Source of the DNA: Thermomonas carbonis
GTDB lineage: Bacteria; Pseudomonadota; Gammaproteobacteria; Xanthomonadales; Xanthomonadaceae
Direction: 5' to 3'
Length of the DNA stretch: 64,000 nucleotides
Assembly (NCBI RefSeq): GCF_014396975.1
Contig: NZ_CP060719.1
Location: forward strand, 2,266,001-2,330,000
Below the pieces are notes generated by a model, which was given only the letters and a program-made list of their open reading frames with translations, did not search any database and had not been told where the DNA came from. The number at the start of each line of letters is the position of its first letter. Position 1 is the stretch's first letter. Shown piece after piece: positions 1 to 64,000 of this stretch. Made by a program: the position numbers and the translations under genes.

Positions 1-836
1 ACCGGTTTCATGCACTTCACCTCGAAGAAGTCGACCGGGAAGATGTAGTCCTTCCAGTTCTCGATGCGACCGATGCCGGTCAGCTCCTGGAACTCGTTGG
101 AGATGGTCAGGTTCTCGAAGTCCTGCAGCGGCAGGTCGATGGTCTTGAGAAACTGCAGGATGAAACCCAGGCCCCTCACGGCCTCCAGGAAATCACCAAG
201 GTCCGGCACGTTGTAGTGATAGGCCGCGTTGATCTTCAGGATCTCGGCGTCGATCCTCGCGCGATGCGCGGCAATGGCCGGCACCTTGCGAAACAGGTCC
301 TTGATGTACAGGGTGCCGCCTGGCTTGAGTACGGACCAGGCAGAGCTGAGCGTCCGCCTGATGTCGTCGGAGTGGCCAAAAGACTCAAGGAAGTAGACGA
401 CGTCGAAGCTCTCGCCAGCGAACTCACTGGCGAGATCCTGGTAGCTGGCACGGCGGACCGTGATGCGCTCGGAAAGGCCTGCTGCATCAATGCGCTGTCG
501 AGCCTGCTCCGCCTGCACGGCTGAAATCGTCACCGCCTCCACGCTCACATCCGCCTCGCGGCAGAAGTACAAGGCTGGGCCGCAGACGCCACACCCCGCG
601 TCCAGCACGTGCTGGCCGGCAGTGAGCCCCATGCTGGCAATCTGATAGTCGAGCAACGCCGCGACATCCCTGGTGCGGAAGGCCTGGATGACCGGGCCAT
701 AGACCCGCAGGAACGCCTCGTTGGTGCGGTCGTAGAAATCACCGACCTGTTCGGGCGTGCTGGCGGTAGCCGACGGCTGGGTTGAGGGGGCTCGCTTGCG
801 TGCCGCGTTCAGCGACAGGAAGTCCAACCAGCGCAT
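1..836 (-). CDS. Class I SAM-dependent methyltransferase, C-terminus cut by window edge
   Basis: Transfers a methyl group from S-adenosylmethionine to an unidentified substrate. The frame starts at an ATG (834-836, minus strand) and stays open to the left edge, giving 278 residues with no stop in view. The SAM-binding motif I VLDAGCGVCGPA lies at about residues 77-88 and is followed by an acidic beta-2 end and the post-motif KPGGTLYIKD. The opening FYDRTNEAFLRVYG resembles Methyltransf_11/25 enzymes acting on lipids or small molecules. It diverges from the polyprenyl-diphosphate synthase and sits beside a glycan-export locus, so a role in modifying that product is plausible but inferred. The substrate cannot be read from the sequence. 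Confidence 0.85.
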   Translation of the reverse strand, partial: MRWLDFLSLNAARKRAPSTQPSATASTPEQVGDFYDRTNEAFLRVYGPVIQAFRTRDVAALLDYQIASMGLTAGQHVLDAGCGVCGPALYFCREADVSVEAVTISAVQAEQARQRIDAAGLSERITVRRASYQDLASEFAGESFDVVYFLESFGHSDDIRRTLSSAWSVLKPGGTLYIKDLFRKVPAIAAHRARIDAEILKINAAYHYNVPDLGDFLEAVRGLGFILQFLKTIDLPLQDFENLTISNEFQELTGIGRIENWKDYIFPVDFFEVKCMKP

Positions 837-1279
837 GGCCTAACCTAGTGTGGATGACCGAAAGGTCGGATGGATGACGAGATGAAGGCGCGCGCCGGGA
901 AATGGAGGAAACCGCTGCGGCATGCTCAGGTAGTATCCTTCAACGGCGCCGTTCATGGCTTCCCGCTTCTGACGAATTTTCACAAATTGGGCGACTCGAT
1001 GTCACATTCGCCGGGTGTCCTACCCATGGTCAAGGTGCTCAGGCAGCAAGCGCGTTCCACATGCGTTCCCTTGCCTGGCGCGGGGGAAGAGCGGGTAGTG
1101 CAATGCGGAGGCGCTGGGACGCGTCACTTCCCGCAGCCAGCCTGACCCGGCCCCTTCCCGGTCCAGCCACGTCCGCGCCTGCCTCGCCGATCCATGGCGG
1201 CAGTGCCTCATACCAGCCCGCAGTTCAGACAGACTATGACCAACGTCGGCGCCCGGCATGGACGCACAAGGATTCGCGA
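837..1279. other. Divergent intergenic region without a recognised gene
   Basis: These 443 bases separate the leftward methyltransferase from the rightward polyprenyl synthase. The synthase frame is open back to 902, but the residues encoded by 902-1279 are low-complexity, Arg/Ser/Pro-rich and match nothing I recognise, so I treat them as untranslated. The region must hold promoters for both directions, but I see no convincing -35/-10 pair or strong hairpin. Confidence 0.5.
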
Positions 1280-2476
1280 TTGAAGAGTGACTTGTTTCCT
1301 GACGCGGTTCTCGGCGTCGAAGAGCTGCATCGCCATTTCGCACAGGAGATCGTCGAGATCGACCGCGCGCTGCTGGCCCTTCTGACCGGCCTAGGTCCGC
1401 CCAGCACCCACTACGGGATGTTGAGTTACCACTTCGGTTTCGTCGACGCAGGCCTGCAGGCACTGCCAGAAGGAGGATACCTGCCGCGCGGCAAGCGCCT
1501 GAGGCCGGTGATCTGCAACCTGCTCTGCGGGGCGTTCGGATTGCCTCGGCGCGTCGCCAAGCAGTTGATGATGGCGGCCGAGGTCATGCATTCCGCCAGC
1601 CTTGCGCACGACGACATCCAGGACCGTGACGATCTGCGATGGAACCGCCCGACGCTGCACGCGGTATTCGGCCTGGAACAAGCCATCAATGCCGGCGACG
1701 CGTTGATCGGGATGGTCTACCGGTTATTGCTGGGATTGACCGCCCAGGGTGTGGCGCCGTCGCTCGCGCTGGACGTGATTGCCGCGTTCAATCGGGCGCA
1801 CTTGCTGATGTGCGAGGGCCAGCATCTCGATCTTTCGTTCCGGTACGACAGCATTGCAGGTGCCGATGAGTATCTCGAAATGGTCGAGCGCAAGACCGCG
1901 GCGGCCTGCGTCTGTATCGGCGAAAGCATCGCGATACTGGCTTCGGCGCCGCCGCAGGCACGCGAGGCCCTGGTTGAATTCGGCCGCTCATTCGGAGTCC
2001 TTTACCAGGTTTGCGACGATGTGCGCGGCATCTGGAGCCTGCCCGATTCACTGGGTCGCGAAATCGGCCACGACGTACTCCTGCAACGCCCGACACTACC
2101 GCTGCTATTTGCGAGCCAGCATGGCTCTGCCAGGTTGCGGGCGATGCTGTTGCGCGCGTCCGGGCGGGCTACGCCGCTGTCGGTCTTCGAACTGAAGTCG
2201 TTCCGCACCGAACTCACCAATTGTGGTGCAGGCCAATACTGCCTGGATGCAGCCGTACTTCACCATCGGTCGGCGCATGCGGCGCTGACGTCCATGGGCA
2301 GGGAATGCGCCGGGATCGACGCCCTGCGGGGCATGGTGGACGCCTGCCTGTCCTCGGTGGAAGCCCTGTTGCTCCATGCACCCATTGAGTTTCCTGCAGC
2401 TTCCACCCGGCCTTCATCAGGACCCGGCTACTCGCAGGTTGCCCCGGAACATGACCCGGCGAGCATGGAAAAATGA
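1280..2476 (+). CDS. Trans-polyprenyl diphosphate synthase (IspA/IdsA family)
   Basis: Condenses isopentenyl diphosphate onto an allylic diphosphate to build a prenyl chain. The first Asp-rich motif DDIQD is at about residues 111-115 and the GKRLRP substrate motif at 71-76. The second Asp motif reads DDVRG (about 246-250) rather than DDxxD; this form with a following GIW is seen in some geranylgeranyl-type synthases. The TTG at 1280 was chosen because an AAGGA lies 7 nt upstream and the family fold begins just after it; an ATG at 902 would add 126 unrelated residues. Product length is 398 residues. It overlaps the ABC permease by 4 nt (ATGA), so it is coupled to glycan export. It may supply a lipid anchor or the donor for the UbiA enzyme on the opposite arm; chain length is unknown. 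Confidence 0.85.
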   Translation: MKSDLFPDAVLGVEELHRHFAQEIVEIDRALLALLTGLGPPSTHYGMLSYHFGFVDAGLQALPEGGYLPRGKRLRPVICNLLCGAFGLPRRVAKQLMMAAEVMHSASLAHDDIQDRDDLRWNRPTLHAVFGLEQAINAGDALIGMVYRLLLGLTAQGVAPSLALDVIAAFNRAHLLMCEGQHLDLSFRYDSIAGADEYLEMVERKTAAACVCIGESIAILASAPPQAREALVEFGRSFGVLYQVCDDVRGIWSLPDSLGREIGHDVLLQRPTLPLLFASQHGSARLRAMLLRASGRATPLSVFELKSFRTELTNCGAGQYCLDAAVLHHRSAHAALTSMGRECAGIDALRGMVDACLSSVEALLLHAPIEFPAASTRPSSGPGYSQVAPEHDPASMEK

Positions 2477-3315
2477 CCGAGAATTCGGCGTCCAGCCCGC
2501 TTCGACGCCCGCGCGAATTCCTCGTTGCCATCAGGACCGACATCGCAAGTTCGATGGTCCTGGCGCGCTTGCTGCTGGGTGTGCGTCTCACGCAACTCTA
2601 TAGGCATTCGTCGCTGGGACTCCTTTGGGCGATCGTCCCCACGCTGGTCATCACCATCGGCGTGACCCTGGGATTGCCAGACGCCCGCGAGCAGCGTCTG
2701 GTGCCGACCGATGTGGTGCCGATGCAGGTCCACGTGGCGTTTGGCGTGGTGCTGATGCAGACCTTCGTGGAAGCATTCAATGGGCAGCGCAGCATCTTCG
2801 ATCTGCACCTGTCGCTCTTGCGGCGGATGCGCTTCCCGCTGGAGGCGGTGTTCCTGGCGCAGGTTGCCGAGAGTGCCTTCAACCTGCTGGCGAAGATGCC
2901 CGTGCTGTTGTTGGTGTTGATCGTCTTTGGCGTCCAGTTGAAGCCCGTGTTGCTGCTGGGCCTGCTGGCCTGCGTCCCGGTCTTGTTGGCGGGCGTCGCC
3001 GCGGGTGCGTTGCTTGCGCCCCTCAGTGCGCTGGGCAAGGATCTCGACCGCGCCATGGTTTTTCTGCCGTGGCTGCTGTTCCTGCTCACGCCGGTGTTCT
3101 ATCGCACGCCGTTGACGGGTGCGTGGGCCGCGTTCCAGGCCTTCAATCCACTGACAGCGATGCTGGATGTGGCGCGTCATCTGTCCTATGGCGGCGGGAG
3201 TCCGCACTGGCCAACCTACTGGTTTGCGCTGGCGGCGGTGGCTGTTGCCGTACCTGCGGGCCTGGTCGTTTGCAAGCTGGCTCCGCCGCACCTGGCAGAG
3301 AGGTTGGCGGCATGA
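2473..3315 (+). CDS. wzm: ABC-2 type polysaccharide export permease (Wzm-like)
   Basis: Integral inner-membrane subunit of an ABC transporter that moves lipid-linked polysaccharide to the periplasm. The 280-residue protein has the Wzm/KpsM layout: a cytoplasmic N-terminal amphipathic stretch (FLVAIRTDI...LLLGVRLTQLYR), then about six hydrophobic segments. The family signature L(x)YRHSSLGLLWAIVPTL is at about residues 43-58. The length is normal for the family. The start overlaps the preceding synthase stop by 4 nt, and the ATPase gene follows within 17 nt. Coupling to Wzt with a C-terminal domain argues for an O-antigen-like or capsule-like substrate rather than a small molecule. Confidence 0.9.
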   Translation: MTENSASSPLRRPREFLVAIRTDIASSMVLARLLLGVRLTQLYRHSSLGLLWAIVPTLVITIGVTLGLPDAREQRLVPTDVVPMQVHVAFGVVLMQTFVEAFNGQRSIFDLHLSLLRRMRFPLEAVFLAQVAESAFNLLAKMPVLLLVLIVFGVQLKPVLLLGLLACVPVLLAGVAAGALLAPLSALGKDLDRAMVFLPWLLFLLTPVFYRTPLTGAWAAFQAFNPLTAMLDVARHLSYGGGSPHWPTYWFALAAVAVAVPAGLVVCKLAPPHLAERLAA

Positions 3316-3331
3316 CGGCGGGGTCCAGGGC

Positions 3332-4774
3332 ATGACGGCGCTCGGCGAAACCCTGATCCGCGTCGACGCGGTGTCGAAGCGCTTTTGCCGTCGCGGTGAC
3401 CGGATGCTGCGCTATGGCATGCAGGACCTGGTTCGCGACCTGGTCCTGGCACCGCCGCGCGACATGCTGCGCGAGGGCGAGTTCTGGGGCTTGCGCGACA
3501 TCAACCTGACCATCAGGCGCGGGGATGTCATCGGGCTGGTCGGCCACAACGGCGCTGGCAAGAGCAGTTTCCTGAAATTGCTGGCGGGCATCTATCGCCC
3601 AACCCTGGGCTCGATCACGATCAATACCGCCAAGGTCGCGCTGCTCGACCATGGCGCCGGCCTGGACCCGATGCAGACAGGTCGGGAGAGCATCTTCACC
3701 AAGCTTGCCCTGCTGGGGCAAGAGCCCGCGCAGATCCACGAACGCGTGGATGCCATCATCGCCTTGGCCGAACTTGGCCATGTCATCGACGCGGCGGTCT
3801 GCACCTACAGCACCGGCATGCGGGTACGCCTTGCCTTCGCGATCTATGCCAACGTCGATGTCGACATCTTCATCGTCGACGACAGCCTGGGTGTCGCCGA
3901 TATCCGCTTCGCGCAACGCATGCAGCGGTACTGGCAGGATTTCGTCGCGGCCGGTGGCACGTTGCTGCTCGCGTCCCACGAGATGTACCAGATGCGATCC
4001 TTGTGCCGCCGGGCGCTGTTGTTCGACCATGGCCGGATCGTCGGCGAAGGCGACACCGAGGCCATCATCGCGGAATACCTGCTGCGAAGCGCACCGCCTG
4101 GCGCCACCGCGGAATGGCAGTCTGAAGGGCAGGAGCCAGATGTCGTGCCTGCCTTTGAGGTGCCCTCAGCAGAAACGGTGTTGACGGAATTGCCGACTGA
4201 AGGGCAGAGCGCACTTGCAATTGAGCGGTTCGCGCGCTTTTCCGGTTCCGGCGCCTTTCCGGTTCGTATCACCGCCATCGAAACCGAGGCTGAACCCGCC
4301 GTTGGGCCCCGGGCTGTCCAGGTACAGGGACAACTGAAGGTGCGCGTCCACTGTGAATCCGATATTGAATTGGAGCGGGTGCTCTTCGGGCTTGAAATCT
4401 TCAATGCCCACAAGCAGGTGGCCATTCACGTGCGGGGTCCCGACGCTGCTCCGTACTACCGCTTGATGCAAGGACGCAACGTGTTCAGTGCGACGCTGGT
4501 CCATGTGCCGCTCATGCCCGGCCAATACAGTGTGTGCGCTGCCCTGGTGGACAGCGAGAGCAAGGCCATACTGGGCATGCGCGGCTGGGAGGAGGGGGGC
4601 GATCCGCTGACCGTACTTCCCAGCTTTGGCAACGATTTGCTGGGCGCCGTTTCCCGTTCAGCGTTGATGACTGCAGGGGTGCACTGGATGATCGATTCAG
4701 TGGCCAATCCCGGGGATGTCGCCCGCAACGATGAGCATAGCGTCATCAGCGACGCCTTGGTGCAACAGGGATGA
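3332..4774 (+). CDS. wzt: ABC transporter ATPase with C-terminal substrate-recognition domain (Wzt-like)
   Basis: Drives the Wzm channel. The nucleotide-binding domain occupies about residues 1-265: Walker A GHNGAGKSS (71-79), signature YSTGMRVRLAFA (159-170) and Walker B IFIVDD (179-184). The catalytic glutamate position is Asp184, where the family usually has Glu. Residues of about 300-480 form a second domain like the Wzt C-terminal beta-sandwich that recognises the finished non-reducing end of the glycan. The start at 3332 was preferred because upstream in-frame codons lie inside wzm. Product length is 480 residues. It overlaps the first oxygenase gene by 4 nt. The extra domain implies that the exported polymer carries a specific terminal modification, which the neighbouring oxygenases could help make (inference). 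Confidence 0.9.
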   Translation: MTALGETLIRVDAVSKRFCRRGDRMLRYGMQDLVRDLVLAPPRDMLREGEFWGLRDINLTIRRGDVIGLVGHNGAGKSSFLKLLAGIYRPTLGSITINTAKVALLDHGAGLDPMQTGRESIFTKLALLGQEPAQIHERVDAIIALAELGHVIDAAVCTYSTGMRVRLAFAIYANVDVDIFIVDDSLGVADIRFAQRMQRYWQDFVAAGGTLLLASHEMYQMRSLCRRALLFDHGRIVGEGDTEAIIAEYLLRSAPPGATAEWQSEGQEPDVVPAFEVPSAETVLTELPTEGQSALAIERFARFSGSGAFPVRITAIETEAEPAVGPRAVQVQGQLKVRVHCESDIELERVLFGLEIFNAHKQVAIHVRGPDAAPYYRLMQGRNVFSATLVHVPLMPGQYSVCAALVDSESKAILGMRGWEEGGDPLTVLPSFGNDLLGAVSRSALMTAGVHWMIDSVANPGDVARNDEHSVISDALVQQG

Positions 4775-6776
4775 CCCGAATCGCCACCTCACCTGATCTC
4801 CATCTGGATCGACCCGCCGCCATGAGACCCTTGTTCAAATCCAGCGAGCTGCAAGCCGACTTCGATCGTGATGGCTACGTCGTCGTACCGTTCCTTGATG
4901 CCGACGAAGTCGCAGCGCTCAATGCCCACTACGCGTCGTTGAACCACGATCACGCCACGTCGCAAGGGTTCCACGTGAGCCTGGACAGCACCGACCGGGC
5001 ATTCAAGCGGGCGACGATGGACAAGCTTCAGCAGGCCGCCCGCGCCAGGATCGATCAGGTCTTTGATCGCGCCAGGATCTTCGTGGCCAGCTATGTGGTC
5101 AAGGAACCGGGGCCGCGTGGGATCGTCCCCCCGCATCAGGACTGGACCTTCGTCGACGAGAGCCGCTTCGTGTCCTGCACCGTCTGGATCCCGCTTGCCA
5201 GGACGACCGTGGACAACGGCGCGCTTGGCGTCATTTCAGGCAGCCATCGGCTGTTCGATCATGCGCGCGCCTCGCCCTCGCCCCAGTGCCCCACACCGAT
5301 CGGCGACTTGATGTTCCAGATCTTCCCGTTCCTGGCCATCAAGGAAATGGAGGCCGGCCAGGCGTTGATCTTCAATAATCGAACGCTGCACGGATCCCCG
5401 CCCAACCTGAGCGAGGTGGCGCGCGTGGCCGTCGGAATCGGGGTCACTCACGAAGAGGCCGATCTCCGGCACCACTACCTCCTGCCGGGGGCGAGTCGCA
5501 GCAGATCGAGTGCTACCAGGTCGAGCCGGAATTCTTCCACGAGTACAGCAATACCTCGCTGTCGCAGCTCTACAACGAGGGTGGACGGCCCGAGGGCCAA
5601 GCCACCCTTGGGCTGAGTCCTTTCGTGCGCCAGCCTGCCGATGCCGCCGCCCTGACAGAGATGTTTGTGCGAGACGGCAACCACTTCGACACTGCGCTCG
5701 GCGAGCGCATGGCCCGCTTGCTCGGGCAGGCCGGGGCGCCAGCATCGGCCGAACCGGCATCGGCATCGGCATCGGTGCCAGCGCCGGGCTATTCCTTCAA
5801 CGCCGATTTTCCGCCCATGAAGCGGGTGTTGCGTGAGTTGGGGCTGCAACAGGCGCTGGAGCGGGACGGCTACGTGATCGTCGATTTCATCGACGCCGGG
5901 CAGGTCGCGGCGCTGGAGGAGCACTATCGCAAGACTCACCCTGATCCGGTTGAAGGCTTTTATGCCAGTACCTTTGCCGGCGACAAGGCCTATCGGGAAG
6001 ACGTGGATCGCAAGATCCGCGAAGTCTGCAACGATCGTATCCAAGCCTTGACCCGGGACATCAAGGTCATTTTCGGCAGCTACATCGTCAAGGCAAGCGA
6101 CGAGGGCAGCCAGATGAACATCCACCAGGACATGACGTTGGTGGACGAGAACGAGTTCTGCGGCATCAATATCTGGTGCCCACTGGTAGACCTGGACGAG
6201 CATAACGGGGCCCTGCACGTGCTTCCGGGCAGCCACAGGCTGCTGCGCACATTGCGTGGATCCACCATTCCGGCCATCTACGACGGCGTGCGCGACGAAA
6301 TCAACGAACTGCTCCGCCCGGTGCACCTGCGAGCCGGCCAAGCCATCATCTTCGACCAGAGCATCATCCATTTCTCGCCGCCCAACCATTCCGGTTCCGA
6401 TCGCGTGGTCATCAACATCTTCTTCTCCCACGAAGACGCACGGATGCTGATCTGCCACCTCGATCGAAGTCAGGCTGAGCCCAAGGTGGAAGTGTTCGAA
6501 GTGGACGATTCTTTGCTGCATGTCTACGAGCACTTCGGCACCGACATCAATGCCCGGCCCAACATCGGCCGGAGCCTCGGCATGGTCGACTACGCATTTC
6601 CGGCATTGACCCCTGACAGCTTGCGACAGCACTATCCTGCAGCTGCGATCGGTTCCACCCAAGCGTCGATCGCCGGTGCAGCGCCAATGGCCGGCGAGCC
6701 GCTTGCAGGAGCAGCCAGCGGCTGGCGTGGCTGGTTGCAGCGCCTGCTGGCATCCCGAGGAGCCACGTCGCGATGA
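4771..6776 (+). CDS. Double-domain PhyH Fe(II)/2-oxoglutarate oxygenase, frameshifted
   Basis: Two PhyH (phytanoyl-CoA dioxygenase family) domains in one gene, interrupted by an apparent -1 frameshift in a G5 run at 5487-5491. Read as given, the first frame ends at 5616 after a nonsense Ser/Arg-rich tail, and the second frame is open from 5491 through 6776. Adding one G gives a continuous protein of about 668 residues. Domain 1 has the iron ligands H122 and D124 (PPHQDW), distal H207 (TLHGSPPNL) and 2-oxoglutarate Arg R218. Domain 2 has NIHQDM and IIHFSPPNH. An Ala/Ser/Pro linker separates the domains. Such enzymes hydroxylate or otherwise oxidise unactivated C-H bonds; the substrate is unknown. 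It overlaps wzt and the next PhyH gene by 4 nt each. The break could be real or a homopolymer error. Confidence 0.8.
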
Positions 6777-7672
6777 CCCGGGTACCCACCATGATTTCCC
6801 CCCTGCTTCAGGATCCCGCGTCGTGGCGGCGACTGCACGATGACGGGTACCTTCAAACACCGCTGTTGCCTCGCTCCGCCGTGCAGAACTTGCTGGCGGC
6901 ATTCGAGCAATTTCATCCGCAGCTTCCGGAAACCGGTTTCGTCTCGAGCACGTACTCGCCCGACCTGGCGTACAAGCGAGCCGTCAGTGAATGCATCACC
7001 GAAATCATTCGGCCGCATGTGGATTCCGTGTTCCAGAACCATCGAGTGCTGGGCGCAGCCTTCCTGTACAAGATGCCCGGCCCCCAGTCCCGGCTGCCGC
7101 TGCATCAGGACTGGACCGTGGTAGACGAGGATCGGTTCATCGCCGCCAATGTCTGGATGCCCCTGGTGGATGCCGACGCCGACAATGGCACGCTCTGCGT
7201 CATGCCGGGCAGCCACAGGGTCATGCGCAGCATTCGGTCGCCCACCCTTCCTTTCTGCTATTCCGGGCACGAGGACCTGATGCAGCAGCACATGCGCTCG
7301 CTGCCGACCAAGGCCGGCGAAGCGGTGATCGTGAACCAGGCGACGGCCCACTGTTCCCCGCCGAACCTGCGCCGAACCGTGCGTCCTGCCATTACCGTTG
7401 GCGTGGTCTCGGCGCAGGCTCGCTTGCGCTTCTACTACCGTGATCGACAGCACAACGACCGTCGCTTGGAAATGTTCGAACAGGAAGACGATTTCTTCCT
7501 TCGATTCGATGACTTCCATCGCGACATCTTTGCGCGACCCCGTTTCGGTCGGGTGGTGGCCGAGCTTGACTACCCTGATCCGACTCGATCGGAAAGCGAA
7601 ATTGCAGCGATGATCCAGGAATGCCAGCGCCTCTCCCCGGAACCGACGGAGGGTGGACGCTCTTGGAGGTAA
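6773..7672 (+). CDS. PhyH-family Fe(II)/2-oxoglutarate-dependent dioxygenase
   Basis: Third PhyH domain of the array, 299 residues, the normal single-domain length. The facial triad is visible as LHQDW (His, Asp) and TAHCSPPNL (distal His), with a following R-PAITVGV segment that would bind 2-oxoglutarate. The family landmarks NVWMPLVDAD, DNGTLCVMPGSHR and GEAVIVNQ are all in order. It starts at an ATG overlapping the previous stop (ATGA). Being complete and triad-intact, it is expected to be active. The reaction is probably hydroxylation of a lipid, sugar or amino-acid substituent in the exported product; nothing in the sequence fixes the substrate. Confidence 0.88.
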   Translation: MTRVPTMISPLLQDPASWRRLHDDGYLQTPLLPRSAVQNLLAAFEQFHPQLPETGFVSSTYSPDLAYKRAVSECITEIIRPHVDSVFQNHRVLGAAFLYKMPGPQSRLPLHQDWTVVDEDRFIAANVWMPLVDADADNGTLCVMPGSHRVMRSIRSPTLPFCYSGHEDLMQQHMRSLPTKAGEAVIVNQATAHCSPPNLRRTVRPAITVGVVSAQARLRFYYRDRQHNDRRLEMFEQEDDFFLRFDDFHRDIFARPRFGRVVAELDYPDPTRSESEIAAMIQECQRLSPEPTEGGRSWR

Positions 7673-8553
7673 CTGGCGCCCATCACAGGCCGCTGTTGGC
7701 CGACGCTGATGCCGAACGCTCACTCACGCGCGACGGTTATGTCGTCCTGAGGCTCCTGTCTGCAGTCGCGGTGCAGCGGCTGCTCGACGAACTCTCGGGG
7801 TGGGTACCCGATTTTCCGGATGGCTTTTATGCGTCGGTGCATGCGCCTGACGCCGGTCTTCGCGCGACCGTCAGTGCTCACCTGCTGGCCACGTTCCGAC
7901 CCCTGCTCGCGTCGGCCTGCCGCGAGGAACGTCTTTTGGGTGGGGCCTTCATCAACAAGGCGCCTGGACCGCGTGGCGCTTTGCCGCCCCATCAGGACTG
8001 GAATATCGTCGATGAAAGGCACCACCGGTCGTTCAATGTCTGGGTGCCGCTGGTCGGCACCCATGCCGAGAATGGCGCCATCCAGGTGTTGCCCGGCAGC
8101 CATCGATGGTTGCCGACCGTGCGCGGTCCCAACATCCCCTGCGTCTATCGCGAGTTGCACGAGGAGTTGCGCGCTTTGATGACGATCCTGCCGATGCTTC
8201 CGGGCGATGTGCTGATCTATGACCATCGTCTGCTGCACTGCTCGGCAGCCAACCTCGGCGCGGCCCCGCGCCCCGGCGCGGTGATGGGCCTCGTACCTGC
8301 CGAAGCCGAACTCAAGCACTATTTCGCGGAAGGTGATCAGGTCCGGCGATATCATTCGGACGTGCAATTCCTGTTGAGCGGCCAGACCCACCTGCCCCCG
8401 GCCAGGCTATGCCCGGAGGTCTTGTTCGACCATGACACCACGGCGCTTGGCGGCGAACAACTGAAGCGGATCCGGGCCGCATCATGCGCGCCGCCCCACC
8501 ATGACCCACGAGCACAGGATCAGATGAATCGCAGAAAGGAACGTGCACCATGA
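7621..8553 (+). CDS. PhyH-family Fe(II)/2-oxoglutarate-dependent dioxygenase
   Basis: Fourth PhyH domain. Iron ligands lie in PPHQDWNIVDE and LLHCSAANL; the NVWVPLVGTHAENGAIQVLPGSHR core is typical. The ATG at 7621 gives 310 residues but overlaps the previous gene by 52 nt. A TTG at 7663 preceded by GGAGGG at 7648-7653 would give 296 residues and may be the true start. The C-terminus (after about residue 280) is basic, His/Arg-rich and not conserved with its neighbours. It overlaps the next oxygenase by 4 nt. The substrate is unknown; tandem location suggests a stepwise or parallel modification with its paralogues. Confidence 0.86.
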   Translation: MPAPLPGTDGGWTLLEVTGAHHRPLLADADAERSLTRDGYVVLRLLSAVAVQRLLDELSGWVPDFPDGFYASVHAPDAGLRATVSAHLLATFRPLLASACREERLLGGAFINKAPGPRGALPPHQDWNIVDERHHRSFNVWVPLVGTHAENGAIQVLPGSHRWLPTVRGPNIPCVYRELHEELRALMTILPMLPGDVLIYDHRLLHCSAANLGAAPRPGAVMGLVPAEAELKHYFAEGDQVRRYHSDVQFLLSGQTHLPPARLCPEVLFDHDTTALGGEQLKRIRAASCAPPHHDPRAQDQMNRRKERAP

Positions 8554-9439
8554 GGCCTGTATTCAGGGATGCCAATCTGCAAAAGGTGCTGGACCGCCGG
8601 GGCTACGTGCAGACACCGTTGCTGGACGCTAGTCAGGTGGACGCATTGAAGCGATTCTATTTCGACACCTTGAGCCAAAGCGGCGGCAGCCTGCTCGCCG
8701 CAGAGGCCGACTTCAAGTCGAAGGGCGAGATTACCTACGACTTCACGTTCATCGATCGCAATCCGGCATACAAGCGCCTGGTGTTCGATGCGTTGGTCGC
8801 GGCGCTGGACGGGCCGCAGCGGCAACTGCTCGATGACTATCGGCCCATCATCGCCAACTTCATCCACAAGAAGCCCGACGGAGGCGAGGTACCGCTGCAC
8901 CAGAACTGGGCATTCGTCGACGAGCGGCGCTGCACCTCGGTGTCCATCTGGTGCCCCCTGGTCGACAGCAGCGGAGCCAACGGCACCCTGCAGTTCGTTG
9001 ATGGCAGCCACAAGCGATTCGGCGAGATGCGTGGACCGATGGTGCCCTGGGAGTTGAACCACATCCAGCGCGAGATCATCGACGGGCACCTGACGCCGGC
9101 CCATGACATTGCGGCTGGCCAGGCAGTGATCCTGGATGACAGCATCGTGCATTACTCAGGCATCAACCGCACGGAGGGTTTGCGGCTTGCCATCCAGCTG
9201 ATCCTTGTGCCCCGCGAGGAGCGCACCATCCACTTCCACATGAACCCCCGAGCGCTTCCGACAAGATCGAGAAGCTGGAAGTTGATGTCGAGTTTTTCAT
9301 GAATTTTCATCCCTGGAAGAAACCCGAGAATTTCAGGCACCTCGCTACCTTGCCGCACCAGGCACGCTTCATGGGACTCGGGGATTTCGAAGAACGCCTG
9401 CGCCAACCGCGTTTCGACGGCGTCTCCGCCGAGTCCTGA
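8550..9439 (+). CDS. PhyH-family oxygenase with HxN in place of HxD, frameshifted near 3' end
   Basis: Fifth PhyH domain. As given, the frame stops at 9302 (250 residues) after a sudden basic tail. Restoring one C in the C5 run at 9245-9249 continues the protein through KIEKLEVDVEFF and NFHPWKKP to a TGA at 9437-9439. That gives 296 residues, the family length, and puts the next start 2 nt downstream. The iron motif reads PLHQNW: H117 and N119, so the carboxylate ligand found in every neighbour is an amide here. The distal His is in IVHYSGINR. Loss of the Asp could abolish catalysis, weaken iron binding or alter chemistry, as known for PhyH-family halogenases where the Asp is replaced by a small residue. 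The frameshift may be artefactual; the AAC codon (8904-8906) is outside any homopolymer. Confidence 0.8.
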
Positions 9440-9441
9440 CC

Positions 9442-10554
9442 ATGACTGTGGTGGCCATTGCCTCGCCGGACCGGCAGGTCTACTCGCAAACCTTCATCCA
9501 TCAGCAGATTGCGAACCTGCCGTACACGATCCGTCTGCTGTATGGGGGAAACCTGCCCACGCATCGGGCGGCGAGTCCGGATTGCCCGGGTTATGCCTTC
9601 CCGGGGGAAAACGAGGATCCCTGGGTGCGCGTGCAAGCCATCGCCGATTACCTGGTCGAGCAGAAGGTTGGTGCGGTGCTCGCCCAGTTCGGACCTTGCG
9701 CGGTGGAAATGATGGCTGCGTGCGAGTCCGCCGCCTTGCCGTTGCTGGTCCACTTCCACGGCTACGATGCCTCGCGCCTGGAGATTCTCTCCAGCTACGG
9801 GAAGCGCTATCGTGCATTGTTCGCACAGGCTCATTCGGTGATCGCGGTCTCCCGCGAGATGCATGCCCGGCTTGCCGCGATGGGAGCGCCTCCGGCGCGT
9901 CTGCATTACGTCCCCTACGGCGTCGACACCGACGTTTTCGCCCGTGCCAACCCTGCAGCCAACGGGCCGGATTTCCTGATGGTTGGGCGGCAGGTGGAGA
10001 AAAAGGGGCATTTGCTCGCCCTCCTTGCATTTGCCGGGCTGGTTCGAAGCCATCCCGAGTGCACGCTGCGAATTATCGGCACCGGACCACTGCGCGAGTC
10101 GGGCGAGATGCTGGCGCGAGCGCTGGGGATAGCCGGGCAGGTCCGCTGGCTGGGTGTGCTGTCGCCCAATGACGTGGCCGCGGAGTTGCGCTCGTCGCGT
10201 GCACTGATTCAATTCAGCCACACGACGCCCTCGGGGGACAGCGAAGGCACGCCGTTGGCCGTTCTCGAGGCCATGTCCAGCGGAATCCCCGTGATCGGGT
10301 CACGGCATGCCGGTATCCCCGACGTCATCGAACACGAGGTCCACGGATTACTGGTGGATCCGTTCGACGTTGCCGGCCTGACCGATGCGCTGCGCCGCCT
10401 GGCAGTTGCGCCTGCATTGGCAGCCGGACTGGGGAGGGCGGCTGCCGGGGCGGTACGCAACTTCTACACCCGACAGCGCTATCTCGATCAGCTGGCGTCG
10501 CTCATCGATGCCGCAATGGCAACATCCTCCGTACATCGCCCGAGCAAGCCATGA
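9442..10554 (+). CDS. GT4-family glycosyltransferase
   Basis: A retaining, GT-B fold transferase that probably adds a sugar from a nucleotide donor to the growing glycan at the cytoplasmic membrane face. The 370-residue protein has an N-terminal acceptor domain (YSQTFIHQQ, FHGYD) and a C-terminal Glycos_transf_1 domain. The donor motif SEGTPLAVLEAMSSGIPVI carries the E-x7-E pair, and MVGRQVEKKG marks the start of the C-terminal lobe. It sits inside the oxygenase array, 2 nt after the restored end of the preceding gene and overlapping the next by 4 nt. It is the only glycosyltransferase on the rightward arm. Neither donor nor acceptor is predictable. Confidence 0.88.
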   Translation: MTVVAIASPDRQVYSQTFIHQQIANLPYTIRLLYGGNLPTHRAASPDCPGYAFPGENEDPWVRVQAIADYLVEQKVGAVLAQFGPCAVEMMAACESAALPLLVHFHGYDASRLEILSSYGKRYRALFAQAHSVIAVSREMHARLAAMGAPPARLHYVPYGVDTDVFARANPAANGPDFLMVGRQVEKKGHLLALLAFAGLVRSHPECTLRIIGTGPLRESGEMLARALGIAGQVRWLGVLSPNDVAAELRSSRALIQFSHTTPSGDSEGTPLAVLEAMSSGIPVIGSRHAGIPDVIEHEVHGLLVDPFDVAGLTDALRRLAVAPALAAGLGRAAAGAVRNFYTRQRYLDQLASLIDAAMATSSVHRPSKP

Positions 10555-11510
10555 ACGACTATCTCCCGGCTCAACCGTCGCGCCCTGGCTGGAAACCAGT
10601 CCGCCACACCGTTTTCAGGGATGCCGGACTGGCAGAGCGCATCCATGACGAAGGCTATGCCGTCGTCAGCTTGTGGAGTGAAAAAGAGCTGGAGGAACTT
10701 CAGGCAATCGGTGATCGGGAGCATCGCGTGCAGCCTGCCGATGGCGGCATGTTCTACAGCGTCTACTCGCAGGATCTGGGCTACAGGCGCCGGGTCCACG
10801 ACCAGGTTGCCGCGATCATGCGACCGATCTTCGAGAAGCACTTCGTCGACTACCGCAACGTGATCAACATGTTCGTGATCAAGGCGCCCGGGCTGGCCAG
10901 CGAGTTCGGAGTCCACCAGGACTCGACCACGCTCGACGAGTTCCGCTTCTCGCCTTTGAGCCTGTGGTCACCCTTGTGCGACGTCGACGAGGACAACGGT
11001 GCCTTGTGCCTGGTGCCACGCAGTCATCGGTTCTTCTCGCCCTATCGAGGCGTGTCGTTCCCGTTTCCGTTTGCGCCCATCAAGCACGTCGTACGCGAGT
11101 ACCTGCGGCCTATTCCGATGCGGAGGGGTGAAGCGCTCATCTTCGACAACAGACTGGTGCACTGTTCGCTTCCCAATCGTTCGGCGCGCAATCGCGACGC
11201 CATCGTCTCGGGCATTTTTCCGGCGCAGGCAGACTTCCAGGTGTGCTTCAAGCAGCCGGGACTGGCCGATGCGCCCATCGAGATATTCGAGCAAGGTGCC
11301 GACTGGTTGCTGAACTACCCGAACTTCCTGCAGCACTGCCATGAGCGACCAGTGTCCGGGACTGTTGTTGGCCACGCTCGGTTTGATTTCGAGCCGATGG
11401 ACGAAGCCGAGTTCCGCGCCGTTTGCAGCCGTCACGGGGTGGCTGCGGTACAGGCCATGCCGCCTGCTTCGGCAGAGTCCTGCAACATGATCCCCGAACC
11501 CGTACCCTAG
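10551..11510 (+). CDS. PhyH-family Fe(II)/2-oxoglutarate-dependent dioxygenase
   Basis: Sixth PhyH domain, 319 residues. The iron ligands are VHQDST and LVHCSLPNR; the HQDS form departs from the HQDW of its neighbours. The segment LWSPLCDVDEDNGALCLVPRSHRF and the R-DAIVSGIF 2-oxoglutarate Arg region are typical. An N-terminal extension of about 20 residues precedes the fold. It overlaps the GT4 stop by 4 nt and is followed 11 nt later by the seventh PhyH gene. It appears complete and catalytically competent. The substrate is unknown, and divergence from neighbours suggests a different position or acceptor rather than redundancy (inference). Confidence 0.87.
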   Translation: MNDYLPAQPSRPGWKPVRHTVFRDAGLAERIHDEGYAVVSLWSEKELEELQAIGDREHRVQPADGGMFYSVYSQDLGYRRRVHDQVAAIMRPIFEKHFVDYRNVINMFVIKAPGLASEFGVHQDSTTLDEFRFSPLSLWSPLCDVDEDNGALCLVPRSHRFFSPYRGVSFPFPFAPIKHVVREYLRPIPMRRGEALIFDNRLVHCSLPNRSARNRDAIVSGIFPAQADFQVCFKQPGLADAPIEIFEQGADWLLNYPNFLQHCHERPVSGTVVGHARFDFEPMDEAEFRAVCSRHGVAAVQAMPPASAESCNMIPEPVP

Positions 11511-11521
11511 GCGCGACCGCG

Positions 11522-12379
11522 ATGGACTCCCTGTTTCGAAGCCGCGCTTGGCATGACCGTCTCGAGAAGGATGGCGTGGTCACGCTGCCCCTGCTGGATG
11601 CACAAGAGCTGCAGGCTGTGCGGGATCTTTACTATGCCGTCAACCCGGGAGGTCAGGTACCGCAGTTGCACGATGGCATCCACATGACCATCTGGTGCTC
11701 CGATCCCGAGTACAAGGCGCACATCCGCGAGGAATTGCAGCGACTGCTGCGACCGGCCATGGAGCGCCTGTTCAAGGATTGCAGGCTCGTCGCGCCAGTG
11801 TTCATCGTCAAGGTTCCGGGGCAGGACACCACGTTTCCGATCCACCAGGATTGGAGCGTGGTCGATGAAACCCGCCATACCGCGTTGAACCTCTGGGTGC
11901 CTTTGCACGATGTCGACGAGCACAATGGCGGCCTTTGGGCGGTACCAGGCAGCCACCAGCTGGGAAATCACGTGCGCGGGCCAGGCCTCCTTTTCCCGAA
12001 CCTGCGCGGCGTGGAAGCGTCGCTGCGCGAGCGCATGCGGCAGGTGAGTGGGCCAGCGGGAATGGCAACGGTGTTCTACCATCGCGTCATCCACGGCTCC
12101 CCTCCAAACCTGTCGAACGCACCGCGAGTGGCGCTGGGCTGCTCGGTGCTTCCCAGGGAAGTACCGCTGCACATCTACTTCCAGCGCGACGCCGCGTCGC
12201 CGCTCACCGTGTACCACCCGCCTGATGATTTCATCTATGGATTCACGAATGTGCGCGATCAGACCGCAATGAGACCGCCCGCTGGCGAACCGGTGGCGGT
12301 ACTGCCACCCTATGAGCCGGGCACGCTCAGCCCTCACGATGTCGTCGAGCGCATCGGCGGTGGCATCGAGGCAAGCTGA
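11522..12379 (+). CDS. PhyH-family Fe(II)/2-oxoglutarate-dependent dioxygenase
   Basis: Seventh and last PhyH domain, 285 residues from the ATG at 11522. The frame is open further upstream to 11423, but that part overlaps the previous gene and encodes unrelated residues. Ligands are IHQDW and VIHGSPPNL, with APRVALGCSVL supplying the 2-oxoglutarate Arg. Landmarks NLWVPLHDVDEHNGGLWAVPGSH are intact. A 99-nt gap follows, the first real break in the rightward operon. It is probably an active hydroxylase of the same pathway; its substrate is not deducible. Confidence 0.87.
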   Translation: MDSLFRSRAWHDRLEKDGVVTLPLLDAQELQAVRDLYYAVNPGGQVPQLHDGIHMTIWCSDPEYKAHIREELQRLLRPAMERLFKDCRLVAPVFIVKVPGQDTTFPIHQDWSVVDETRHTALNLWVPLHDVDEHNGGLWAVPGSHQLGNHVRGPGLLFPNLRGVEASLRERMRQVSGPAGMATVFYHRVIHGSPPNLSNAPRVALGCSVLPREVPLHIYFQRDAASPLTVYHPPDDFIYGFTNVRDQTAMRPPAGEPVAVLPPYEPGTLSPHDVVERIGGGIEAS

Positions 12380-12478
12380 AGTCGGTTCAACGGTGTTGAC
12401 GGCCGGCGCTTGCGCAATTGAGTGCGAACGGGGCCACCTTCGAAAATTTCCACCACTGCTGTTTGAGGAGCCTGAGAA

Positions 12479-14068
12479 ATGCAAGCGCTGACCCCCGTTC
12501 AAGCCGTCGAGCCCCAATGGCTGGGCGACATCGCCACTGCGCTTGCGACGGCCAAGTCGAAAGGTCGGATGGTCGTATTGAAGCCTACCGGGCAGGGATA
12601 CGACACCGAAGACAACTGGTGCCCGGCCGCGTTTCATACCCGCGCGGTCAGCCTTGCCGACCCTAACGTTTCGACCCTGATTGCCAGTGCCTTCGTCCCG
12701 CTGCGATTCAGCATGCAATCCTTCGGGCATGGCGCAGACGCTGCCGGTATTACCTTCGTGCGCGAATACACCGACCCGGTACAGCGCTGCCTGCCGCCGG
12801 ACTTGTTCGTACTGAACCCGGACGAAGAGGTGGTCGGCCGACTGCGCTTCGATGCTACCCCGGAGCAGACGTTCGACTTCCTGATGACGACGCTGAGGGC
12901 GCATCCGCAGTTGGCGCCCGAGGGCGATCCACTTTCCGACCACTACTACGACCTGACGCAGCCAGAACAGCAGCGCCTGGCCGACCTGCAGGCTCGATGG
13001 CGCGCAGGCGAGCGCAGCAGCCTGATCGCGCCTCTGCAGGACTGGCTGGCGCAACACGACGACTGGCCCCATGGTGTCGCCACCGCCACCACGTTGCTGG
13101 GTTGGGCGCATCAACACGCGGGTCATTTCGTGGCCGCAAACGCCTTGTTGACCGAAGTCGTCGAGACGCACGCCACCCATCCGATCCGGCATCAGGCCCG
13201 CTACAGCCGCCTGTCTGCCGAGAACTGGGTCATCGGGCGCAATCCATTTCTCGAAGGCGCGCCGCAGCCGCAACTGGGGATCGACTTCCCGGTTTCCAGC
13301 CCGTTCGAAGCGGTGCGCAAACGGCGTATTCACGAGATGCGCGAGGATCCACGCTATCTCTGGAGCGCCAGCGGCCTGCCGCTGGTTCGCATACCCGCCG
13401 GCGTGTTCATCATGGGCGGGCAACCGGCGCTGTTTCCGCGCGAATTGCCGCTGCGCGAAGTCACCATCAGCAAACCCTTCCTGATGTCGGCCTGGCCGAT
13501 CACGCGCGGCCTGTGGCGCAAGTTCCGTCCGCAAGCGGTTCCGACGCCTGGGGATCGGCTTGCGGACGACGTGCCCATTGCGCAGATCACCCGGGAGGAC
13601 GCACTCGCCTTTTGCGAATTTCTCACCGAGCGCGATGGTTTGCGCTATCGACTTCCCACCGAAGCGGAGTGGGAATATGCCTCGCGCGGAGGGCTCGCTG
13701 GCGCACCGCATCCCTGGGGGCACCAGCCGCCCGACGAGACCTTGTGCAATTGGGAGGATTCCTTCGGCGTCCCGGTCGCCTCGTATCCACCCAACGATTT
13801 TGGTCTGTTCGAGATGGTGGGCAATACCCGCGAGTGGACCGCAGATGTGTATCTGGACGATGCCTACTCCCGAACCGCTTACGAGGTGACCGATCCGTAC
13901 GTCGATGAAGATCCCAGGACGACGCGTGACCGCGGGGATGGGAGCGCGCTTTACACACTGCGTGGCGGGGTCAATGGCCTGCCGTATTGCAAGCAGATGA
14001 TGCGCTGCGCGCTGCGGATGACCGGTCGTGACGCGAGCATCCGATTGGTTGTGTCCCAGGACGACTGA
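12479..14068 (+). CDS. FGE/SUMF1-domain protein with thioredoxin-like N-terminal domain
   Basis: The C-terminal half (about residues 300-525) is a formylglycine-generating-enzyme-sulfatase domain: LVRIPAGVFIMGG, the RLPTEAEWEYASRGG motif, FGLFEMVGNTREWTAD and a closing LRGGVNGLPYC. Family members are metal-dependent oxidases (FGE, using Cu) or non-heme iron C-S bond-forming enzymes (EgtB/OvoA), but a DinB helper domain is absent here. The first 150 residues resemble a thioredoxin-like fold: a WCPAAF motif keeps one Cys of CxxC, followed by DPNVSTLIASAFVPLRF. Two C-terminal Cys (YC...RC) lie near the FGE active-site pair but with altered spacing. A GAGGAG ribosome site lies at 12465-12470. No sulfatase is encoded nearby, so the target is unknown; it may oxidise or ligate a component of the exported product. 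Confidence 0.8.
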   Translation: MQALTPVQAVEPQWLGDIATALATAKSKGRMVVLKPTGQGYDTEDNWCPAAFHTRAVSLADPNVSTLIASAFVPLRFSMQSFGHGADAAGITFVREYTDPVQRCLPPDLFVLNPDEEVVGRLRFDATPEQTFDFLMTTLRAHPQLAPEGDPLSDHYYDLTQPEQQRLADLQARWRAGERSSLIAPLQDWLAQHDDWPHGVATATTLLGWAHQHAGHFVAANALLTEVVETHATHPIRHQARYSRLSAENWVIGRNPFLEGAPQPQLGIDFPVSSPFEAVRKRRIHEMREDPRYLWSASGLPLVRIPAGVFIMGGQPALFPRELPLREVTISKPFLMSAWPITRGLWRKFRPQAVPTPGDRLADDVPIAQITREDALAFCEFLTERDGLRYRLPTEAEWEYASRGGLAGAPHPWGHQPPDETLCNWEDSFGVPVASYPPNDFGLFEMVGNTREWTADVYLDDAYSRTAYEVTDPYVDEDPRTTRDRGDGSALYTLRGGVNGLPYCKQMMRCALRMTGRDASIRLVVSQDD

Positions 14069-14123
14069 CCACGGCTTGTGCGCCAACGGCCCTTTGCACC
14101 GGGCTTGGCCGGACGCCCACTGG

Positions 14124-15398
14124 ATGCCCGAAATCATGCGCACGGATGACGCGCCGCTCGAATCCACCGATGCGTTCTGCATCATGCCGTTTGTGCACCT
14201 GCACGTGACCCACGACGGGGCAGTGACACCCTGTTGTGCGGCACCCACCTCGCCGGAGCTCAGCTTCGGCAATATCAAGCAGCAATCGATATCGACCATC
14301 TGGAACGGCGACCAGATGCAGGAGTTTCGCGCACGCATGCGAGCGGGGCAGCGCGATGTACGCTGCACGGGTTGTTACGACAAGGAAGCGGCAGGCTGGG
14401 TAAGCCTGCGGCGCATCACGAATGAAAAATACGCCGAAGAGTCAAGGCAGGTGCGTGCCGAGCAAGTCGTCTCGGTACCAGCGCCAGCGCCAGTCTATGT
14501 CGATGTGCGTTTTTCGAATCACTGCAACTTTCGTTGCCGCATCTGTGGGCCCGCATCCAGCTCGGCCTGGCACAACGACGCCGTTGCCTTGGGCTGGGTC
14601 GCGCGGGGAACGCCTGCTCGAATCACGTGCTCTGACGACGTCGAGCAGCTCTGGCGGCAGCTACGGGCATTGGCGCCGGAGCTCAAGGAGGTCTATTTCG
14701 CCGGTGGCGAGCCGATGCTGATGGAGGAGCACTACCAGTTCCTAGAGCTGCTGCTTGAGGTCGGGAACACGGCGTTGCGACTGCAATACAACAGCAATTT
14801 TTCCCAGCTCGGCTTCAAGCACTGGGACGCGGTGGCCTTGTGGCGCCAATTCCCGGACGTCACCATCTCCGCCAGCCTCGACGGGATGGGCGCGCGCGGC
14901 GAATACCAGCGCAGCAACCAGCGCTGGATCGATGTAATCGCAAACCGCGCGCGATTGCGAGCGGAGGCACCGCATGTCAAGTTCCTGATCACCCCGGCAC
15001 TCAGCGTATTCAATGTGCTGCACCTTCCCGATTTCGATCGCGAAGCAATCGAATCGGGACTGATCGAGCGCTTCGATCTGATCCCGTCGCTGCTGGTGCG
15101 TCCCGCCGAGTACAACATCCAGATCCTGCCGCCGGCGCTGAAAGCACTGGCACGCGCACGCATCGACACCCACCTGGCGTGGCTGCAGCGCGGAGCGAAC
15201 GGCGATCACGGTGCACAAGCGAAGTTTGTCCTGCAGCAATGGCAGAACGTGTCGGCTTACATCGACGCCTCATCGGCGACGCAACTGATTCCTGCATTCC
15301 TCCAACGAACGGCTGCCCTCGACTACCTGCGTGGCGAACAATTTGCGTCGGTGTTCCCCGAACTAGCCCTCTTGACCATGGCCAATAGCGAACAGTAA
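14124..15398 (+). CDS. Twitch-domain radical SAM protein
   Basis: Generates a 5'-deoxyadenosyl radical from SAM to modify an unknown substrate. Residues 134-141 hold the cluster-binding C-x3-C-x2-C (CNFRCRIC), and the GGEP SAM motif follows at FAGGEP. Upstream, FCIMPFVHLHV, VTPCC and CTGCYDKE supply extra cysteines typical of the N-terminal half-SPASM (twitch) arrangement that binds an auxiliary Fe-S cluster. The start is the ATG at 14124 or 14136; earlier in-frame codons lie within the FGE gene. Product length is 424 residues. It is the last gene of the rightward arm, 55 nt after the FGE-domain gene. Twitch radical SAM enzymes act on sugars, nucleosides or peptides; pairing with an FGE-like oxidase is unusual. 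Confidence 0.87.
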   Translation: MPEIMRTDDAPLESTDAFCIMPFVHLHVTHDGAVTPCCAAPTSPELSFGNIKQQSISTIWNGDQMQEFRARMRAGQRDVRCTGCYDKEAAGWVSLRRITNEKYAEESRQVRAEQVVSVPAPAPVYVDVRFSNHCNFRCRICGPASSSAWHNDAVALGWVARGTPARITCSDDVEQLWRQLRALAPELKEVYFAGGEPMLMEEHYQFLELLLEVGNTALRLQYNSNFSQLGFKHWDAVALWRQFPDVTISASLDGMGARGEYQRSNQRWIDVIANRARLRAEAPHVKFLITPALSVFNVLHLPDFDREAIESGLIERFDLIPSLLVRPAEYNIQILPPALKALARARIDTHLAWLQRGANGDHGAQAKFVLQQWQNVSAYIDASSATQLIPAFLQRTAALDYLRGEQFASVFPELALLTMANSEQ

Positions 15399-15535
15399 CC
15401 AGCCTGCTATGGCTCGACGCTTCGGACCTGGCAGTGCTGGATGCGCGGAGCTGTGCGTTCCAGCGGGGCCGGGCCTGCCTGCGGCCGAATTCGCCCAAAT
15501 CCGCATAACGCCATTGAACTGAGCCGAATCCAGCG

Positions 15536-16540
15536 TCATGCACCAACATTGTGCTTGCTCGCGCCTGGCGGGTTGAGCGATTCCGCGCACGCCGCGCCGG
15601 GCGTCGGGAGCGTGCCCTCGGCAAGCGCGACCTTCAACCGACTAAAGCTTGCGTCGTCGAGCATGGCAGGGTACTCCGTGGCGACCGATCGCCACGCGGA
15701 ATCAGCATCGGCAGCGCGGGCATGTCGCCTTCGGACCAACTGGCAGCCCTGCACGACCTTGGCCGAATGAAGGCCAGGGCGAGCCAGCAGCCAGCGCCAG
15801 ACGATCTCGTCCTTTAGGTCTTCGAAATGCTGTTTCAGCGCGCGTTGCCTGAGGACCCGGTTGTCCCCGTGCACGACGTAGACCGAGACAGCTTCGTCGA
15901 GTCGACCGGCAACCAGCTTTCCACAAGCCGCCATCTTCAGCCACATCGCGCTGTCCTGGCACATCGAGAGCTCCGGATCGAACGGACCGGTGCGCTCCAG
16001 CAGGCGCCGGCGGACGGTGATCGCGGAGGTATGCAGCCAGCCATTGTTGCCTTCTACGATCGAACGGAACAGGTCCTCGGGCGCCACGCTGCGATGCAGT
16101 CCGTTCAACACGCGCGCGTTGTAGTGCCTGAGCCACCAGGACTCGAGGGCCGGCGTCGCCCACCAGGTTCCCGCGGCCTCATGGACGCCGTCGATGGTGC
16201 TGTCTGCAGCGAGGATCGGCACGGCGTGCTCGAATCGCCCGGGCAGGTAGTAATCGTCGGCGTCCAGGAACGCCACCAGCTCGCACTGCGAGACGGTGAT
16301 CCCGAGGTTCCTGGACGCCGAGACCCCAAGCGCTCGATGCCCCGGATGACAGTGCAGCTTCACGCGCTGGTCGAGGCAAAGCGACTGGGCTTCGCGCCAG
16401 CTGCCGTCGGTGGAGCCGTCATCGACAACGATCACCTCGCCCACGTGAACCGACGCCAGCGCAGAGCAAACCGCACGTCGTAGATGATCGGCACCGTCGC
16501 GGACCGGCACGATCACGCTGACCTCAGGGGATTCCGGCAT
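15536..16540 (-). CDS. GT2-family glycosyltransferase
   Basis: Inverting GT-A transferase, probably adding one sugar to a lipid-linked glycan in the cytosol. The N-terminal nucleotide-sugar fold is clear: VSVIVPVRDGADHL, EVIVVDDGSTDGS and the FLDADDYY metal-binding DxD at about residue 95. The ATG at 16540 was chosen; a TTG at 16543 is also in frame. Product length is 334 residues. The basic C-terminal region (RLVRRRHARAAD) may be helical. It is the last gene of the leftward arm, 65 nt after the preceding glycosyltransferase, and converges on the radical SAM gene across 137 bp in which I see no clear terminator. Confidence 0.88.
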   Translation of the reverse strand: MPESPEVSVIVPVRDGADHLRRAVCSALASVHVGEVIVVDDGSTDGSWREAQSLCLDQRVKLHCHPGHRALGVSASRNLGITVSQCELVAFLDADDYYLPGRFEHAVPILAADSTIDGVHEAAGTWWATPALESWWLRHYNARVLNGLHRSVAPEDLFRSIVEGNNGWLHTSAITVRRRLLERTGPFDPELSMCQDSAMWLKMAACGKLVAGRLDEAVSVYVVHGDNRVLRQRALKQHFEDLKDEIVWRWLLARPGLHSAKVVQGCQLVRRRHARAADADSAWRSVATEYPAMLDDASFSRLKVALAEGTLPTPGAACAESLNPPGASKHNVGA

Positions 16541-16605
16541 CAACGGCCTCGTTGGATGATTTCGCAGCGGTCAGGCGATCCAGGCTGAACCTGCATTCCT
16601 GATGC

Positions 16606-17436
16606 CTACCTTTCATAGTGATGTGTCGGAAGCGGGGCGACTTCGAAATCGTCGGCGGCGATATTTCCGTGCGCCAACAGGTGAACACGAACACGTTCAT
16701 ATTCGGCCATCACCACCGGGTCATCGGTTGAATCGGAATCACCACCAAGCCCGGCAAGCTTGGTCTCGATCCGCTTCAGCAAGGTGTCGTCCCAGGCAAA
16801 ATGATCGATATCGACCAGGTTCGGGAAGCCACGGGCATCGAGATGGGTGAGCCGGTAGTTGGTCGACCTGTCGTGGCCATACGCCAAGCAATGCATCCCG
16901 CCTTCGTCGAAGACGACATCGGGCTTCGCGGCACACACCTTGCGGTCCCAGCCCTGGCGAATCCTGGAGGTCACCGAAGCGCGAAACGGAAACTGTTCCC
17001 ACAGCGACGGAACGGGTCGCATCGGGACCAATTGGCCGCCGGCGGCGAGGCGGTCGCGCATCCGTCCGCGGACGAACCGATACCCTGCCGCATCGCAGCT
17101 GGCCAGCAACTCATGAATCGCGACGGGGTAGGCATGGAACTCGTCCATGTCGGCGTACAGGATCCAATCCTCGGGCCGGCAATGCTCCCCGATGAGCGCG
17201 CGATACCGCTCAAGCTTGAGGCGGGTATTGAATTCGGCAGTACGCAGGCGTGGCGAAATCCCATGACTCGCCATGATGTCGAGCATGTCCTGCGCACGAG
17301 GATCCGACGCTTCCGCATGCAGGGTGAGGAGGAACTCATCCACCCCAAGGCGACGGTAGTGATCGAGGAAATGCCCGAGCAGGTTTGTCCCGGAAGACAC
17401 GCCAATGGGACTCGCAAGAAAAACCCGTGGCCTCAC
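16606..17436 (-). CDS. Putative GT-A glycosyltransferase (glycosyl transferase family 2-like)
   Basis: A 276-residue protein starting at a GTG that overlaps the UbiA stop (GTGA). The opening RPRVFLASPIGVSSGTNLLGHFLDHYRRLGVD has the shape of family 2 or GT92-like transferases acting on surface glycans. LYADMDEFH contains the DxD metal/nucleotide-sugar site at about residue 104. A frame open further upstream to 17589 overlaps the UbiA coding sequence and was rejected. Closing motifs (ITTHHYER-like C-terminus) are family-like. Coupling to UbiA suggests it works early on a prenylated or lipid acceptor (inference). Specificity is unknown. Confidence 0.8.
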   Translation of the reverse strand: MRPRVFLASPIGVSSGTNLLGHFLDHYRRLGVDEFLLTLHAEASDPRAQDMLDIMASHGISPRLRTAEFNTRLKLERYRALIGEHCRPEDWILYADMDEFHAYPVAIHELLASCDAAGYRFVRGRMRDRLAAGGQLVPMRPVPSLWEQFPFRASVTSRIRQGWDRKVCAAKPDVVFDEGGMHCLAYGHDRSTNYRLTHLDARGFPNLVDIDHFAWDDTLLKRIETKLAGLGGDSDSTDDPVVMAEYERVRVHLLAHGNIAADDFEVAPLPTHHYER

Positions 17437-18458
17437 GACAGTCCCCGTACCCGTGCGGTCACGATGCCGAATTCGCGAATCACCGTCCTCACGGCATTCT
17501 TGCGGAACACGGCCAGGTGGAGGATCAGCAAGGGAAGGTGATGGAGGTCGATCGCCACGAGCGTCACCAGGAGAATCACCGGGATCCACTCATCGTAGTA
17601 GTCGCTCAGGTACAGGATCGAGGCCTGCTGCAGCGTCGCAGGCAGCGCCCGACGCCAGGAGTGCCTGATCACCAGGACAGTCAATCCGAGGAATGCCGGG
17701 TACAGCAGCAGCACGCCCGGGGAAACGCCAAAGATCGCAGCGCAAAAGAAGAAGAAGCCGCCGATTTCCAGGGGAACAAGCACGTGTGAGGTCACTGTCA
17801 TCGCGCGTGTCCTGCCAAGGTCTCGCACCCAGGTCCGGGTGGTGCTGATGGCGTCGTTGCCCTCGTCATCGAGTTGATGAAGGATGATATTGCGCAGGCC
17901 CAGCGGCAGCTGCCAGGCGACCAGTGCAAGCAGCAGCAGGTTGATCTCGCCAGGCTCGAGACCGCCGATGCGAGCGAACGTCATCGACGCCAGCATTGCC
18001 GGGATGACATAGGCATAACCCGCATCGGTCATGGGACCGAGGAACCCGCGCTCCTTCAAGCGGAATGGGGGCAGGGCATAGACGACGAAGAGCGCGAGCT
18101 CAAGGCCCAGTAGCGCAGCAGGGAGCCGCCCGAACGGAAGGATCGTGAACCATGGCAGGAGCGCCGCCAGCATTAGCACCAGCGCGGCCAGGGCAACTGA
18201 CGCGGGCTTGGATCCTTCAGTGCAGTTCGGTTTGCGTGCCGCGCGATCCGACTCTCGGTCGGACAGGTCATTGATCAGGTAGGCGAGTCCGGCGATCCCG
18301 ATGATCGTCAGCATCGCCCCGAGCACGGCCGCGAACGCGGTGGCCGCGGGCGCTCCACTCTTTGCGAGCACGCAATAGGGGCCCGCCATCAGCAAAGGCC
18401 CCTTGTAAGTCCACGTTCGATGCACTCGCAGCCGGCGGAGGATGTGGAGCAGGTTCAT
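17433..18458 (-). CDS. UbiA-superfamily membrane prenyltransferase
   Basis: An intramembrane aromatic or sugar-phosphate prenyltransferase. The two Mg-diphosphate motifs are present: NDLSDRESD at about residues 63-71, matching NDxxDxxxD, and LDDEGND at about 195-201, matching DxxxD. Between and around them are eight or nine hydrophobic segments, and the length (341 residues) fits a UbiA core plus a C-terminal extension. Known members attach prenyl chains to 4-hydroxybenzoate, to heme, or to phosphoribose (decaprenyl-phosphoribose synthase, which makes an arabinose donor). With a polyprenyl synthase at the other end of the locus, a dedicated prenyl-linked sugar donor or anchor is a reasonable inference. 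It overlaps the downstream transferase by 4 nt. About 200 nt separate it from the upstream tandem GT; no gene was seen there. Confidence 0.88.
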   Translation of the reverse strand: MNLLHILRRLRVHRTWTYKGPLLMAGPYCVLAKSGAPAATAFAAVLGAMLTIIGIAGLAYLINDLSDRESDRAARKPNCTEGSKPASVALAALVLMLAALLPWFTILPFGRLPAALLGLELALFVVYALPPFRLKERGFLGPMTDAGYAYVIPAMLASMTFARIGGLEPGEINLLLLALVAWQLPLGLRNIILHQLDDEGNDAISTTRTWVRDLGRTRAMTVTSHVLVPLEIGGFFFFCAAIFGVSPGVLLLYPAFLGLTVLVIRHSWRRALPATLQQASILYLSDYYDEWIPVILLVTLVAIDLHHLPLLILHLAVFRKNAVRTVIREFGIVTARVRGLS

Positions 18459-18657
18459 GCGTGCGCCGGCAAGGTCGATCTCACGTTAGCGAGTCGGGCT
18501 CGCCCCAGGTTCCGCCGAGGCTAACGGTTGCTTCGATGATCTGACAACCGGCAACGCCTGTTGAAGCCGACTTGGCCACTGGAGGTCAGGCCCTGCCACT
18601 CCCTGGCACCGCACCTTGATCCGCGCCATCTGGCGCGCGGCGATCCGGAAAGCCACC

Positions 18658-21354
18658 TCAGGCAAGGCGATTCCACGACCCGGCTTCCTTGACGAATCGC
18701 CGGGCATCCTGGGCACTGGGGAATCTCCCGAAGGCAGTGGAAGTCGGCAGGTCCACCGGGAAGATCGAGCATCCCGCCACGCGGGGTGGCGGAGGGCGGA
18801 TGGGTCCTGGCAGGCGCCGGAAGCCTCGAGCCTCGGGATCGAGCATCAGCCGCACGAACAGGTCCAGATAGCGATCGATCATCTGCTCGGTGCGTGTCGA
18901 AGCCTTGCGCACCATGCGATGCGCGCAGGAGGCCATTTCCCGGCGGCGCATCGGGTCCTCGATCAACGAGCGCAGCTGACGCGCCGCGATGTGGACATTC
19001 CCGTCCGCCGCCACTAGTCCGCTGCTGCCGTCGATGATCAGCCAATCGCTTGGAGGCGAAGGACCAATCCAAAGTGGGATGCAGCCATTGCCCATCGCCT
19101 CCAGCACCAGCGGGCGCAGCTCGGTGTTCCCCGGGCCAGCTACGACGAAGTCATTGCCCCGGCAGAGCGCCAGCCATTGCTGACGATTGGGCTCGATGAC
19201 AATCTGCGCGCCCATCGCCAGCAACTCGGGTTGGCAGGCCTTTGTCGGGTCGATGACGACGATTCGGGATCCCGGCATGCAGGTCGCGATCGCCGAAAAC
19301 ATCCGCGGCAGCCAGCCGTGCTCGCCGTGCTGCAGTCCCGCCCCCAGTATGACGATCGACACACCCACACCCGCGTCGACCGCCCACGCTCGTTCGAGCC
19401 GAGGTACAAGAAAATCCAGCCCGTTCTCGATCATCTCAAGGCGGTCTTCGATACCTGGTATCTGTTGCCGCAGATGGCGTGAGAGCCCAAGGTCGGTTGT
19501 CACGACAGCATCCCAACAATCCCGAAGTCCCGCCACGTGCTCCGTGTACAGAGCGCTGGCCTCGTGCACCATGCCGATGACCTTGACGCGATCTGATAGC
19601 GCCGGAATGACACTGGAATGTCTCCAGTCGTAGTTGGGGATGTAGATGCAGGGCGCCGCCGCCTCCAATGTCCGGATCATCGCGCCCCAGCGTGCCCCCC
19701 AGTTTTCCTGCCCGGACAGCATCAGTTCCTGGAACGGTATATCGCTGGCGCGGCCAAGCCGTGGTTCGTCAATATGGACCAGGCCCGTGGACTCTTCGGT
19801 CAACAGAATCCGTGCGGAAAGTCCGGACTTGCGGAGGCCGCGCACCAAGTCTTCCGACCATCGATTGACACCATTGCAGGTCCAGGCCGGGGCTGACACG
19901 AATACGGGAAGCCCCTCGAGGGTCCGGGCTGGTCTGCGTGCGCTGACGCGCTGGCGTCGCCGTCCCTGCTCGCTGCTCGCGACCTTCGCTGTGCCCGCGA
20001 CCGCCAGGATGTAAGCCTCGCAGTCGTCGACTGAAGGAAAGTCACCCAGGCCACCTTCGTGATGAGTCAACTCGACCGGGAACAGACTAATGCCAGCGAC
20101 TTCCCGAGGTGGCGGTGACAGCGCCTCGCGCGTTCGGATGAAGCGCCCTTCGCGGACCGCTTGCCACCCGTCAGCGAACACACGCCGGTAGGCGGCGACC
20201 ATGTCCTCGACCCGGAACCCCCCGCCATGCGCCGTTTCATGGGCATGGGCTGCCATCTGTTCCCGGCGTTCAGGATGCTGCCAGAGGAATTGCAGGCGCT
20301 CGGCAAAGGCTATCGTGTCGCCGACCGACACCATGAATCCGTTGATGCCGTCGTCTACGAGTTCGGGAATGCCGCTCTCCATACGACTGACGACCGGGAC
20401 ACAGCCCCGGCCCATCGCCTCGATCAAGGCGTTGGGCATGCCCTCGAAGGCAGAGGCCAGCAGGTAGACATCATGCTGCTCCAACAGGGTTGCCACGGAG
20501 TCGGGTGAAACCACACCAAGAAACCTGACGGCCCCGCGCTCTACAAGCGTATTACAGGCGTCCCGGAGCGCTGCTTCGTCAGGTCCCGCCCCCACGATGC
20601 TCAACTCCACCGGGACGCCGAGGTCCAGGGCATGCTGGACGATTTTCGGGAGATCCAGTACGCGCTTCTGATGCTGTTTCAATACGCCGTGATAGATCAG
20701 TCGCAACACGCCGGCGGAGCGGTTCCGGACAGGGCGTGACGGGGGAATGTTCACGCCGATCGGGATGGTGATGATCCGGTCGGCAAGCTCGGGACACAGC
20801 TCGGCGACACGTCGTGCTACGGCCCCGCTGACGGCGACGATCACATTCCAGTAGCGTCCCAGGCGCTGCACATGGTCGTAATGCAGTGGATCGTCACTGT
20901 GGACGACCCCGACAACCACCACATTCTCGGACAGCCGTGGGCAGACCATCGAATGACGCCAGTCCGAGTTGGGGATGTAGATGCAGGGCGCGGCCTCTTC
21001 CAGCAGGCGCACCATGTGCCCCCAGTGTGCCCCCCAGCCCTGGGAGTAGCCAACGGGCAACTCCTGAAAAGGCACGCCGTCGGGACGTGGCATCAACGCC
21101 TCGTCGGTGTTGATGAGCCTGGAGTCGTGTTCCGTCAGCAGTACCTGTGCGGAAACATTCGCCTCCAGCAGTCCACGCACGAGATTGGCGGAGAAAACGT
21201 TGACGCCGTTGACGGTCCAGGTGGTTGCTGCCGCGATCACCTGGACATCCGGGGGCGGGCATGCCTCTTGCACTGGGTCCGCGGATGCTCGAAACCACCG
21301 ACGATGCACCGCCAAGGCCCATGCACGCACTGCCGCCGGAAGCGACTGGCTCAT
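18658..21354 (-). CDS. Tandem GT4-like glycosyltransferase, two homologous units
   Basis: An 898-residue protein made of two related GT-B-like halves. Both halves share WT-NGVN, LLTE, PFQEL, a W(G)A-WG block, then APCIYIPN-DWRHS at about residues 130 and 610. Unit 1 (about 30-460) keeps a full donor site, with FEGMPNALIEAMGRGCVPV giving the E-x7-E pair. Unit 2 (about 485-890) has NTELRPLVLEAMGNGCIPL, a degraded or divergent site. Each unit ends with a similar VAGxSxFPV tail. The ATG at 21354 overlaps the upstream gene by 4 nt; an open frame further upstream overlaps that gene and was rejected. It may add two sugars, or use one half as a regulatory or binding module. Direct duplication is visible; function is inferred. 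Confidence 0.83.
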   Translation of the reverse strand: MSQSLPAAVRAWALAVHRRWFRASADPVQEACPPPDVQVIAAATTWTVNGVNVFSANLVRGLLEANVSAQVLLTEHDSRLINTDEALMPRPDGVPFQELPVGYSQGWGAHWGHMVRLLEEAAPCIYIPNSDWRHSMVCPRLSENVVVVGVVHSDDPLHYDHVQRLGRYWNVIVAVSGAVARRVAELCPELADRIITIPIGVNIPPSRPVRNRSAGVLRLIYHGVLKQHQKRVLDLPKIVQHALDLGVPVELSIVGAGPDEAALRDACNTLVERGAVRFLGVVSPDSVATLLEQHDVYLLASAFEGMPNALIEAMGRGCVPVVSRMESGIPELVDDGINGFMVSVGDTIAFAERLQFLWQHPERREQMAAHAHETAHGGGFRVEDMVAAYRRVFADGWQAVREGRFIRTREALSPPPREVAGISLFPVELTHHEGGLGDFPSVDDCEAYILAVAGTAKVASSEQGRRRQRVSARRPARTLEGLPVFVSAPAWTCNGVNRWSEDLVRGLRKSGLSARILLTEESTGLVHIDEPRLGRASDIPFQELMLSGQENWGARWGAMIRTLEAAAPCIYIPNYDWRHSSVIPALSDRVKVIGMVHEASALYTEHVAGLRDCWDAVVTTDLGLSRHLRQQIPGIEDRLEMIENGLDFLVPRLERAWAVDAGVGVSIVILGAGLQHGEHGWLPRMFSAIATCMPGSRIVVIDPTKACQPELLAMGAQIVIEPNRQQWLALCRGNDFVVAGPGNTELRPLVLEAMGNGCIPLWIGPSPPSDWLIIDGSSGLVAADGNVHIAARQLRSLIEDPMRRREMASCAHRMVRKASTRTEQMIDRYLDLFVRLMLDPEARGFRRLPGPIRPPPPRVAGCSIFPVDLPTSTAFGRFPSAQDARRFVKEAGSWNRLA

Positions 21355-22565
21355 GGCGCTGCGCTGCGCGTGCCTTGGTAGATGGCGACCGCGGCCTGCG
21401 CCAGGCGCGAAGCGTCGTGCGAACGTTCGATCGTCTTTCGGGCTTCCCGTCCAAGCCGGGAACGCAGCTCGGCATCCTCGATCAGCCGTTCGATGCTGGC
21501 GACAAAGGCGGGGGCGTCGCCGACATCCGCTAGCAAGCCATCGACGCCGTCGCGGATGATCTCCGGCATGCCGCCCTGGTTGGAAGCGACCACCGCCCGG
21601 CCCGCTGCCATGGCTTCCAGGCAGGAATAGGGGCAGTTCTCCCACAGACTGGGCAGCAACACCACGTCAGCGGTGCGCACGAGTTCCCGGAGATCTGCCA
21701 TTGGCAATTTGCCGACGGCATGAACCGATCCCTTCAGGCGTCGTGCGGCTAGGCGCGGCAGCAGGTCAGTGCCTACGTGGCCGAAAAGATCCTCGCCAGA
21801 AAGTACCAGGTTGACGTCGAATCGCTCGAGTATCGACGTCGCGATCTCGTTCATCAGCGCGATGCCCTTGCGCTTTTCCATTCGCCCGGCGAATACGATG
21901 GTGGGGACACCTCGCCGAAGTCCGTGGCGGGCGTGGACATCACGGGGCTCGAAGGCACGGTCCATCCATCCCAGGTCAAGCCCATTGGAAATGACCTGGC
22001 AGGAGCGGGCGATGCCAAGTTCCTGGCTGGCCTGCTCGGCGACAAAGCGAGAGCAGGCGGTCATGGCGGTCGCAGCGATCATGGCCCGCTTCTCGATCGC
22101 CGAGCACATAAGGGTATCCGCCTGGCGCACATCGTAGTAGGGCATGATCAGCGCGGAAGGAGAATGCAGGCGGACGACGGTGGGTACGCCCGTCCAGCGG
22201 GTGATCAAGGCGCCCTCGGCACCGCATTCGGGCATCTCGAGGATGTCGAAGCGGTGGTTGCGCAGCAAGGCGCGCATGCCCTGGAACATGCTCCAGGCAT
22301 TCTGCAGTCGTTGTTGCGTCCACCACCAGCGAAACGAGCCGGCCCGGGCGAGGATTCGCATCACCAGGCCATCAGCCCAGAAGCGGTGGACCTGCACGCC
22401 CTCCTGGTCTTCGCTCCGGAGCGGGGAGGGCTCGCTGGCACCTGCCAGAACGTGGACTTCGTGGCCGAGTTCGCGCAGCGCCCGTGCGTGGTGCCAAGTG
22501 TAGGTGCCGATACCACCGAAACCGGTCTCGGGCGGATATTCGAAGGAAAGTAGCGCAATCTTCAT
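21351..22565 (-). CDS. GT4-family glycosyltransferase
   Basis: GT-B retaining glycosyltransferase of 404 residues. The N-terminal MKIALLSFEYPPETGFGGIGTYTWH is the classic GT4 opening with the Gly-rich acceptor loop. The C-terminal lobe has FAGRMEKRKG and SLWENCPYSCLEAMAAGRAVVAS, containing the donor E-x7-E. It overlaps both neighbours by 4 nt, so it is mid-operon. It is closely similar in motif style to the GT4 half of the fusion encoded at the head of this arm (ENFPYSCIESMASG), suggesting duplication. The acceptor is probably the lipid-linked glycan; the sugar is unknown. Confidence 0.9.
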   Translation of the reverse strand: MKIALLSFEYPPETGFGGIGTYTWHHARALRELGHEVHVLAGASEPSPLRSEDQEGVQVHRFWADGLVMRILARAGSFRWWWTQQRLQNAWSMFQGMRALLRNHRFDILEMPECGAEGALITRWTGVPTVVRLHSPSALIMPYYDVRQADTLMCSAIEKRAMIAATAMTACSRFVAEQASQELGIARSCQVISNGLDLGWMDRAFEPRDVHARHGLRRGVPTIVFAGRMEKRKGIALMNEIATSILERFDVNLVLSGEDLFGHVGTDLLPRLAARRLKGSVHAVGKLPMADLRELVRTADVVLLPSLWENCPYSCLEAMAAGRAVVASNQGGMPEIIRDGVDGLLADVGDAPAFVASIERLIEDAELRSRLGREARKTIERSHDASRLAQAAVAIYQGTRSAAP

Positions 22566-23992
22566 GGCCTGTTTGCCAAGTGTCCAAGTGTGTCGCGATG
22601 CTTCAGGATCGCGCCACGTATCCGACGATGGAAATCGAATTCCGATGTGTGAACATCGTAGTCGCGTTGCACGCGAGCGATTGCGTTGGTGCCCAGCTGG
22701 CTGCGCAGCCCGTCATGACGGGCCAACGCCTGCACGGCGAACGCCAGTGCAGCCGCGTCGCGTTGCGGGACAATCAGGCCGTGGACGCCGTCTTCGATGA
22801 CTTCGACGATCGAGCCGGCATCGGTTGCGATGATGGCGCAGCCGGACGCCATCGCTTCCAGGATGGCGGTAGGGATGCCGTCCTTGTCGCCATTCGGCAG
22901 GTCGACAAATGGCGCGACGAAGATATCCGCTTCGGCGAGTTCGCGATGAATGTCACGGCTGCCTCGTTGGCCGAGAAACGTCACCGCTTGATCGATGTCG
23001 AGCTCGGTGGCCTGTGACCGCAGATTCAGCGCATAGGCTCTTGCCACCGGCGAATTCGCGTCTGCCGCACCTATGATCCTGGCGTCCACTGCCAGGCCGT
23101 TGTCCAGCAGCAGACGGACTGCCTCCACCAGGAATTCGATTCCCTTCTTTGGATCGATGCGGCAGACGCTGAGTATGCGAAGCGGTTTATCGGCCTGACG
23201 CGGCAGTCGCTCTCCGGTGAGGAATTCCGCCGTGTCGATGGCGTTTGGCTTGACCACCAAGGTCGGCAAGGGTGCGCGATGGAGCTGCTCCAGCTCCTCG
23301 GCGATGCGCCGCGAGGTCGCGACCACCACCGCACAGTCCTGCAGATGCAGGCGCACGGCCTTCAATCCGTAATCGTCCAACATGTGATCGGCGTAGCAAC
23401 TGACACCCCTGGGAATGCCTAGCAGCCGCGACGCGACCCAGGCGAACAATGTCTGTTCGTAAAAGAAGTAGCTGTGCAGATAATCCGCTTTCCATGCCTG
23501 CACCGCCCTTGCGAATGAAAAGGCCTGCAGGAAGTGCTCGTTTTGCTCCAGCACCTCGCGCGTCAGGCCTGTGGCCTGCACCAGCGCTTGCACCAGCGCT
23601 TCGACCTGTGCGGGTTGACGGCGGCGGAACCGGGCGAGGTCTCGCGCACCCGTACGTCGATGCAGGATGATGCGCTGCTTCAAGCTCCACAGCGACTCGC
23701 AGGACGGCGCCAGGTCAGTCCGCGGCGCAAGTCGTGCGTACAGGAACAGGACCATGAAGCCCGCGCGTGCCAAGGCCTGGACTTCCTGATGCACGAACGT
23801 CTGCGAATAGACTGGAAAGGTCCAGCACGCAGTGGTCATCACCCTTGGGCGTCGTTGCGGTCGACCGATCGTGTCCAGCCAGGCGCGCAGCCGCAACCGC
23901 AGGATGATGAACTCGTGGGCCGCACCCAGGAGGACAGATTTGAGTGTTCCGATCACGTCAGCCACGATCGTGACGGTGCCAATGGCGGGCAT
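22562..23992 (-). CDS. GT4-family glycosyltransferase
   Basis: GT-B transferase with the signature PVYSQTFVHQEVQALARAG near residue 60 and a donor site GDKDGIPTAILEAMASGCAII near residue 390, matching the colanic-acid WcaL-type exopolysaccharide transferases. The start at 23992 overlaps the upstream GT2 by 35 nt; a GTG at 23956, 1 nt after that stop, would give 464 residues and is an equal candidate. The first 50 residues carry a hydrophobic stretch ahead of the fold. The stop overlaps the next GT4 by 4 nt. It probably extends the exported polymer; the sugar is not predictable. Confidence 0.88.
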   Translation of the reverse strand: MPAIGTVTIVADVIGTLKSVLLGAAHEFIILRLRLRAWLDTIGRPQRRPRVMTTACWTFPVYSQTFVHQEVQALARAGFMVLFLYARLAPRTDLAPSCESLWSLKQRIILHRRTGARDLARFRRRQPAQVEALVQALVQATGLTREVLEQNEHFLQAFSFARAVQAWKADYLHSYFFYEQTLFAWVASRLLGIPRGVSCYADHMLDDYGLKAVRLHLQDCAVVVATSRRIAEELEQLHRAPLPTLVVKPNAIDTAEFLTGERLPRQADKPLRILSVCRIDPKKGIEFLVEAVRLLLDNGLAVDARIIGAADANSPVARAYALNLRSQATELDIDQAVTFLGQRGSRDIHRELAEADIFVAPFVDLPNGDKDGIPTAILEAMASGCAIIATDAGSIVEVIEDGVHGLIVPQRDAAALAFAVQALARHDGLRSQLGTNAIARVQRDYDVHTSEFDFHRRIRGAILKHRDTLGHLANRP

Positions 23993-25028
23993 AGATCCGG
24001 TCGTAGGGAATCTGCGGATCCGCGGGACAATGACGCTCGAAATTCCCGCGGTCGGCGACCAGGCGCTGCGGGACCGGACCCGATCGCATCCAGCGACGCA
24101 GAATCAATTCGAATACATGTGGCAGTACCGCCAACAGCAGATTCAGCGGCCGCGAGCGCAGTCCCCAGCGGCATGCCTTCAGGTAGTCCCGGGACCAGAA
24201 CGACATGCCCGCGATGTGCAGGGCGAACTGCCCTCGGGATCTGCGCAGGATCTCTCTGGAAATGGACGCTTGGCGAGCGGCGAGAGCGCTCATCACTTCA
24301 TGGCGGGATCGCCACATTGCCCGGTAATCGCTGGACATGCTCTCGGCGCTACGCCGGTACCCGACCAGTACCTCTGGCACCACCGCAACGTGACAGTGCT
24401 CGGCCACCCGCAGCACGAGGTCCCAGTCCTCACACCCTTGGCACCCGCTGGCACGCAACTCGGAACGATAAGCACCGAGTCGCTCGACCGTGGATCGGCG
24501 AAACAGCGGCACGCTAGCGCTGCCAGTCACATTGATCTCGACCAGGCGCTGCAGGATGCGCCCTTCGATTCGCCAACGTGGCGATCGATCCAGGATTACA
24601 TTGTCAGTATCGATCCAGGCCCACCAGCAATAGACCAGCCCGGTATCCTCGCCAGCCTCCAGCATGCGCGATACTTGCCGCGATATCTTGGTCGGATCCC
24701 AGAGGTCATCGGCGTCGAGCGGCGCGAGAAATTCCCCATTGGCTGCCGCAATCGCCTTGTTTCGCGCGGCCGCGACACCCAGGTTGGCTTGACGTATTAG
24801 CCGCAAGCGCTTGTCCGACCGTGCGAGAGCGGCAACCACTGCGGCCGTTCCATCGATCGAGCCGTCATCCACGACGATCACCTCAAGGGCCGGATAGGTC
24901 TGGGCGAGCGCCGACCGGCAGGTCTCCTCGATGAATCGCTCGGCATTGAATGCCGCCACGATCACCGAGACCAAAGGCGTCACGACTCCGGGATTTGCAC
25001 CGGGGAAGCTGTTGTCTGCATCCGTCAT
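23958..25028 (-). CDS. GT2-family glycosyltransferase
   Basis: Inverting GT-A transferase, 356 residues from the ATG at 25028. That ATG overlaps the stop of the upstream gene (ATGA), which decided the start over an in-frame ATG at 25142. Core motifs are VSVIVAAFNAERFI, EVIVVDDGSIDGT, LDADDLWDP (the DxD at about residue 105) and GCEDWDLVLRV near 210, the ED catalytic-base region. The basic C-terminus (about 290-356) may associate with membrane. It lies second in the leftward operon. Donor and acceptor are unknown. Confidence 0.9.
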   Translation of the reverse strand: MTDADNSFPGANPGVVTPLVSVIVAAFNAERFIEETCRSALAQTYPALEVIVVDDGSIDGTAAVVAALARSDKRLRLIRQANLGVAAARNKAIAAANGEFLAPLDADDLWDPTKISRQVSRMLEAGEDTGLVYCWWAWIDTDNVILDRSPRWRIEGRILQRLVEINVTGSASVPLFRRSTVERLGAYRSELRASGCQGCEDWDLVLRVAEHCHVAVVPEVLVGYRRSAESMSSDYRAMWRSRHEVMSALAARQASISREILRRSRGQFALHIAGMSFWSRDYLKACRWGLRSRPLNLLLAVLPHVFELILRRWMRSGPVPQRLVADRGNFERHCPADPQIPYDRIYARHWHRHDRG

Positions 25029-27245
25029 TGGTCTGGACCCTTGCGCATGTTCCCGCCCTGGTCGCAGCCGACCGCTTCGCAATGCCTGGCCGATGTGGAA
25101 CAGGCCCTGCTGATCCGGAACCAGAGCCATCGTCCCAGCCACAGCAAGGACACGGTCGGCTCGCGCAGGACCCGTTGGCTAAGCGCTCGCCATTCTGCAG
25201 GGCTGCATTCGCGAATTCGCTGCGCCAGCGGTGTATGCATGTTTCGTATGGCACGCGCCATCAATGACAATCGCGCCGGATCGGTGAAGTTGGCCTGGGC
25301 GAGAGAGCCCGGAACGATCGAAAGCAGCGCGGCCGGGTACGTGAGCCCCCCCAGCCGGAGCTGGCCACTTGGTCGAGAACCTCGCGGCGCGACAGACCCG
25401 AACCGGTGTCGCCCGCCGCGCGAATGGCGGTCGCCAAGGCTTCGGCTCTTACCAGGACGCAGGGCTCGAAATGCCCGCCCCAGCCCAGGTCGGGCCGTGC
25501 CGGCAAGGGCGGGACAAGAATGCGATCTGCATCGGGATCGGCAAGCATCCACGCGCCCACCATGCCGAGGGAGGAATCTTGCTCAAGCGCACCAAGAGAG
25601 GTCGACAGGAAGGCGTCGTCAAGATGCACGCGGGCATCCAGAAAAGCGATGGCGGTCAAGCTCGGGTGGTGGGCCAGCATTTTCCTTGCTGCAACCATTT
25701 CTGCACGGCCGTCAGCCCCCCCCTCTGCACGCACTATTTCCCAACCGGGTTCGGAAACGTGTGTTGCCAGCACGTGTGAAGCCGCAAGGCACACGATGCT
25801 GACCGCGTTCGGTGAAAGATCCTGGGCGCGTAGCGAAGCCACAAGCGGCTCCGCTCCCCCTGTCCCCGGACGCTCACAACCACGCCGAGATTGGCAGGGC
25901 CGTCGGAGTGCCCTGTGCAACGCCCTTTCACGATGTCTGCCGCGGGAGCGGAGGCTCGAGACAGTGGGAGTGTTCCTCGCCCCTTGTGCTTGCGAATCAG
26001 CCGATCCTTCAGCTGCAGGTGCCGGCGCACCACCTCGGCGTTATCGCATGTGCGGGTAACCGCCGAGCGAGCAGCCCGACCCATACGCTCGCGCTCGGGG
26101 CCAGACGATGCCAATGCTCGCCGCAGTGCGCCGGCCAGCCCGGGCGGAGATGCCTCGGATGCGATCCAACCCGAGACGCCGTCGCTTACCAATTCGCGCA
26201 TGCCCCCGTTCGGGGAGACGATCACCGGCAATCCACTGGCCATGGATTCGATGCAGCTGTAGGGAAAATTCTCCCATCGAGACGGAACGATCGCTGCACA
26301 GGCACCGGCCAGTATGTTCGCCACTCCGACCGCGTCACAGGAGCCATGAAATCGAAACTGGTTGCGCACGTGGGCCGGTACCCGGTTGCGTATCGCCTCA
26401 CCTACCCCGAGTCCACCGGTGACCTCCATCGGCGTATCGCCACCGACGAAGTCGATCCTCAAATCGGGGTATTCGACCGCGATGGCAGCAACCGCATCCG
26501 CCAGCTCGATCACGCCCTTGCGCGGCTCGAGTCTTCCTACATGGCAAATCGATCGGCCGGACCAGACCCGCGAGGAACGCTCCAACGGCAGTGCGTCACC
26601 GATCGGATAGGGCAAGACCGTGATGTCCGAGCTCTGGATTCCATGGCGAAGCATGGCTTCTTCGGCAATGAAACGGCTGGGTGACAACAAGGCATCACAG
26701 GCACCAATCGAGAATGCTTCTGCACTCGCGGCCGGTGCGTAGTCCAGGACACTGGTATCCCATGCATTGGCCGCGAAAATCTGTTCGGTCGAGGAATGCA
26801 GGTGCACCACGCATGGGGGGTGCCTGGCCGGACCGAGTCCAAGCCGTCGCCGCAGTTGTAGGTAGTACAGCGGCGCCTCCCATTCCTGCGCCTCGATGAC
26901 GTCGATTCCCTCGGCCTGGATCAGGCTTTCCGCCAGCAGCGCCACCTGCCAGGAGAAAGCCTGGGCTGGAAAGGTGGAGGTAGTCATTGCCCGTCTCGCT
27001 CGAGGGTCACGGTCGGCGTTCGACGGAGAAAACCGATCCAACACAGGCTGATCGAATGCAATCCTGTGGATGATCAAGCGGCCATGGACTGATTCCTCGC
27101 ATGCCTTGGATGCGCCTGCCCATCGATGAGCAACGACATGCACGGTTTCGCCTGCCTCGGCCAACAGGCCGGCGATGTGCCGCACATAAGTACCAATGCC
27201 ACCCGGGGGATACGCAGCGGGGGGGTATTCGCGGCAGACCAACAA
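25025..27245 (-). CDS. GT4-GT2 fusion glycosyltransferase with two apparent frameshifts
   Basis: First gene of the leftward arm. An N-terminal GT4 domain (about residues 1-400: EYPPAAYPPGGIGTYV, RLEPRKG, ENFPYSCIESMASG) runs into a C-terminal GT2-like domain that lies in other frames. Frame 1 stops at 25734; restoring one base in the C4 run at 25864-25867 joins it to GTGGAEPLVASLRAQDL and FLDARVHLDD. A second break in the C7 run at 25346-25352 must be repaired to reach LTYPAALLSI and the stop at 25025, which overlaps the next ATG. The corrected protein is about 740 residues. The given start is TTG at 27245; CTG at 27254, 5 nt after AGAGG, fits the family start better. Both breaks contract homopolymers, so error is possible; otherwise the GT2 half is lost. 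Confidence 0.75.
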
Positions 27246-27504
27246 GTGCTTCAGACAGACCTCTTCACTAATTGACGATCAACTCGATACTGACGGACAG
27301 CGCTGCAAGCAAGTTTCATGGTTGGCTGAAACGGCGGTAGAGACTCTAGCATCCGGTGCCCGGGGCCCCACCCGACACCACCGACGCTTCAGCCAAGCCC
27401 TATCCTGGGGCAGGAGAAGTGTGATGCGGCGACGGAAGATGTACATCGAGGATTTCAAACGCATCGCGCGCCGGCGGGAGAAGAGCTGCCAGATACAGCG
27501 ATGG

Positions 27505-27776
27505 TGTAACGGGCGTCCCGCGAATGCACGATGGGTCGAGCGACGAAGGTGAGACGGCCCAGCTTGAATCGTGTGGCGCGTCTCATGGCCGGCAAAGGAC
27601 TGTTCGGCGTGCTCAAGCGCGAACGCATGCATCACCGTCGCCCAGCTGGCATTGACCAACCCAACAAGTGATGTGTTCGACCACATCGAGCGCTTCCACA
27701 CCCCACGTATGCAGCGAGGCTGGCTGCAAAAGATCAGGTCTCCAGTCTTTTAACCCGACAGTCGTTGAAACTTGGT
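27505..27776 (+). mobile_element. IS3-family transposase (OrfB) remnant
   Basis: Degenerate pieces of an IS3-type OrfB are readable in shifting frames. GVPRMHD and SLNRVARLMAGKGL match the helix-turn-helix segment before the DDE core. FGVLKRERMHHRR and SDVFDHIERFHTPRMQRG match the segment following the last catalytic Glu. RLAAKDQVSSLLTRQSLKLG matches the usual C-terminus. The joining of RLMAGKGL directly to FGVLKRE means the catalytic DDE core has been deleted. At least two frame changes occur, and I could not identify terminal inverted repeats. It lies between the glycan locus and a tRNA-Ser, a common position for island boundaries. Certainly non-functional. Confidence 0.65.
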
Positions 27777-27831
27777 ATGTCCGGAAGCCGGGAGGCAGGG
27801 GCAAAAGCAGGGACAGATGGTTTCGGATACG

Positions 27832-27856
27832 AAAAAGCCCCGTATTTCAGGGGCTT
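27832..27856 (-). terminator. Rho-independent terminator after tRNA-Ser
   Basis: On the minus strand AAGCCCC, an 8-nt loop and GGGGCTT form a hairpin followed by TTTTTC, placed 10 nt after the CCA end of the leftward tRNA-Ser. Confidence 0.75.
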
Positions 27857-27866
27857 GACGTTTATC

Positions 27867-27956
<90 letters not shown>

Positions 27957-28050
27957 GGAAAGCTGGGGTGTCGCGGGCCGGCAATCATACGAGCCGGGAC
28001 GCCCGCAGGCAAGGCGCTACACTGGCATCCCGCCTGCAACTGGTGTCGCG

Positions 28051-28458
28051 ATGTCCGAAATCCTCGTCCCCGTGTCGTTCGGCGAACTGCTTGACAAGAT
28101 CGCCATACTGCAGATCAAGTCCGAGCGCATGAACGATCCGGCCAAGCTGGCCAACGTGCGCAACGAGCTGTCCGCGCTGGACACGACTTGGGCAGCGCAT
28201 CCGGCCTCGCAACAGGACATCTCCGCTCTGCGTGCCGACCTCAAGGCGGTCAACGAGCGCCTTTGGGTGATCGAGGACGACATCCGCGTGCAGGAAAAGG
28301 CGCAGGCCTTCGATGCCGAATTCGTCCGCCTGGCCCGCGCGGTGTACTTCGAGAACGACATCCGCGCGCGGATCAAGAAGGACATCAACCTGGCGCTGGG
28401 TTCCAGCTACGTGGAAGAGAAGTCGTACCAGGATTACGGCACCGGCCAGGGCGCCTGA
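28051..28458 (+). CDS. DUF6165-like conserved hypothetical protein
   Basis: A 135-residue soluble protein with no signal peptide. It opens with SEILVPVSFGELLDKIAILQIKSER and is largely helical, with heptad-like stretches at about residues 15-45 and 60-100 suggesting a coiled coil. I recognise it as the small DUF6165-type protein often found near LPS or glycosyltransferase genes in Xanthomonadaceae, but its biochemical function is not known to me. It lies alone, 95 nt after the divergently oriented tRNA-Ser, and its stop abuts the stop of the convergent GT9 gene with no intervening base, leaving no room for a terminator. Confidence 0.75.
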   Translation: MSEILVPVSFGELLDKIAILQIKSERMNDPAKLANVRNELSALDTTWAAHPASQQDISALRADLKAVNERLWVIEDDIRVQEKAQAFDAEFVRLARAVYFENDIRARIKKDINLALGSSYVEEKSYQDYGTGQGA

Positions 28459-29511
28459 TCAGGGTTGCGCAGCTCGATAGCGTTCAAACGCATCGACGGC
28501 ATCCTCGACCGTGATCAGGTCCATCACGCCGTCGGCCTCGATCTTCGTGCCCCACTTCAGTTCGGCTGCGGGCTTGCCGCGGTACTTGCGCGCGGCATCG
28601 TCGTAGCGATCCACGCAGAAGCGGCGTTCGGAGTACGGCCCGCTGCGATTCGGGTTGCTGGCTGCATGCAGGCCAAGCACTTTGGTGCCCATCGAGTTGG
28701 CGATGTGCATCGGGCCGGAATCCGGGGTGACCAGCAGGTCGGCGCGGGCGAGCAGGGCGGGCAATTGCTTCAGGGTGTCCTTGCCGATCAGGTCGAGCAC
28801 GCCGTCGCGCGCGGACATCGAAGCAAGGATCGCGTCGCCGGTCGCGCGTTCCAATTCGCTGCGGCCGCCGCACAGCACGATCCGCCAACCCTGTGCGACT
28901 GCGTGATCGGCCAGTGCCGCATGACGCTCCGCGCGCCAGTTCCGCAGGGCGTGGCTGGAGCAGGGCGAGACCATCAGCACCGGCCGGCCATCGTCGTCCC
29001 ATTGCGCGCTTGCCCAGGCATGCGCGTCGTCGGGAACGGGCAGGTTCCAGGTGACGTCATCGCGCACCAGCCCCAGTGGCTCGCAGAAGCTGCCGATCGC
29101 GTCCAGCACGTGGATGCCGGGGCGATCCGGGATCCGTTCGTTGATGAACAGGCCGTGGCCATCCTTGCTGCGCGAACGGTCATAGCCCACGCGCCGGCGT
29201 GCGGGGATGAATGCGGACAACAGGTTGGCGCGGGCGGAGACCTGCAATTGCAGGAGCACATCGAAGCGCTGGGCGAGTTCGCGGCGCAGCGCACGCATGC
29301 CTGCCAGGCCGGTCTTCTTGTCGTATTCGACGAAGCGCACGCCCGGCAGCCCGGTGAGCAGCCGATGTTCGCCCTTGCCGATGACCCAGGTGATCGCGAC
29401 ATCCGGCCATGCGCTGCGCAGCGTGTGCAGCAACGGCAGGACATGGGTGACGTCGCCGAGCGCGGACAGCCGCAGCAGGCAGAGTGAACGCGGCGCGGCG
29501 GGGTTTGGCAC
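28459..29511 (-). CDS. GT9-family glycosyltransferase (heptosyltransferase-like)
   Basis: Transfers heptose or a related sugar to the LPS inner core in family members such as WaaC/WaaF. The 350-residue protein has the GT9 N-terminal LCLLRLSALGDVTHVLPLL and the donor-site motif LVTPDSGPMHIANSMGTKVLGLH near residue 260. The start is GTG at 29511. The adjoining divergent gene is a Kdo kinase, which supports a lipid A-core role. The two start codons are only 19 nt apart, so each promoter must lie within the other gene or the transcripts must be very short-leadered. Confidence 0.88.
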   Translation of the reverse strand: MPNPAAPRSLCLLRLSALGDVTHVLPLLHTLRSAWPDVAITWVIGKGEHRLLTGLPGVRFVEYDKKTGLAGMRALRRELAQRFDVLLQLQVSARANLLSAFIPARRRVGYDRSRSKDGHGLFINERIPDRPGIHVLDAIGSFCEPLGLVRDDVTWNLPVPDDAHAWASAQWDDDGRPVLMVSPCSSHALRNWRAERHAALADHAVAQGWRIVLCGGRSELERATGDAILASMSARDGVLDLIGKDTLKQLPALLARADLLVTPDSGPMHIANSMGTKVLGLHAASNPNRSGPYSERRFCVDRYDDAARKYRGKPAAELKWGTKIEADGVMDLITVEDAVDAFERYRAAQP

Positions 29512-29530
29512 GTGCGGTTAAACTCGATGG

Positions 29531-30274
29531 ATGACCGGTTTCGACGCCAACGAACACCTGACGCCGTTCCGCGACGCACGCGGCTACGGGGCGATTCTGT
29601 TCGACCGCACCCAATTGCGCCAACCCGACCCCGCCTGGTTCTCGCCGCAGCACTGGGGCGAGGCCGCGCAACCGGTGTCGGAGGGCGGTCGTGGCGGCGC
29701 TTGGTTCATCCAGACCGGCGAGGGCGATGCGGTGCTGCGCCAGTACCTGCGCGGCGGCTGGATGACCAGCCTCAGCCGCGACGGTCACCTCTGGCGTGGC
29801 ATCAATCGCGTGCGCAGCTTCGCCGAGTTCCGGCTGATGCGGGTGCTGCGCGAGAAGAAACTGCCGGTGCCGATGGCGTTCGCGGCGTGGTATCGGCGCG
29901 AGGGCATGCGCTACCGGGCTGCGATCCTGATGCAACGCCTGGATGGCGTGCGTTCGCTGGCAGCGCTGGCCGCCGAGGGCGAAGCGCCGTGGGAGCAGGC
30001 CGGCCAATTGGTCGCGCGCTTCCATCGCGCGGGCCTGGACCATGCCGACCTCAACGCGCACAACGTGCTGTTCGATGCCGACGGTCGCGGCTGGATGATC
30101 GACTTCGACCGCTCGCGCCTGCGCATCCCCGCGACCGCGTGGCGACAGGCCAACCTGCAGCGCCTGCTGCGTTCGCTGCGCAAGCGTCGTGGCGCATGCA
30201 GCATGGCCGAGGTGGATGCCGGCTTCGCCCGCCTGCGCGCCGCCTACGACGCCGCCTGGCAGCGGGGCTACTGA
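29531..30274 (+). CDS. kdkA: 3-deoxy-D-manno-octulosonic acid (Kdo) kinase
   Basis: Phosphorylates the 4-position of Kdo in lipid A-Kdo using ATP at the cytoplasmic membrane face, as in Haemophilus and Xanthomonads whose LPS has a single phosphorylated Kdo. The 247-residue protein shows kinase-like fold motifs: RQYLRGGW early, then the catalytic loop [12 protein letters not shown] and the metal-binding IDFDRSR near residues 180-200. The length fits the KdkA family. It is 14 nt upstream of moaA. Its presence next to a GT9 marks an LPS-core biosynthesis pair. Confidence 0.9.
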
Positions 30275-30298
30275 GCTTGGGCATCGCGATGCCCAAGC
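30275..30298. repeat. 24-nt perfect palindrome covering the moaA start codon
   Basis: Each arm reads GCTTGGGCATCG and its exact complement follows with no spacer. The dyad begins directly after the kdkA stop and ends 7 nt after the moaA ATG (30289-30291). It could be an operator, or an RNA hairpin hiding the moaA start. Confidence 0.8.
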
Positions 30299-31290
30299 CG
30301 CGCGATGCGTTGGCGCGGCCGCTGCGCGACCTGCGGCTGTCGGTGATCGACGCCTGCAATTTCCGTTGCCCGTATTGCATGCCGGCGGATCGCATCGCCG
30401 ACGACCACGGCCTGGATGCAGCCTCGCGGCTGTCGTTCGACGAGATCGAAACCCTGGTGCGCGGCTTCGCTCGCCTGGGGGTACGCAAACTGCGCCTGAC
30501 CGGCGGCGAGCCGCTGCTGCGCAAGCGCCTGCCGGAACTGGTGGCGCGGTTGGCCGCGATCGACGGCATCGAAGACCTCGCGTTGACCACCAATGGTTCG
30601 TTGCTGGCTGCGCATGCGCATGCGTTGCGCGATGCCGGCCTGAAGCGGATCACGGTTAGCCTGGACACGCTGGATGCCGACGCGTTCCGCGCGCTATCCG
30701 GCGTGCGCGGCGAGTTGCGCGCGGTGCTGGCCGGGATCGAGGCGGCTTCGGCTGCCGGCTTCGGCCCGATCAAGCTGAATTGCGTCATCCAGCGCGGGGT
30801 GAACGACGCTGGCATCGAAACACTGGCGGCATTCGCCCGCGAGCACGGCCACCTGCTCCGTTTCATCGAGTACATGGACGTCGGCACCTGCAACGGCTGG
30901 TCGCGCGAGCGCGTGGTGCCGTCGGCGGAGGTCCGCGATCGCATCGCCGCCGTCTGGCCGCTGCGCGCGCTGGATCCGAACTATCGCGGCGAAGTGGCTG
31001 AGCGCTATGCCTACCAAGACGGAAGTGGCGAGGTCGGTTTCGTCAGTTCGGTCAGCGCACCGTTCTGCGGCGACTGTCACCGTGCCCGCGTTTCTGCCGA
31101 CGGCATGCTCTATACATGCCTGTTTGCCGGGCAGGGCCACGCGCTGCGCGAGGTGCTTGCGGCAGGCGAAGTCGCGTTGGCGGCACATGTCGTCGCACTG
31201 TGGTCGAAGCGCGCGGATCGCTACAGCGAAGTCCGAAGCGAGGCCGGTGCCTCGCGCAAGCATGTCGAGATGTACCTGGTCGGCGGCTGA
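30289..31290 (+). CDS. moaA: GTP 3',8-cyclase, radical SAM (molybdenum cofactor step 1)
   Basis: Converts GTP to 3',8-cyclo-7,8-dihydro-GTP, the first step of molybdopterin synthesis. The N-terminal cluster motif DACNFRCPYCM (C-x3-C-x2-C) and LTGGEPLL are present, and the C-terminal cluster ligands FCGDCHRARVSADGMLYTC bind the GTP-side 4Fe-4S. The chain ends in the conserved VGG. The ATG at 30289 gives 333 residues; the upstream open frame overlaps kdkA out of register and was rejected. MoaC, MoaD and MoaE follow in one operon. The start codon is embedded in a perfect palindrome. Confidence 0.95.
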   Translation: MPKPRDALARPLRDLRLSVIDACNFRCPYCMPADRIADDHGLDAASRLSFDEIETLVRGFARLGVRKLRLTGGEPLLRKRLPELVARLAAIDGIEDLALTTNGSLLAAHAHALRDAGLKRITVSLDTLDADAFRALSGVRGELRAVLAGIEAASAAGFGPIKLNCVIQRGVNDAGIETLAAFAREHGHLLRFIEYMDVGTCNGWSRERVVPSAEVRDRIAAVWPLRALDPNYRGEVAERYAYQDGSGEVGFVSSVSAPFCGDCHRARVSADGMLYTCLFAGQGHALREVLAAGEVALAAHVVALWSKRADRYSEVRSEAGASRKHVEMYLVGG

Positions 31291-31308
31291 GGCGGCGATA
31301 ATCCCGGC

Positions 31309-31800
31309 ATGGCGAAGAAACAAGCAACGCTCACCCACCTCGACCCTGCCGGTCGCCCGGCGATGGTCGATGTCTCCGCAAAGTCCGTGACCGCGCGCGT
31401 GGCGCAGGCCGAATGCCGGGTGAAGTTCCCGCCCGCGATCGCCGTGCAGCTGCGCGACAACGGCTTGAAAAGCGCCAAGGGCGGCATCGTCGACACCGCG
31501 ATCATCGCCGGCACCATGGCGGTGAAGAAGACGCACGAACTGATCCCGTTCTGCCATCCGCTGCCGGTCGATGGCTGCCGGTTTTCGATCGACTGGTGTG
31601 ATGCGCGAACGCTGCGCATCGACTGCACGGTCAAGACCACGCACCGCACCGGCGTGGAAATGGAAGCGCTGACCGGTGCCACCGTCGCCGCGCTCACGGT
31701 CTACGACATGTGCAAGGCACTGAGCCACGCCATCGTCATCGGCCCGGCGAAATTGCTTGGCAAGCGTGGCGGCAAGCGCGACGTGGGTTGGCTGGCATGA
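31309..31800 (+). CDS. moaC: Cyclic pyranopterin monophosphate synthase
   Basis: Rearranges the MoaA product to cyclic pyranopterin monophosphate. The 163-residue protein is full length and carries [25 protein letters not shown], including the catalytic Lys and the substrate-binding HPL segment, then [22 protein letters not shown]. It lies 18 nt after moaA and overlaps moaD by 4 nt (ATGA), so expression is tightly coupled. Confidence 0.95.
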
Positions 31801-32042
31801 GCGTGCGTGTCGAAGTGCTGTATTTCGCTGCATTGCGCGATGCGGCCGGCATCGCCAGCGAGCATGTCCAGATCGACGCCGCGACGCTCTCCGCGCTGTA
31901 TGCCGACGCGCAAAAGCGGCATGCGTTGCCGTTCGCGCAAAAGCAGTTGCGGGTCGCGGTGGATGGCGCGTTCGCGGGCTGGGACGATGCGCTCCGCGCG
32001 GGCTCGACCGTGGCGTTCATACCGCCGGTCTCGGGAGGCTGA
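31797..32042 (+). CDS. moaD: Molybdopterin synthase sulfur-carrier subunit
   Basis: An 81-residue ubiquitin-like protein whose C-terminal Gly-Gly (PPVSGG) is adenylated and then thiocarboxylated to carry sulfur for the dithiolene group. The beta-grasp pattern [14 protein letters not shown] is clear. The start overlaps moaC, and the gene is separated by a single base from moaE, its heterotetramer partner. Confidence 0.93.
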
Positions 32043-32043
32043 G

Positions 32044-32463
32044 ATGGCCCATTTCCGCCTCTCGGATGCACCGATCGACGCCATCGCGCTGCAGGCCGGC
32101 CTGCGCGATCCGCGTGCCGGTGCCTGCGCGAGCTTCGAGGGCTGGGTGCGCGACCATAACGATGGCCAGTCCGTGAACGGATTGCGCTACGAGGCCTACG
32201 CCGAATTGGCCGAGCGCGAAGGCGCGGCGATCCTGGCCGAAGCCCTGCAACGCTTCGAGATCATCGATGCCGCCTGCGTGCACCGCGTGGGCGATCTATC
32301 CATCGGCGACCTCGCGGTTTGGGTGGGGGCGAGTGCCGCCCATCGCGGTCCGGCCTTCGAGGCCTGCCGCTGGATCATCGACGAGGTCAAGGCGCGGGTG
32401 CCGATCTGGAAGCACGAGCGCTATGCCGGCGGCCAGGCTGGCTGGCTGCACCCCGACCAGTGA
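32044..32463 (+). CDS. moaE: Molybdopterin synthase catalytic subunit
   Basis: Inserts two sulfurs from MoaD into cyclic pyranopterin. The 139-residue protein has FEGWVRDHN, LRYEAYAELAE, HRVGDLSIGD and the catalytic-lysine segment PIWKHERYAGG near residue 118-128. The start is the ATG at 32044, directly after the moaD stop. It is the last gene of the moa operon; the remaining pathway genes (mogA, moeA, moeB) are not in the window. tRNA-Ser(GGA) follows 83 nt downstream. Confidence 0.94.
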   Translation: MAHFRLSDAPIDAIALQAGLRDPRAGACASFEGWVRDHNDGQSVNGLRYEAYAELAEREGAAILAEALQRFEIIDAACVHRVGDLSIGDLAVWVGASAAHRGPAFEACRWIIDEVKARVPIWKHERYAGGQAGWLHPDQ

Positions 32464-32546
32464 CGGCCTTCCTTGTCCCGGGGCGGAGCAGCCGCTAGAC
32501 TGCGCGGCCCGGAATGTCGCCGCGACGCGGCACGACGGGTTCCAGC

Positions 32547-32639
32547 GGAGAGGTGTCCGAGCGGTTGAAGGAGCACGCCTGGAAAGTGTGTAAGCGTCTA
32601 AACCGCGCTTCGGGGGTTCGAATCCCCCTCTCTCCGCCA
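32547..32639 (+). tRNA. tRNA-Ser(GGA)
   Basis: A class II tRNA with acceptor GGAGAGG, a long variable arm and encoded CCA. The anticodon arm CACGC-CTGGAAA-GTGTG exposes GGA for UCC/UCU codons. The T-arm GGGGGTTCGAATCCCCC is shared with the oppositely oriented tRNA-Ser(CGA) about 4.6 kb away. Confidence 0.95.
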
Positions 32640-32672
32640 TTTCAGTTCCATCGTTGCATGTACGTCTCCATG

Positions 32673-32778
32673 GTGGCCCCGTCGGCCCCTCGCGACGCTA
32701 GGTCGAAAACTCCGCCAGGGCCGGAAGGCAGCAACGGTATCGACTGATGCGGGTGCCGAGGTCAGCCGGCGGGGCCAT
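32673..32778 (+). ncRNA. ffs: Signal recognition particle 4.5S RNA
   Basis: Contains the near-invariant domain IV apical motif GGGCCGGAAGGCAGCAACGG, the Ffh-binding loop, at about 32718-32737. The flanks TGGCCCCG (32674-32681) and CGGGGCCA (32770-32777) close the long hairpin. It lies between tRNA-Ser and dnaX. Ends are estimated from pairing. Confidence 0.9.
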
Positions 32779-32781
32779 CGC

Positions 32782-32891
32782 CATTCACGGGCTCCGCCCA
32801 TGAATCCCAACATTTGCTGCGCAAATCATCGGGCCCCGGCTCGTGCTTCCGATCCCCCGCTCGCTGCGCGAGCGCCCCCTTGCCAAGGGGG
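32782..32891. repeat. Cluster of short hairpins between ffs and dnaX
   Basis: Four consecutive inverted repeats are visible: TTCACGGGC/GCCCATGAA with one mismatch (about 32783-32803), ATTTGC-TGC-GCAAAT (32812-32826), GCTCGC-TGC-GCGAGC (32859-32873) and CCCCCTT-GCC-AAGGGGG (32875-32891). The first may end ffs transcription; the others look like a dispersed intergenic repeat. Confidence 0.55.
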
Positions 32892-32979
32892 CTGAAGATC
32901 AAGAGCGGGCGCATCGCGGCACGCGGTTCCTCGCGGCGGATTCATCGAAGCGGAACGCGCGTGCATGCGACAATGGGGC

Positions 32980-34704
32980 ATGTCCTACCTCGTGCTCGCC
33001 CGCAAGTGGCGTCCCAAGCGTTTCGCCGAACTGGTCGGGCAGGAGCATGTCGTGCGTGCGCTGACCAACGCATTGCACACCGGTCGCGTCCATCATGCGT
33101 TCCTGTTCACCGGTACTCGTGGTGTCGGCAAGACCACCATCGCGCGAATCTTCGCCAAGTCGCTGAATTGCGAGCAGGGCACCAGCGCCGATCCGTGCGG
33201 CGAATGCGAGACCTGCCTGGCGATCGACGCCGGCCGCTACATCGACCTGCTGGAGATCGATGCCGCTTCGAACACCGGTGTGGACAACGTCCGCGAGCTG
33301 ATCGAGAACGCGCAGTACATGCCGTCGCGCGGAAAGTACAAGGTCTACCTCATCGACGAAGTGCACATGCTGTCGAAGCCGGCGTTCAATGCGCTGCTGA
33401 AGACGCTGGAAGAGCCGCCGGGGCACGTCAAGTTCCTGTTCGCCACTACCGATCCGGAAAAGCTGCTGGTCACGGTGCTGAGTCGCTGCCTGCAGTTCAA
33501 CCTGAAGCGGCTGGACGAAGCACAGATCCGCGGGCAGATCGTGAAGATCCTCGGCGCGGAAGGCATCGAGGCCGATGACGATGCGGTGCGCCAGCTGGCC
33601 CACGGTGCCGACGGCAGCCTGCGCGATGCGTTGTCGCTGCTCGACCAGGCGATCGCTTACACGGGTGGCAAGCTGGATGGCGCGGCGGTGGCGACGATGC
33701 TTGGCACGGTCGATCGCAACCGAGTGCAGGCTTTGCTGGCCGCGCTGGCCGATGGCGATGGCACGCGCTTGCTCGACGAGGCCGCGCAGCTTGCGGAGTT
33801 CTCGCCGGATTGGGCCAGCGTGCTGGATGCGGTGTCCGAGGCGCTGCATCGGATCCAGGTCAAGCAACTGGTGCCGACGGTCGAAGTCGCCAGCGATGCC
33901 ATCGATGTCGATGCACTGGCTGCGCAGCTGCGGCCGGAGCTGGTGCAGCTGTGGTACCAGATGGCGTTGAACGGGCGTCGCGACCTCGGCTACGCACCCA
34001 GCCCGCGTAGTGGTTTCGAGATGAGCCTGTTGCGCATGCTCGCGTTCCGGCCGGAGACCGCTCGCGTCCAGGCATCGACATCGACACCGGTTGTCGCTGC
34101 GGCGTCTTCATCGTCCCCGCAGGATCGCAGCGCCGCTGCGGAACGCGCGCGCGCGGTGATGGCCGAGAGCATGCCCGCCGTTGCCAAGTCGTTACCCGCA
34201 CTTGAACCCGTGCGCGAACCGGCGCCACCCGTGCGTGTGGCGGAACCGTCGCCACCACCGCCGTCGCGCATCGCAGAGCCAGCGGCACCGCTTGCCGCCA
34301 ATACCTTGCTGGTCACCGACAGCGAACACTGGCTGGATCTGGTCGCGCGCAGCAGCCTGCGCGGGCCGGCGAAGATGCTGGCCGAACACGCGGCCTTCCT
34401 GGCCCATGCGGATGGCGTGCTGCGGTTGTCGCTGGCCACCGAACACGAACACCTCAAATCGCCGAGTCTGGTGCTGCAACTGGGCGATGCGGTGTCGCGC
34501 CTGCTGGGCGGCAACGTGCAACTGCGCTTCGACTCCGGCCCCGCGCGCGGCGAGACCGCCAGCGTGCGAAACAGCCGTGAACGCGACATGCGCCAGGCCG
34601 GCGCGGAGCAGGGCTTCGCCGCCGACCCCGCGATCCAGCGCTTGGTGCAGGTGCATGGCGCGCAGGTGCTGCCGGAGTCGATCCGGCCGCTCGGCGACGC
34701 CTGA
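32980..34704 (+). CDS. dnaX: DNA polymerase III tau subunit
   Basis: Clamp-loader ATPase of the replicase. The 574-residue protein has Walker [10 protein letters not shown] near residue 45, a four-Cys zinc module around CGECETC, Walker B LIDEVHML and the SRC sensor motif. The C-terminal part (about 365-470) is Ala/Pro/Ser-rich and linker-like, then a tau domain V-like region follows. I saw no A6G-type slippery run that would make a gamma form. The start is the ATG at 32980 ahead of [11 protein letters not shown]; an earlier ATG at 32965 adds five residues. It is followed by ybaB and recR in the usual order. Confidence 0.95.
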
Positions 34705-34766
34705 TCGCCGCGATCACCCATCCAGGTTCAACGACTTTCCGAAAACGCAACGACAGGACCGACGAC

Positions 34767-35087
34767 ATGCGTGGAGACATCGCCCAGCTGATGCAGCAGG
34801 CACAGAAGATGCAGGAAAACATGCAGCGTGCGCAGGAGGAGATCGGCGCGCTCGAGGCCACCGGCAACGCCGGCGGCGGCATGGTCAGCGTGACCCTGGG
34901 CGGGCGCATGGACTGCCGCAAGGTGCGCATCGACCCGTCGTTGTTCTCCGATCCGGAGATGGCCGAAGACCTGGTCGCGGCGGCGTTCAACGACGCGGTC
35001 AACCGGATCAACGAGGTGTCGCAGGCGAAGATGGCGCAGGCCACCGCCGGCATGCCGATCCCGCCGGGCATGAAGCTGCCGTTTTGA
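34767..35087 (+). CDS. ybaB: YbaB/EbfC nucleoid-associated protein
   Basis: A 106-residue DNA-binding dimer of the tweezer-shaped EbfC family. [26 protein letters not shown] forms the N-terminal helix, followed by the conserved [24 protein letters not shown] and [16 protein letters not shown]. It sits between dnaX and recR as in most proteobacteria. Family members bind DNA and influence recombination or global expression. Confidence 0.94.
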
Positions 35088-35096
35088 TGTTGTTGC

Positions 35097-35192
35097 CGTC
35101 ATCCCGGCGAACGCCGGGATCCAGCACTTGATCTGATTCGCCTGAAGTATCCGACGGCAGGAGCTGGGTTCCGGTTTTCAGCGGAACGATGA
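35097..35192. repeat. REP-like imperfect inverted repeat upstream of recR
   Basis: GTCATCCCGGCGAACGCCGG (35097 on) with its own small stem is echoed in inverse orientation by GCTGGGTTCCGG...GGAACGATGA (about 35162-35192). It fills the ybaB-recR gap and has the form of a dispersed bacterial palindromic element. Confidence 0.6.
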
Positions 35193-35201
35193 TCAAAGAC
35201 G

Positions 35202-35798
35202 ATGACCACCTCTCTCCTCGAACAACTCATCGATGCCTTGCGCGTGCTGCCCGGCGTCGGCCAGAAGTCGGCGCAGCGCATGGCCTACCACCTGCTGGAG
35301 CGCCAGCGCGAGGGCGGCAAGCGCCTGTCCGGGGCGCTGGCGGAAGCGATGGAGCGCATCGGCCACTGCGAGCGTTGCCGCGACTTCAGCGAGACCGATG
35401 TCTGCCCGACCTGCGCCAGCAGCGCGCGCGATGCGCACTTGCTCTGCGTGGTGGAAAGCCCGGCGGACCGGCTTGCGATCGAGCAGGCGACCGGCTTCCG
35501 CGGGCTGTACTACGTGCTGCAGGGACGGCTGAGCCCGCTCGACGGGATCGGCCCGCGCGAGCTGGGGCTGGACCGGCTCGCGCAGCGGCTGGAGGAGGGC
35601 GAGGTGCAGGAACTGATCGTCGCCACCAACCCGACGGTCGAAGGCGAGGCCACCGCGCACTACCTGGCACAGCTGGCGCGCGCGCGCAGCGTGCACCCGA
35701 GCCGGCTCGCCCACGGCGTGCCGCTGGGCGGCGAGCTGGAATACGTGGATCGCGGCACGCTCTCGCACGCATTCGGCAGTCGCAGCGAGATTCCCTGA
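35202..35798 (+). CDS. recR: Recombination mediator protein
   Basis: With RecO loads RecA at gaps. The 198-residue protein has the N-terminal helix-hairpin-helix ([20 protein letters not shown]), a four-Cys zinc finger [16 protein letters not shown] near residues 57-72, and a Toprim domain with [14 protein letters not shown] and [15 protein letters not shown]. The length is typical. Its upstream leader is occupied by a REP-like palindrome. Confidence 0.95.
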
Positions 35799-35803
35799 GT
35801 TGT

Positions 35804-35880
35804 CGTCCTTCGCGAAGCGAAGGATCTGTTTGGCATGGGGCGGAGAAGCGGATTCTTCGCTACGCTCGGAATGAAGGACG
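35804..35880. repeat. Second dispersed palindromic element, between recR and the HIT gene
   Basis: TCGTCCTTCGCGAAGCGAAGG and, in inverse orientation, CTTCGCTACGCTCGGAATGA-AGGACGA bracket a short non-paired middle. The pattern differs from the element before recR. Its right end provides the GAGGAAA ribosome site of the HIT gene. Confidence 0.6.
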
Positions 35881-35891
35881 AGGAAACACGC

Positions 35892-36242
35892 ATGAGCGAG
35901 ACCATCTTCCACAAGATCCGCCGCGGCGAGATCCCCGCCGATATCGTCTTTGAAGACGAACACCTGTTCGCCTTCCGCGACATCGCTCCGCAGGCACCGG
36001 TGCATGTGTTGTTCGTGCCGAAAACCGACTTCGCCACGCTCAATGACGTGCCGGACGAGCAGGCGATCGTTGTCGGTCGGCTGGCCACGGCGGCGGCGCG
36101 TTATGCGCAGGCGGAGGGCTTCGCCGAGGACGGCTACCGCATCGTCATGAACTGCAATGGCGACGGTGGGCAGACCGTGTTCCAGATCCACTTGCACCTG
36201 CTCGCAGGCGCGCCGCTGGGACGCTTCGGCACGCCCGTGTGA
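35892..36242 (+). CDS. HIT-family nucleotide-binding protein (HinT-like)
   Basis: Family members hydrolyse nucleoside phosphoramidates such as AMP-Lys. The 116-residue protein opens with ETIFHKIRRGEIPADIVFEDE and has the closing HIT strand TVFQIHLHLLAG. The first His of the usual HxHxH triad is Gln here (QIHLH), while the catalytic and last His remain. The start is the ATG at 35892; the upstream open frame is a palindromic repeat. It converges on the ACT-domain gene. Specific substrate is unknown. Confidence 0.9.
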   Translation: MSETIFHKIRRGEIPADIVFEDEHLFAFRDIAPQAPVHVLFVPKTDFATLNDVPDEQAIVVGRLATAAARYAQAEGFAEDGYRIVMNCNGDGGQTVFQIHLHLLAGAPLGRFGTPV

Positions 36243-36248
36243 GGATGA

Positions 36249-36668
36249 TCAGCGGGCCGCGTGTTCCTGCAGCGCCTGCAGTGCAGCCATCGCTTCGGGG
36301 GCCTGCTCGACGGGAACGAACAAATGGTCGTGCATGGCACCAGCCACCACATTGCAGCCGATCCCGGCCTGTGCCAACGCCTGTGAAAACGCTGCGGTCA
36401 GCCCGATCGCCGCCAGATCCGAATGGACCTCCAGGGTGATCCACGCGGCAACGAACGCGATCGGCAGGCCCAGGGCCAGCGCATCGGTTTCGGCCAGCAC
36501 CATGGACAGGCCTTCGGCTTCGCGAATCGAGGCGATCACCTTGGTCGGGTCCATCGTCTGATCCGGCGGCAGGGTGGTGAATGCGTAACGACCCTCTTGC
36601 AGCGACGGGCGCATGCCCGCCAGCAACCGGTCGAGGTCGCGGATCGCGCCAGTGTTGCGGTCGCTCAC
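36249..36668 (-). CDS. ACT-domain protein (DUF3388-like, small-molecule binding)
   Basis: A 139-residue cytosolic protein with an ACT fold in two parts: YAFTTLPPDQTMDPTKVIASIREAEGLSMVL and WITLEVHSDLAAIGLTAAFSQALAQAGI, then DHLFVPVEQAPEAMAALQAL. Members are thought to sense amino acids, but no function is assigned. The start is a GTG at 36668 overlapping the stop of the lipoprotein gene (GTGA), so the two are co-expressed. Longer frames upstream lie antisense or out of frame within the lipoprotein gene. Confidence 0.75.
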   Translation of the reverse strand: MSDRNTGAIRDLDRLLAGMRPSLQEGRYAFTTLPPDQTMDPTKVIASIREAEGLSMVLAETDALALGLPIAFVAAWITLEVHSDLAAIGLTAAFSQALAQAGIGCNVVAGAMHDHLFVPVEQAPEAMAALQALQEHAAR

Positions 36669-37150
36669 CAGCTCCAGGCCCACGGCCATGGCGAGGGGCG
36701 GGTGACCACGTCGACGCGTTCGCGCTTGGGCCACAGATAGACCACGTCCGCGGCGACGCGCGGGAAGTTGTAGATGTAGCCTTCGACCTTGCGCTTTTCG
36801 TAGCCTTCGATGCGCCCGGTGAAGGTGACTTCGCGGTTGGGTTCGAACAGCGCCGGGTCGTAGAAGCCGGTGCGGCAGACGATGAAGCGGCCCCAGGTGT
36901 CGTCGCTGGCCCAGACCGGGCGGCCATCCACGTTGAGCTGGGTCGAAATCACCTCGAAGCAGGTGCGGTCCGGGCGCGGCTCGGTACGGATGATCCGGCC
37001 GCCCCAACGCACGCTGGCACCGGTGTGGTCGCCGACGACGGCCTGGTGTGGAGTGAGCGCATCGAACTGGCCCTGCAACGGCTTGGGCTGGGTGGCGCAG
37101 GCGGCCAGCAGGACAGTGGCGATGCCGATGGCAATCAGGCGGCGGGTCAT
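36665..37150 (-). CDS. Slp-family outer-membrane lipoprotein
   Basis: Starvation-type lipoprotein of the Slp/YeaY family. The signal peptide MTRRLIAIGIATVLLAAC ends in the lipobox LLAAC, so the mature N-terminal Cys would be lipidated. The mature part has VRWGGRIIRTEPRPDRTCFEV and GFYDPALFEPNREVTFTGRIEGYE, both family landmarks, and a Trp/Pro-rich end. The 161-residue length fits. The start is the ATG at 37150, with an in-frame ATG 10 codons earlier judged unlikely. It overlaps the ACT gene by 4 nt. Confidence 0.87.
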   Translation of the reverse strand: MTRRLIAIGIATVLLAACATQPKPLQGQFDALTPHQAVVGDHTGASVRWGGRIIRTEPRPDRTCFEVISTQLNVDGRPVWASDDTWGRFIVCRTGFYDPALFEPNREVTFTGRIEGYEKRKVEGYIYNFPRVAADVVYLWPKRERVDVVTRPSPWPWAWSW

Positions 37151-37223
37151 GGCGGCTCCAGAGGGCGATGCGGTGGACAACAGCGTGCGGCGGAAACGTT
37201 AGCAGGCGTCGATCAAGGCCGCG

Positions 37224-39179
37224 TCACGGCCGGTGGCGATCAAGGTCCCGGAGCAGCCGTTCGCGTGCCTCGGTGCTGGCCGCATAGCGCGCATCGGAGA
37301 ACCTGCGACTCAGCGAGCCGAGATGCTCGCCGGCACGTGGCTGGTCGGCGGCGACGCGATCTGCCCAGGCTTGCGCAGGCTCGTGCTGCGCGCGGCCGCG
37401 ACCGAGCCGTCGGTAATGCGCGTCCAGCCGGTGCCAGGCGCGCAGCAGCGGGTCGCGTTCGCGCTCGCCGCGGGCGATCAGCCACGCCATCCAGGCCAGT
37501 GCCAGCCCGGCCAGCAATGCGAACAGCAGGATCAAGTGCTGGCCCTGCAGCTTGCCCAGCCCGAACGGCTTCAGCAGGTCTTGCTGGCGCTGCGCGTTGA
37601 AGCCGAGGACGAAGTCGTTCCAGCCGCGGCGCAGCCAGTCGCCGGCATTGAACATCGGCACCAGTCCGTCGAATGCACCGATCCGGCCCGGCTGGCGATC
37701 GGCCAGGGTGTCGTACACGCGCTCGGGCGCGACCGCGGCGGTCGGATCGACCCGCACCCAGCCACGCCGCGGTAGCCAGATTTCGGCCCAGGCATGCGCA
37801 TCGGAATTCAGCACAAGCCAGTAACCGCCGACCGGGTTGCGATAACCGCCAGCGAAGCCGGTGACCACGCGTGCGGGTACGCCGGCCGCGCGCATCAGCA
37901 CCACGAAGGCGGAACTGAAATGCTCGCAATAGCCTTGCTTGCGATCGAACAGGAAATCGTCGACTTCGTTGCGCCCGGCCAGGGGGACATCGAGGGTGTA
38001 GGCAAATTCGCGGGTAATCCAGGCCAGCGCGCGTTCGGCGATGCGCGCGTCGGCCACGCCGGTAGCGTCCCCGCCGGCCTCGCGCCGCCACTGCCGGCCC
38101 AGCGCCAGGGTGCGCGGATTGAAGTCGCGTGGCAGGCGTAGCGCGCGATCGCGCAGCATCGGATGCAAGTCTGGCTCAGCGGCGGCGGGAGGAGCCGAGC
38201 GCATCCGCCAACGCGACACGTTGTTGAGCGGCACGTCGCTCCACGTGCTGAAGTCGATGCTGACATGGGCATTCGCCGGTACCGCGGTCGGCAGGTCGAG
38301 CACAATCATCTGCCGGGTTTCGGTGGGTTCCAGGTCGAGCTGGTAGTCCCAGCCCGGGCCGGCCGGGCGCATCGGTGCTGCTGGTGCCGGCTGCAACCAG
38401 TGCGCCTGGGTCCAACTGCGGCCATCGAATTCCCACAGCACCGGTCCGCGCCAGTACATGTCCTGCGGCCGCGGTTCCGCGCCGAGGAACTGCACCCGCG
38501 CCGCCGGGCTGTCGTCGTTCATCAGGTCCAGGAAGCCGCCGGGGGTCATGTTGTCGGACAGGCCGGGCTTGGCCAGCGCGCGCTCCGGCAAGCCCCACAG
38601 CGGCGAGGGCAGGCGCGGGAACAGCCAGAACGCCGCCAGCGCCAGCGGCAGGCCCAGGGCAAGCAAACGCAGCACGCCGGTCGAGCCCGACCACCAGCGC
38701 GGGCCATCCGCCTCATGCACCTGGGCTTCGTCGCGAGCGAGGCATTGCAGGGCGAGCAAGGCCAGCAACACCGCGGCCAGCGCCAGCACCAGGCTGAGCG
38801 GCCCTTGGTCGAGCAGGAAGGTGGCGAAGGGCGCGAACAGGGCGAACCCGACCAGGCTGCGACCGTCGCGCAGGGTCATGGTTTCCGAGGGCTTCAGCGC
38901 AAGCATGCCCGCCAGCAGCGCGCAGGCGGTGTCGCGGCCGATACCGGGTGCCACCGCGACCACCGCCAGCAACACGCCGATCCCCAGCAGGATCCGGAAA
39001 ACCGCATGCAGCGGCCGTCGCCACGAAGCCGCGGCGACCAGCACGGCAGCAATGCCGAAGCCCCATCCGAGTTCCGGTGGGAGTTGCAGCAACAGCGGCA
39101 ACAGGCAACTCGCGGTGGCCAGCAGCACATGCCGCCGCGCCGCACGCTGCATCGGTGGCGATGGTGTGCGCTCAGCCAT
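37224..39179 (-). CDS. TgpA-type membrane transglutaminase-like protein (DUF3488)
   Basis: A 651-residue inner-membrane protein: about six N-terminal transmembrane segments (residues 15-200), a periplasmic transglutaminase-like domain (about 260-540) and a final transmembrane helix near 560. The catalytic triad is visible as QGYCEHFSSAF (Cys), SDAHAWAEIW (His) and RVDPTAAV (Asp). Pseudomonas TgpA is essential for viability, but its substrate is unknown. The start is the ATG at 39179, which overlaps the end of the DUF58 gene by 8 nt. It is the third gene of the MoxR-DUF58-TgpA operon. Confidence 0.9.
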   Translation of the reverse strand: MAERTPSPPMQRAARRHVLLATASCLLPLLLQLPPELGWGFGIAAVLVAAASWRRPLHAVFRILLGIGVLLAVVAVAPGIGRDTACALLAGMLALKPSETMTLRDGRSLVGFALFAPFATFLLDQGPLSLVLALAAVLLALLALQCLARDEAQVHEADGPRWWSGSTGVLRLLALGLPLALAAFWLFPRLPSPLWGLPERALAKPGLSDNMTPGGFLDLMNDDSPAARVQFLGAEPRPQDMYWRGPVLWEFDGRSWTQAHWLQPAPAAPMRPAGPGWDYQLDLEPTETRQMIVLDLPTAVPANAHVSIDFSTWSDVPLNNVSRWRMRSAPPAAAEPDLHPMLRDRALRLPRDFNPRTLALGRQWRREAGGDATGVADARIAERALAWITREFAYTLDVPLAGRNEVDDFLFDRKQGYCEHFSSAFVVLMRAAGVPARVVTGFAGGYRNPVGGYWLVLNSDAHAWAEIWLPRRGWVRVDPTAAVAPERVYDTLADRQPGRIGAFDGLVPMFNAGDWLRRGWNDFVLGFNAQRQQDLLKPFGLGKLQGQHLILLFALLAGLALAWMAWLIARGERERDPLLRAWHRLDAHYRRLGRGRAQHEPAQAWADRVAADQPRAGEHLGSLSRRFSDARYAASTEARERLLRDLDRHRP

Positions 39180-40128
39180 GCGCGGTCTCGCCGGGCAGCA
39201 AGGCGAGCGCGCGCAGGCAGCGATGCCGTTGCAGCGCGCCCAGGCCCATCGCGATGGCAGGCTGGCCCGGCAGCAGCAGGCCGTAGCGACGTCCTTCGCG
39301 CTCGGCATCGTCCACCCATCGGGCGAGCCGGCGGATGCGTTGTTCGTGCGGCAGGCCGTGGGTGGCTTGCCAATCGAGCACCAACTCGCCGCTCAGCTGT
39401 TGCTCATATTCCCGGACCAACAGGGTGTCGCGGCGCGCAGAGGCCTTCCATGCCACCGAACGCGGTGTGTCACCCGCGCGGTAATTGCGCAGATGGTGGA
39501 CGTCGTCGCCGGCGCGCGCCGGGCGTGGCTTGCCCTTGCCGCCGGCCGGGGCCGGTAGAGGTGGTGCTTGCGCTTCCGCCGCGGGATAGACCAACACCGA
39601 CTGGTTCGGCCACACATAGGACCAGGCGCGGGCCAGGCCGAGTGGTTGCACGGTGGCCAGTTCGAGCCGCGGCAGGGCGAGCCAGCCGCGGCGCTGGGTC
39701 GGCAGCAGCAGCTCCACGGTGGTGCCGTGGCTATCCAGGGTGGCGTGGACAGCAGCATCCGCTGCGGCCACGCGCAGGCCGCGACGCACGCGTGCATCGA
39801 CGGTGTCCAGCGCGATCTTCAGGCGCAGGTCCTGGCCGGCGGCGACCGGGTCGGCCGACACTGCCAGCAGGCGCACGCCGGAGAGTTGCATATGCGCGGC
39901 GATCAGGCTGGCCTGCGCGGCACCGGCCAGCAGCAGGGCCAGCAGCAGGGCAGGGTTGTTGTTGAAGTTCAGCGCGCCCAGGCCCATCGTCCCCAGCAAC
40001 AGGCCGAAGAACAGGCCGGTCGCGGTCGGCAGCACATAGATGCGGTTGCGCCGCAGCAGCACCGGCAGCGGCTCCGGCTGGCGGGGCCGCGTCCACGACT
40101 GCAGGCGGCGGCGCAACGCCTCGCGCAT
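39172..40128 (-). CDS. DUF58 domain protein (MoxR-associated)
   Basis: A 318-residue membrane-anchored protein: two hydrophobic segments near residues 30-75, a beta-rich periplasmic or cytosolic middle, then the diagnostic DDVHHLRNYRAGDTPRSVAWKASAR DUF58 motif near residues 210-235. Family members bind von Willebrand-type partners and act with MoxR AAA ATPases in complex assembly. It lies between moxR and the transglutaminase gene, 1 nt from the former and overlapping the latter. Confidence 0.9.
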   Translation of the reverse strand: MREALRRRLQSWTRPRQPEPLPVLLRRNRIYVLPTATGLFFGLLLGTMGLGALNFNNNPALLLALLLAGAAQASLIAAHMQLSGVRLLAVSADPVAAGQDLRLKIALDTVDARVRRGLRVAAADAAVHATLDSHGTTVELLLPTQRRGWLALPRLELATVQPLGLARAWSYVWPNQSVLVYPAAEAQAPPLPAPAGGKGKPRPARAGDDVHHLRNYRAGDTPRSVAWKASARRDTLLVREYEQQLSGELVLDWQATHGLPHEQRIRRLARWVDDAEREGRRYGLLLPGQPAIAMGLGALQRHRCLRALALLPGETAHG

Positions 40129-40129
40129 C

Positions 40130-41080
40130 TCAGTCGATCGCTACCGCGTGCAGGATCTCGCGCGCCAGCGTGGAGGCCGAGGCATCGGCCTCGCCGACCA
40201 GTCGATGCTCGGCGACCGCAGCGAACAGCGCTTGCACATCCTCCGGAACGGCATGCCCGCGGCCGAGCAGCAACGCATGCGCGCGCGCTGCACGCAGCAG
40301 TGCCAGGCCGGCGCGCGGCGACAGGCCCACGCGCACGCCCGGATGTCGCCGGCTGCGCCCGACCAGTGCCTGCACGTAAGCCACCAGCGGATCGCTGGCG
40401 TGCACGGCCTGCACCGCTTTGCGCAAGGCGAGGATGCGTTCGGCATCCAGCAGCGGCTGCGCCTGCGCGATCAATTCGCGGCGATCGCTGCCTGCCAGCA
40501 ACGCGCGCTCGGTCGTCTCGTCCGGATAGCCCAGCGCAAGCCGCAGCAGGAAGCGATCGAGTTGCGAATCCGGCAGCGGATAGGTGCCGGCCAGGTCCAC
40601 CGGGTTCTGGGTGGCGATCACCAGGAACGGGTCGGGCAGGGCATGGGTGCGCCCGTCGATGCTGACCTGGTGCTCGGCCATTGCCTCGAGCAGCGCACTC
40701 TGCGTGCGCGGCGGTGCGCGGTTGATCTCGTCGGCCAGCAGCACGTGGTTGAACACCGGGCCGGGATGGAATTCGAAGCGGCGCGCCTGCGCCTCGTACA
40801 CCGACACGCCGAGGATGTCGGCCGGCAAGAGGTCGGAGGTGAACTGCACGCGGGCGAAGCCGAGCCCGAGGGTCGCCGCCATCGCATGCGCCAGGGTGGT
40901 CTTGCCCAGGCCGGGCAGATCCTCGATCAGCAGATGGCCATCGGCCAGCAGGGCGACGAAGGCATGCCGCACCTGCTGCGGTTTGCCCAGCACCAGGGTG
41001 TTGACCTGCGCCTGTGCGTCGCGCAGTGCCGCGCGCAGGGCTTCGGGTAGGATCGCGTCGGGCGCCGGGGATGCGGACAT
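40130..41080 (-). CDS. MoxR-family AAA+ ATPase
   Basis: A chaperone-like AAA+ of 316 residues, first gene of a conserved three-gene set with DUF58 and TgpA genes. The divergent Walker A is EDLPGLGKTTLAHA, Walker B is LLADEINRAPP, sensor 1 is VIATQNPVDLAGTYPLPDSQLDRFLL and GLSPRAG is the C-terminal sensor motif. The ATG at 41080 was chosen over upstream in-frame codons that overlap nothing conserved. It is divergent from the membrane glycosyltransferase, with 44 nt between starts. Confidence 0.92.
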   Translation of the reverse strand: MSASPAPDAILPEALRAALRDAQAQVNTLVLGKPQQVRHAFVALLADGHLLIEDLPGLGKTTLAHAMAATLGLGFARVQFTSDLLPADILGVSVYEAQARRFEFHPGPVFNHVLLADEINRAPPRTQSALLEAMAEHQVSIDGRTHALPDPFLVIATQNPVDLAGTYPLPDSQLDRFLLRLALGYPDETTERALLAGSDRRELIAQAQPLLDAERILALRKAVQAVHASDPLVAYVQALVGRSRRHPGVRVGLSPRAGLALLRAARAHALLLGRGHAVPEDVQALFAAVAEHRLVGEADASASTLAREILHAVAID

Positions 41081-41124
41081 GGAAGACCTCGGTAGGTTGC
41101 CGCGAGTGTAGCGAGGTCGAGTGG

Positions 41125-42966
41125 ATGCGGGAGGCGAACGACGCGACGGCCGCAAGGCGCGGATTCATCGCGCTGTGGCTGGTGGTATTCGCGATCAAGT
41201 GGGTGGTGGCCGCGCGCCTGCCGCTGTTCGTGGACGAAGCCTTCTACTGGCAGGAAAGCCGGCACCTGGCGTGGGCGTATTCGGATCTGCCGGGCCTGAG
41301 CGCGTGGCTCGCATCGATTGGCGATGCCATCGCACCCGGCAATGTGCTGGCCCTGCGCCTGCCGTTCCTGCTGATCGGCGCGGCGGTGCCGTGGCTGGTG
41401 GCGCACATGACGATCCGCGAACTGGATGTGCGCAGCGGCTGGCTCGCGGGGTCGCTGACCCTGCTGCTGCCGCTGGCAGGCACGCTGGGATTGTTGGCCT
41501 TGCCCGATGCACCGCTGCTGCTGGCCAGCGTGCTGTGCCTGGATGCCGGACTGCGCCTGCTGCGCCGCGTCGATGCGTTTGTTGCCGGCGAACTGGCGTT
41601 GGGATTGGTAATCGGCGGGCTGACCCATTACCGCTTCGTCGCGGTGATCGCGGTGGGCCTGTTTGCCTTGCTCGCATTGCGCGAAGGGCGCGCGGCCTTG
41701 CGCAGCCCGTGGACGTGGGCGGCAGTCGCGATCGGTGCGTTGGCGTGGTTGCCACTGCTGCTGTGGAACCTGCAGAACGCCGATGCCGGCCTGCGCTTCC
41801 AGTTGGTGGACCGGCATCCCTGGCAGTTCAGCGGCGAAGGCTTCCGGCTGGGGCGGATGCAGCTGCTGCTGGCCACGCCGTTGCTGCTGGCGGCGATGAC
41901 CGTCGCGGCCTGGCGCGGCCTGCGCGATGCGCATGCCGGCGTGCGCGACCTGGCGCTGTCGGGCGCGATGATCGTGCTCGGCTTCCTCGCGCTGGGCTTC
42001 TTCGCAGACCGCGAACGCGCCAGCTTCCACTGGCCGTTGCCGGGCTACATCGCGTTGCTGCCGCTGGTGCCTGCCGTGCTTGCACGCTGGCATCGCGGCT
42101 GGCGCATCGCCGCATGGTCCTTCGCGGCATTCGGGCTGGCCACGGTGCTGGCGTTCTACGTAGTGGCATCGGTGCCGGCGCTGCGCGAGCAGACGGCATC
42201 GCGCAATTTCCATCCCACCAATTTCGCCGGCTGGGACGTGCTGGCACGGAAGGTCGATGACACCCTCGCGACGATGCCGCCCGGCACGCAGTTGCTGGCC
42301 GGCAACTTCAAGATCGCCGCCGAACTCGGCTTCGCCCGCGGCGATGCCGACATCGCCGTGCTCGACCATCCGCTCAACCACAAGCACGGCCGTGCGCCGC
42401 AACTTGCCTTGTGGGGCTTGGCGCACGACACCCGCGAATCGCTCGGCAAAGTGCCGCTGCTGCTTGTCGCCAGCAGCAACGATGTCGATTTCCGCGACCT
42501 GCTGGCGCACTACCACCGGCTGTGCGAGCAGGTCGGGCCGCTGCCGCCACCACGCGTGCTCAATATCGACCACGGCCGCCAGCGCTTCCTGCTGTTCGAG
42601 CTGGGTGCGACCCGGCGCGACGGTCCGTGCACCACGCCGGCGATGGCGTTCCTCGACGCACCCGCGTCGTCGGCGAGTGTCGGCGATTCGTTCGAGGTCG
42701 CCGGCTGGGCGTTCAAGGACGGCGTCGGCCTGCGTGGCGTCGATGTGCTGGTCGATGGTCGCGTCGTTGCGCGGGCGCGCTACGGCGAGGCGAATGCGGG
42801 CGTGGCCGATTTCTGGAGGGGCAGCACCGATCCGAATCATCCCCGCGTGTATTTCCGTTCGCGGGTTGTCGACCTCTCGTCCGGGCGGCACTGGTTGGGT
42901 CTTCGCTTGCACGGTCTTGATGGCAGCAGCGAAGACTGGCCGGCGCAGCTCGTGGTGGTCCGCTAG
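41125..42966 (+). CDS. ArnT/PMT-like membrane glycosyltransferase (GT39/GT83) with C-terminal Ig-like domain
   Basis: A lipid-linked-sugar-dependent transferase with about 11 transmembrane helices. The first periplasmic loop has the catalytic DE pair in LPLFVDEAFYWQESRHLAW, and LPGLSAWLASIGDA follows, as in undecaprenyl-phosphate-aminoarabinose transferases. Residues of about 510-613 form an extra beta-sandwich domain (SFEVAGWAFKDGVGLRGVDVLVDGRVV), like the small Ig-like domains fused to exported transferases. A GAGG site lies 8 nt before the ATG at 41125. The stop shares CTAG with the convergent maf stop. It probably decorates LPS or a surface polymer; the acceptor is unknown. Product length is 613 residues. 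Confidence 0.85.
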   Translation: MREANDATAARRGFIALWLVVFAIKWVVAARLPLFVDEAFYWQESRHLAWAYSDLPGLSAWLASIGDAIAPGNVLALRLPFLLIGAAVPWLVAHMTIRELDVRSGWLAGSLTLLLPLAGTLGLLALPDAPLLLASVLCLDAGLRLLRRVDAFVAGELALGLVIGGLTHYRFVAVIAVGLFALLALREGRAALRSPWTWAAVAIGALAWLPLLLWNLQNADAGLRFQLVDRHPWQFSGEGFRLGRMQLLLATPLLLAAMTVAAWRGLRDAHAGVRDLALSGAMIVLGFLALGFFADRERASFHWPLPGYIALLPLVPAVLARWHRGWRIAAWSFAAFGLATVLAFYVVASVPALREQTASRNFHPTNFAGWDVLARKVDDTLATMPPGTQLLAGNFKIAAELGFARGDADIAVLDHPLNHKHGRAPQLALWGLAHDTRESLGKVPLLLVASSNDVDFRDLLAHYHRLCEQVGPLPPPRVLNIDHGRQRFLLFELGATRRDGPCTTPAMAFLDAPASSASVGDSFEVAGWAFKDGVGLRGVDVLVDGRVVARARYGEANAGVADFWRGSTDPNHPRVYFRSRVVDLSSGRHWLGLRLHGLDGSSEDWPAQLVVVR

Positions 42967-43547
42967 GGCAGGACGAAGCCGGCCTGTCGAAGCAATCGGC
43001 AGGTCGCGATCAGCGGCAAGCCGATCAGTGCGCTCGGGTCGCGATTGTCGATCGCATCGAACAGGGTGATGCCAAGGCCTTCCGACTTGAAACTGCCGGC
43101 GCAGTCGTAGGGCTGCTCGGCATCGACATAGCGCTCGATCCCGCCATCATCCAGTACGCGGAACTGCACCTCGGTCAGGTCGATGTCGGTGAAGCTCCGG
43201 CCATCGGCGTTCGCCAGGCACAACGCGGTGTTGAAACGCACGATGCGTCCCGACATCGCCCGCAGCTGCGCGATGGCGGCTTCGCGCCCACCGGGTTTGC
43301 CCAGCGGCAGGCCATCGAGGTCGGCGACCTGGTCGGAGCCCAGTGCCCAGGCGTCCTCGCCCAGTCGTCGCGCCACGTCCTGCGCTTTTGCTTCCGCCAA
43401 CCGGTTCGCCAGCGCATGCGGGGTTTCGCCGTGGGCCGGGGTTTCATCGACGTCGGGGCGTGCCACCTCGAACGGCAGCCGCAACCTGTCGAGCAGTTCG
43501 CGGCGATACCGCGAGGTCGAAGCCAGCACCAGGCGCGGCATGCTCAC
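42963..43547 (-). CDS. maf: Maf/YceF-family nucleotide pyrophosphatase
   Basis: House-cleaning pyrophosphatase that removes modified nucleotides such as m7GTP. The 194-residue protein starts LVLASTSRYRRELLDRLRLPFE and has the catalytic LGSDQVADLDGLPLGKP region plus CAGSFKSEGLGITLF. Both a GTG at 43547 (overlapping the upstream stop as GTGA) and an ATG at 43541 are possible starts. YceF-like members often flank yceD-rpmF, as here. It is convergent with the membrane glycosyltransferase. Confidence 0.92.
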   Translation of the reverse strand: MSMPRLVLASTSRYRRELLDRLRLPFEVARPDVDETPAHGETPHALANRLAEAKAQDVARRLGEDAWALGSDQVADLDGLPLGKPGGREAAIAQLRAMSGRIVRFNTALCLANADGRSFTDIDLTEVQFRVLDDGGIERYVDAEQPYDCAGSFKSEGLGITLFDAIDNRDPSALIGLPLIATCRLLRQAGFVLP

Positions 43548-43909
43548 GCCCCGCTGGTGCGGGCCAACGAGATCCGCTGCAATTGCTGTTCCAGACTGGC
43601 GCGCGCGCTATCCAGCGACACGCGCACGCTGTCCAACTGGGCCAGTTCCGCGGTGATCGCATGATCCTGCAGCCAAAGTCGCTGGCGCAGCAGATCCTGC
43701 ATCGCGCCGCGAACCGGGTTTTCGTGATCGCCGGCGACCGCCTCGATCTCCTCGCGGGCGGTGCGCAGGCGGGCTTCGAGCGCATCGGCGGCGTCGAGCA
43801 CCGCGCGGATCGCCTGGCGGCGGGCATGGCTGCGCTGGCGGATGCGCCAGGCGATGGCCATGGCGATCCCGGCGGCAATCACCAACAACAGCAGGAGAGT
43901 CGTGTGCAT
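43544..43909 (-). CDS. Single-pass membrane protein with coiled coil, unknown function
   Basis: A 121-residue hypothetical. MHTTLLLLLVIAAGIAMAIAWRIRQR is a signal-anchor helix, and residues of about 27-115 are charged, helical and heptad-like (ALEARLRTAREEIEAVAGDHEN), predicting a coiled coil in the cytoplasm. The ATG at 43909 fits because it directly precedes the anchor; a longer frame to 44011 would run into the yceD promoter. It is coupled to maf by a 4-nt overlap. I do not recognise the family. Confidence 0.7.
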   Translation of the reverse strand: MHTTLLLLLVIAAGIAMAIAWRIRQRSHARRQAIRAVLDAADALEARLRTAREEIEAVAGDHENPVRGAMQDLLRQRLWLQDHAITAELAQLDSVRVSLDSARASLEQQLQRISLARTSGA

Positions 43910-43982
43910 CCGGCAAGTCTGAGGGAGCGAAAAGCCCGCGGCAAACCGGCCTGCAAAGCGCTTCCCGGCGCATCGCCTTGAT

Positions 43983-44011
43983 TTGACAGCAGTGTTTGCG
44001 CCACGTAACAT
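43983..44011 (+). promoter_or_regulatory. Sigma-70 promoter for yceD-rpmF-fab operon
   Basis: A perfect -35 TTGACA (43983-43988), a 17-nt spacer and TAACAT (44006-44011) as -10. The expected start point (about 44018) is 3-4 nt before the yceD ATG, implying a nearly leaderless transcript. Confidence 0.8.
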
Positions 44012-44021
44012 TTTCCGGCTT

Positions 44022-44543
44022 ATGTCCGACTTGCCGAACAGCTGGGTGCCCGAACACGTGGATGCCTGGCGGATGGTCGCGGCGCGGCGGGAATTCGAGG
44101 GCCGGATTCCGCTTGCGGCGATGACCCGGCTGCGCGACGCCTTGCTCGAACCCGATGGCGACGCCCGCTACACGCTGGCGTTCGGCACCGACGCCCTGCA
44201 GGTGCCGTATGCCGAGCTGCGAATCGAGGCGGAACTGCCGCTGGAATGCCAGAGCAGCCTGCGTCGATTCGTGATGCCGGTGCAGCTGGTGCAGCGCCTG
44301 GGGCTGATCCGCGACGAGGCCGATGAAGCGGCCCTGCCGGAGGAGTACGAGGCGTTGCTGGTGGAAGCCGACGGGATGTTGCACCCCGCCGTGCTGGTGG
44401 AGGATGAATTGATTCTGGCGTTGCCGGTGGTGCCGGTGTCGCCCGATGCCGAAACGGTCGAGCGCGACTTCGCGCCCACCGTCGAGGAAACTGCCCAGGC
44501 CAACCCGTTTGCGGCGTTGTCCGGGTGGAAGAAAGATGATTGA
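44022..44543 (+). CDS. yceD: YceD/DUF177 family protein
   Basis: A 173-residue protein of the DUF177 family linked to 23S rRNA or L32 assembly. Recognisable features are RLRDALLEPDGDARYTLAFG, LPLECQSSLRRFVMPV with its single Cys, and the terminal NPFAALSGWKKDD, which resembles the NPFAVLAQLK family ending. The ATG at 44022 follows a near-consensus promoter by 10 nt and has no evident Shine-Dalgarno. Fixed order with rpmF supports the call. Confidence 0.9.
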   Translation: MSDLPNSWVPEHVDAWRMVAARREFEGRIPLAAMTRLRDALLEPDGDARYTLAFGTDALQVPYAELRIEAELPLECQSSLRRFVMPVQLVQRLGLIRDEADEAALPEEYEALLVEADGMLHPAVLVEDELILALPVVPVSPDAETVERDFAPTVEETAQANPFAALSGWKKDD

Positions 44544-44603
44544 TTGAGTGCGGCATCGCCGCGCCCCGTTCGTAGTGATCCATTTCAGATTTGGAGTTGC
44601 AGC

Positions 44604-44798
44604 ATGGCCGTCCAGAAGTCCCGCGTTTCCCCGTCCCGTCGTGGCATGCGCCGTGCGCATGACGCGCTGTCCGCCAAGCAGCTGGCCACCGACCCGACCA
44701 GCGGCGAGACCCACCTGCGCCACCACGTGACCGCCGACGGTTACTACCGCGGCAAGCAGGTCATCGCGCCGAAGACCAAGGTTGCCGACGAAGAGTGA
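44604..44798 (+). CDS. rpmF: 50S ribosomal protein L32
   Basis: A 64-residue basic ribosomal protein starting [20 protein letters not shown], the canonical L32 opening. The C-terminus has no zinc Cys pairs, the Cys-free form. It lies 60 nt after yceD and is followed by a hairpin before fabH. Confidence 0.97.
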
Positions 44799-44834
44799 TC
44801 CGCGGCCGCAAGGTCGTTTGTCGAGTTGAACGCC

Positions 44835-44858
44835 CGGCCGCGCCCATCAGCGCGGCCG
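44835..44858 (+). terminator. GC-rich hairpin between rpmF and fabH
   Basis: A 9-bp perfect stem CGGCCGCGC, loop CCATCA, GCGCGGCCG. The following bases lack a solid T-run, so it may attenuate rather than end transcription. Confidence 0.5.
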
Positions 44859-44922
44859 TCTGCGTTTGTGTCGCGTCCATGCCGGCATCGCATACGATGG
44901 CCGTTCCGCCAGGAGTCCATCG

Positions 44923-45933
44923 ATGAGTGAGCCTGTCTTGGGTCAGCGCAGCGCTAATCCGCAGATCTACAGCCGCATCGCCGGCACCGGCAGCTATCTG
45001 CCCGAGAAGGTGCTGACGAACGCCGACCTGACCGAGTTCGTCGACACCACCGACGAATGGATCGTGGCCCGCACTGGTATCCGCGAGCGCCACGTGGCCG
45101 CCGACGGCGAAACTACCTCCGATCTCGGCTACCACGCCGCGTTGCGTGCGATGGAAGCCGCGGGCGTGACCGCCGCCGACATCGACCTGATCATCATGGG
45201 CACCACCACGCCGGACCTGATCTTCCCGTCGTCGGCCTGCCTCATGCAGCACAAGCTGGGCGCGAACGGTTGCCCGGCGTTCGACGTCAACGCCGCCTGT
45301 TCCGGCTTCATCTACGCGCTGACCATCGCCGACAAGTTCATCCGCTCCGGCGCAGCGAAGACGGCGCTGGTGGTGGGTTCGGAAACCCTGACCCGAATGC
45401 TCGACTGGAGCGATCGCGGCACCTGCGTATTGTTCGGCGATGGTGCAGGTGCGGTGGTGCTGAAGGCCGACACCGACACCGGCATCCTCAGCACCCACAT
45501 GCACGCGGATGGCGGCAAGAAAGAGCTCCTGTGGAACCCGGTCGGCGTCTCGGTGGGGTTCAAACCCGAGGAAAAGAACGCCGGCGTGCGCGTGCTGATG
45601 ACCGGCAACGAAGTCTTCAAGCATGCGGTGAAGGCGCTGGACTCGGTGGTCGAGGAAGCGCTGGAAGCGAACGGCATGGATCGCCACGACATCGACTGGC
45701 TGGTCCCGCACCAGGCCAACCTGCGCATCATCGAAGCCACCGCCAAGCGCCTGGACATGCCGATGGAGCGGGTGATCGTCACCGTCGACCGCCACGGCAA
45801 CACCTCGTCCGGATCGGTGCCGCTGGCACTCGACGAAGCGGTGCGCGCCGGCAAGATCCAGCGCGGCCAGCTGGTGCTGCTCGAAGCCTTCGGTGGCGGC
45901 TTCACCTGGGGCTCGGCGCTGTTGCGCTACTGA
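44923..45933 (+). CDS. fabH: Beta-ketoacyl-ACP synthase III
   Basis: Starts fatty-acid synthesis by condensing acetyl-CoA with malonyl-ACP. The catalytic triad is Cys in [10 protein letters not shown], His in [10 protein letters not shown] and Asn in HGNTSSGS. Product length is 336 residues, normal. AGGAG at 44911-44915 supports the ATG at 44923. It heads fabH-fabD-fabG-acpP-fabF. Confidence 0.97.
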
Positions 45934-45963
45934 TCGGGCATACGCCCCGGTACAGACGGGCTA

Positions 45964-45975
45964 GAGCAATTGCTC
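45964..45975. repeat. 12-nt perfect palindrome GAGCAATTGCTC before fabD
   Basis: A perfect dyad in the 92-nt fabH-fabD gap, immediately before a TATCAT box (45977-45982) that could be a -10. A candidate operator or protein-binding site with no supporting homology. Confidence 0.4.
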
Positions 45976-46025
45976 GTATCATGCGCGTCCCTTGATTTTG
46001 CGGGCGTTCCAGCGCCCGATGACGC

Positions 46026-46976
46026 GTGAGCGAAGCCCCCGCACAACTCGCCCTGGTCTTCCCCGGCCAAGGCTCGCAATCGGTCGGCATGCTGGCCGAA
46101 CTCTCGGAATTGCATGCCTGCGTGAAGGCGACTTTCGAGGAAGCCTCGCAGGGTGCTGGCGTGGATCTGTGGGCGCTGTCGCAGGCCGGACCGGAAGAGC
46201 TGCTCAACCGCACCGAATACACCCAGCCGGCGCTGCTCGCTGCAGGCGTGGCGGTGTGGCGTGCGTGGCAGGCCAGCGGAGGGCCGATGCCGACCGTGTT
46301 GGCAGGCCATAGCCTGGGCGAATACAGCGCACTGGTCGCGGCCGGTGCGCTGTCGCTGCACGATGGTGCGCACCTGGTGCGCATTCGTGGCCAGCTGATG
46401 CAGGACGCAGCACCTGCCGGCACCGGCGCGATGGCGGCAGTGCTGGGTGCCGAGGACGCGCTGGTGCTCGAAGTCTGCGAAGCCGTGTCCGGCGTCGAGG
46501 TCGTGGTGCCGGCCAATTTCAACTCGCCGGGGCAGGTCGTGATCGGCGGCCACGCGGCCGCGGTCGATGCTGGGTTGGCGATGCTGGCCGAACGCGGCGT
46601 GCGCAAGATGGTGAAGCTCTCGGTCAGCGTGCCCTCGCACACGCCACTGATGCGCGACGCCGCCAACCGGCTCGCCGAGACCATGGCTGGCCTGCAGTGG
46701 CAACTGCCGTCATTGCCGGTGGTGCAGAACGTCGACGCGACCGTGCACGACAGCATCGATGCGATTCGCGAGGCGCTGGTGCGCCAGCTTTACCTGCCCG
46801 TGCAATGGACCGGTTGCGTGCAGGCATTGGCCGCGCGCGGTGTGGGGCGCATCGGCGAATGCGGTCCGGGCAAGGTGCTGGCGGGCCTTGCCAAGCGCAT
46901 CGACAAATCGCTCGACGCGCGCGCGCTGGGCACACCGGCCGACTTCACCGGCGCTATCGAGGAATGGAACGCATGA
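46026..46976 (+). CDS. fabD: Malonyl-CoA:ACP transacylase
   Basis: Loads malonyl onto ACP. It begins with a GTG (SEAPAQLALVFPGQGSQSVGML) and has the serine nucleophile in AGHSLGEYSALVAAG, with the conserved Arg and His downstream (VRIRGQLMQ; SVPSHTPLM). Product length is 316 residues. An ATG at 46019 is out of frame. The stop overlaps fabG by 4 nt. Confidence 0.95.
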   Translation: MSEAPAQLALVFPGQGSQSVGMLAELSELHACVKATFEEASQGAGVDLWALSQAGPEELLNRTEYTQPALLAAGVAVWRAWQASGGPMPTVLAGHSLGEYSALVAAGALSLHDGAHLVRIRGQLMQDAAPAGTGAMAAVLGAEDALVLEVCEAVSGVEVVVPANFNSPGQVVIGGHAAAVDAGLAMLAERGVRKMVKLSVSVPSHTPLMRDAANRLAETMAGLQWQLPSLPVVQNVDATVHDSIDAIREALVRQLYLPVQWTGCVQALAARGVGRIGECGPGKVLAGLAKRIDKSLDARALGTPADFTGAIEEWNA

Positions 46977-47719
46977 GTGAGTTGGTATTGAAGGGCGAAG
47001 TCGCACTGGTCACGGGCGCGTCGCGCGGGATCGGTGCCGCCATCGCCGACGAACTTGCCGCGCTGGGCGCAACCGTGATCGGCACCGCCACGTCGGATGC
47101 GGGTGCACAGGCGATCGGCGAGCGCCTGGCTGCAGCCGGTGGCCATGGTCGTCGCTTGAACGTCAACGAGGCCGGCAGCATCGAGGCCCTGATCGATGCG
47201 GTGTCGACCGAATTCGGCGGCGTCTCGATCCTGGTCAACAATGCCGGCATCACCCGCGACAACCTGCTGATGCGGATGAAGGACGAGGACTGGCAGGCCA
47301 TCCTCGATACCAACCTGACCAGCGTCTATCGCGCCTCGAAGGCAGTGCTGCGCGGGATGATGAAGGCGCGCAAGGGCCGCATCATCAACATCGCCTCGGT
47401 GATCGGGGTCACCGGTAATGCCGGGCAGGCGAACTACGCCGCGGCAAAGGCCGGCATCATCGGTTTCAGCAAGTCGCTGGCGAAGGAGATCGGTTCGCGC
47501 GGGGTCACGGTCAATGTCGTTGCGCCCGGCTTCATCGCCACCGACATGACCGCGGACCTGCCGGACGCAGCCAAGCAGGCCATGCTCGGGCAGATCGCGC
47601 TGGGCCGGCTCGGCGAGCCAGCCGACATCGCCCGCGCGGTGGCCTTCCTGGCCGGACCCGGCGCGACCTACATCACCGGCGAAACCCTGCACGTCAACGG
47701 CGGGATGTACATGCCGTAG
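46973..47719 (+). CDS. fabG: 3-oxoacyl-ACP reductase
   Basis: NADPH-dependent SDR of 248 residues. The Rossmann motif TGASRGIG, NNAGITRDNLLMRM, the catalytic Ser of NIASVIG and the YAAAK Tyr-Lys pair are present, then VAPGFIATDMT. The ATG at 46973 overlaps the fabD stop, replacing longer upstream frames that lie within fabD. Confidence 0.96.
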   Translation: MSELVLKGEVALVTGASRGIGAAIADELAALGATVIGTATSDAGAQAIGERLAAAGGHGRRLNVNEAGSIEALIDAVSTEFGGVSILVNNAGITRDNLLMRMKDEDWQAILDTNLTSVYRASKAVLRGMMKARKGRIINIASVIGVTGNAGQANYAAAKAGIIGFSKSLAKEIGSRGVTVNVVAPGFIATDMTADLPDAAKQAMLGQIALGRLGEPADIARAVAFLAGPGATYITGETLHVNGGMYMP

Positions 47720-47830
47720 CATTCGCGGCGTGGGTGCCGCGGGCGGCCCCATCGCCATGGATCCAATCCGGGAACGCCATCCGGCTTTCTCGTACACTAA
47801 CCACGAAACCGCCCCTGAGGAGCACCGCAC

Positions 47831-48070
47831 ATGAGCAACATCGAAGAGCGCGTCAAGAAGATCGTCATCGAACAACTGGGCGTCAAGGAAGAGGACGTCA
47901 GCAACAGCGCATCGTTCGTCGAAGATCTCGGCGCGGACTCGCTGGACACGGTCGAGCTGGTGATGGCGCTCGAGGAAGAGTTCGAGTGCGAGATCCCGGA
48001 CGAAGAAGCCGAGAAGATCAGCACCGTGCAGGCCGCGATCGACTACATCAAGGCGCACGTCAAGGCCTGA
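47831..48070 (+). CDS. acpP: Acyl carrier protein
   Basis: Acidic 79-residue carrier whose Ser in [10 protein letters not shown] receives 4'-phosphopantetheine. The four-helix ACP pattern is complete. A strong GAGGAG site lies 8 nt before the ATG, and a TACACT box at 47793-47798 may be part of its own promoter. A hairpin follows the stop. Confidence 0.97.
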
Positions 48071-48094
48071 TCCGCCTTCGTGAGTCTCGACGCC

Positions 48095-48114
48095 GGGGCC
48101 GCTGACGCGGCCCC
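48095..48114 (+). terminator. Hairpin between acpP and fabF
   Basis: GGGGCCGC-TGAC-GCGGCCCC, an 8-bp perfect stem followed by GCGCGTTTG. A weak terminator or stabilising 3' end that could raise acpP over fabF. Confidence 0.55.
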
Positions 48115-48159
48115 GCGCGTTTGCACCGCCGCAACATCGCAACGAATCGAGGAATCGCC

Positions 48160-49398
48160 ATGTCGAAACGACGCGTAGTAGTGACCGGGATGGGCATCGT
48201 CTCGCCGCTGGGCAACGACCTGGCCAGCAACTGGGACGGGATCGTCAATGGCCGTTCCGGCATCGGCCCGGTGGCCGGTTTCGATGCCAGCAGCTATCCG
48301 ACCCGGATCGCAGGCGAGATCCGCGACTTCGACGTCACCCGCTGGGTGAACCCGAAGGACGCGAAGAAGATGGACCACTTCATCCACTACGGCGTGGCTG
48401 CGTCGCTGATGGCGCTGGAGGATTCCGGGCTGCAGGTGACCGAGGCCAACGCCGAGCGCATCGGCGCGCTGATCGGCTCCGGCATCGGCGGCATCTGGGG
48501 CATCGAGGAGACCTCGGTGAAGCTGCACGATGGCGGGGTGCGCAAGATCAGCCCGTTCTACATCCCCAGCACCATCATCAACATGCTGCCGGGGCAGGTC
48601 TCGCTGCTGACCGGCATCAAGGGCCCGAATTTTTCCGCCGTGTCCGCCTGCGCCACCGCCAACCATTCGATCGGGATGGCGATGCGCATGATCCAGTACG
48701 GCGACGCCGACGTGATGATCGCCGGTGGCGCCGAACGCGGCAGTTCGCCGACCTCGATGGGCGGCTTCTGCGCGATGAAGGCGATGAGCACCCGCAACGA
48801 CGATCCCGCCGCCGCCTCGCGCCCCTGGGACGCCGGCCGCGACGGGTTCGTCCTCGGCGACGGCGCCGGGATCCTGGTGCTGGAGGAATACGAGCACGCC
48901 AAGGCCCGCGGCGCGCGCATCTACTGCGAGCTGGCCGGCTTTGGCGCGTCTTCCGACGCCTTCCACATGACCGCGCCCAGCGAGAACGGGGACGGCCCCG
49001 CGCGCTGCATGGCGATGGCGTTCAAGGACGCCGGCATCAATGCGGACCAGGTCGGTTACCTCAACGCGCACGGCACCTCGACGCCGCTCGGCGATTTGGC
49101 GGAAACCCTGGCGATCAAGCGCGCGCTGGGCGACCACGCCTACAAGACGATGGTCAGCTCGACCAAGTCGATGACCGGTCACCTGCTTGGCGCCGCCGGC
49201 GGCGTGGAGGCGATCTACACGATCAAGGCGCTGGAAACCGGGATCATCCCGCCGACGATCAACCTGGAAACGCCGGGCGAAGGCTGCGACCTCGACTACG
49301 TGCCGAACACCGCGCGTGATTCGAAGGTCGATGTGGTGGTTTCGAACGGATTCGGCTTCGGCGGTACCAACGGCACGTTGGTGTTCCGTCGCATCTGA
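48160..49398 (+). CDS. fabF: Beta-ketoacyl-ACP synthase II
   Basis: Elongating condensing enzyme, 412 residues. KRRVVVTGMGIVSPLGND opens the fold; the nucleophile Cys is in SAVSACATANHS, and the two His are in LNAHGTSTPLGD and MTGHLLGAAGG. The ATG at 48160 follows GAGGAAT; a GTG or TTG upstream to 48121 adds non-conserved residues. Confidence 0.97.
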   Translation: MSKRRVVVTGMGIVSPLGNDLASNWDGIVNGRSGIGPVAGFDASSYPTRIAGEIRDFDVTRWVNPKDAKKMDHFIHYGVAASLMALEDSGLQVTEANAERIGALIGSGIGGIWGIEETSVKLHDGGVRKISPFYIPSTIINMLPGQVSLLTGIKGPNFSAVSACATANHSIGMAMRMIQYGDADVMIAGGAERGSSPTSMGGFCAMKAMSTRNDDPAAASRPWDAGRDGFVLGDGAGILVLEEYEHAKARGARIYCELAGFGASSDAFHMTAPSENGDGPARCMAMAFKDAGINADQVGYLNAHGTSTPLGDLAETLAIKRALGDHAYKTMVSSTKSMTGHLLGAAGGVEAIYTIKALETGIIPPTINLETPGEGCDLDYVPNTARDSKVDVVVSNGFGFGGTNGTLVFRRI

Positions 49399-49435
49399 TG
49401 CCGAGGCACTCCCTTGCATGCAGGGGAGCGCGTCG

Positions 49436-50803
49436 ATGGGGTGCTCCGTGCCGATGATCACCCGAATTCTTCCCGCCGATCTCGACTTGCTCGACCTGCA
49501 TCGGCTGGATCCGGTGCGCTATCCGGTGCTGCTGGAATCCAGCGCGACCGGCGCGCATGGCCGCTGGGACATGTTGCTCGCTCACGCAGGCGAATCCTTC
49601 GCCCTGCATCGTGATGGTGTAGTCCGCGACCAGGCAGGCGCGCGGCTCGACGGGCGATTTCTCGATGTACTCGATGCGCGCTGGCGGGCGTTGCGCATTC
49701 CGCGTGATGCGGGCAGCAAGCTGCCATTCTGCGGTGGCTGGGCGCTGCTGCTGGGATACGAACTTGCGCAGCAGGTCGAGTCCGTCCTGCGGTTGCCGCA
49801 ATCGATCGGTGGGCTGCCCGTCGCCTGCGCGCTGCGTTGCCCGGCCGCTGTGCTGCGGGATCGCGTCAGCGGCGAATGCATCGCGATCGCGGAACTTGAT
49901 GCCGACGCTTTGCTGGATCGCATCAGCGCGGATGTCGAACCCGCGCGTGCGATGCCGGCACTCGCTGATTGGCAGCCACCCGCAGCAGTCGAGGAAGACG
50001 CGCCGCAAGGTTATATCGGTGGCGTGCAGCGTGTGCTGGAGTACTTGGCCGCAGGCGACGTGTTCCAGGTCAATCTCTCGCGCGGCTGGACGGCACGCTT
50101 CAAGGGGTCGCTCGATCCCGCCGGCTTGTTCCAGCGCCTACGAGGCAATAACCCCGCGCCATTCGCCGGGATCTTCGGTGGCGATGGCTGGAGCGTGGTC
50201 AGCGCGTCGCCAGAGCGATTGGTATCGGTGCACGGCGATGTCGTCGAAACCCGCCCGATCGCCGGCACCCGACCGCGTTTCGATGGGGACGACGATGCCG
50301 AGCGCATCCGCGAGCTGGTCGGCCATCCAAAGGAACGTGCCGAGCATGTGATGCTGATCGACCTGGAGCGCAACGACCTGGGGCGCGTCTGCACGCCCGG
50401 TAGCGTGGTGGTCGACGAGCTGATGACTGTCGAGAGCTACGCGCACGTGCACCACATCGTCAGCAACGTGCGCGGGACCTTGCTGCCCGATGCGACGCCG
50501 GGTGGGGTCATCGCCGCGGTGTTCCCTGGCGGCACCATCACCGGTTGCCCGAAGGTGCGCTGCATGCAGATCGTCGCCGAACTGGAAGGCACGGGCCGTG
50601 GCGCGTACACCGGCGCGATGGGCTGGTTGAATCGCGACGGCGACATGGACCTGAACATCCTGATCCGCAGCGGCGAAGCCGAAGGGCAGGAGCTGCGCTT
50701 CCGCACCGGTGCCGGCATCGTGATCGACTCCGACCCGCAACGCGAACTCGACGAGACGCGGGCCAAGGCGCGCGGCATGCTGCGGGCGCTGGGCGTCGAA
50801 TGA
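49436..50803 (+). CDS. pabB: Aminodeoxychorismate synthase component I
   Basis: Converts chorismate and glutamine-derived ammonia to 4-amino-4-deoxychorismate for folate. The C-terminal chorismate-binding domain is clear: VFQVNLSRGW, PIAGTRPR, ELVGHPKERAEHVMLIDLERNDLG and PGGTITGCPKVR. The ATG at 49436, 7 nt after GGGGAG, gives 455 residues; ATG 49454 is an alternative, and the frame extends back into fabF. Assigned as PabB rather than TrpE because pabC follows. Confidence 0.92.
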   Translation: MGCSVPMITRILPADLDLLDLHRLDPVRYPVLLESSATGAHGRWDMLLAHAGESFALHRDGVVRDQAGARLDGRFLDVLDARWRALRIPRDAGSKLPFCGGWALLLGYELAQQVESVLRLPQSIGGLPVACALRCPAAVLRDRVSGECIAIAELDADALLDRISADVEPARAMPALADWQPPAAVEEDAPQGYIGGVQRVLEYLAAGDVFQVNLSRGWTARFKGSLDPAGLFQRLRGNNPAPFAGIFGGDGWSVVSASPERLVSVHGDVVETRPIAGTRPRFDGDDDAERIRELVGHPKERAEHVMLIDLERNDLGRVCTPGSVVVDELMTVESYAHVHHIVSNVRGTLLPDATPGGVIAAVFPGGTITGCPKVRCMQIVAELEGTGRGAYTGAMGWLNRDGDMDLNILIRSGEAEGQELRFRTGAGIVIDSDPQRELDETRAKARGMLRALGVE

Positions 50804-50836
50804 AGGGCCTCCAAGCTCGCCGGGTGCGGACGCCAT

Positions 50837-50885
50837 GGGGTTCGACTGAGCCGCTCCCCGATACTCGCTTCGTGAGTCGAACCCC
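50837..50885 (+). promoter_or_regulatory. 11-bp inverted repeat ending at the pabC start codon
   Basis: GGGGTTCGACT (50837-50847) and its exact complement AGTCGAACCCC (50875-50885) flank a 27-nt loop; the second arm ends on the base before the pabC ATG. The structure would sequester the start region in RNA. Confidence 0.55.
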
Positions 50886-51704
50886 ATGACATCCGCTGCA
50901 TACATGGGGCGCGATCGTCTGGACACGGTTTCGATCGCCAACCGGGGATTGAACTACGGCGATGGCGTCTTCGAAACCATGCGCGTGCATCGCGGCGCAT
51001 TGCCGCTGTGGCCGCAGCACCTGGCGCGGTTGCGTGAAGGCGCCGGGCGTCTGGGCATCGCGGTGCCCGATGTCGATTTCATCGAGGCACGCATCGCCGA
51101 CATGGTGTCGGCGGTAGACGCCGGCGTGCTCAAGCTGCTGCTGACCCGCGGCGAAGGCGGGCGTGGCTACGCGCCACCCGCGGACGCGGTGCCGACGTGG
51201 ATGCTGTCGCTGCAGCCGTTGCCGGAGGTCTTGGCTGGCTTGCGCGTGCATCCCTGCGAAACCCGCCTGTCGATGCAGGCCGCGCTGGCCGGGATCAAGC
51301 ATTGCAACCGGCTCGAACAGGTGCTCGGCCGTGCGGAGGCGGTGCGCGCGGGATGCGACGAAGGCCTCATGCAGGATCTGGCCGGCAACCCGGTGTGCGC
51401 GACATCGGCCAATTTGCTGGTGCTGCGCGATGGTCGCTGGCGCACGCCGGCGGTGGAGACCTGCGGCGTGGCCGGCGTGCTGCGTGCCTGGCTGCTGGCG
51501 CAGGATCTCGTCGAGGTCGCGGCAGTGCCGCCCGAGGGCCTTGCCGACGCCGACGCCCTGGCGCTGTGCAACGCGGTGCGCGGTATCCTGCCGATGCGCG
51601 CATTGGGCGCGCGCGAGTGGTCGCCGCATCAGGCGACCGACGAATTGCAGGCACGGTTGGCGATGGCATATCCGATGTTCCAACACGCAGGTTCAAAGCC
51701 GTGA
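50886..51704 (+). CDS. pabC: Aminodeoxychorismate lyase
   Basis: PLP enzyme releasing pyruvate from 4-amino-4-deoxychorismate to give p-aminobenzoate. The class IV aminotransferase fold shows RGLNYGDGVFETMRVHRG, the PLP-lysine segment AGIKHCNRLEQVLGRAEA and GNPVCATSANLLVLRDG. Product length is 272 residues. The stop overlaps mltG (GTGA). No ribosome site is evident because the upstream bases form one arm of a hairpin. Confidence 0.93.
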   Translation: MTSAAYMGRDRLDTVSIANRGLNYGDGVFETMRVHRGALPLWPQHLARLREGAGRLGIAVPDVDFIEARIADMVSAVDAGVLKLLLTRGEGGRGYAPPADAVPTWMLSLQPLPEVLAGLRVHPCETRLSMQAALAGIKHCNRLEQVLGRAEAVRAGCDEGLMQDLAGNPVCATSANLLVLRDGRWRTPAVETCGVAGVLRAWLLAQDLVEVAAVPPEGLADADALALCNAVRGILPMRALGAREWSPHQATDELQARLAMAYPMFQHAGSKP

Positions 51705-52759
51705 GCCGCGGCCGGACGGGCGGTTTTTTCCGTCGTGCATTCCTTGTCCTGCTGCTGGCGGCGGTGGCGGTCGGCGCGTGGTACTGGACGCGCTACCAGG
51801 GCTTTGCCGATGCGCCGCTGGTGGGCATCGGGGCGGGCGACAGTTTGGTCGTGAAGCGCGGCGATTCGCTGGACAAGGTCCTGCGCACCCTGCAGGCGCA
51901 GGGCGTGGACACGGGCGATCGTCTGCAGTGGCAGGTGCTCGCGCGGCAGACCGGTGCCGCCGGCAAGTTGCAGGTCGGCGAATACGCGCTGGTGCCCGAC
52001 ACCTCGCCGCGCGCGCTGCTGCTGGCGATGCGCGATGGCAAGGTGGTGCGGCGCAACTTCACCATCGTCGAAGGCTGGAACATCCGCGACGTGCGTGCCG
52101 CGCTGGCGAAGGTGGATGGACTCGAACACGATTCGGCGGGGCTGGACGATGCCGCACTGATGAAGGCGCTCGGGCATCCCGGACAGCATCCGGAGGGACG
52201 CTTCTTGCCTGAAACCTATGCCTGGGTACAGGGCGATAGTGACCTCGACTTGCTCAAGCGTGCGCACAAGGCACTGCAAGTGGCGCTGGACGAAGCCTGG
52301 GCCACGCGCGCCGAAGACCTGCCGTTGAAGAACGCGGACGAAGCGCTGGTCCTCGCGTCCATCGTCGAAAAGGAAACCGGTATCGCCGAGGAGCGTCCGG
52401 CCATCGCCGGGGTGTTCGTGCGTCGATTGAAGATCGGCATGCGTCTGCAGACCGACCCCACCGTGATCTACGGCATGGGCGCGGCCTATGCCGGCAACAT
52501 CCGCCGCAGCGACCTGACCACCGACACGCCGTACAACACCTACACCCGCGCCGGCCTGACCCCCACCCCGATCGCGATGCCGGGCAAGGCCGCGTTGCGT
52601 GCGGCCACCCGGCCGGCCGACGCCGATGCGCTGTATTTCGTCGCGGTTGGCGATGGTAGCGGCCGGCATGTGTTCTCGCCATCGCTGGATGCGCACAACG
52701 CCGCAGTCCGCGAGTACCTGCGGCGTTACCGTGCGCAGCGCGAGGCCGCCCCGAAGTGA
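51701..52759 (+). CDS. mltG: Endolytic murein transglycosylase
   Basis: Cleaves nascent peptidoglycan to end glycan-strand growth. A 352-residue inner-membrane protein: a single N-terminal transmembrane helix (FFRRAFLVLLLAAVAVGAWYW), a LysM-like domain, then the YceG domain with the catalytic Glu in LASIVEKETG and the GMRLQTDPTVIYG and TPYNTYTRAGLTPTPI motifs. GTG start overlapping pabC; the stop overlaps tmk by 4 nt. Confidence 0.94.
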   Translation: MSRGRTGGFFRRAFLVLLLAAVAVGAWYWTRYQGFADAPLVGIGAGDSLVVKRGDSLDKVLRTLQAQGVDTGDRLQWQVLARQTGAAGKLQVGEYALVPDTSPRALLLAMRDGKVVRRNFTIVEGWNIRDVRAALAKVDGLEHDSAGLDDAALMKALGHPGQHPEGRFLPETYAWVQGDSDLDLLKRAHKALQVALDEAWATRAEDLPLKNADEALVLASIVEKETGIAEERPAIAGVFVRRLKIGMRLQTDPTVIYGMGAAYAGNIRRSDLTTDTPYNTYTRAGLTPTPIAMPGKAALRAATRPADADALYFVAVGDGSGRHVFSPSLDAHNAAVREYLRRYRAQREAAPK

Positions 52760-53415
52760 CGCAAACCCTGCAACGCCAGCCGCGCCTGCTGAGCATCGAA
52801 GGCGGCGAGGGCGCCGGCAAGAGCACGGTGCTGTCCGCCCTGCGCGAGGCATTGCTGGCCGATGGTTTCGACGTGGTGAGCACGCGCGAACCGGGTGGCA
52901 CGCCACTGGCGGAACGCATTCGCGAGCTGCTGCTGGGCGGTTCCGGCGAACCGGTACACGCAGAGACGGAATTGCTGCTGATGTTCGCGTCGCGCGCGCA
53001 GCACGTGCGCGAGGTGGTGCTGCCGGCGCTGCATCGCGGTGCGTGGGTGATCAGCGACCGTTTCACCGATTCCAGTTATGCCTACCAGGGCGCGGGACGC
53101 GGGTTGGACGAGGACTTCATCGCCACGCTGGAACGGCGAGTGGTCGGCATCGAACCCGGCCTGACCCTGCTGTTGGACCTCGGCGTGGCGCACGGGCGCG
53201 AGCGCACACGCGGTCGCGACCTGCTCGGAGGCGGCACGCCCGACCGCATCGAGCGCGAACGCGACAGCTTCTTCGAGCGCGTGCGCGAGGGCTTCCTCAC
53301 CCGCGCGGCGCAGCATCCGGATCGCTTCCGGGTGATCGATGCCAGTCCCGACGCGGCGAGCGTGGCCGCCGCCGCACTCGCGGCGTTGGTGGCGTATCGC
53401 GAGACGCTGCGATGA
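52756..53415 (+). CDS. tmk: Thymidylate kinase
   Basis: Phosphorylates dTMP to dTDP. P-loop EGGEGAGKST, the DRF motif in ISDRFTDSSYAYQG and the LID region near GRDLLGGGTPDRIERE. Product length is 219 residues. GTG start overlaps mltG, and the stop overlaps holB (ATGA), forming the usual mltG-tmk-holB run. Confidence 0.95.
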   Translation: MTQTLQRQPRLLSIEGGEGAGKSTVLSALREALLADGFDVVSTREPGGTPLAERIRELLLGGSGEPVHAETELLLMFASRAQHVREVVLPALHRGAWVISDRFTDSSYAYQGAGRGLDEDFIATLERRVVGIEPGLTLLLDLGVAHGRERTRGRDLLGGGTPDRIERERDSFFERVREGFLTRAAQHPDRFRVIDASPDAASVAAAALAALVAYRETLR

Positions 53416-54419
53416 GCCTGTTGCCGGCGCTTAGCCCGTGGCAGCAGCGCGCCTACGACCACGCTGCTGCTGCCATCGACGGTGGCCATTTCGGCCATGC
53501 GACCCTGATCACCGGCCCCGCCTTGATCGGCAAGCGCGTGCTGGCGGAACACCTGGCGCATCGTGTGCTGTGCCGCTCGCCGAAGGCGGATGGCCAGGCC
53601 TGCGGCGCGTGCAAGGGCTGTTCGCTGTTCGCCGCGCGCGCGCAGTACGACCCGCTGGAAACGCGGCCGGATGGTGCGTTGTCCCATCCGTGGGGGCACA
53701 GCGCGCATCCCGACTTGTCGATGGTCGGTTACGAGTGGAAGTTGAAGCCGTCGCCGCCGAAGATGCGTGCCGAGCTGGTCATCGAACAGATCCGCTCGCT
53801 GTCGGAAAAGCTGTCGCTGACGCCGCAGCTGGGCGGCGCGCAGGTGGTCATCGTCGATCCTGCAGACGCGATCAACTGGAATGCATTCAACGCACTGTTG
53901 AAGACGCTGGAGGAACCGCAGCCGGGTCGCTACCTGTGGCTGCTGTCGTCCAATCCGGCGCGCCTGCCTGCGACGATCCGCAGCCGTTGCCAGCGGCTGG
54001 ACGTGCGCCTGCCGCCGCGTGCGGAAGCCTTGGCCTGGCTACTGTCGCGCGGGCATGCGGCGAAGGCGGCCGGCGAAGCGCTGGACGCCGCGCGCGGGCA
54101 TCCCGGCCTGGCCGATGCGTGGGCGTCGGGCGATGGACTGGCCCTGCGCCGCACGGTGGCCGACGATGTACAGGCACTCGGTCGCGGCCAGGCCGCGGTG
54201 GGCGAGGTCGCGCAACGCTGGGTCGCCGATGGCCGGGCAAGTGAACGCTTGCAGCATCTTGCCGAACTCGCCCTGCACGATGCCGCGGGCTTGACCGATT
54301 CGGCCGCAACCCGCACGCTGGCCGCGCGGTTCGACGCCGCCAACCGCGCGCGCGACCTGTTGCGCAGTACGGTGCGCGCCGACCTTGCAGTAGCCGAATC
54401 ATTGCTTGCCTGGTGCTGA
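53412..54419 (+). CDS. holB: DNA polymerase III delta-prime subunit
   Basis: Clamp-loader stator, 335 residues. AAA+ fold with a degenerate Walker A (ITGPALIGKRVLAEH), a Cys-rich zinc region [31 protein letters not shown] and SRCQRL. ATG at 53412 overlaps tmk; the larger frame upstream is within tmk and mltG. Confidence 0.93.
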   Translation: MSLLPALSPWQQRAYDHAAAAIDGGHFGHATLITGPALIGKRVLAEHLAHRVLCRSPKADGQACGACKGCSLFAARAQYDPLETRPDGALSHPWGHSAHPDLSMVGYEWKLKPSPPKMRAELVIEQIRSLSEKLSLTPQLGGAQVVIVDPADAINWNAFNALLKTLEEPQPGRYLWLLSSNPARLPATIRSRCQRLDVRLPPRAEALAWLLSRGHAAKAAGEALDAARGHPGLADAWASGDGLALRRTVADDVQALGRGQAAVGEVAQRWVADGRASERLQHLAELALHDAAGLTDSAATRTLAARFDAANRARDLLRSTVRADLAVAESLLAWC

Positions 54420-54459
54420 TGTCCAACGCACGCCCGGCATCGCGAACGGGGGATGACGC

Positions 54460-54822
54460 ATGAGCAGTCCGATGGGTGGTGGAGCGCGGCAGGGCATCCT
54501 GTCGCTGGTGGTCAAGGACAAACCGTCGCTCTACAACGCCTACATGCCCTATGTGCGCCAGGGCGGCATCTTCGTGCCGACCACCCGCCGGTATTTCATC
54601 GGCGATGAAGTGTTCCTGCTGCTGACCTTGCCGGATTCCTCCGAGCGCCTGCCGGTCGCCGGCAAGGTGTGCTGGGTCACCCCGACCGGTGCGCAGGGCA
54701 GCCGTCCCGCCGGCATCGGCGTGCAGTTCGCCGATACCGCAGAGGGCGAGGCCGTGCGCGGCAAGATCGAAACCACGCTGGCCGGCACACTCAATTCGGA
54801 CAAGCCGACGCAGACGATGTGA
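54460..54822 (+). CDS. pilZ: PilZ-domain protein (type IV pilus-assembly type)
   Basis: A 120-residue PilZ domain protein, as found after holB in Xanthomonads and Pseudomonas and needed for type IV pilus biogenesis. Sequence landmarks: YNAYMPYVRQGGIFVPTTRRYFIGDEVFLLLTLPDS and KVCWVTPTGAQGSRPAGIGVQF. The canonical c-di-GMP RxxxR motif is absent from the N-terminus, matching the subtype that acts by protein contacts rather than ligand binding. It lies 40 nt after holB. Confidence 0.88.
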   Translation: MSSPMGGGARQGILSLVVKDKPSLYNAYMPYVRQGGIFVPTTRRYFIGDEVFLLLTLPDSSERLPVAGKVCWVTPTGAQGSRPAGIGVQFADTAEGEAVRGKIETTLAGTLNSDKPTQTM

Positions 54823-54848
54823 TCGGCATCTTGCCGGAGCGTCGCATC

Positions 54849-55910
54849 ATGCAATTTCGCGCGTGCTTGTGGTCTTGCGGAATGTTGCTGGCCCTGTGCT
54901 TGCCGACAGTGTTCGCAGGCGATGGCGATGCTGATGCCGCGTCATCGAGAGTGCGTCTGGTGGATGCGGGCCTCGTCGTCGAGGTCTCGCCACGGCTCGG
55001 CGGACGCATGCTGCATCTGTCCTTGCCCGGTGCGCCGAACCTGTTGAAGGTGGGCGATGCGGTCGCCACGCAACCCGATCCCCAAGTCGATGCGGAGGCA
55101 AGAGACATCGGCTACCTCGGCCATCAGGTCTGGCTGGGCCCGCAATCGCAATGGTGGATGCATCAGCAGTCCAATCCTGCGCGGCGCGAAGCGCAGGCAC
55201 CCTGGCCGCCGGATCCCTGGCTGTCGTACGCCGCGACCGAGGTCGTCGGGCAGACCGCTGAGCACATCGCACTGCGCGGTACACCCAGCCCGGTCAGCGG
55301 CGTGCGCATGGTGTACCGCTACGCCTTGCCCGCAGGCACATCGGGAACGCTGCAAACCTCCGCGACGATGCGCAACATCCGCGACACGCCGGTGAGCTGG
55401 GATATCTGGTTCAACAGTCGGGCGCCGGCCGACACGCGCGTGTACGTGCCGGTCGCAAACGAAGCCGACGTGCGCCTGCGCCACGATGTCGATGGCGGAT
55501 TCGACGGGCTGTCGGGCGCGACCGCAGGCGGGTTCTTCAGCCTCGATCTGGATGCGCCCGCCGCCGGCAAGCAGGGCAGGCGCGGCAAGGTATTCATCCA
55601 GCCACGCGCCGGATGGATGGCCGGCTTCCGCGCCGGCCAGGCCTTCGTGATCCGCTTCGAGCTGCAGCCGCGCGAACGCATTCATCCAGAACACGGCCAG
55701 GTCGAGTTGTACCTGAACTGGCTGCCTGACGATCAGGCCGGCAGCCTGCTGGAAATGGAAGTGCACGGGCCTTACACGACACTCGCGCCCGAGGCGGAGG
55801 CCAGCGCGAAGGAGACCTGGATCGTGCGCCGCTACGACGGTCCGGATCGCCGCGAGGCGCAACTCGCGTTCCTGGCGACGATGCTGGCCGAGGCCGGCAT
55901 CGAGCCCTGA
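54849..55910 (+). CDS. Secreted DUF4380-like protein
   Basis: A 353-residue exported protein of unknown function. Signal peptide MQFRACLWSCGMLLALCLPTVFAGD with a cleavage site after VFA; the mature part is beta-rich and reads like a galactose-mutarotase superfold (DUF4380): VEVSPRLGGRMLHLSL, LGHQVWLGPQSQW and RIHPEHGQVELYLNWLPD. Members may bind carbohydrate; no catalytic residues are assignable. The ATG at 54849 follows pilZ by 26 nt. It converges on the beta-oxidation gene. Confidence 0.75.
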   Translation: MQFRACLWSCGMLLALCLPTVFAGDGDADAASSRVRLVDAGLVVEVSPRLGGRMLHLSLPGAPNLLKVGDAVATQPDPQVDAEARDIGYLGHQVWLGPQSQWWMHQQSNPARREAQAPWPPDPWLSYAATEVVGQTAEHIALRGTPSPVSGVRMVYRYALPAGTSGTLQTSATMRNIRDTPVSWDIWFNSRAPADTRVYVPVANEADVRLRHDVDGGFDGLSGATAGGFFSLDLDAPAAGKQGRRGKVFIQPRAGWMAGFRAGQAFVIRFELQPRERIHPEHGQVELYLNWLPDDQAGSLLEMEVHGPYTTLAPEAEASAKETWIVRRYDGPDRREAQLAFLATMLAEAGIEP

Positions 55911-55921
55911 CATCGCCGCAC

Positions 55922-55942
55922 GAAAAAGGCGCCGAAGCGCCC
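55922..55942 (-). terminator. Rho-independent terminator of the beta-oxidation gene
   Basis: On the minus strand GGCGC-TTCG-GCGCC is followed by TTTTTCG, 29 nt after the stop of the leftward gene. Confidence 0.75.
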
Positions 55943-55970
55943 TGTTCGTGCATCGCGATTCAAGCGGCCA

Positions 55971-58046
55971 TTACTGCGGCGGTTCGCGCAGCGCCGGATT
56001 GTCCCAGCCCTGGCGTGGCGCGAAGCGCTCGCCGTATTTCGCCTGCAGGGCCTTGAGTCGTTCCAGCAAGGCATCGGCACCAGCGGTACGGATGTACTGG
56101 ATCGGGCCGCCGCGGAACGGGGCGAAGCCGGTGCCGAAGATCGCGCCGGCATCCAGCAGGTCGGCATCGGCCACCACGCCGTCGTGCAGGCAGGCCACCG
56201 CTTCGTTGAGCAGGGGCAGGATCAGGCGATCTTCGAGGTCGTCGGGCGCCTTGTAGTCGGCCGGCAGTTCGGGCTTCCTGGCCTTGCCGTTCTCCCACGT
56301 GTACAGGCCTTGGCCGTCTTTCTTGCCGCGTTTGGTTGGATCGACCTGCGCCAGCGCCGCCGGTACTTCCAGACCCAGGAACGGCGCGAGTTCGCGGCCC
56401 ACGCCGGCGGCCACGTCCAGGCCAACGGTGTCGATCAGTTCGATCGGACCCATCGGCATGCCGAACTTCACCGCCGCCTTGTCGATCGCCGGGCCGGGGA
56501 TGCCTTCGGCGTAGGCGGTGCCGGCTTCCAGCATGTAAGGGAACAGCACGCGGTTGACCAGGAAGCCGGGCGTGCCCGCCACCGGCACCGGGAACTTGCC
56601 CAGCGCCTTGCAGAACGCGGCCAGCCGGCGCTCGGTCTCGGGCGCCATGCCGTCGTGGTGGATGATCTCGACCAGCGGCATCTGCGCGACCGGGTTGAAG
56701 TAGTGCAGGCCGGCGAATTGCGCCGGCCGCGCGATGTGCCCGCGCAGGTCGTCGAGCGGGATCGACGAGGTGTTGGTGGTCAGCAGCGCGTCGGGTTTCA
56801 TCCGCGGCTCGAGGGTTTCATACAGCGCGCGCTTGGCTTCGGGATTCTCGATGATCGCCTCGATGACGAGATCAGCCTTTGCCACGCCATCGCCGGCAAG
56901 GTCGCCCTGCAGGCGCTGTGCAACGGCGGGACGCTTGGCGGGATCCTTGACCTTCTTGTCGAACAGCGCCTGCGCGCGGGTCATGGCGGCATCGATGAAA
57001 CGCTGCTCGCGATCCTGCAGGGTGACCTCGAAGCCCTTGTAGGCGGCGAACGCAGCGATGTCGCCACCCATCACCCCGGCACCGACCACATGCACATGGC
57101 GGATGCCGGCATCGCCCTTGCCAAGGCCTTTCAGGCGTTCGGTCATGAAGAAGATGCGGATCAGGTTGCGTGCAGTGGTCGTGCCAGCCAGTTTCACCAC
57201 CGCACGGCGCTCGCCATCCAGCCGCGCCTGCAGGCTCTTGCCGCCGAAACGCTGCCAGGTGGAAATCAGCGCATACGGCGCCGGGTAGTGATCCTTCTTG
57301 GCCTTGCGCGCCACCTGCTTGGCCATCTGCGGCGCCAGCAACTTGCGCGCGACGAAGGTGTTGGTGACCCAGCCGAGCGCGCGCTGCTTGAACGGGCGCG
57401 TCGTGCCACGCAGCGCCAGCGAGGCCGCGGCATCGATCAGCAATGCGGGTTCGACGACCTTGTCGACCAACCCGATCCCACGCGCGGCACTCGCCGACAA
57501 CGCGCGACCGGTGAGCATCATGTCCATCGCCGCAGGCGCACCGACCAGGCGAGGCAGTCGCGCGCTGCCGCCCCAGCCCGGGAAAATGCCGAGTTGGGTT
57601 TCCGGCAGGCCGATGCGGGTGGAGGCATCGTTGCTGGCCACGCGATAGCGACATGCCAGTGCGATTTCGGTGCCGCCGCCCATGCAGAAACCGTGGATTG
57701 CGGCCACCGTCGGACAGGGCAGTTCGGCGAGTCGCTGGAACACGTCCTGGCCTCGACGGATGGCATCGTCCACGGTGCCCTTGCGGTCGAACTCCTGGAA
57801 TTCCTTGAGGTCGGCGCCGGCGATGAAGCCGCTGGCCTTGGCCGAGGCGATCACCACGCCTTTGGGAGGGTCGATGGCGATCCGTTCCAGCACGTCGGCC
57901 AATTCGATCAGCACGTCCTGCGAGAACGCGTTGACCGCGGCGTCGGCGCGATCGAACTGCAGGACCAGCACGCCGTCCTCGCGGCGCTCGGGGCGCCAGT
58001 GGCGGAGGCGAAGCCCGTCGAAGCCTGCGGCGGGAGAATCGGCCAT
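55971..58046 (-). CDS. Bifunctional enoyl-CoA hydratase/3-hydroxyacyl-CoA dehydrogenase (FadB/FadJ type)
   Basis: Carries out hydration and NAD-dependent oxidation in fatty-acid beta-oxidation. The N-terminal crotonase half has FCMGGGTEIALACRY and GLPETQLGIFPGWGG with both catalytic Glu. The C-terminal half has VVGAGVMGGDIAAF (NAD), TNTSSIPLDDL and LHYFNPVAQMPLVEII. Product length is 691 residues from the ATG at 58046; ATG 58061 or 58082 add a few non-conserved residues. No thiolase gene is adjacent. It is divergent from rpoE across 166 nt. Confidence 0.92.
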   Translation of the reverse strand: MADSPAAGFDGLRLRHWRPERREDGVLVLQFDRADAAVNAFSQDVLIELADVLERIAIDPPKGVVIASAKASGFIAGADLKEFQEFDRKGTVDDAIRRGQDVFQRLAELPCPTVAAIHGFCMGGGTEIALACRYRVASNDASTRIGLPETQLGIFPGWGGSARLPRLVGAPAAMDMMLTGRALSASAARGIGLVDKVVEPALLIDAAASLALRGTTRPFKQRALGWVTNTFVARKLLAPQMAKQVARKAKKDHYPAPYALISTWQRFGGKSLQARLDGERRAVVKLAGTTTARNLIRIFFMTERLKGLGKGDAGIRHVHVVGAGVMGGDIAAFAAYKGFEVTLQDREQRFIDAAMTRAQALFDKKVKDPAKRPAVAQRLQGDLAGDGVAKADLVIEAIIENPEAKRALYETLEPRMKPDALLTTNTSSIPLDDLRGHIARPAQFAGLHYFNPVAQMPLVEIIHHDGMAPETERRLAAFCKALGKFPVPVAGTPGFLVNRVLFPYMLEAGTAYAEGIPGPAIDKAAVKFGMPMGPIELIDTVGLDVAAGVGRELAPFLGLEVPAALAQVDPTKRGKKDGQGLYTWENGKARKPELPADYKAPDDLEDRLILPLLNEAVACLHDGVVADADLLDAGAIFGTGFAPFRGGPIQYIRTAGADALLERLKALQAKYGERFAPRQGWDNPALREPPQ

Positions 58047-58140
58047 GCGCGTACCATCCATACCAGTCGAGTGGAAGGGCATCCTAGCCCGGCCCGTCTT
58101 GAATACCTGTCAAATCGCCTTCAGGTAAAAGCACTGGCGC

Positions 58141-58168
58141 GGAACTTCCGTTGATCATCGCTGTCACA
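58141..58168 (+). promoter_or_regulatory. Candidate sigma-E autoregulatory promoter
   Basis: GGAACTT (58141-58147), 16 nt, then TCACA (58164-58168), close to the extracytoplasmic-stress sigma consensus GAACTT-N16-TCtga, 45 nt before rpoE. The -10 match is weak. Confidence 0.45.
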
Positions 58169-58212
58169 TGGCCCGGACGCGACCGGGCTCATCAACGAGG
58201 AACCGGCGCGCA

Positions 58213-58827
58213 ATGGCCGAGGATGACGTGTCTCAAGCCCTGGACCAGGATCTGGTCGCCCGCGTGCAACGCGGCGACAGCGCCGCCTTCGACCTGCTGG
58301 TGCGCAAGTACCAGCACCGGACGGCTGCGCTGATTTCGCGCTACATCCACGACTGGTCGGAAGTCCAGGACGTGGCCCAGGACACCTTCATCCGAGCCTA
58401 TCGCGCCATCGGCGGCTTCCGCGGCGACGCGCAGTTCTCCACGTGGCTGCACCGGATCGCGGTCAATACCGCGAAGAACCACCTGATGTCGAGCAACCGC
58501 AAGCCGCCGACCGACGATATCGAAATCGAGGATGCCGAGCAGTTCGAGTCCGGCCTGCGCCTGCGCGACAACGACACGCCCGAGCGCGAACTGATGCGCC
58601 AGCAACTGGAACAAACGGTGCTGCGCGCGGTCGAAGACCTGCCGCCCGAATTGCGCGACGCGATCACTTTCCGCGAAGTGGAAGGTATGAGCTACGAAGA
58701 GATTGCCGAGCGCATGGATTGCCCGATCGGCACGGTGCGTTCGCGCATCTTCCGTGCCCGCGAAGCGATCGACGAGCGCATGAAACCCCTGCTGGACCAC
58801 GACGAACGCAAGCGTTCGCACGCCTGA
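58213..58827 (+). CDS. rpoE: RNA polymerase sigma-E factor (ECF)
   Basis: Envelope-stress sigma factor of 204 residues. Region 2 contains DVAQDTFIRAYRAIGGFRGDAQFSTWLHRIAVNTAKN and region 4 DLPPELRDAITFREVEGMSYEEIAERMDCPIGTVRSRIFRARE. The ATG at 58213 fits homologues; an upstream frame to 58168 overlaps the promoter. It is 10 nt ahead of its anti-sigma factor gene and followed by a DegP-type protease, the usual module. Confidence 0.95.
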   Translation: MAEDDVSQALDQDLVARVQRGDSAAFDLLVRKYQHRTAALISRYIHDWSEVQDVAQDTFIRAYRAIGGFRGDAQFSTWLHRIAVNTAKNHLMSSNRKPPTDDIEIEDAEQFESGLRLRDNDTPERELMRQQLEQTVLRAVEDLPPELRDAITFREVEGMSYEEIAERMDCPIGTVRSRIFRAREAIDERMKPLLDHDERKRSHA

Positions 58828-58837
58828 GCCCGCCGCC

Positions 58838-59698
58838 ATGACCCACGACACCACACTCCGCGCCAATTCCCTGACCCAACTCAGCAGCCGCGAGCAGTTG
58901 TCCGCCTTGATGGACGGCGCGCTGCCGGCGGACGAAACCCGTTTTCTGCTGCGTCGACTGCAGCACGATGCATCGCTGGCCGAATGCTGGGAACGATGGC
59001 GACTGGGTGGCGAAGTAATGCGCGGGCTTGCCCCGGCGCAGCGGCTGCCGGCGGATTTCGCCTCGCGCGTCGCGCTGGCGTTGCAGCAGGACGAACAGCC
59101 GTCGAAGACGGTCGCATCGCCCGGTCGCAAGCCGACGTGGTTGCGCTGGGGCGGTGGTGCGGCGATGGCGGCCTCGCTGGCGGTGGTGGTCGGTTTCGTC
59201 GCCAGGCAACCCGTTGCGGACACACCCGGCGTGGCACCACCACCGCTGGTCGCTGCAGCCTCGACCCAACTCGATCCTGCGCCGGTCCCGTCGTTGCCCG
59301 AGCCTGCTGCACCGTCGCTGCCTGCGGCCAGCGAGACCCTGGTCGCTGCGACCGCCATCGCCGCCGTGGCGCGACCGCAGCGCAGCCGCAACAGCGCCAG
59401 CAGCACGCAGGCCACACGCATTTCGACCGCACCACAGCGTGAGCGCCAGATCGAAGCGCTGGCTACCGCCAATCTGCCGATCGATGCGCCGCAACCCGAC
59501 ATCGTGACCCGGCCGTGGCCGCGCTCGGTACTGCCGCAATACGCCGGCAATCCGCTGGCTGCGAGCTTCGGCGGACAGGTTCGTGCCGAAGCGCCGTACA
59601 ACCCGTTCGAGTCGCCCGCGCTGGCCGAAATCCCGCCGCCTGCCGCTTCGCAATCCGCACCCGAGTCTGCCCCTGCGGATGCCAGCAGCCGACCCTGA
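58838..59698 (+). CDS. rseA: Anti-sigma-E factor (RseA/MucA type)
   Basis: Binds and inactivates sigma-E at the inner membrane. The N-terminal REQLSALMDGALPADETRFLLRRLQHD segment is the RseA sigma-binding domain (residues 18-75). One transmembrane helix follows near 105-122 (MAASLAVVVGFVA). The periplasmic part is Ala/Pro-rich and low complexity, longer than in E. coli (286 residues in all). No RseB gene follows; the next gene is a DegP homologue. Confidence 0.88.
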   Translation: MTHDTTLRANSLTQLSSREQLSALMDGALPADETRFLLRRLQHDASLAECWERWRLGGEVMRGLAPAQRLPADFASRVALALQQDEQPSKTVASPGRKPTWLRWGGGAAMAASLAVVVGFVARQPVADTPGVAPPPLVAAASTQLDPAPVPSLPEPAAPSLPAASETLVAATAIAAVARPQRSRNSASSTQATRISTAPQRERQIEALATANLPIDAPQPDIVTRPWPRSVLPQYAGNPLAASFGGQVRAEAPYNPFESPALAEIPPPAASQSAPESAPADASSRP

Positions 59699-59762
59699 GC
59701 GGCGCGTGCACGACCCGATCCAACCGATCCGATCCATTCATGCGTACGAGGATTCGTCGACG

Positions 59763-61301
59763 ATGACTGCTGCCAAGACTCCATTGCTTCGCCCGCTGGT
59801 CCTGTCCGTTGCCTTGGCCGTTGCCGGGCTGGGGGCTGGCACCTGGTACGGCGTGGCGACCGCGCAATCGGCGGTGCAAGCCCCGGCCCCCGAGCTGGTT
59901 GCCGGTTTGCCCGACTTCACCCGGCTGGTCGACCAGGTCGGTCCCGCGGTGGTCAGCGTGCAGGCGGAGATCGGCAACAAGTCGCAGGCGATGGCCCCCC
60001 AGCGAGGCCAGCAACAGATGCCCGATGACGAGGAAATCCCGGAGTTCTTCCGGCGCTTCTTTGGCCCCGGTATGAGCCCGATGCCCGGAATGCCCGGTGG
60101 CCCGGGCGGACCGAATGCGCGCCCGCGTGGCATGTCGCAGGGCACCGGCTTCATCATTTCCGCCGACGGCTACGTGCTGACCAACCACCACGTCGTCGAT
60201 GGTGCTGACACGGTGCGGATCCGGATGACCGATCGCCGCGAGTTCGTCGCCAAGGTGGTCGGCAGCGACGAGCAGTCCGACGTCGCGTTGTTGAAGATCG
60301 ACGGCAGCGGCCTGCCCAGCCTGCGCATCGGCGACTCGCGCACGCTCAAGTCCGGGCAGTGGGTGGTCGCGATCGGTTCGCCGTTCGGGCTGGATCATTC
60401 GGTGACCGCCGGCATCATCAGTGCGGTCGGTCGCGCCAACCCGTATGCGGGTCAGCGCTACGTGCCTTTCATCCAGACCGACGTGGCGATCAACCGCGGC
60501 AACTCGGGCGGTCCGTTGCTGGACACGCGCGGCCAGGTGGTCGGCATCAACTCGCAGATATTCAGCAATTCCGGCGGCTACATGGGCGTGAGCTTCGCCA
60601 TCCCGATCGATGTGGCGATGAACGCGGTGCAGCAGCTCAAGGCCACCGGCAAGGTCACCCGCGGGCAGCTGGGCGTGCAGATCCAGGCGATCACCCGCGA
60701 AAATGCGAAGGCCTTGGGTCTGGCCGAGCCCAATGGCGCACTGGTCGCGCGGGTCGAGCCGGGCAGCCCGGCGGAACGCGCCGGCATCCTCCGCCAGGAC
60801 GTGATCCGCAGCATCAATGGCCAGCCGGTGTACGACTCCAGCGACCTGCCGCCGATCGTTGGCGCGATGGCACCGGGCACCAAGGTGTCGATCGAAGTGA
60901 TCCGCGACGGCAAGCCACGCACGGTCACTGCGACCCTCAATCAACTGACCGAAGCCACCGCCGGCCCCGCTGTCGGCGCGGATGGCGCACCGCGTCCGGC
61001 TGCCGCCGCCCAGGCGAACGCGCTCGGCATCGTCGGCGAAGACCTCGACCCGCAGCAGCGCAGTCGGCTCGGCCTGGAAGCGGGTGAGGGCGTGCTGGTC
61101 GCACGGGTGGAAGGCGTGGCGGCGCGTGAGGCCGGCCTGCGCCCCGGCGATGTCATCCTGGCCGTGGGACGCAATGACGTGTCCAGTGCCGCCACCCTCA
61201 ATGCCCAGCTGCGCGCGTTCGGCACTGGCAAGCCGGTGATGCTGCTGGTGCGCCGGGGCGGTGGCACCCAGTACCTGACGATCAATCCGAGCGGGGACTG
61301 A
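59763..61301 (+). CDS. degP: Do-family periplasmic serine protease (DegP/MucD)
   Basis: Protease/chaperone for misfolded envelope proteins. Signal region LLRPLVLSVALAVAGLGAGTWYG, then the trypsin-like domain with His in VLTNHHVVDG, Asp in SDVALLKID and Ser in RGNSGGPLLD. A Met/Pro/Gly-rich insert lies at about residues 85-125, and two PDZ domains (about 300-390 and 420-510) complete 512 residues. Third gene of the sigma-E module. A strong hairpin follows. Confidence 0.93.
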   Translation: MTAAKTPLLRPLVLSVALAVAGLGAGTWYGVATAQSAVQAPAPELVAGLPDFTRLVDQVGPAVVSVQAEIGNKSQAMAPQRGQQQMPDDEEIPEFFRRFFGPGMSPMPGMPGGPGGPNARPRGMSQGTGFIISADGYVLTNHHVVDGADTVRIRMTDRREFVAKVVGSDEQSDVALLKIDGSGLPSLRIGDSRTLKSGQWVVAIGSPFGLDHSVTAGIISAVGRANPYAGQRYVPFIQTDVAINRGNSGGPLLDTRGQVVGINSQIFSNSGGYMGVSFAIPIDVAMNAVQQLKATGKVTRGQLGVQIQAITRENAKALGLAEPNGALVARVEPGSPAERAGILRQDVIRSINGQPVYDSSDLPPIVGAMAPGTKVSIEVIRDGKPRTVTATLNQLTEATAGPAVGADGAPRPAAAAQANALGIVGEDLDPQQRSRLGLEAGEGVLVARVEGVAAREAGLRPGDVILAVGRNDVSSAATLNAQLRAFGTGKPVMLLVRRGGGTQYLTINPSGD

Positions 61302-61317
61302 GTTCGGCGGGTGGCGT

Positions 61318-61344
61318 CCGTCCGTGCCGGCTGGGCACGGACGG
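61318..61344 (+). terminator. Strong hairpin between degP and lepA
   Basis: An 11-bp perfect stem CCGTCCGTGCC / GGCACGGACGG with a 5-nt loop. No T-run follows; the adjacent TGCGATAAT at about 61350-61358 could be an extended -10 for lepA. Confidence 0.6.
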
Positions 61345-61420
61345 GGCTGTGCGATAATGATCAGCTAACCCCCAGACAGGCTGCGACCCGCTGCCGTCGC
61401 AGCCCCACAGCCGAGTCTCC

Positions 61421-63229
61421 ATGCAGCACGATTCAATGCGGAACATCCGCAACTTCTCGATCATCGCCCACATCGACCACGGCAAGTCGACGCTGGCCGA
61501 TCGCATCATCCAGCTCTGCGGCGGCCTGCAGGACCGCGAGATGGAAGCGCAGGTGCTCGATTCCAACCCGATCGAGCGCGAGCGCGGCATCACCATCAAG
61601 GCGCAGTCGGTCTCGCTGCCGTACACGGCGCTGGATGGCACGACGTACCAACTGAACTTCATCGATACCCCCGGCCACGTCGACTTCAGTTACGAAGTCA
61701 GCCGCTCGCTGGCCGCCTGCGAAGGCGCGTTGCTGGTCGTGGACGCGGCGCAGGGCGTCGAGGCGCAATCCGTCGCGAACTGCTACACCGCGGTCGAGCA
61801 GGGCCTGGAAGTGGTGCCGGTGCTCAACAAGATCGACCTGCCGACCGCCGACGTCGACAAGGTCAAGGAAGAAATCGAGGCGGTGATCGGCATCGATGCC
61901 GAGGACGCGGTGGCGATCAGCGCCAAGACCGGCCTCAACGTACGCGATGTGCTGGAGGCGATCGTCAAGCGCATCCCGCCACCGACGCCGCGCGACACCG
62001 ACAAGCTGCAGGCGCTGATCATCGACTCGTGGTTCGACAACTATCTGGGCGTGGTCAGCCTGGTCCGGGTCATGCAGGGCGAGATCAAGCCGGGCGACAA
62101 GCTGCTGGTGATGTCGACCGGCCGCACCCATCAGGTCGACAAGGTCGGCGTGTTCACTCCCAAGCGCAAGGAGCTCACGAAGCTCGGTGCTGGCGAGGTG
62201 GGCTGGGTGCACGCCTCGATCAAGGACGTGCATGGCGCACCGGTCGGCGACACCCTGACGCTGGCGGGCGATCCCGCGCCGGGCCCGCTGCCCGGCTTCC
62301 AGGAAATGCAGCCGCGCGTATTCGCCGGCATGTTCCCGGTGGATGCCGAGGATTACCCGGACCTGCGCGAGGCGCTGGACAAGCTGCGCCTCAACGATGC
62401 CGCCCTGCGTTTCGAGCCGGAGAGTTCCGAGGCGATGGGCTTCGGCTTCCGTTGCGGCTTCCTGGGCATGCTGCACATGGAGATCGTGCAGGAGCGGCTG
62501 GAGCGCGAGTACGACCTGAACCTGATTTCCACCGCGCCCACGGTGATCTACGAGGTGCTGAAGACCGATGGCGGCATCGTGCCGATGGACAATCCCGCCA
62601 AGCTTCCGCCGATCAATCAGGTCCAGGAAATCCGCGAGCCGATCATCCGCGCCAACATCCTCACCCCGCCGGATTACATCGGCAACGTGATCAAGTTGTG
62701 CGAGGAGAAGCGTGGCGTGCAGGTCGGGATCACCTACATGGCCAGCCAGGTGCAGGTCAGCTATGAATTGCCGATGGCCGAAGTCGTGCTGGATTTCTTC
62801 GACAAGCTGAAATCGGTAAGCCGCGGCTATGCGTCGCTTGACTACCACTTCCTGCGTTTCGAGGCTGGCCCGTTCGTGCGCGTGGACACGTTGATCAATG
62901 GCGACAAGGTCGATGCGTTGAGCATCATCGTCCACCGCAGCCATGCCGACCGACGTGGCCGCGAGCTGACCGAAAAGATGAAGGAGTTGATTCCGCGGCA
63001 GATGTTCGACGTGGCGATCCAGGCTGCGATCGGCGCGCAGGTGATCGCCCGAACCACGGTCAAGGCGATGCGCAAGAACGTGCTGGCCAAGTGCTACGGT
63101 GGCGATGCCAGCCGCAAGAAGAAGTTGCTGGAGAAGCAGAAGGCCGGCAAGAAGCGGATGAAGCAGGTCGGCAGCGTGGAAATCCCGCAGGAAGCCTTCC
63201 TCGCGGTGCTGCAGATGGACAGCAAGTGA
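61421..63229 (+). CDS. lepA: Elongation factor 4 (translation back-translocase)
   Basis: Ribosome-associated GTPase that affects initiation and back-translocation. G1 [10 protein letters not shown]2 RGITIKAQ, G3 DTPGHVDF, G4 NKIDLP and G5 SAKTG are all present, and the C-terminal domain ends [22 protein letters not shown]. Product length is 602 residues from 61421; ATG 61436 (RNIRNFSII) gives 597, close to E. coli. Upstream of lepB in the conserved order. Confidence 0.97.
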
Positions 63230-63299
63230 TTTTCTTTTCCTTCTCCCCTTGCAGGCAGGTGGCCGCAGGGCGGAAGCGCGGCCATATGGAGACGTTCGC

Positions 63300-64000
63300 A
63301 TGATGGTGTGGTTCGAGACGATCCTGGTCGCCCTGACCGCGTTGACCGGTTTCATCTGGTTGCTCGACAAGCTGTTCCTGGCCAAGCGCCGCGCCGCCGC
63401 CGCCGGTCCGCTGGACGAGGTCAAGGAACCGGTGGCCGTGGACTATTCCAAGGCCTTCTTCCCGATCCTGGTGCTGGTGCTGGGCCTGCGCAGCTTCGTC
63501 GCCGAACCATTCCGGATCCCGTCCAGTTCGATGATGCCCACCCTGCTGATCGGCGACTTCATCCTGGTCAACAAGTTCTCCTACGGCCTGCGCTGGCCGA
63601 TCACCAACAAGAAGTTCCTGGCCAATGGCGCGCCTGAGCGAGGCGATGTGGTGGTGTTCCGGCCGCCGCACCACCCGCGCCAGGACTGGATCAAGCGGGT
63701 CATCGGCCTGCCCGGCGACACAGTCGGGTACCACGACAACAAGCTGACCGTGAACGGCCGCGAAGTGCCCTATCGCATGGAAGGCGTGTACCAGGGACTG
63801 GGCCAAGGTGCCGAGATGACCGGTGCCTCCAGACTTACCGAGGGCCTTCCCGGACGGCCGCATTTTGTCCTGCGCCGCGACGACACCCCGTTGCCTTACC
63901 AGGGGGAGGGTGACTGGACGGTGCCGGAGGGGCATTATTTCGTCATGGGCGACAATCGCAACAACAGCGAGGACAGCCGGTTCTGGGAGACGCACTTCCT
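63300..64000 (+). CDS. lepB: Signal peptidase I, truncated by window edge
   Basis: Removes signal peptides from exported proteins. Two N-terminal transmembrane segments surround a cytoplasmic loop; the catalytic Ser is in RIPSSSMMPTLLIGD and the Lys in QDWIKRVIGLPGD, with GDNRNNSEDSRFW at the cut end. About 233 residues are visible without a stop; the full-length family is about 260-320. It starts 70 nt after lepA. Confidence 0.95.
   Translation, partial: MMVWFETILVALTALTGFIWLLDKLFLAKRRAAAAGPLDEVKEPVAVDYSKAFFPILVLVLGLRSFVAEPFRIPSSSMMPTLLIGDFILVNKFSYGLRWPITNKKFLANGAPERGDVVVFRPPHHPRQDWIKRVIGLPGDTVGYHDNKLTVNGREVPYRMEGVYQGLGQGAEMTGASRLTEGLPGRPHFVLRRDDTPLPYQGEGDWTVPEGHYFVMGDNRNNSEDSRFWETHF

Follow-up and report, generated by a model that had tools for sequence, protein, structure and literature searches.

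An inserted island beside tRNA-Ser in Thermomonas carbonis combines prenyl enzymes, seven PhyH domains and a Wzm/Wzt exporter

In the 64,000-nucleotide stretch of Thermomonas carbonis DNA studied here (the window), we found a gene island whose relatives turn up in a small number of distant bacteria. It therefore seems to encode a genuine pathway that has yet to be described; no description of such a pathway was found in open-literature searches. We give roughly even chances to a reading in which the island was horizontally acquired and its genes form a modular pathway. The product would be an oxidised glycan bearing a prenyl or terpenoid group, which an O-antigen-type ABC transporter (Wzm/Wzt) would export. 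The substrate, product and location of the pathway are set out below as we infer them.

The locus is an inserted low-GC island adjoining tRNA-Ser. It is larger than the first-pass annotation, which had placed it at 1280..27245; the genes described there are present in that interval, and the unit also includes a methyltransferase gene (3..836, − strand) and 4.1 kb to the left of the window. The island measures 31,982 bp (~32.0 kb) and has a GC content of 62.6%, vs 65.9 and 67.5% in the flanking backbone. The corresponding site spans 250, 268, and 210 bp in three relatives (G016, G010, and G002, respectively). Synteny with three relatives returns at 27863-27865, beside the tRNA-Ser(cga) gene (27867..27956, − strand, predicted by ARAGORN) that is the island's right neighbour. 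Imperfect 84-bp inverted repeats (left copy L105:15923-16006, right copy 27690..27771; 72.6% identity, E 3.6e-7) lie near both island ends; their local score is 49, and 500 mononucleotide shuffles gave none above 27.

All of the components listed in the first-pass annotation were co-located according to Pfam and NCBIfam domain matches, and its view of the locus as a single unit is supported by comparison with other genomes. Most of the set recurs, kept together with block rearrangements, in a genome of another Lysobacterales family (G054), where the counterparts share 54-83% identity; the exceptions are the UbiA protein (40%) and ORF 25261-25920 (35% over 176 aa). About half of the set recurs on a Methylomagnum plasmid. 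The homologues co-occur rather than being scattered separately, and this exceeds what chance would give: another family of the order keeps most of the set, and at E <= 1e-40 the FGE-domain protein was detected only in the source genome and G054 among 398 genomes of the order. The UbiA protein is similarly rare and not of a housekeeping kind. It was present in two of 60 relatives (the source genome and G054), in one of 369 genomes of the class (the source genome), in two of 398 genomes in a profile search of the phylum (the source genome and G1068), and in one of 289 genomes of the class of G1068 (G1068 itself). Among 72,556 plasmids, UbiA matched three records and the third PhyH protein five, the top-ranked of which were the three UbiA records.

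Glycosyltransferase (GT) domains were confirmed, at about nine rather than the previously estimated ten within 1280..27245: Pfam matches fall in eight ORFs, one of which (18658..21354, − strand; Glycos_transf_1, 90.6 bits; 60% over 922 aa in G054) is a double GT4 by homology. A single GT4 enzyme is encoded on the + strand (9442..10554; Glycos_transf_1, 109.8 bits; 69% in G054). The − strand carries GT4 enzymes at 21351..22565 (115.4 bits; G054 69%, Methylomagnum 55%), 22562..23992 (102.8 bits; 59 and 53%), and 25734..27245 (91.7 bits; 58 and 59%), and GT2 enzymes at 23958..25142 (116.7 bits; G054 65%, Methylomagnum 56%, G1068 and Novosphingobium 42%) and 15536..16543 (Glycos_transf_2, 72.9 bits). 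The last has no clear orthologue in G054 (best match 39% over 143 aa), and an adjoining Glyco_tranf_2_4 protein (16606..17400, − strand, start approximate; 43.8 bits) went unmatched in the other loci at E 1e-5. A further GT2 and a GT87 protein are encoded just left of the window. The description of the genes as mostly coupled by 4-nt overlaps proved too strong, as exact 4-nt overlaps were found at seven of 20 junctions, counted over 13 + strand and nine − strand ORFs with starts of our choosing.

Several genes in this strain appear broken relative to their counterparts. The ORF at 25261..25920 (− strand) corresponds to the middle of a GT4-containing protein in another frame; together with the GT4 at 25734-27245 and the GT2 at 23958-25142 it makes up one 990-aa protein in Methylomagnum, and in G054 the GT4 and the middle piece form one ORF and the GT2 a separate one. 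The first two PhyH domains are a single 654-aa ORF in G054. In the window the first shows a frame change near 5487-5490, leaving its C-terminal end out of frame with respect to the fused G054 protein, and the fifth shows one near its end (9245-9326). From these frame breaks, together with a transposase fragment, the window copy seems to be decaying or mis-assembled, and the pathway is probably damaged in the source strain.

Two prenyl enzymes are encoded in the island. The trans-polyprenyl diphosphate synthase (1280..2476, + strand; ORF from 902, homology from 1337; PF00348, 165.7 bits; 63% identical in G054) is one of three such genes in the genome. Its top NCBIfam match was the Family 2 encapsulin cargo prenyltransferase model NF041169, but at 171.6 bits it falls below that model's cut-off of 450. 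The UbiA-superfamily membrane prenyltransferase (17433..18458, − strand; PF01040, 43.8 bits, cut-off 34.2) is encoded in a genome that has two other UbiA genes. It belongs to a subfamily known from seven loci, the window included, and N63, D64, D67, D71, D198, and D202 are kept in all seven members. Both the NDxxDxxxD motif and the second Asp-rich motif of prenyl-diphosphate transferases are thus retained, therefore the protein, judged by its motifs, probably uses prenyl diphosphates rather than PRPP. Chlorophyll synthase models matched all seven members at E <= 1. By profile comparison chlorophyll synthases are the nearest named relatives; the window protein is not a member, with 23.8 vs 313 and 25.5 vs 212.3 bits against the ChlG/BchG cut-offs of NCBIfam. 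UbiA-like EboC of the ebo cluster has been discussed as producing a prenylated carrier that is exported to the periplasm (PMC6282210). Compared by its model, EboC matched two of the seven members (best E 0.0046), and the locus described here differs in having Wzm/Wzt and GTs.

The island also recalls the three-component pentofuranose addition system (PPPRS; PMC11127046), in that a Wzm/Wzt glycan locus contains both a member of the UbiA superfamily and GT87, an enzyme of GT-C type. The island UbiA could accordingly be a polyprenyl-phosphate phosphoribosyltransferase with the GT87 protein as its GT-C partner, which we consider very improbable. In that family, cytoplasmic loop IV contains an Arg and a Glu (R366 and E369 of ORF15), whereas the subfamily described here has D198 and D202 in all seven members, at positions that we read as equivalent. 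The DPPR synthase model of NCBIfam matched one of the seven members (16 bits vs a cut-off of 207, E 0.0045), compared with seven of seven for chlorophyll synthase, and no HAD-type phosphoribose phosphatase was found among the island ORFs scanned.

The exporter consists of a Wzm-type permease (2473..3315, + strand; ABC2_membrane, 33.7 bits; 71% in G054) and a Wzt-type ATPase with a C-terminal extension (3332..4774, + strand; ABC_tran, 71.2 bits; 61% in G054). With many GT4 and GT2 enzymes and an adjoining methyltransferase, these resemble an ABC-transporter-dependent O-antigen locus. It is conceivable, though in our judgement doubtful, that the product is a conventional O-antigen or capsule whose synthesis begins with a WecA-type enzyme acting on undecaprenyl phosphate and whose sugars are oxidised by PhyH enzymes; the prenyl synthase and UbiA would then make some other, accessory lipid or quinone. 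Elsewhere in the genome, three genes score above cut-off for PF00953 (MraY/WecA-type) and two for PF04932 (ligase/polymerase-type), and no initiating phosphoglycosyltransferase was matched by Pfam among the island ORFs scanned. What the island adds to such a system is its own trans-prenyl synthase, a UbiA with both Asp-rich motifs, seven PhyH domains, a radical SAM protein, and an FGE-like protein.

Gene fusions bear on the same question. A Nostoc PhyH-GT4-GT2-GT2 protein is compatible with oxidised sugars of a conventional glycan. UbiA is fused to PhyH twice, as MT-UbiA-PhyH on an Oscillatoria plasmid and as PhyH-UbiA-cyclase-like-TPR on a Nostoc plasmid, and it stands with Wzm/Wzt in six of the seven loci, a sample found via UbiA itself and its neighbours and so not a blind one (no Wzm/Wzt is annotated in the Oscillatoria locus). 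Such company is unexpected for an unrelated passenger. The two UbiA-PhyH fusions, the PhyH-glycosyltransferase fusion, and the recurrent Wzm/Wzt support the proposal, made in the first-pass annotation, that the prenyl enzymes and glycan export are connected. Its further suggestions, that the sugars in particular are oxidised, that the FGE-like protein is an oxidase and that Wzt recognises a modified end, are conjectural.

Tailoring enzymes are abundant. Seven PhyH domains (60.2-85.5 bits, cut-off 22) are encoded on the + strand at 4771..5616 (85.5 bits), 5625..6776 (71 bits), 6773..7672 (62.8 bits; 69% in G054), 7621..8553 (start 7621 or 7663; 74.1 bits), 8550..9302 (60.2 bits), 10551..11510 (73.8 bits), and 11522..12379 (ATG at 11522; 73.6 bits); all seven matches found in the 3.46-Mb genome fall in the locus. 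They form seven one-to-one orthologue pairs with G054 (63-79% identity), vs 25-32% between paralogues within the window. The HxD...H iron site is present in six; in the fifth, HxN replaces HxD in both the window and G054. PDB-based comparison gave as relatives EvdO2 and SnoK/SnoN, which we take to act on sugars, in keeping with a conventional O-antigen too. The class I SAM methyltransferase at 3..836 (extending past the window start; Methyltransf_11, 58.3 bits; 79% in G054, where it adjoins UbiA, and 39% in Methylomagnum) is related to 3bus and 5gm1, presumably RebM and TleD.

The 529-aa FGE-domain protein (12479..14068, + strand; 77% in G054) has an unassigned N-terminal part and an FGE/SUMF1-like C-terminal domain (FGE-sulfatase, residues 302-514, 111.2 bits). 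Alignments to two PDB entries stop at profile position 461, short of the cysteine region; C504 and C510 are conserved in G054, with a spacing that we take to be unlike the active-site cysteine pair of FGE. Its structure model was of low confidence (pLDDT 33.7). The radical SAM protein (14124..15398, + strand) carries SPASM and Radical_SAM domains and exceeds the cut-off of the twitch-domain family NF033640 (353.5 vs 170 bits).

Related loci vary in composition. Those of G1068 and Novosphingobium have few GTs together with cyclase-like and sulfotransferase genes, and G1068 has a P450. The cyclase-like protein occurs in three related loci, joined to a Wzm/Wzt locus, and was not found in the window; it resembles class II terpene cyclases, with best PDB profile matches to drimenol synthase (9mhs, E 2.5e-11) and a squalene-hopene-type enzyme (8paj, E 1.1e-7), and DxDDT is kept in all three. 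These features, and natural-product enzymes among the PDB relatives of the PhyH, methyltransferase, and cyclase-like proteins, would fit export of a small natural product carrying sugars (an oligosaccharide antibiotic, or a terpenoid glycoside that is sulfated or oxidised) instead of a surface glycan. We regard this as unlikely, given the eight window ORFs with GT domains and the Nostoc Wzt, whose Wzt_C domain scores 58.2 bits vs a cut-off of 30.4; the window Wzt reaches 20.1, below it. In O-antigen systems Wzt_C binds long glycans (PMC11127046).

For the exported prenyl- or terpenoid-bearing glycan, the following route may be proposed. The extra trans-prenyl synthase would supply a prenyl diphosphate, and UbiA would move the prenyl group onto an acceptor in the inner membrane to give a lipid head, which the cyclase-like protein of related loci may fold. 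Methylation by the methyltransferase and oxidation by the PhyH (Fe/2OG) dioxygenases would act on the prenyl part, the attached sugars, or both, with a P450 possibly performing the oxidation in one relative. The sugar chain would be built by the GT4 and GT2 enzymes; an intact UGM-like mutase, present in two relatives, perhaps gives a furanose donor, and the radical SAM and FGE-like proteins may alter a sugar or the head group. The product would then be flipped by Wzm/Wzt, and GT87 may attach a final sugar outside.

More tentatively, it is possible that these loci define a new class of exported glycan, in which a purpose-made terpenoid or meroterpenoid lipid end replaces undecaprenol. Such a saponin-like surface glycan would arise from a dedicated prenyl synthase and UbiA, optional cyclisation, multi-site hydroxylation by PhyH or P450, glycosylation at those sites, and flipping by Wzm/Wzt, in a pathway that plasmids and islands carry between Proteobacteria and cyanobacteria. 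If a prenyl- or terpenoid-bearing glycan is indeed the product, ABC-exported glycans would not all be O-antigens built on undecaprenol, a single mobile, modular pathway would unite terpenoid biosynthesis with glycan export, and the twitch radical SAM family would gain a concrete pathway context. The recurring locus also lets one ask why seven distinct PhyH domains persist. A defined UbiA subfamily and its recurring gene partners, in named strains, allow the nature of the lipid end to be tested. Among the carriers of the locus are Methylomagnum ishizawai RS11D-Pr and Nostoc sp. C052.

The polyprenyl-diphosphate synthase (PPS), UbiA, Wzm/Wzt, PhyH, FGE-domain, radical SAM and glycosyltransferase components named in the first-pass annotation were all confirmed in the locus by Pfam and NCBIfam. 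The genome of Thermomonas carbonis, of the order Lysobacterales, is a single contig of 3.46 Mb. All seven PhyH matches of the whole genome lie within the locus. Two more polyprenyl synthase genes and two more UbiA genes were found elsewhere, and the synthase and UbiA of the locus therefore come on top of the presumed housekeeping set. The best-supported reading is a modular pathway for a prenyl- or terpenoid-bearing, oxidised glycan that is exported by Wzm/Wzt. Its basis is gene content, conservation, insertion, gene fusions and motifs; the chemistry of all steps, the acceptor and the product with its place on the cell are inferred from these. A conventional O-antigen with oxidised sugars is a less likely alternative, in favour of which genes of initiating and ligase type are present elsewhere in the genome and sugars are substrates of some PhyH relatives. 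The best NCBIfam match of the PPS (window 902-2476) was the model for family 2 encapsulin cargo prenyltransferases; assignment as such a cargo was rejected at 171.6 bits against a cut-off of 450. Structure prediction of the FGE-like protein was unsuccessful (pLDDT 33.7).

The locus belongs to an inserted island. Flank alignment with three relatives of the same genus (G016, G010, and G002, picked among the matches for being single-contig genomes) showed that synteny ends on the left at L105:15866-15872, in the DNA preceding the window, and resumes on the right at window 27863-27865. Here lies the 3′ end of tRNA-Ser(cga), which is encoded on the minus strand (27867-27956) and is the island's right neighbour. 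Between the same two points the relatives have 250, 268, and 210 bp, respectively. With L105:15881 and window 27862 taken as its ends, the insert is 31,982 bp long and has a GC content of 62.6%, compared with 65.9% in the left flank and 67.5% in the right. Slightly inward of each end lies one copy of an imperfect inverted repeat (L105:15923-16006; window 27771-27690). The two copies share 72.6% identity across 84 bp (E 3.6e-7); their local score is 49, and none of 500 mononucleotide shuffles scored above 27. The repeat was found nowhere else in the 143 sequences compared, a match in L106 being the same place. These repeats suggest transposon-like ends; no transposase matching them was found. 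No copy of the tRNA end in direct orientation was seen at the left border, nor was an integrase among the scanned ORFs of the left 4.1 kb, where ORFs were scanned in part. This stretch encodes a GT2, a GT87, and a fragment of a DUF772 transposase. At E ≤ 1e-10, UbiA had no match in a sample of 24 genomes of the same genus and 11 of the same family, which includes incomplete genomes. Phage origin is without support, as searches of viral contigs with the FGE and UbiA alignments returned no relative.

A counterpart of the island was identified in G054, a metagenome-assembled Lysobacterales genome of another family. Identities of 54-83% were observed for the methyltransferase, PPS, Wzm, Wzt, the seven PhyH domains, GT4, the FGE protein, the radical SAM protein, the double glycosyltransferase, the four right-hand glycosyltransferases, the left GT2, and GT87. 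Identity was lower for UbiA (40%) and the ORF at 25261-25920 (35%), and the order of blocks differs between the two genomes. No G054 counterpart was found for the Glyco_tranf_2_4 protein and the transposase, nor a clear orthologue for the GT2 at 15536-16543 (39% over 143 aa). PhyH domains pair one-to-one between the two versions at 63-79% identity, whereas identity is 25-32% in the 21 pairs within the window and 23-33% in the 42 non-matching cross pairs. The seven are thus separately maintained domains, not recent copies. The HxD...H iron site is present in six of them; in PhyH5 (window 8550-9302) HxN replaces HxD in both genomes alike. The FGE protein was detected at E ≤ 1e-40 in 2 of 398 genomes sampled from the order. 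In an alignment scan of genome contigs, which used a generic FGE pattern, only the protein on a G054 contig (L012, 77%) was judged an orthologue among the 80 matches listed, the other 79 being FGE-domain proteins at 28-44%. The G054 version of the island also encodes two extra CBM_4_9 proteins (L011:14055-16109 and L134:1234-3024), one of them with a GDSL hydrolase domain.

Several reading frames are broken in the window relative to these homologs. PhyH1 and PhyH2 form a single ORF in G054, and the match in the window shifts frame near 5487-5490; a further frame shift occurs in PhyH5 near 9245-9326. GT4 (25734-27245), the ORF at 25261-25920, and GT2 (23958-25142) together correspond to one 990-aa protein of Methylomagnum; G054 has GT4 and the middle part in one ORF and GT2 in another. 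G054 and Methylomagnum both encode a full-length flavoprotein resembling UDP-galactopyranose mutase (UGM); the best PDB matches of the G054 protein are UGMs. Left of the window this flavoprotein is reduced to a C-terminal part in two frames, which the DUF772 transposase fragment adjoins and partly overlaps (L105:17655-18563). Given the frame changes and this remnant, the copy of this strain is probably damaged or partly mis-assembled. A frame-break control could not separate the two: a second frame was found in 9 of 47 backbone ORFs of the relatives vs 1 of 19 in the island, a comparison that is too noisy, and several of the backbone cases are suspected to be antisense ORFs.

Relatives of the UbiA protein are rare. 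Matches were found in 3 of 72,556 plasmids, namely Methylomagnum ishizawai pRS11DPr1, Oscillatoria acuminata pOSCIL6304.01, and Nostoc sp. C052 pC052_D; PhyH3 alone as query matched five plasmids, of which the top three were these same three. A UbiA profile search of 398 genomes of the phylum returned the query genome itself and G1068, a more distant genome, and a tblastn search with the Nostoc protein led to a locus in Novosphingobium sp. RL4. Together with the window and G054 this gives seven UbiA loci, as reached by the searches and not as a census. Glycosyltransferases are present in all seven, Wzm/Wzt in six (none is annotated in Oscillatoria), PhyH in five, sulfotransferases in five, and a PPS was found in three; G1068 has a P450. 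A pentofuranose pathway was rejected as the main reading: UbiA has D198 and D202 at positions, equated by eye, where the phosphoribosyltransferases carry Arg and Glu (PMC11127046), and the DPPR synthase model matched in one of the seven. In the VIA-align family list used for the UbiA comparison, absence of a family does not amount to its exclusion.

Gene fusions connect these functions. In Oscillatoria the methyltransferase, UbiA, and PhyH are fused in one 1108-aa protein, and in Nostoc a 1218-aa protein combines PhyH, UbiA, a further domain, and TPRs. A second Nostoc fusion of 1597 aa (L096:12088-16881) contains PhyH, GT4, and two GT2 stretches. Free-standing relatives of the further domain adjoin UbiA in G1068 and Novosphingobium. 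All three proteins keep DxDDT, known as the acid motif in class II terpene cyclases. The cyclase-like profile had its best PDB match in drimenol synthase (9mhs, E 2.5e-11). Ranking after a second HAD-type entry, 8paj, a cyclase of squalene-hopene type, was also matched (E 1.1e-7). Pfam matches were weaker, with SQHop_cyclase_C at 21.6 bits against a cut-off of 26.1 for the G1068 protein and none for that of Novosphingobium. Among plasmids, the G1068 protein matched two records, Nostoc and Novosphingobium, both UbiA carriers. The loci of the window, G054, Methylomagnum, and Oscillatoria gave no cyclase-like match. A categorically new system, in which an exported glycan would be built on a purpose-made terpenoid or meroterpenoid lipid end, is a tentative proposal that we consider less likely than not. 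Of the published proposals we encountered, the ebo cluster is the nearest, with an export carrier made by a UbiA-like enzyme (PMC6282210). No description of this gene set was evident in titles and abstract openings of the open-access papers listed, subscription papers and preprints being outside this scope.

A 23-kb plasmid of Planktothrix agardhii (p3, L102) encodes glycosyltransferases, sulfotransferases, and AMP-binding and TPR proteins; it lacks a UbiA match, and its TPR region is 75% identical to the Nostoc UbiA fusion. The FGE plasmid search was uninformative, since each of its 158 records covered less than 80% of the query. The search with the double glycosyltransferase returned Methylomagnum and eight Leisingera records, of which the seven listed span at most a quarter of the query. 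The Methylomagnum locus contains four glycosyltransferase proteins or halves at 53-59% identity in the order of the window, as well as the double glycosyltransferase, PPS, UbiA, Wzm, Wzt, methyltransferase, and PhyH. Its twitch radical SAM protein, the best of 2 records in the plasmid search, is 25% identical over two thirds of the protein. Directly left of this glycan locus (L142:15786-21398) are genes for a HAD hydrolase, an N-acetylneuraminate synthase-type enzyme, an aminotransferase, and a split transketolase-type enzyme, which may supply it with an unusual sugar.
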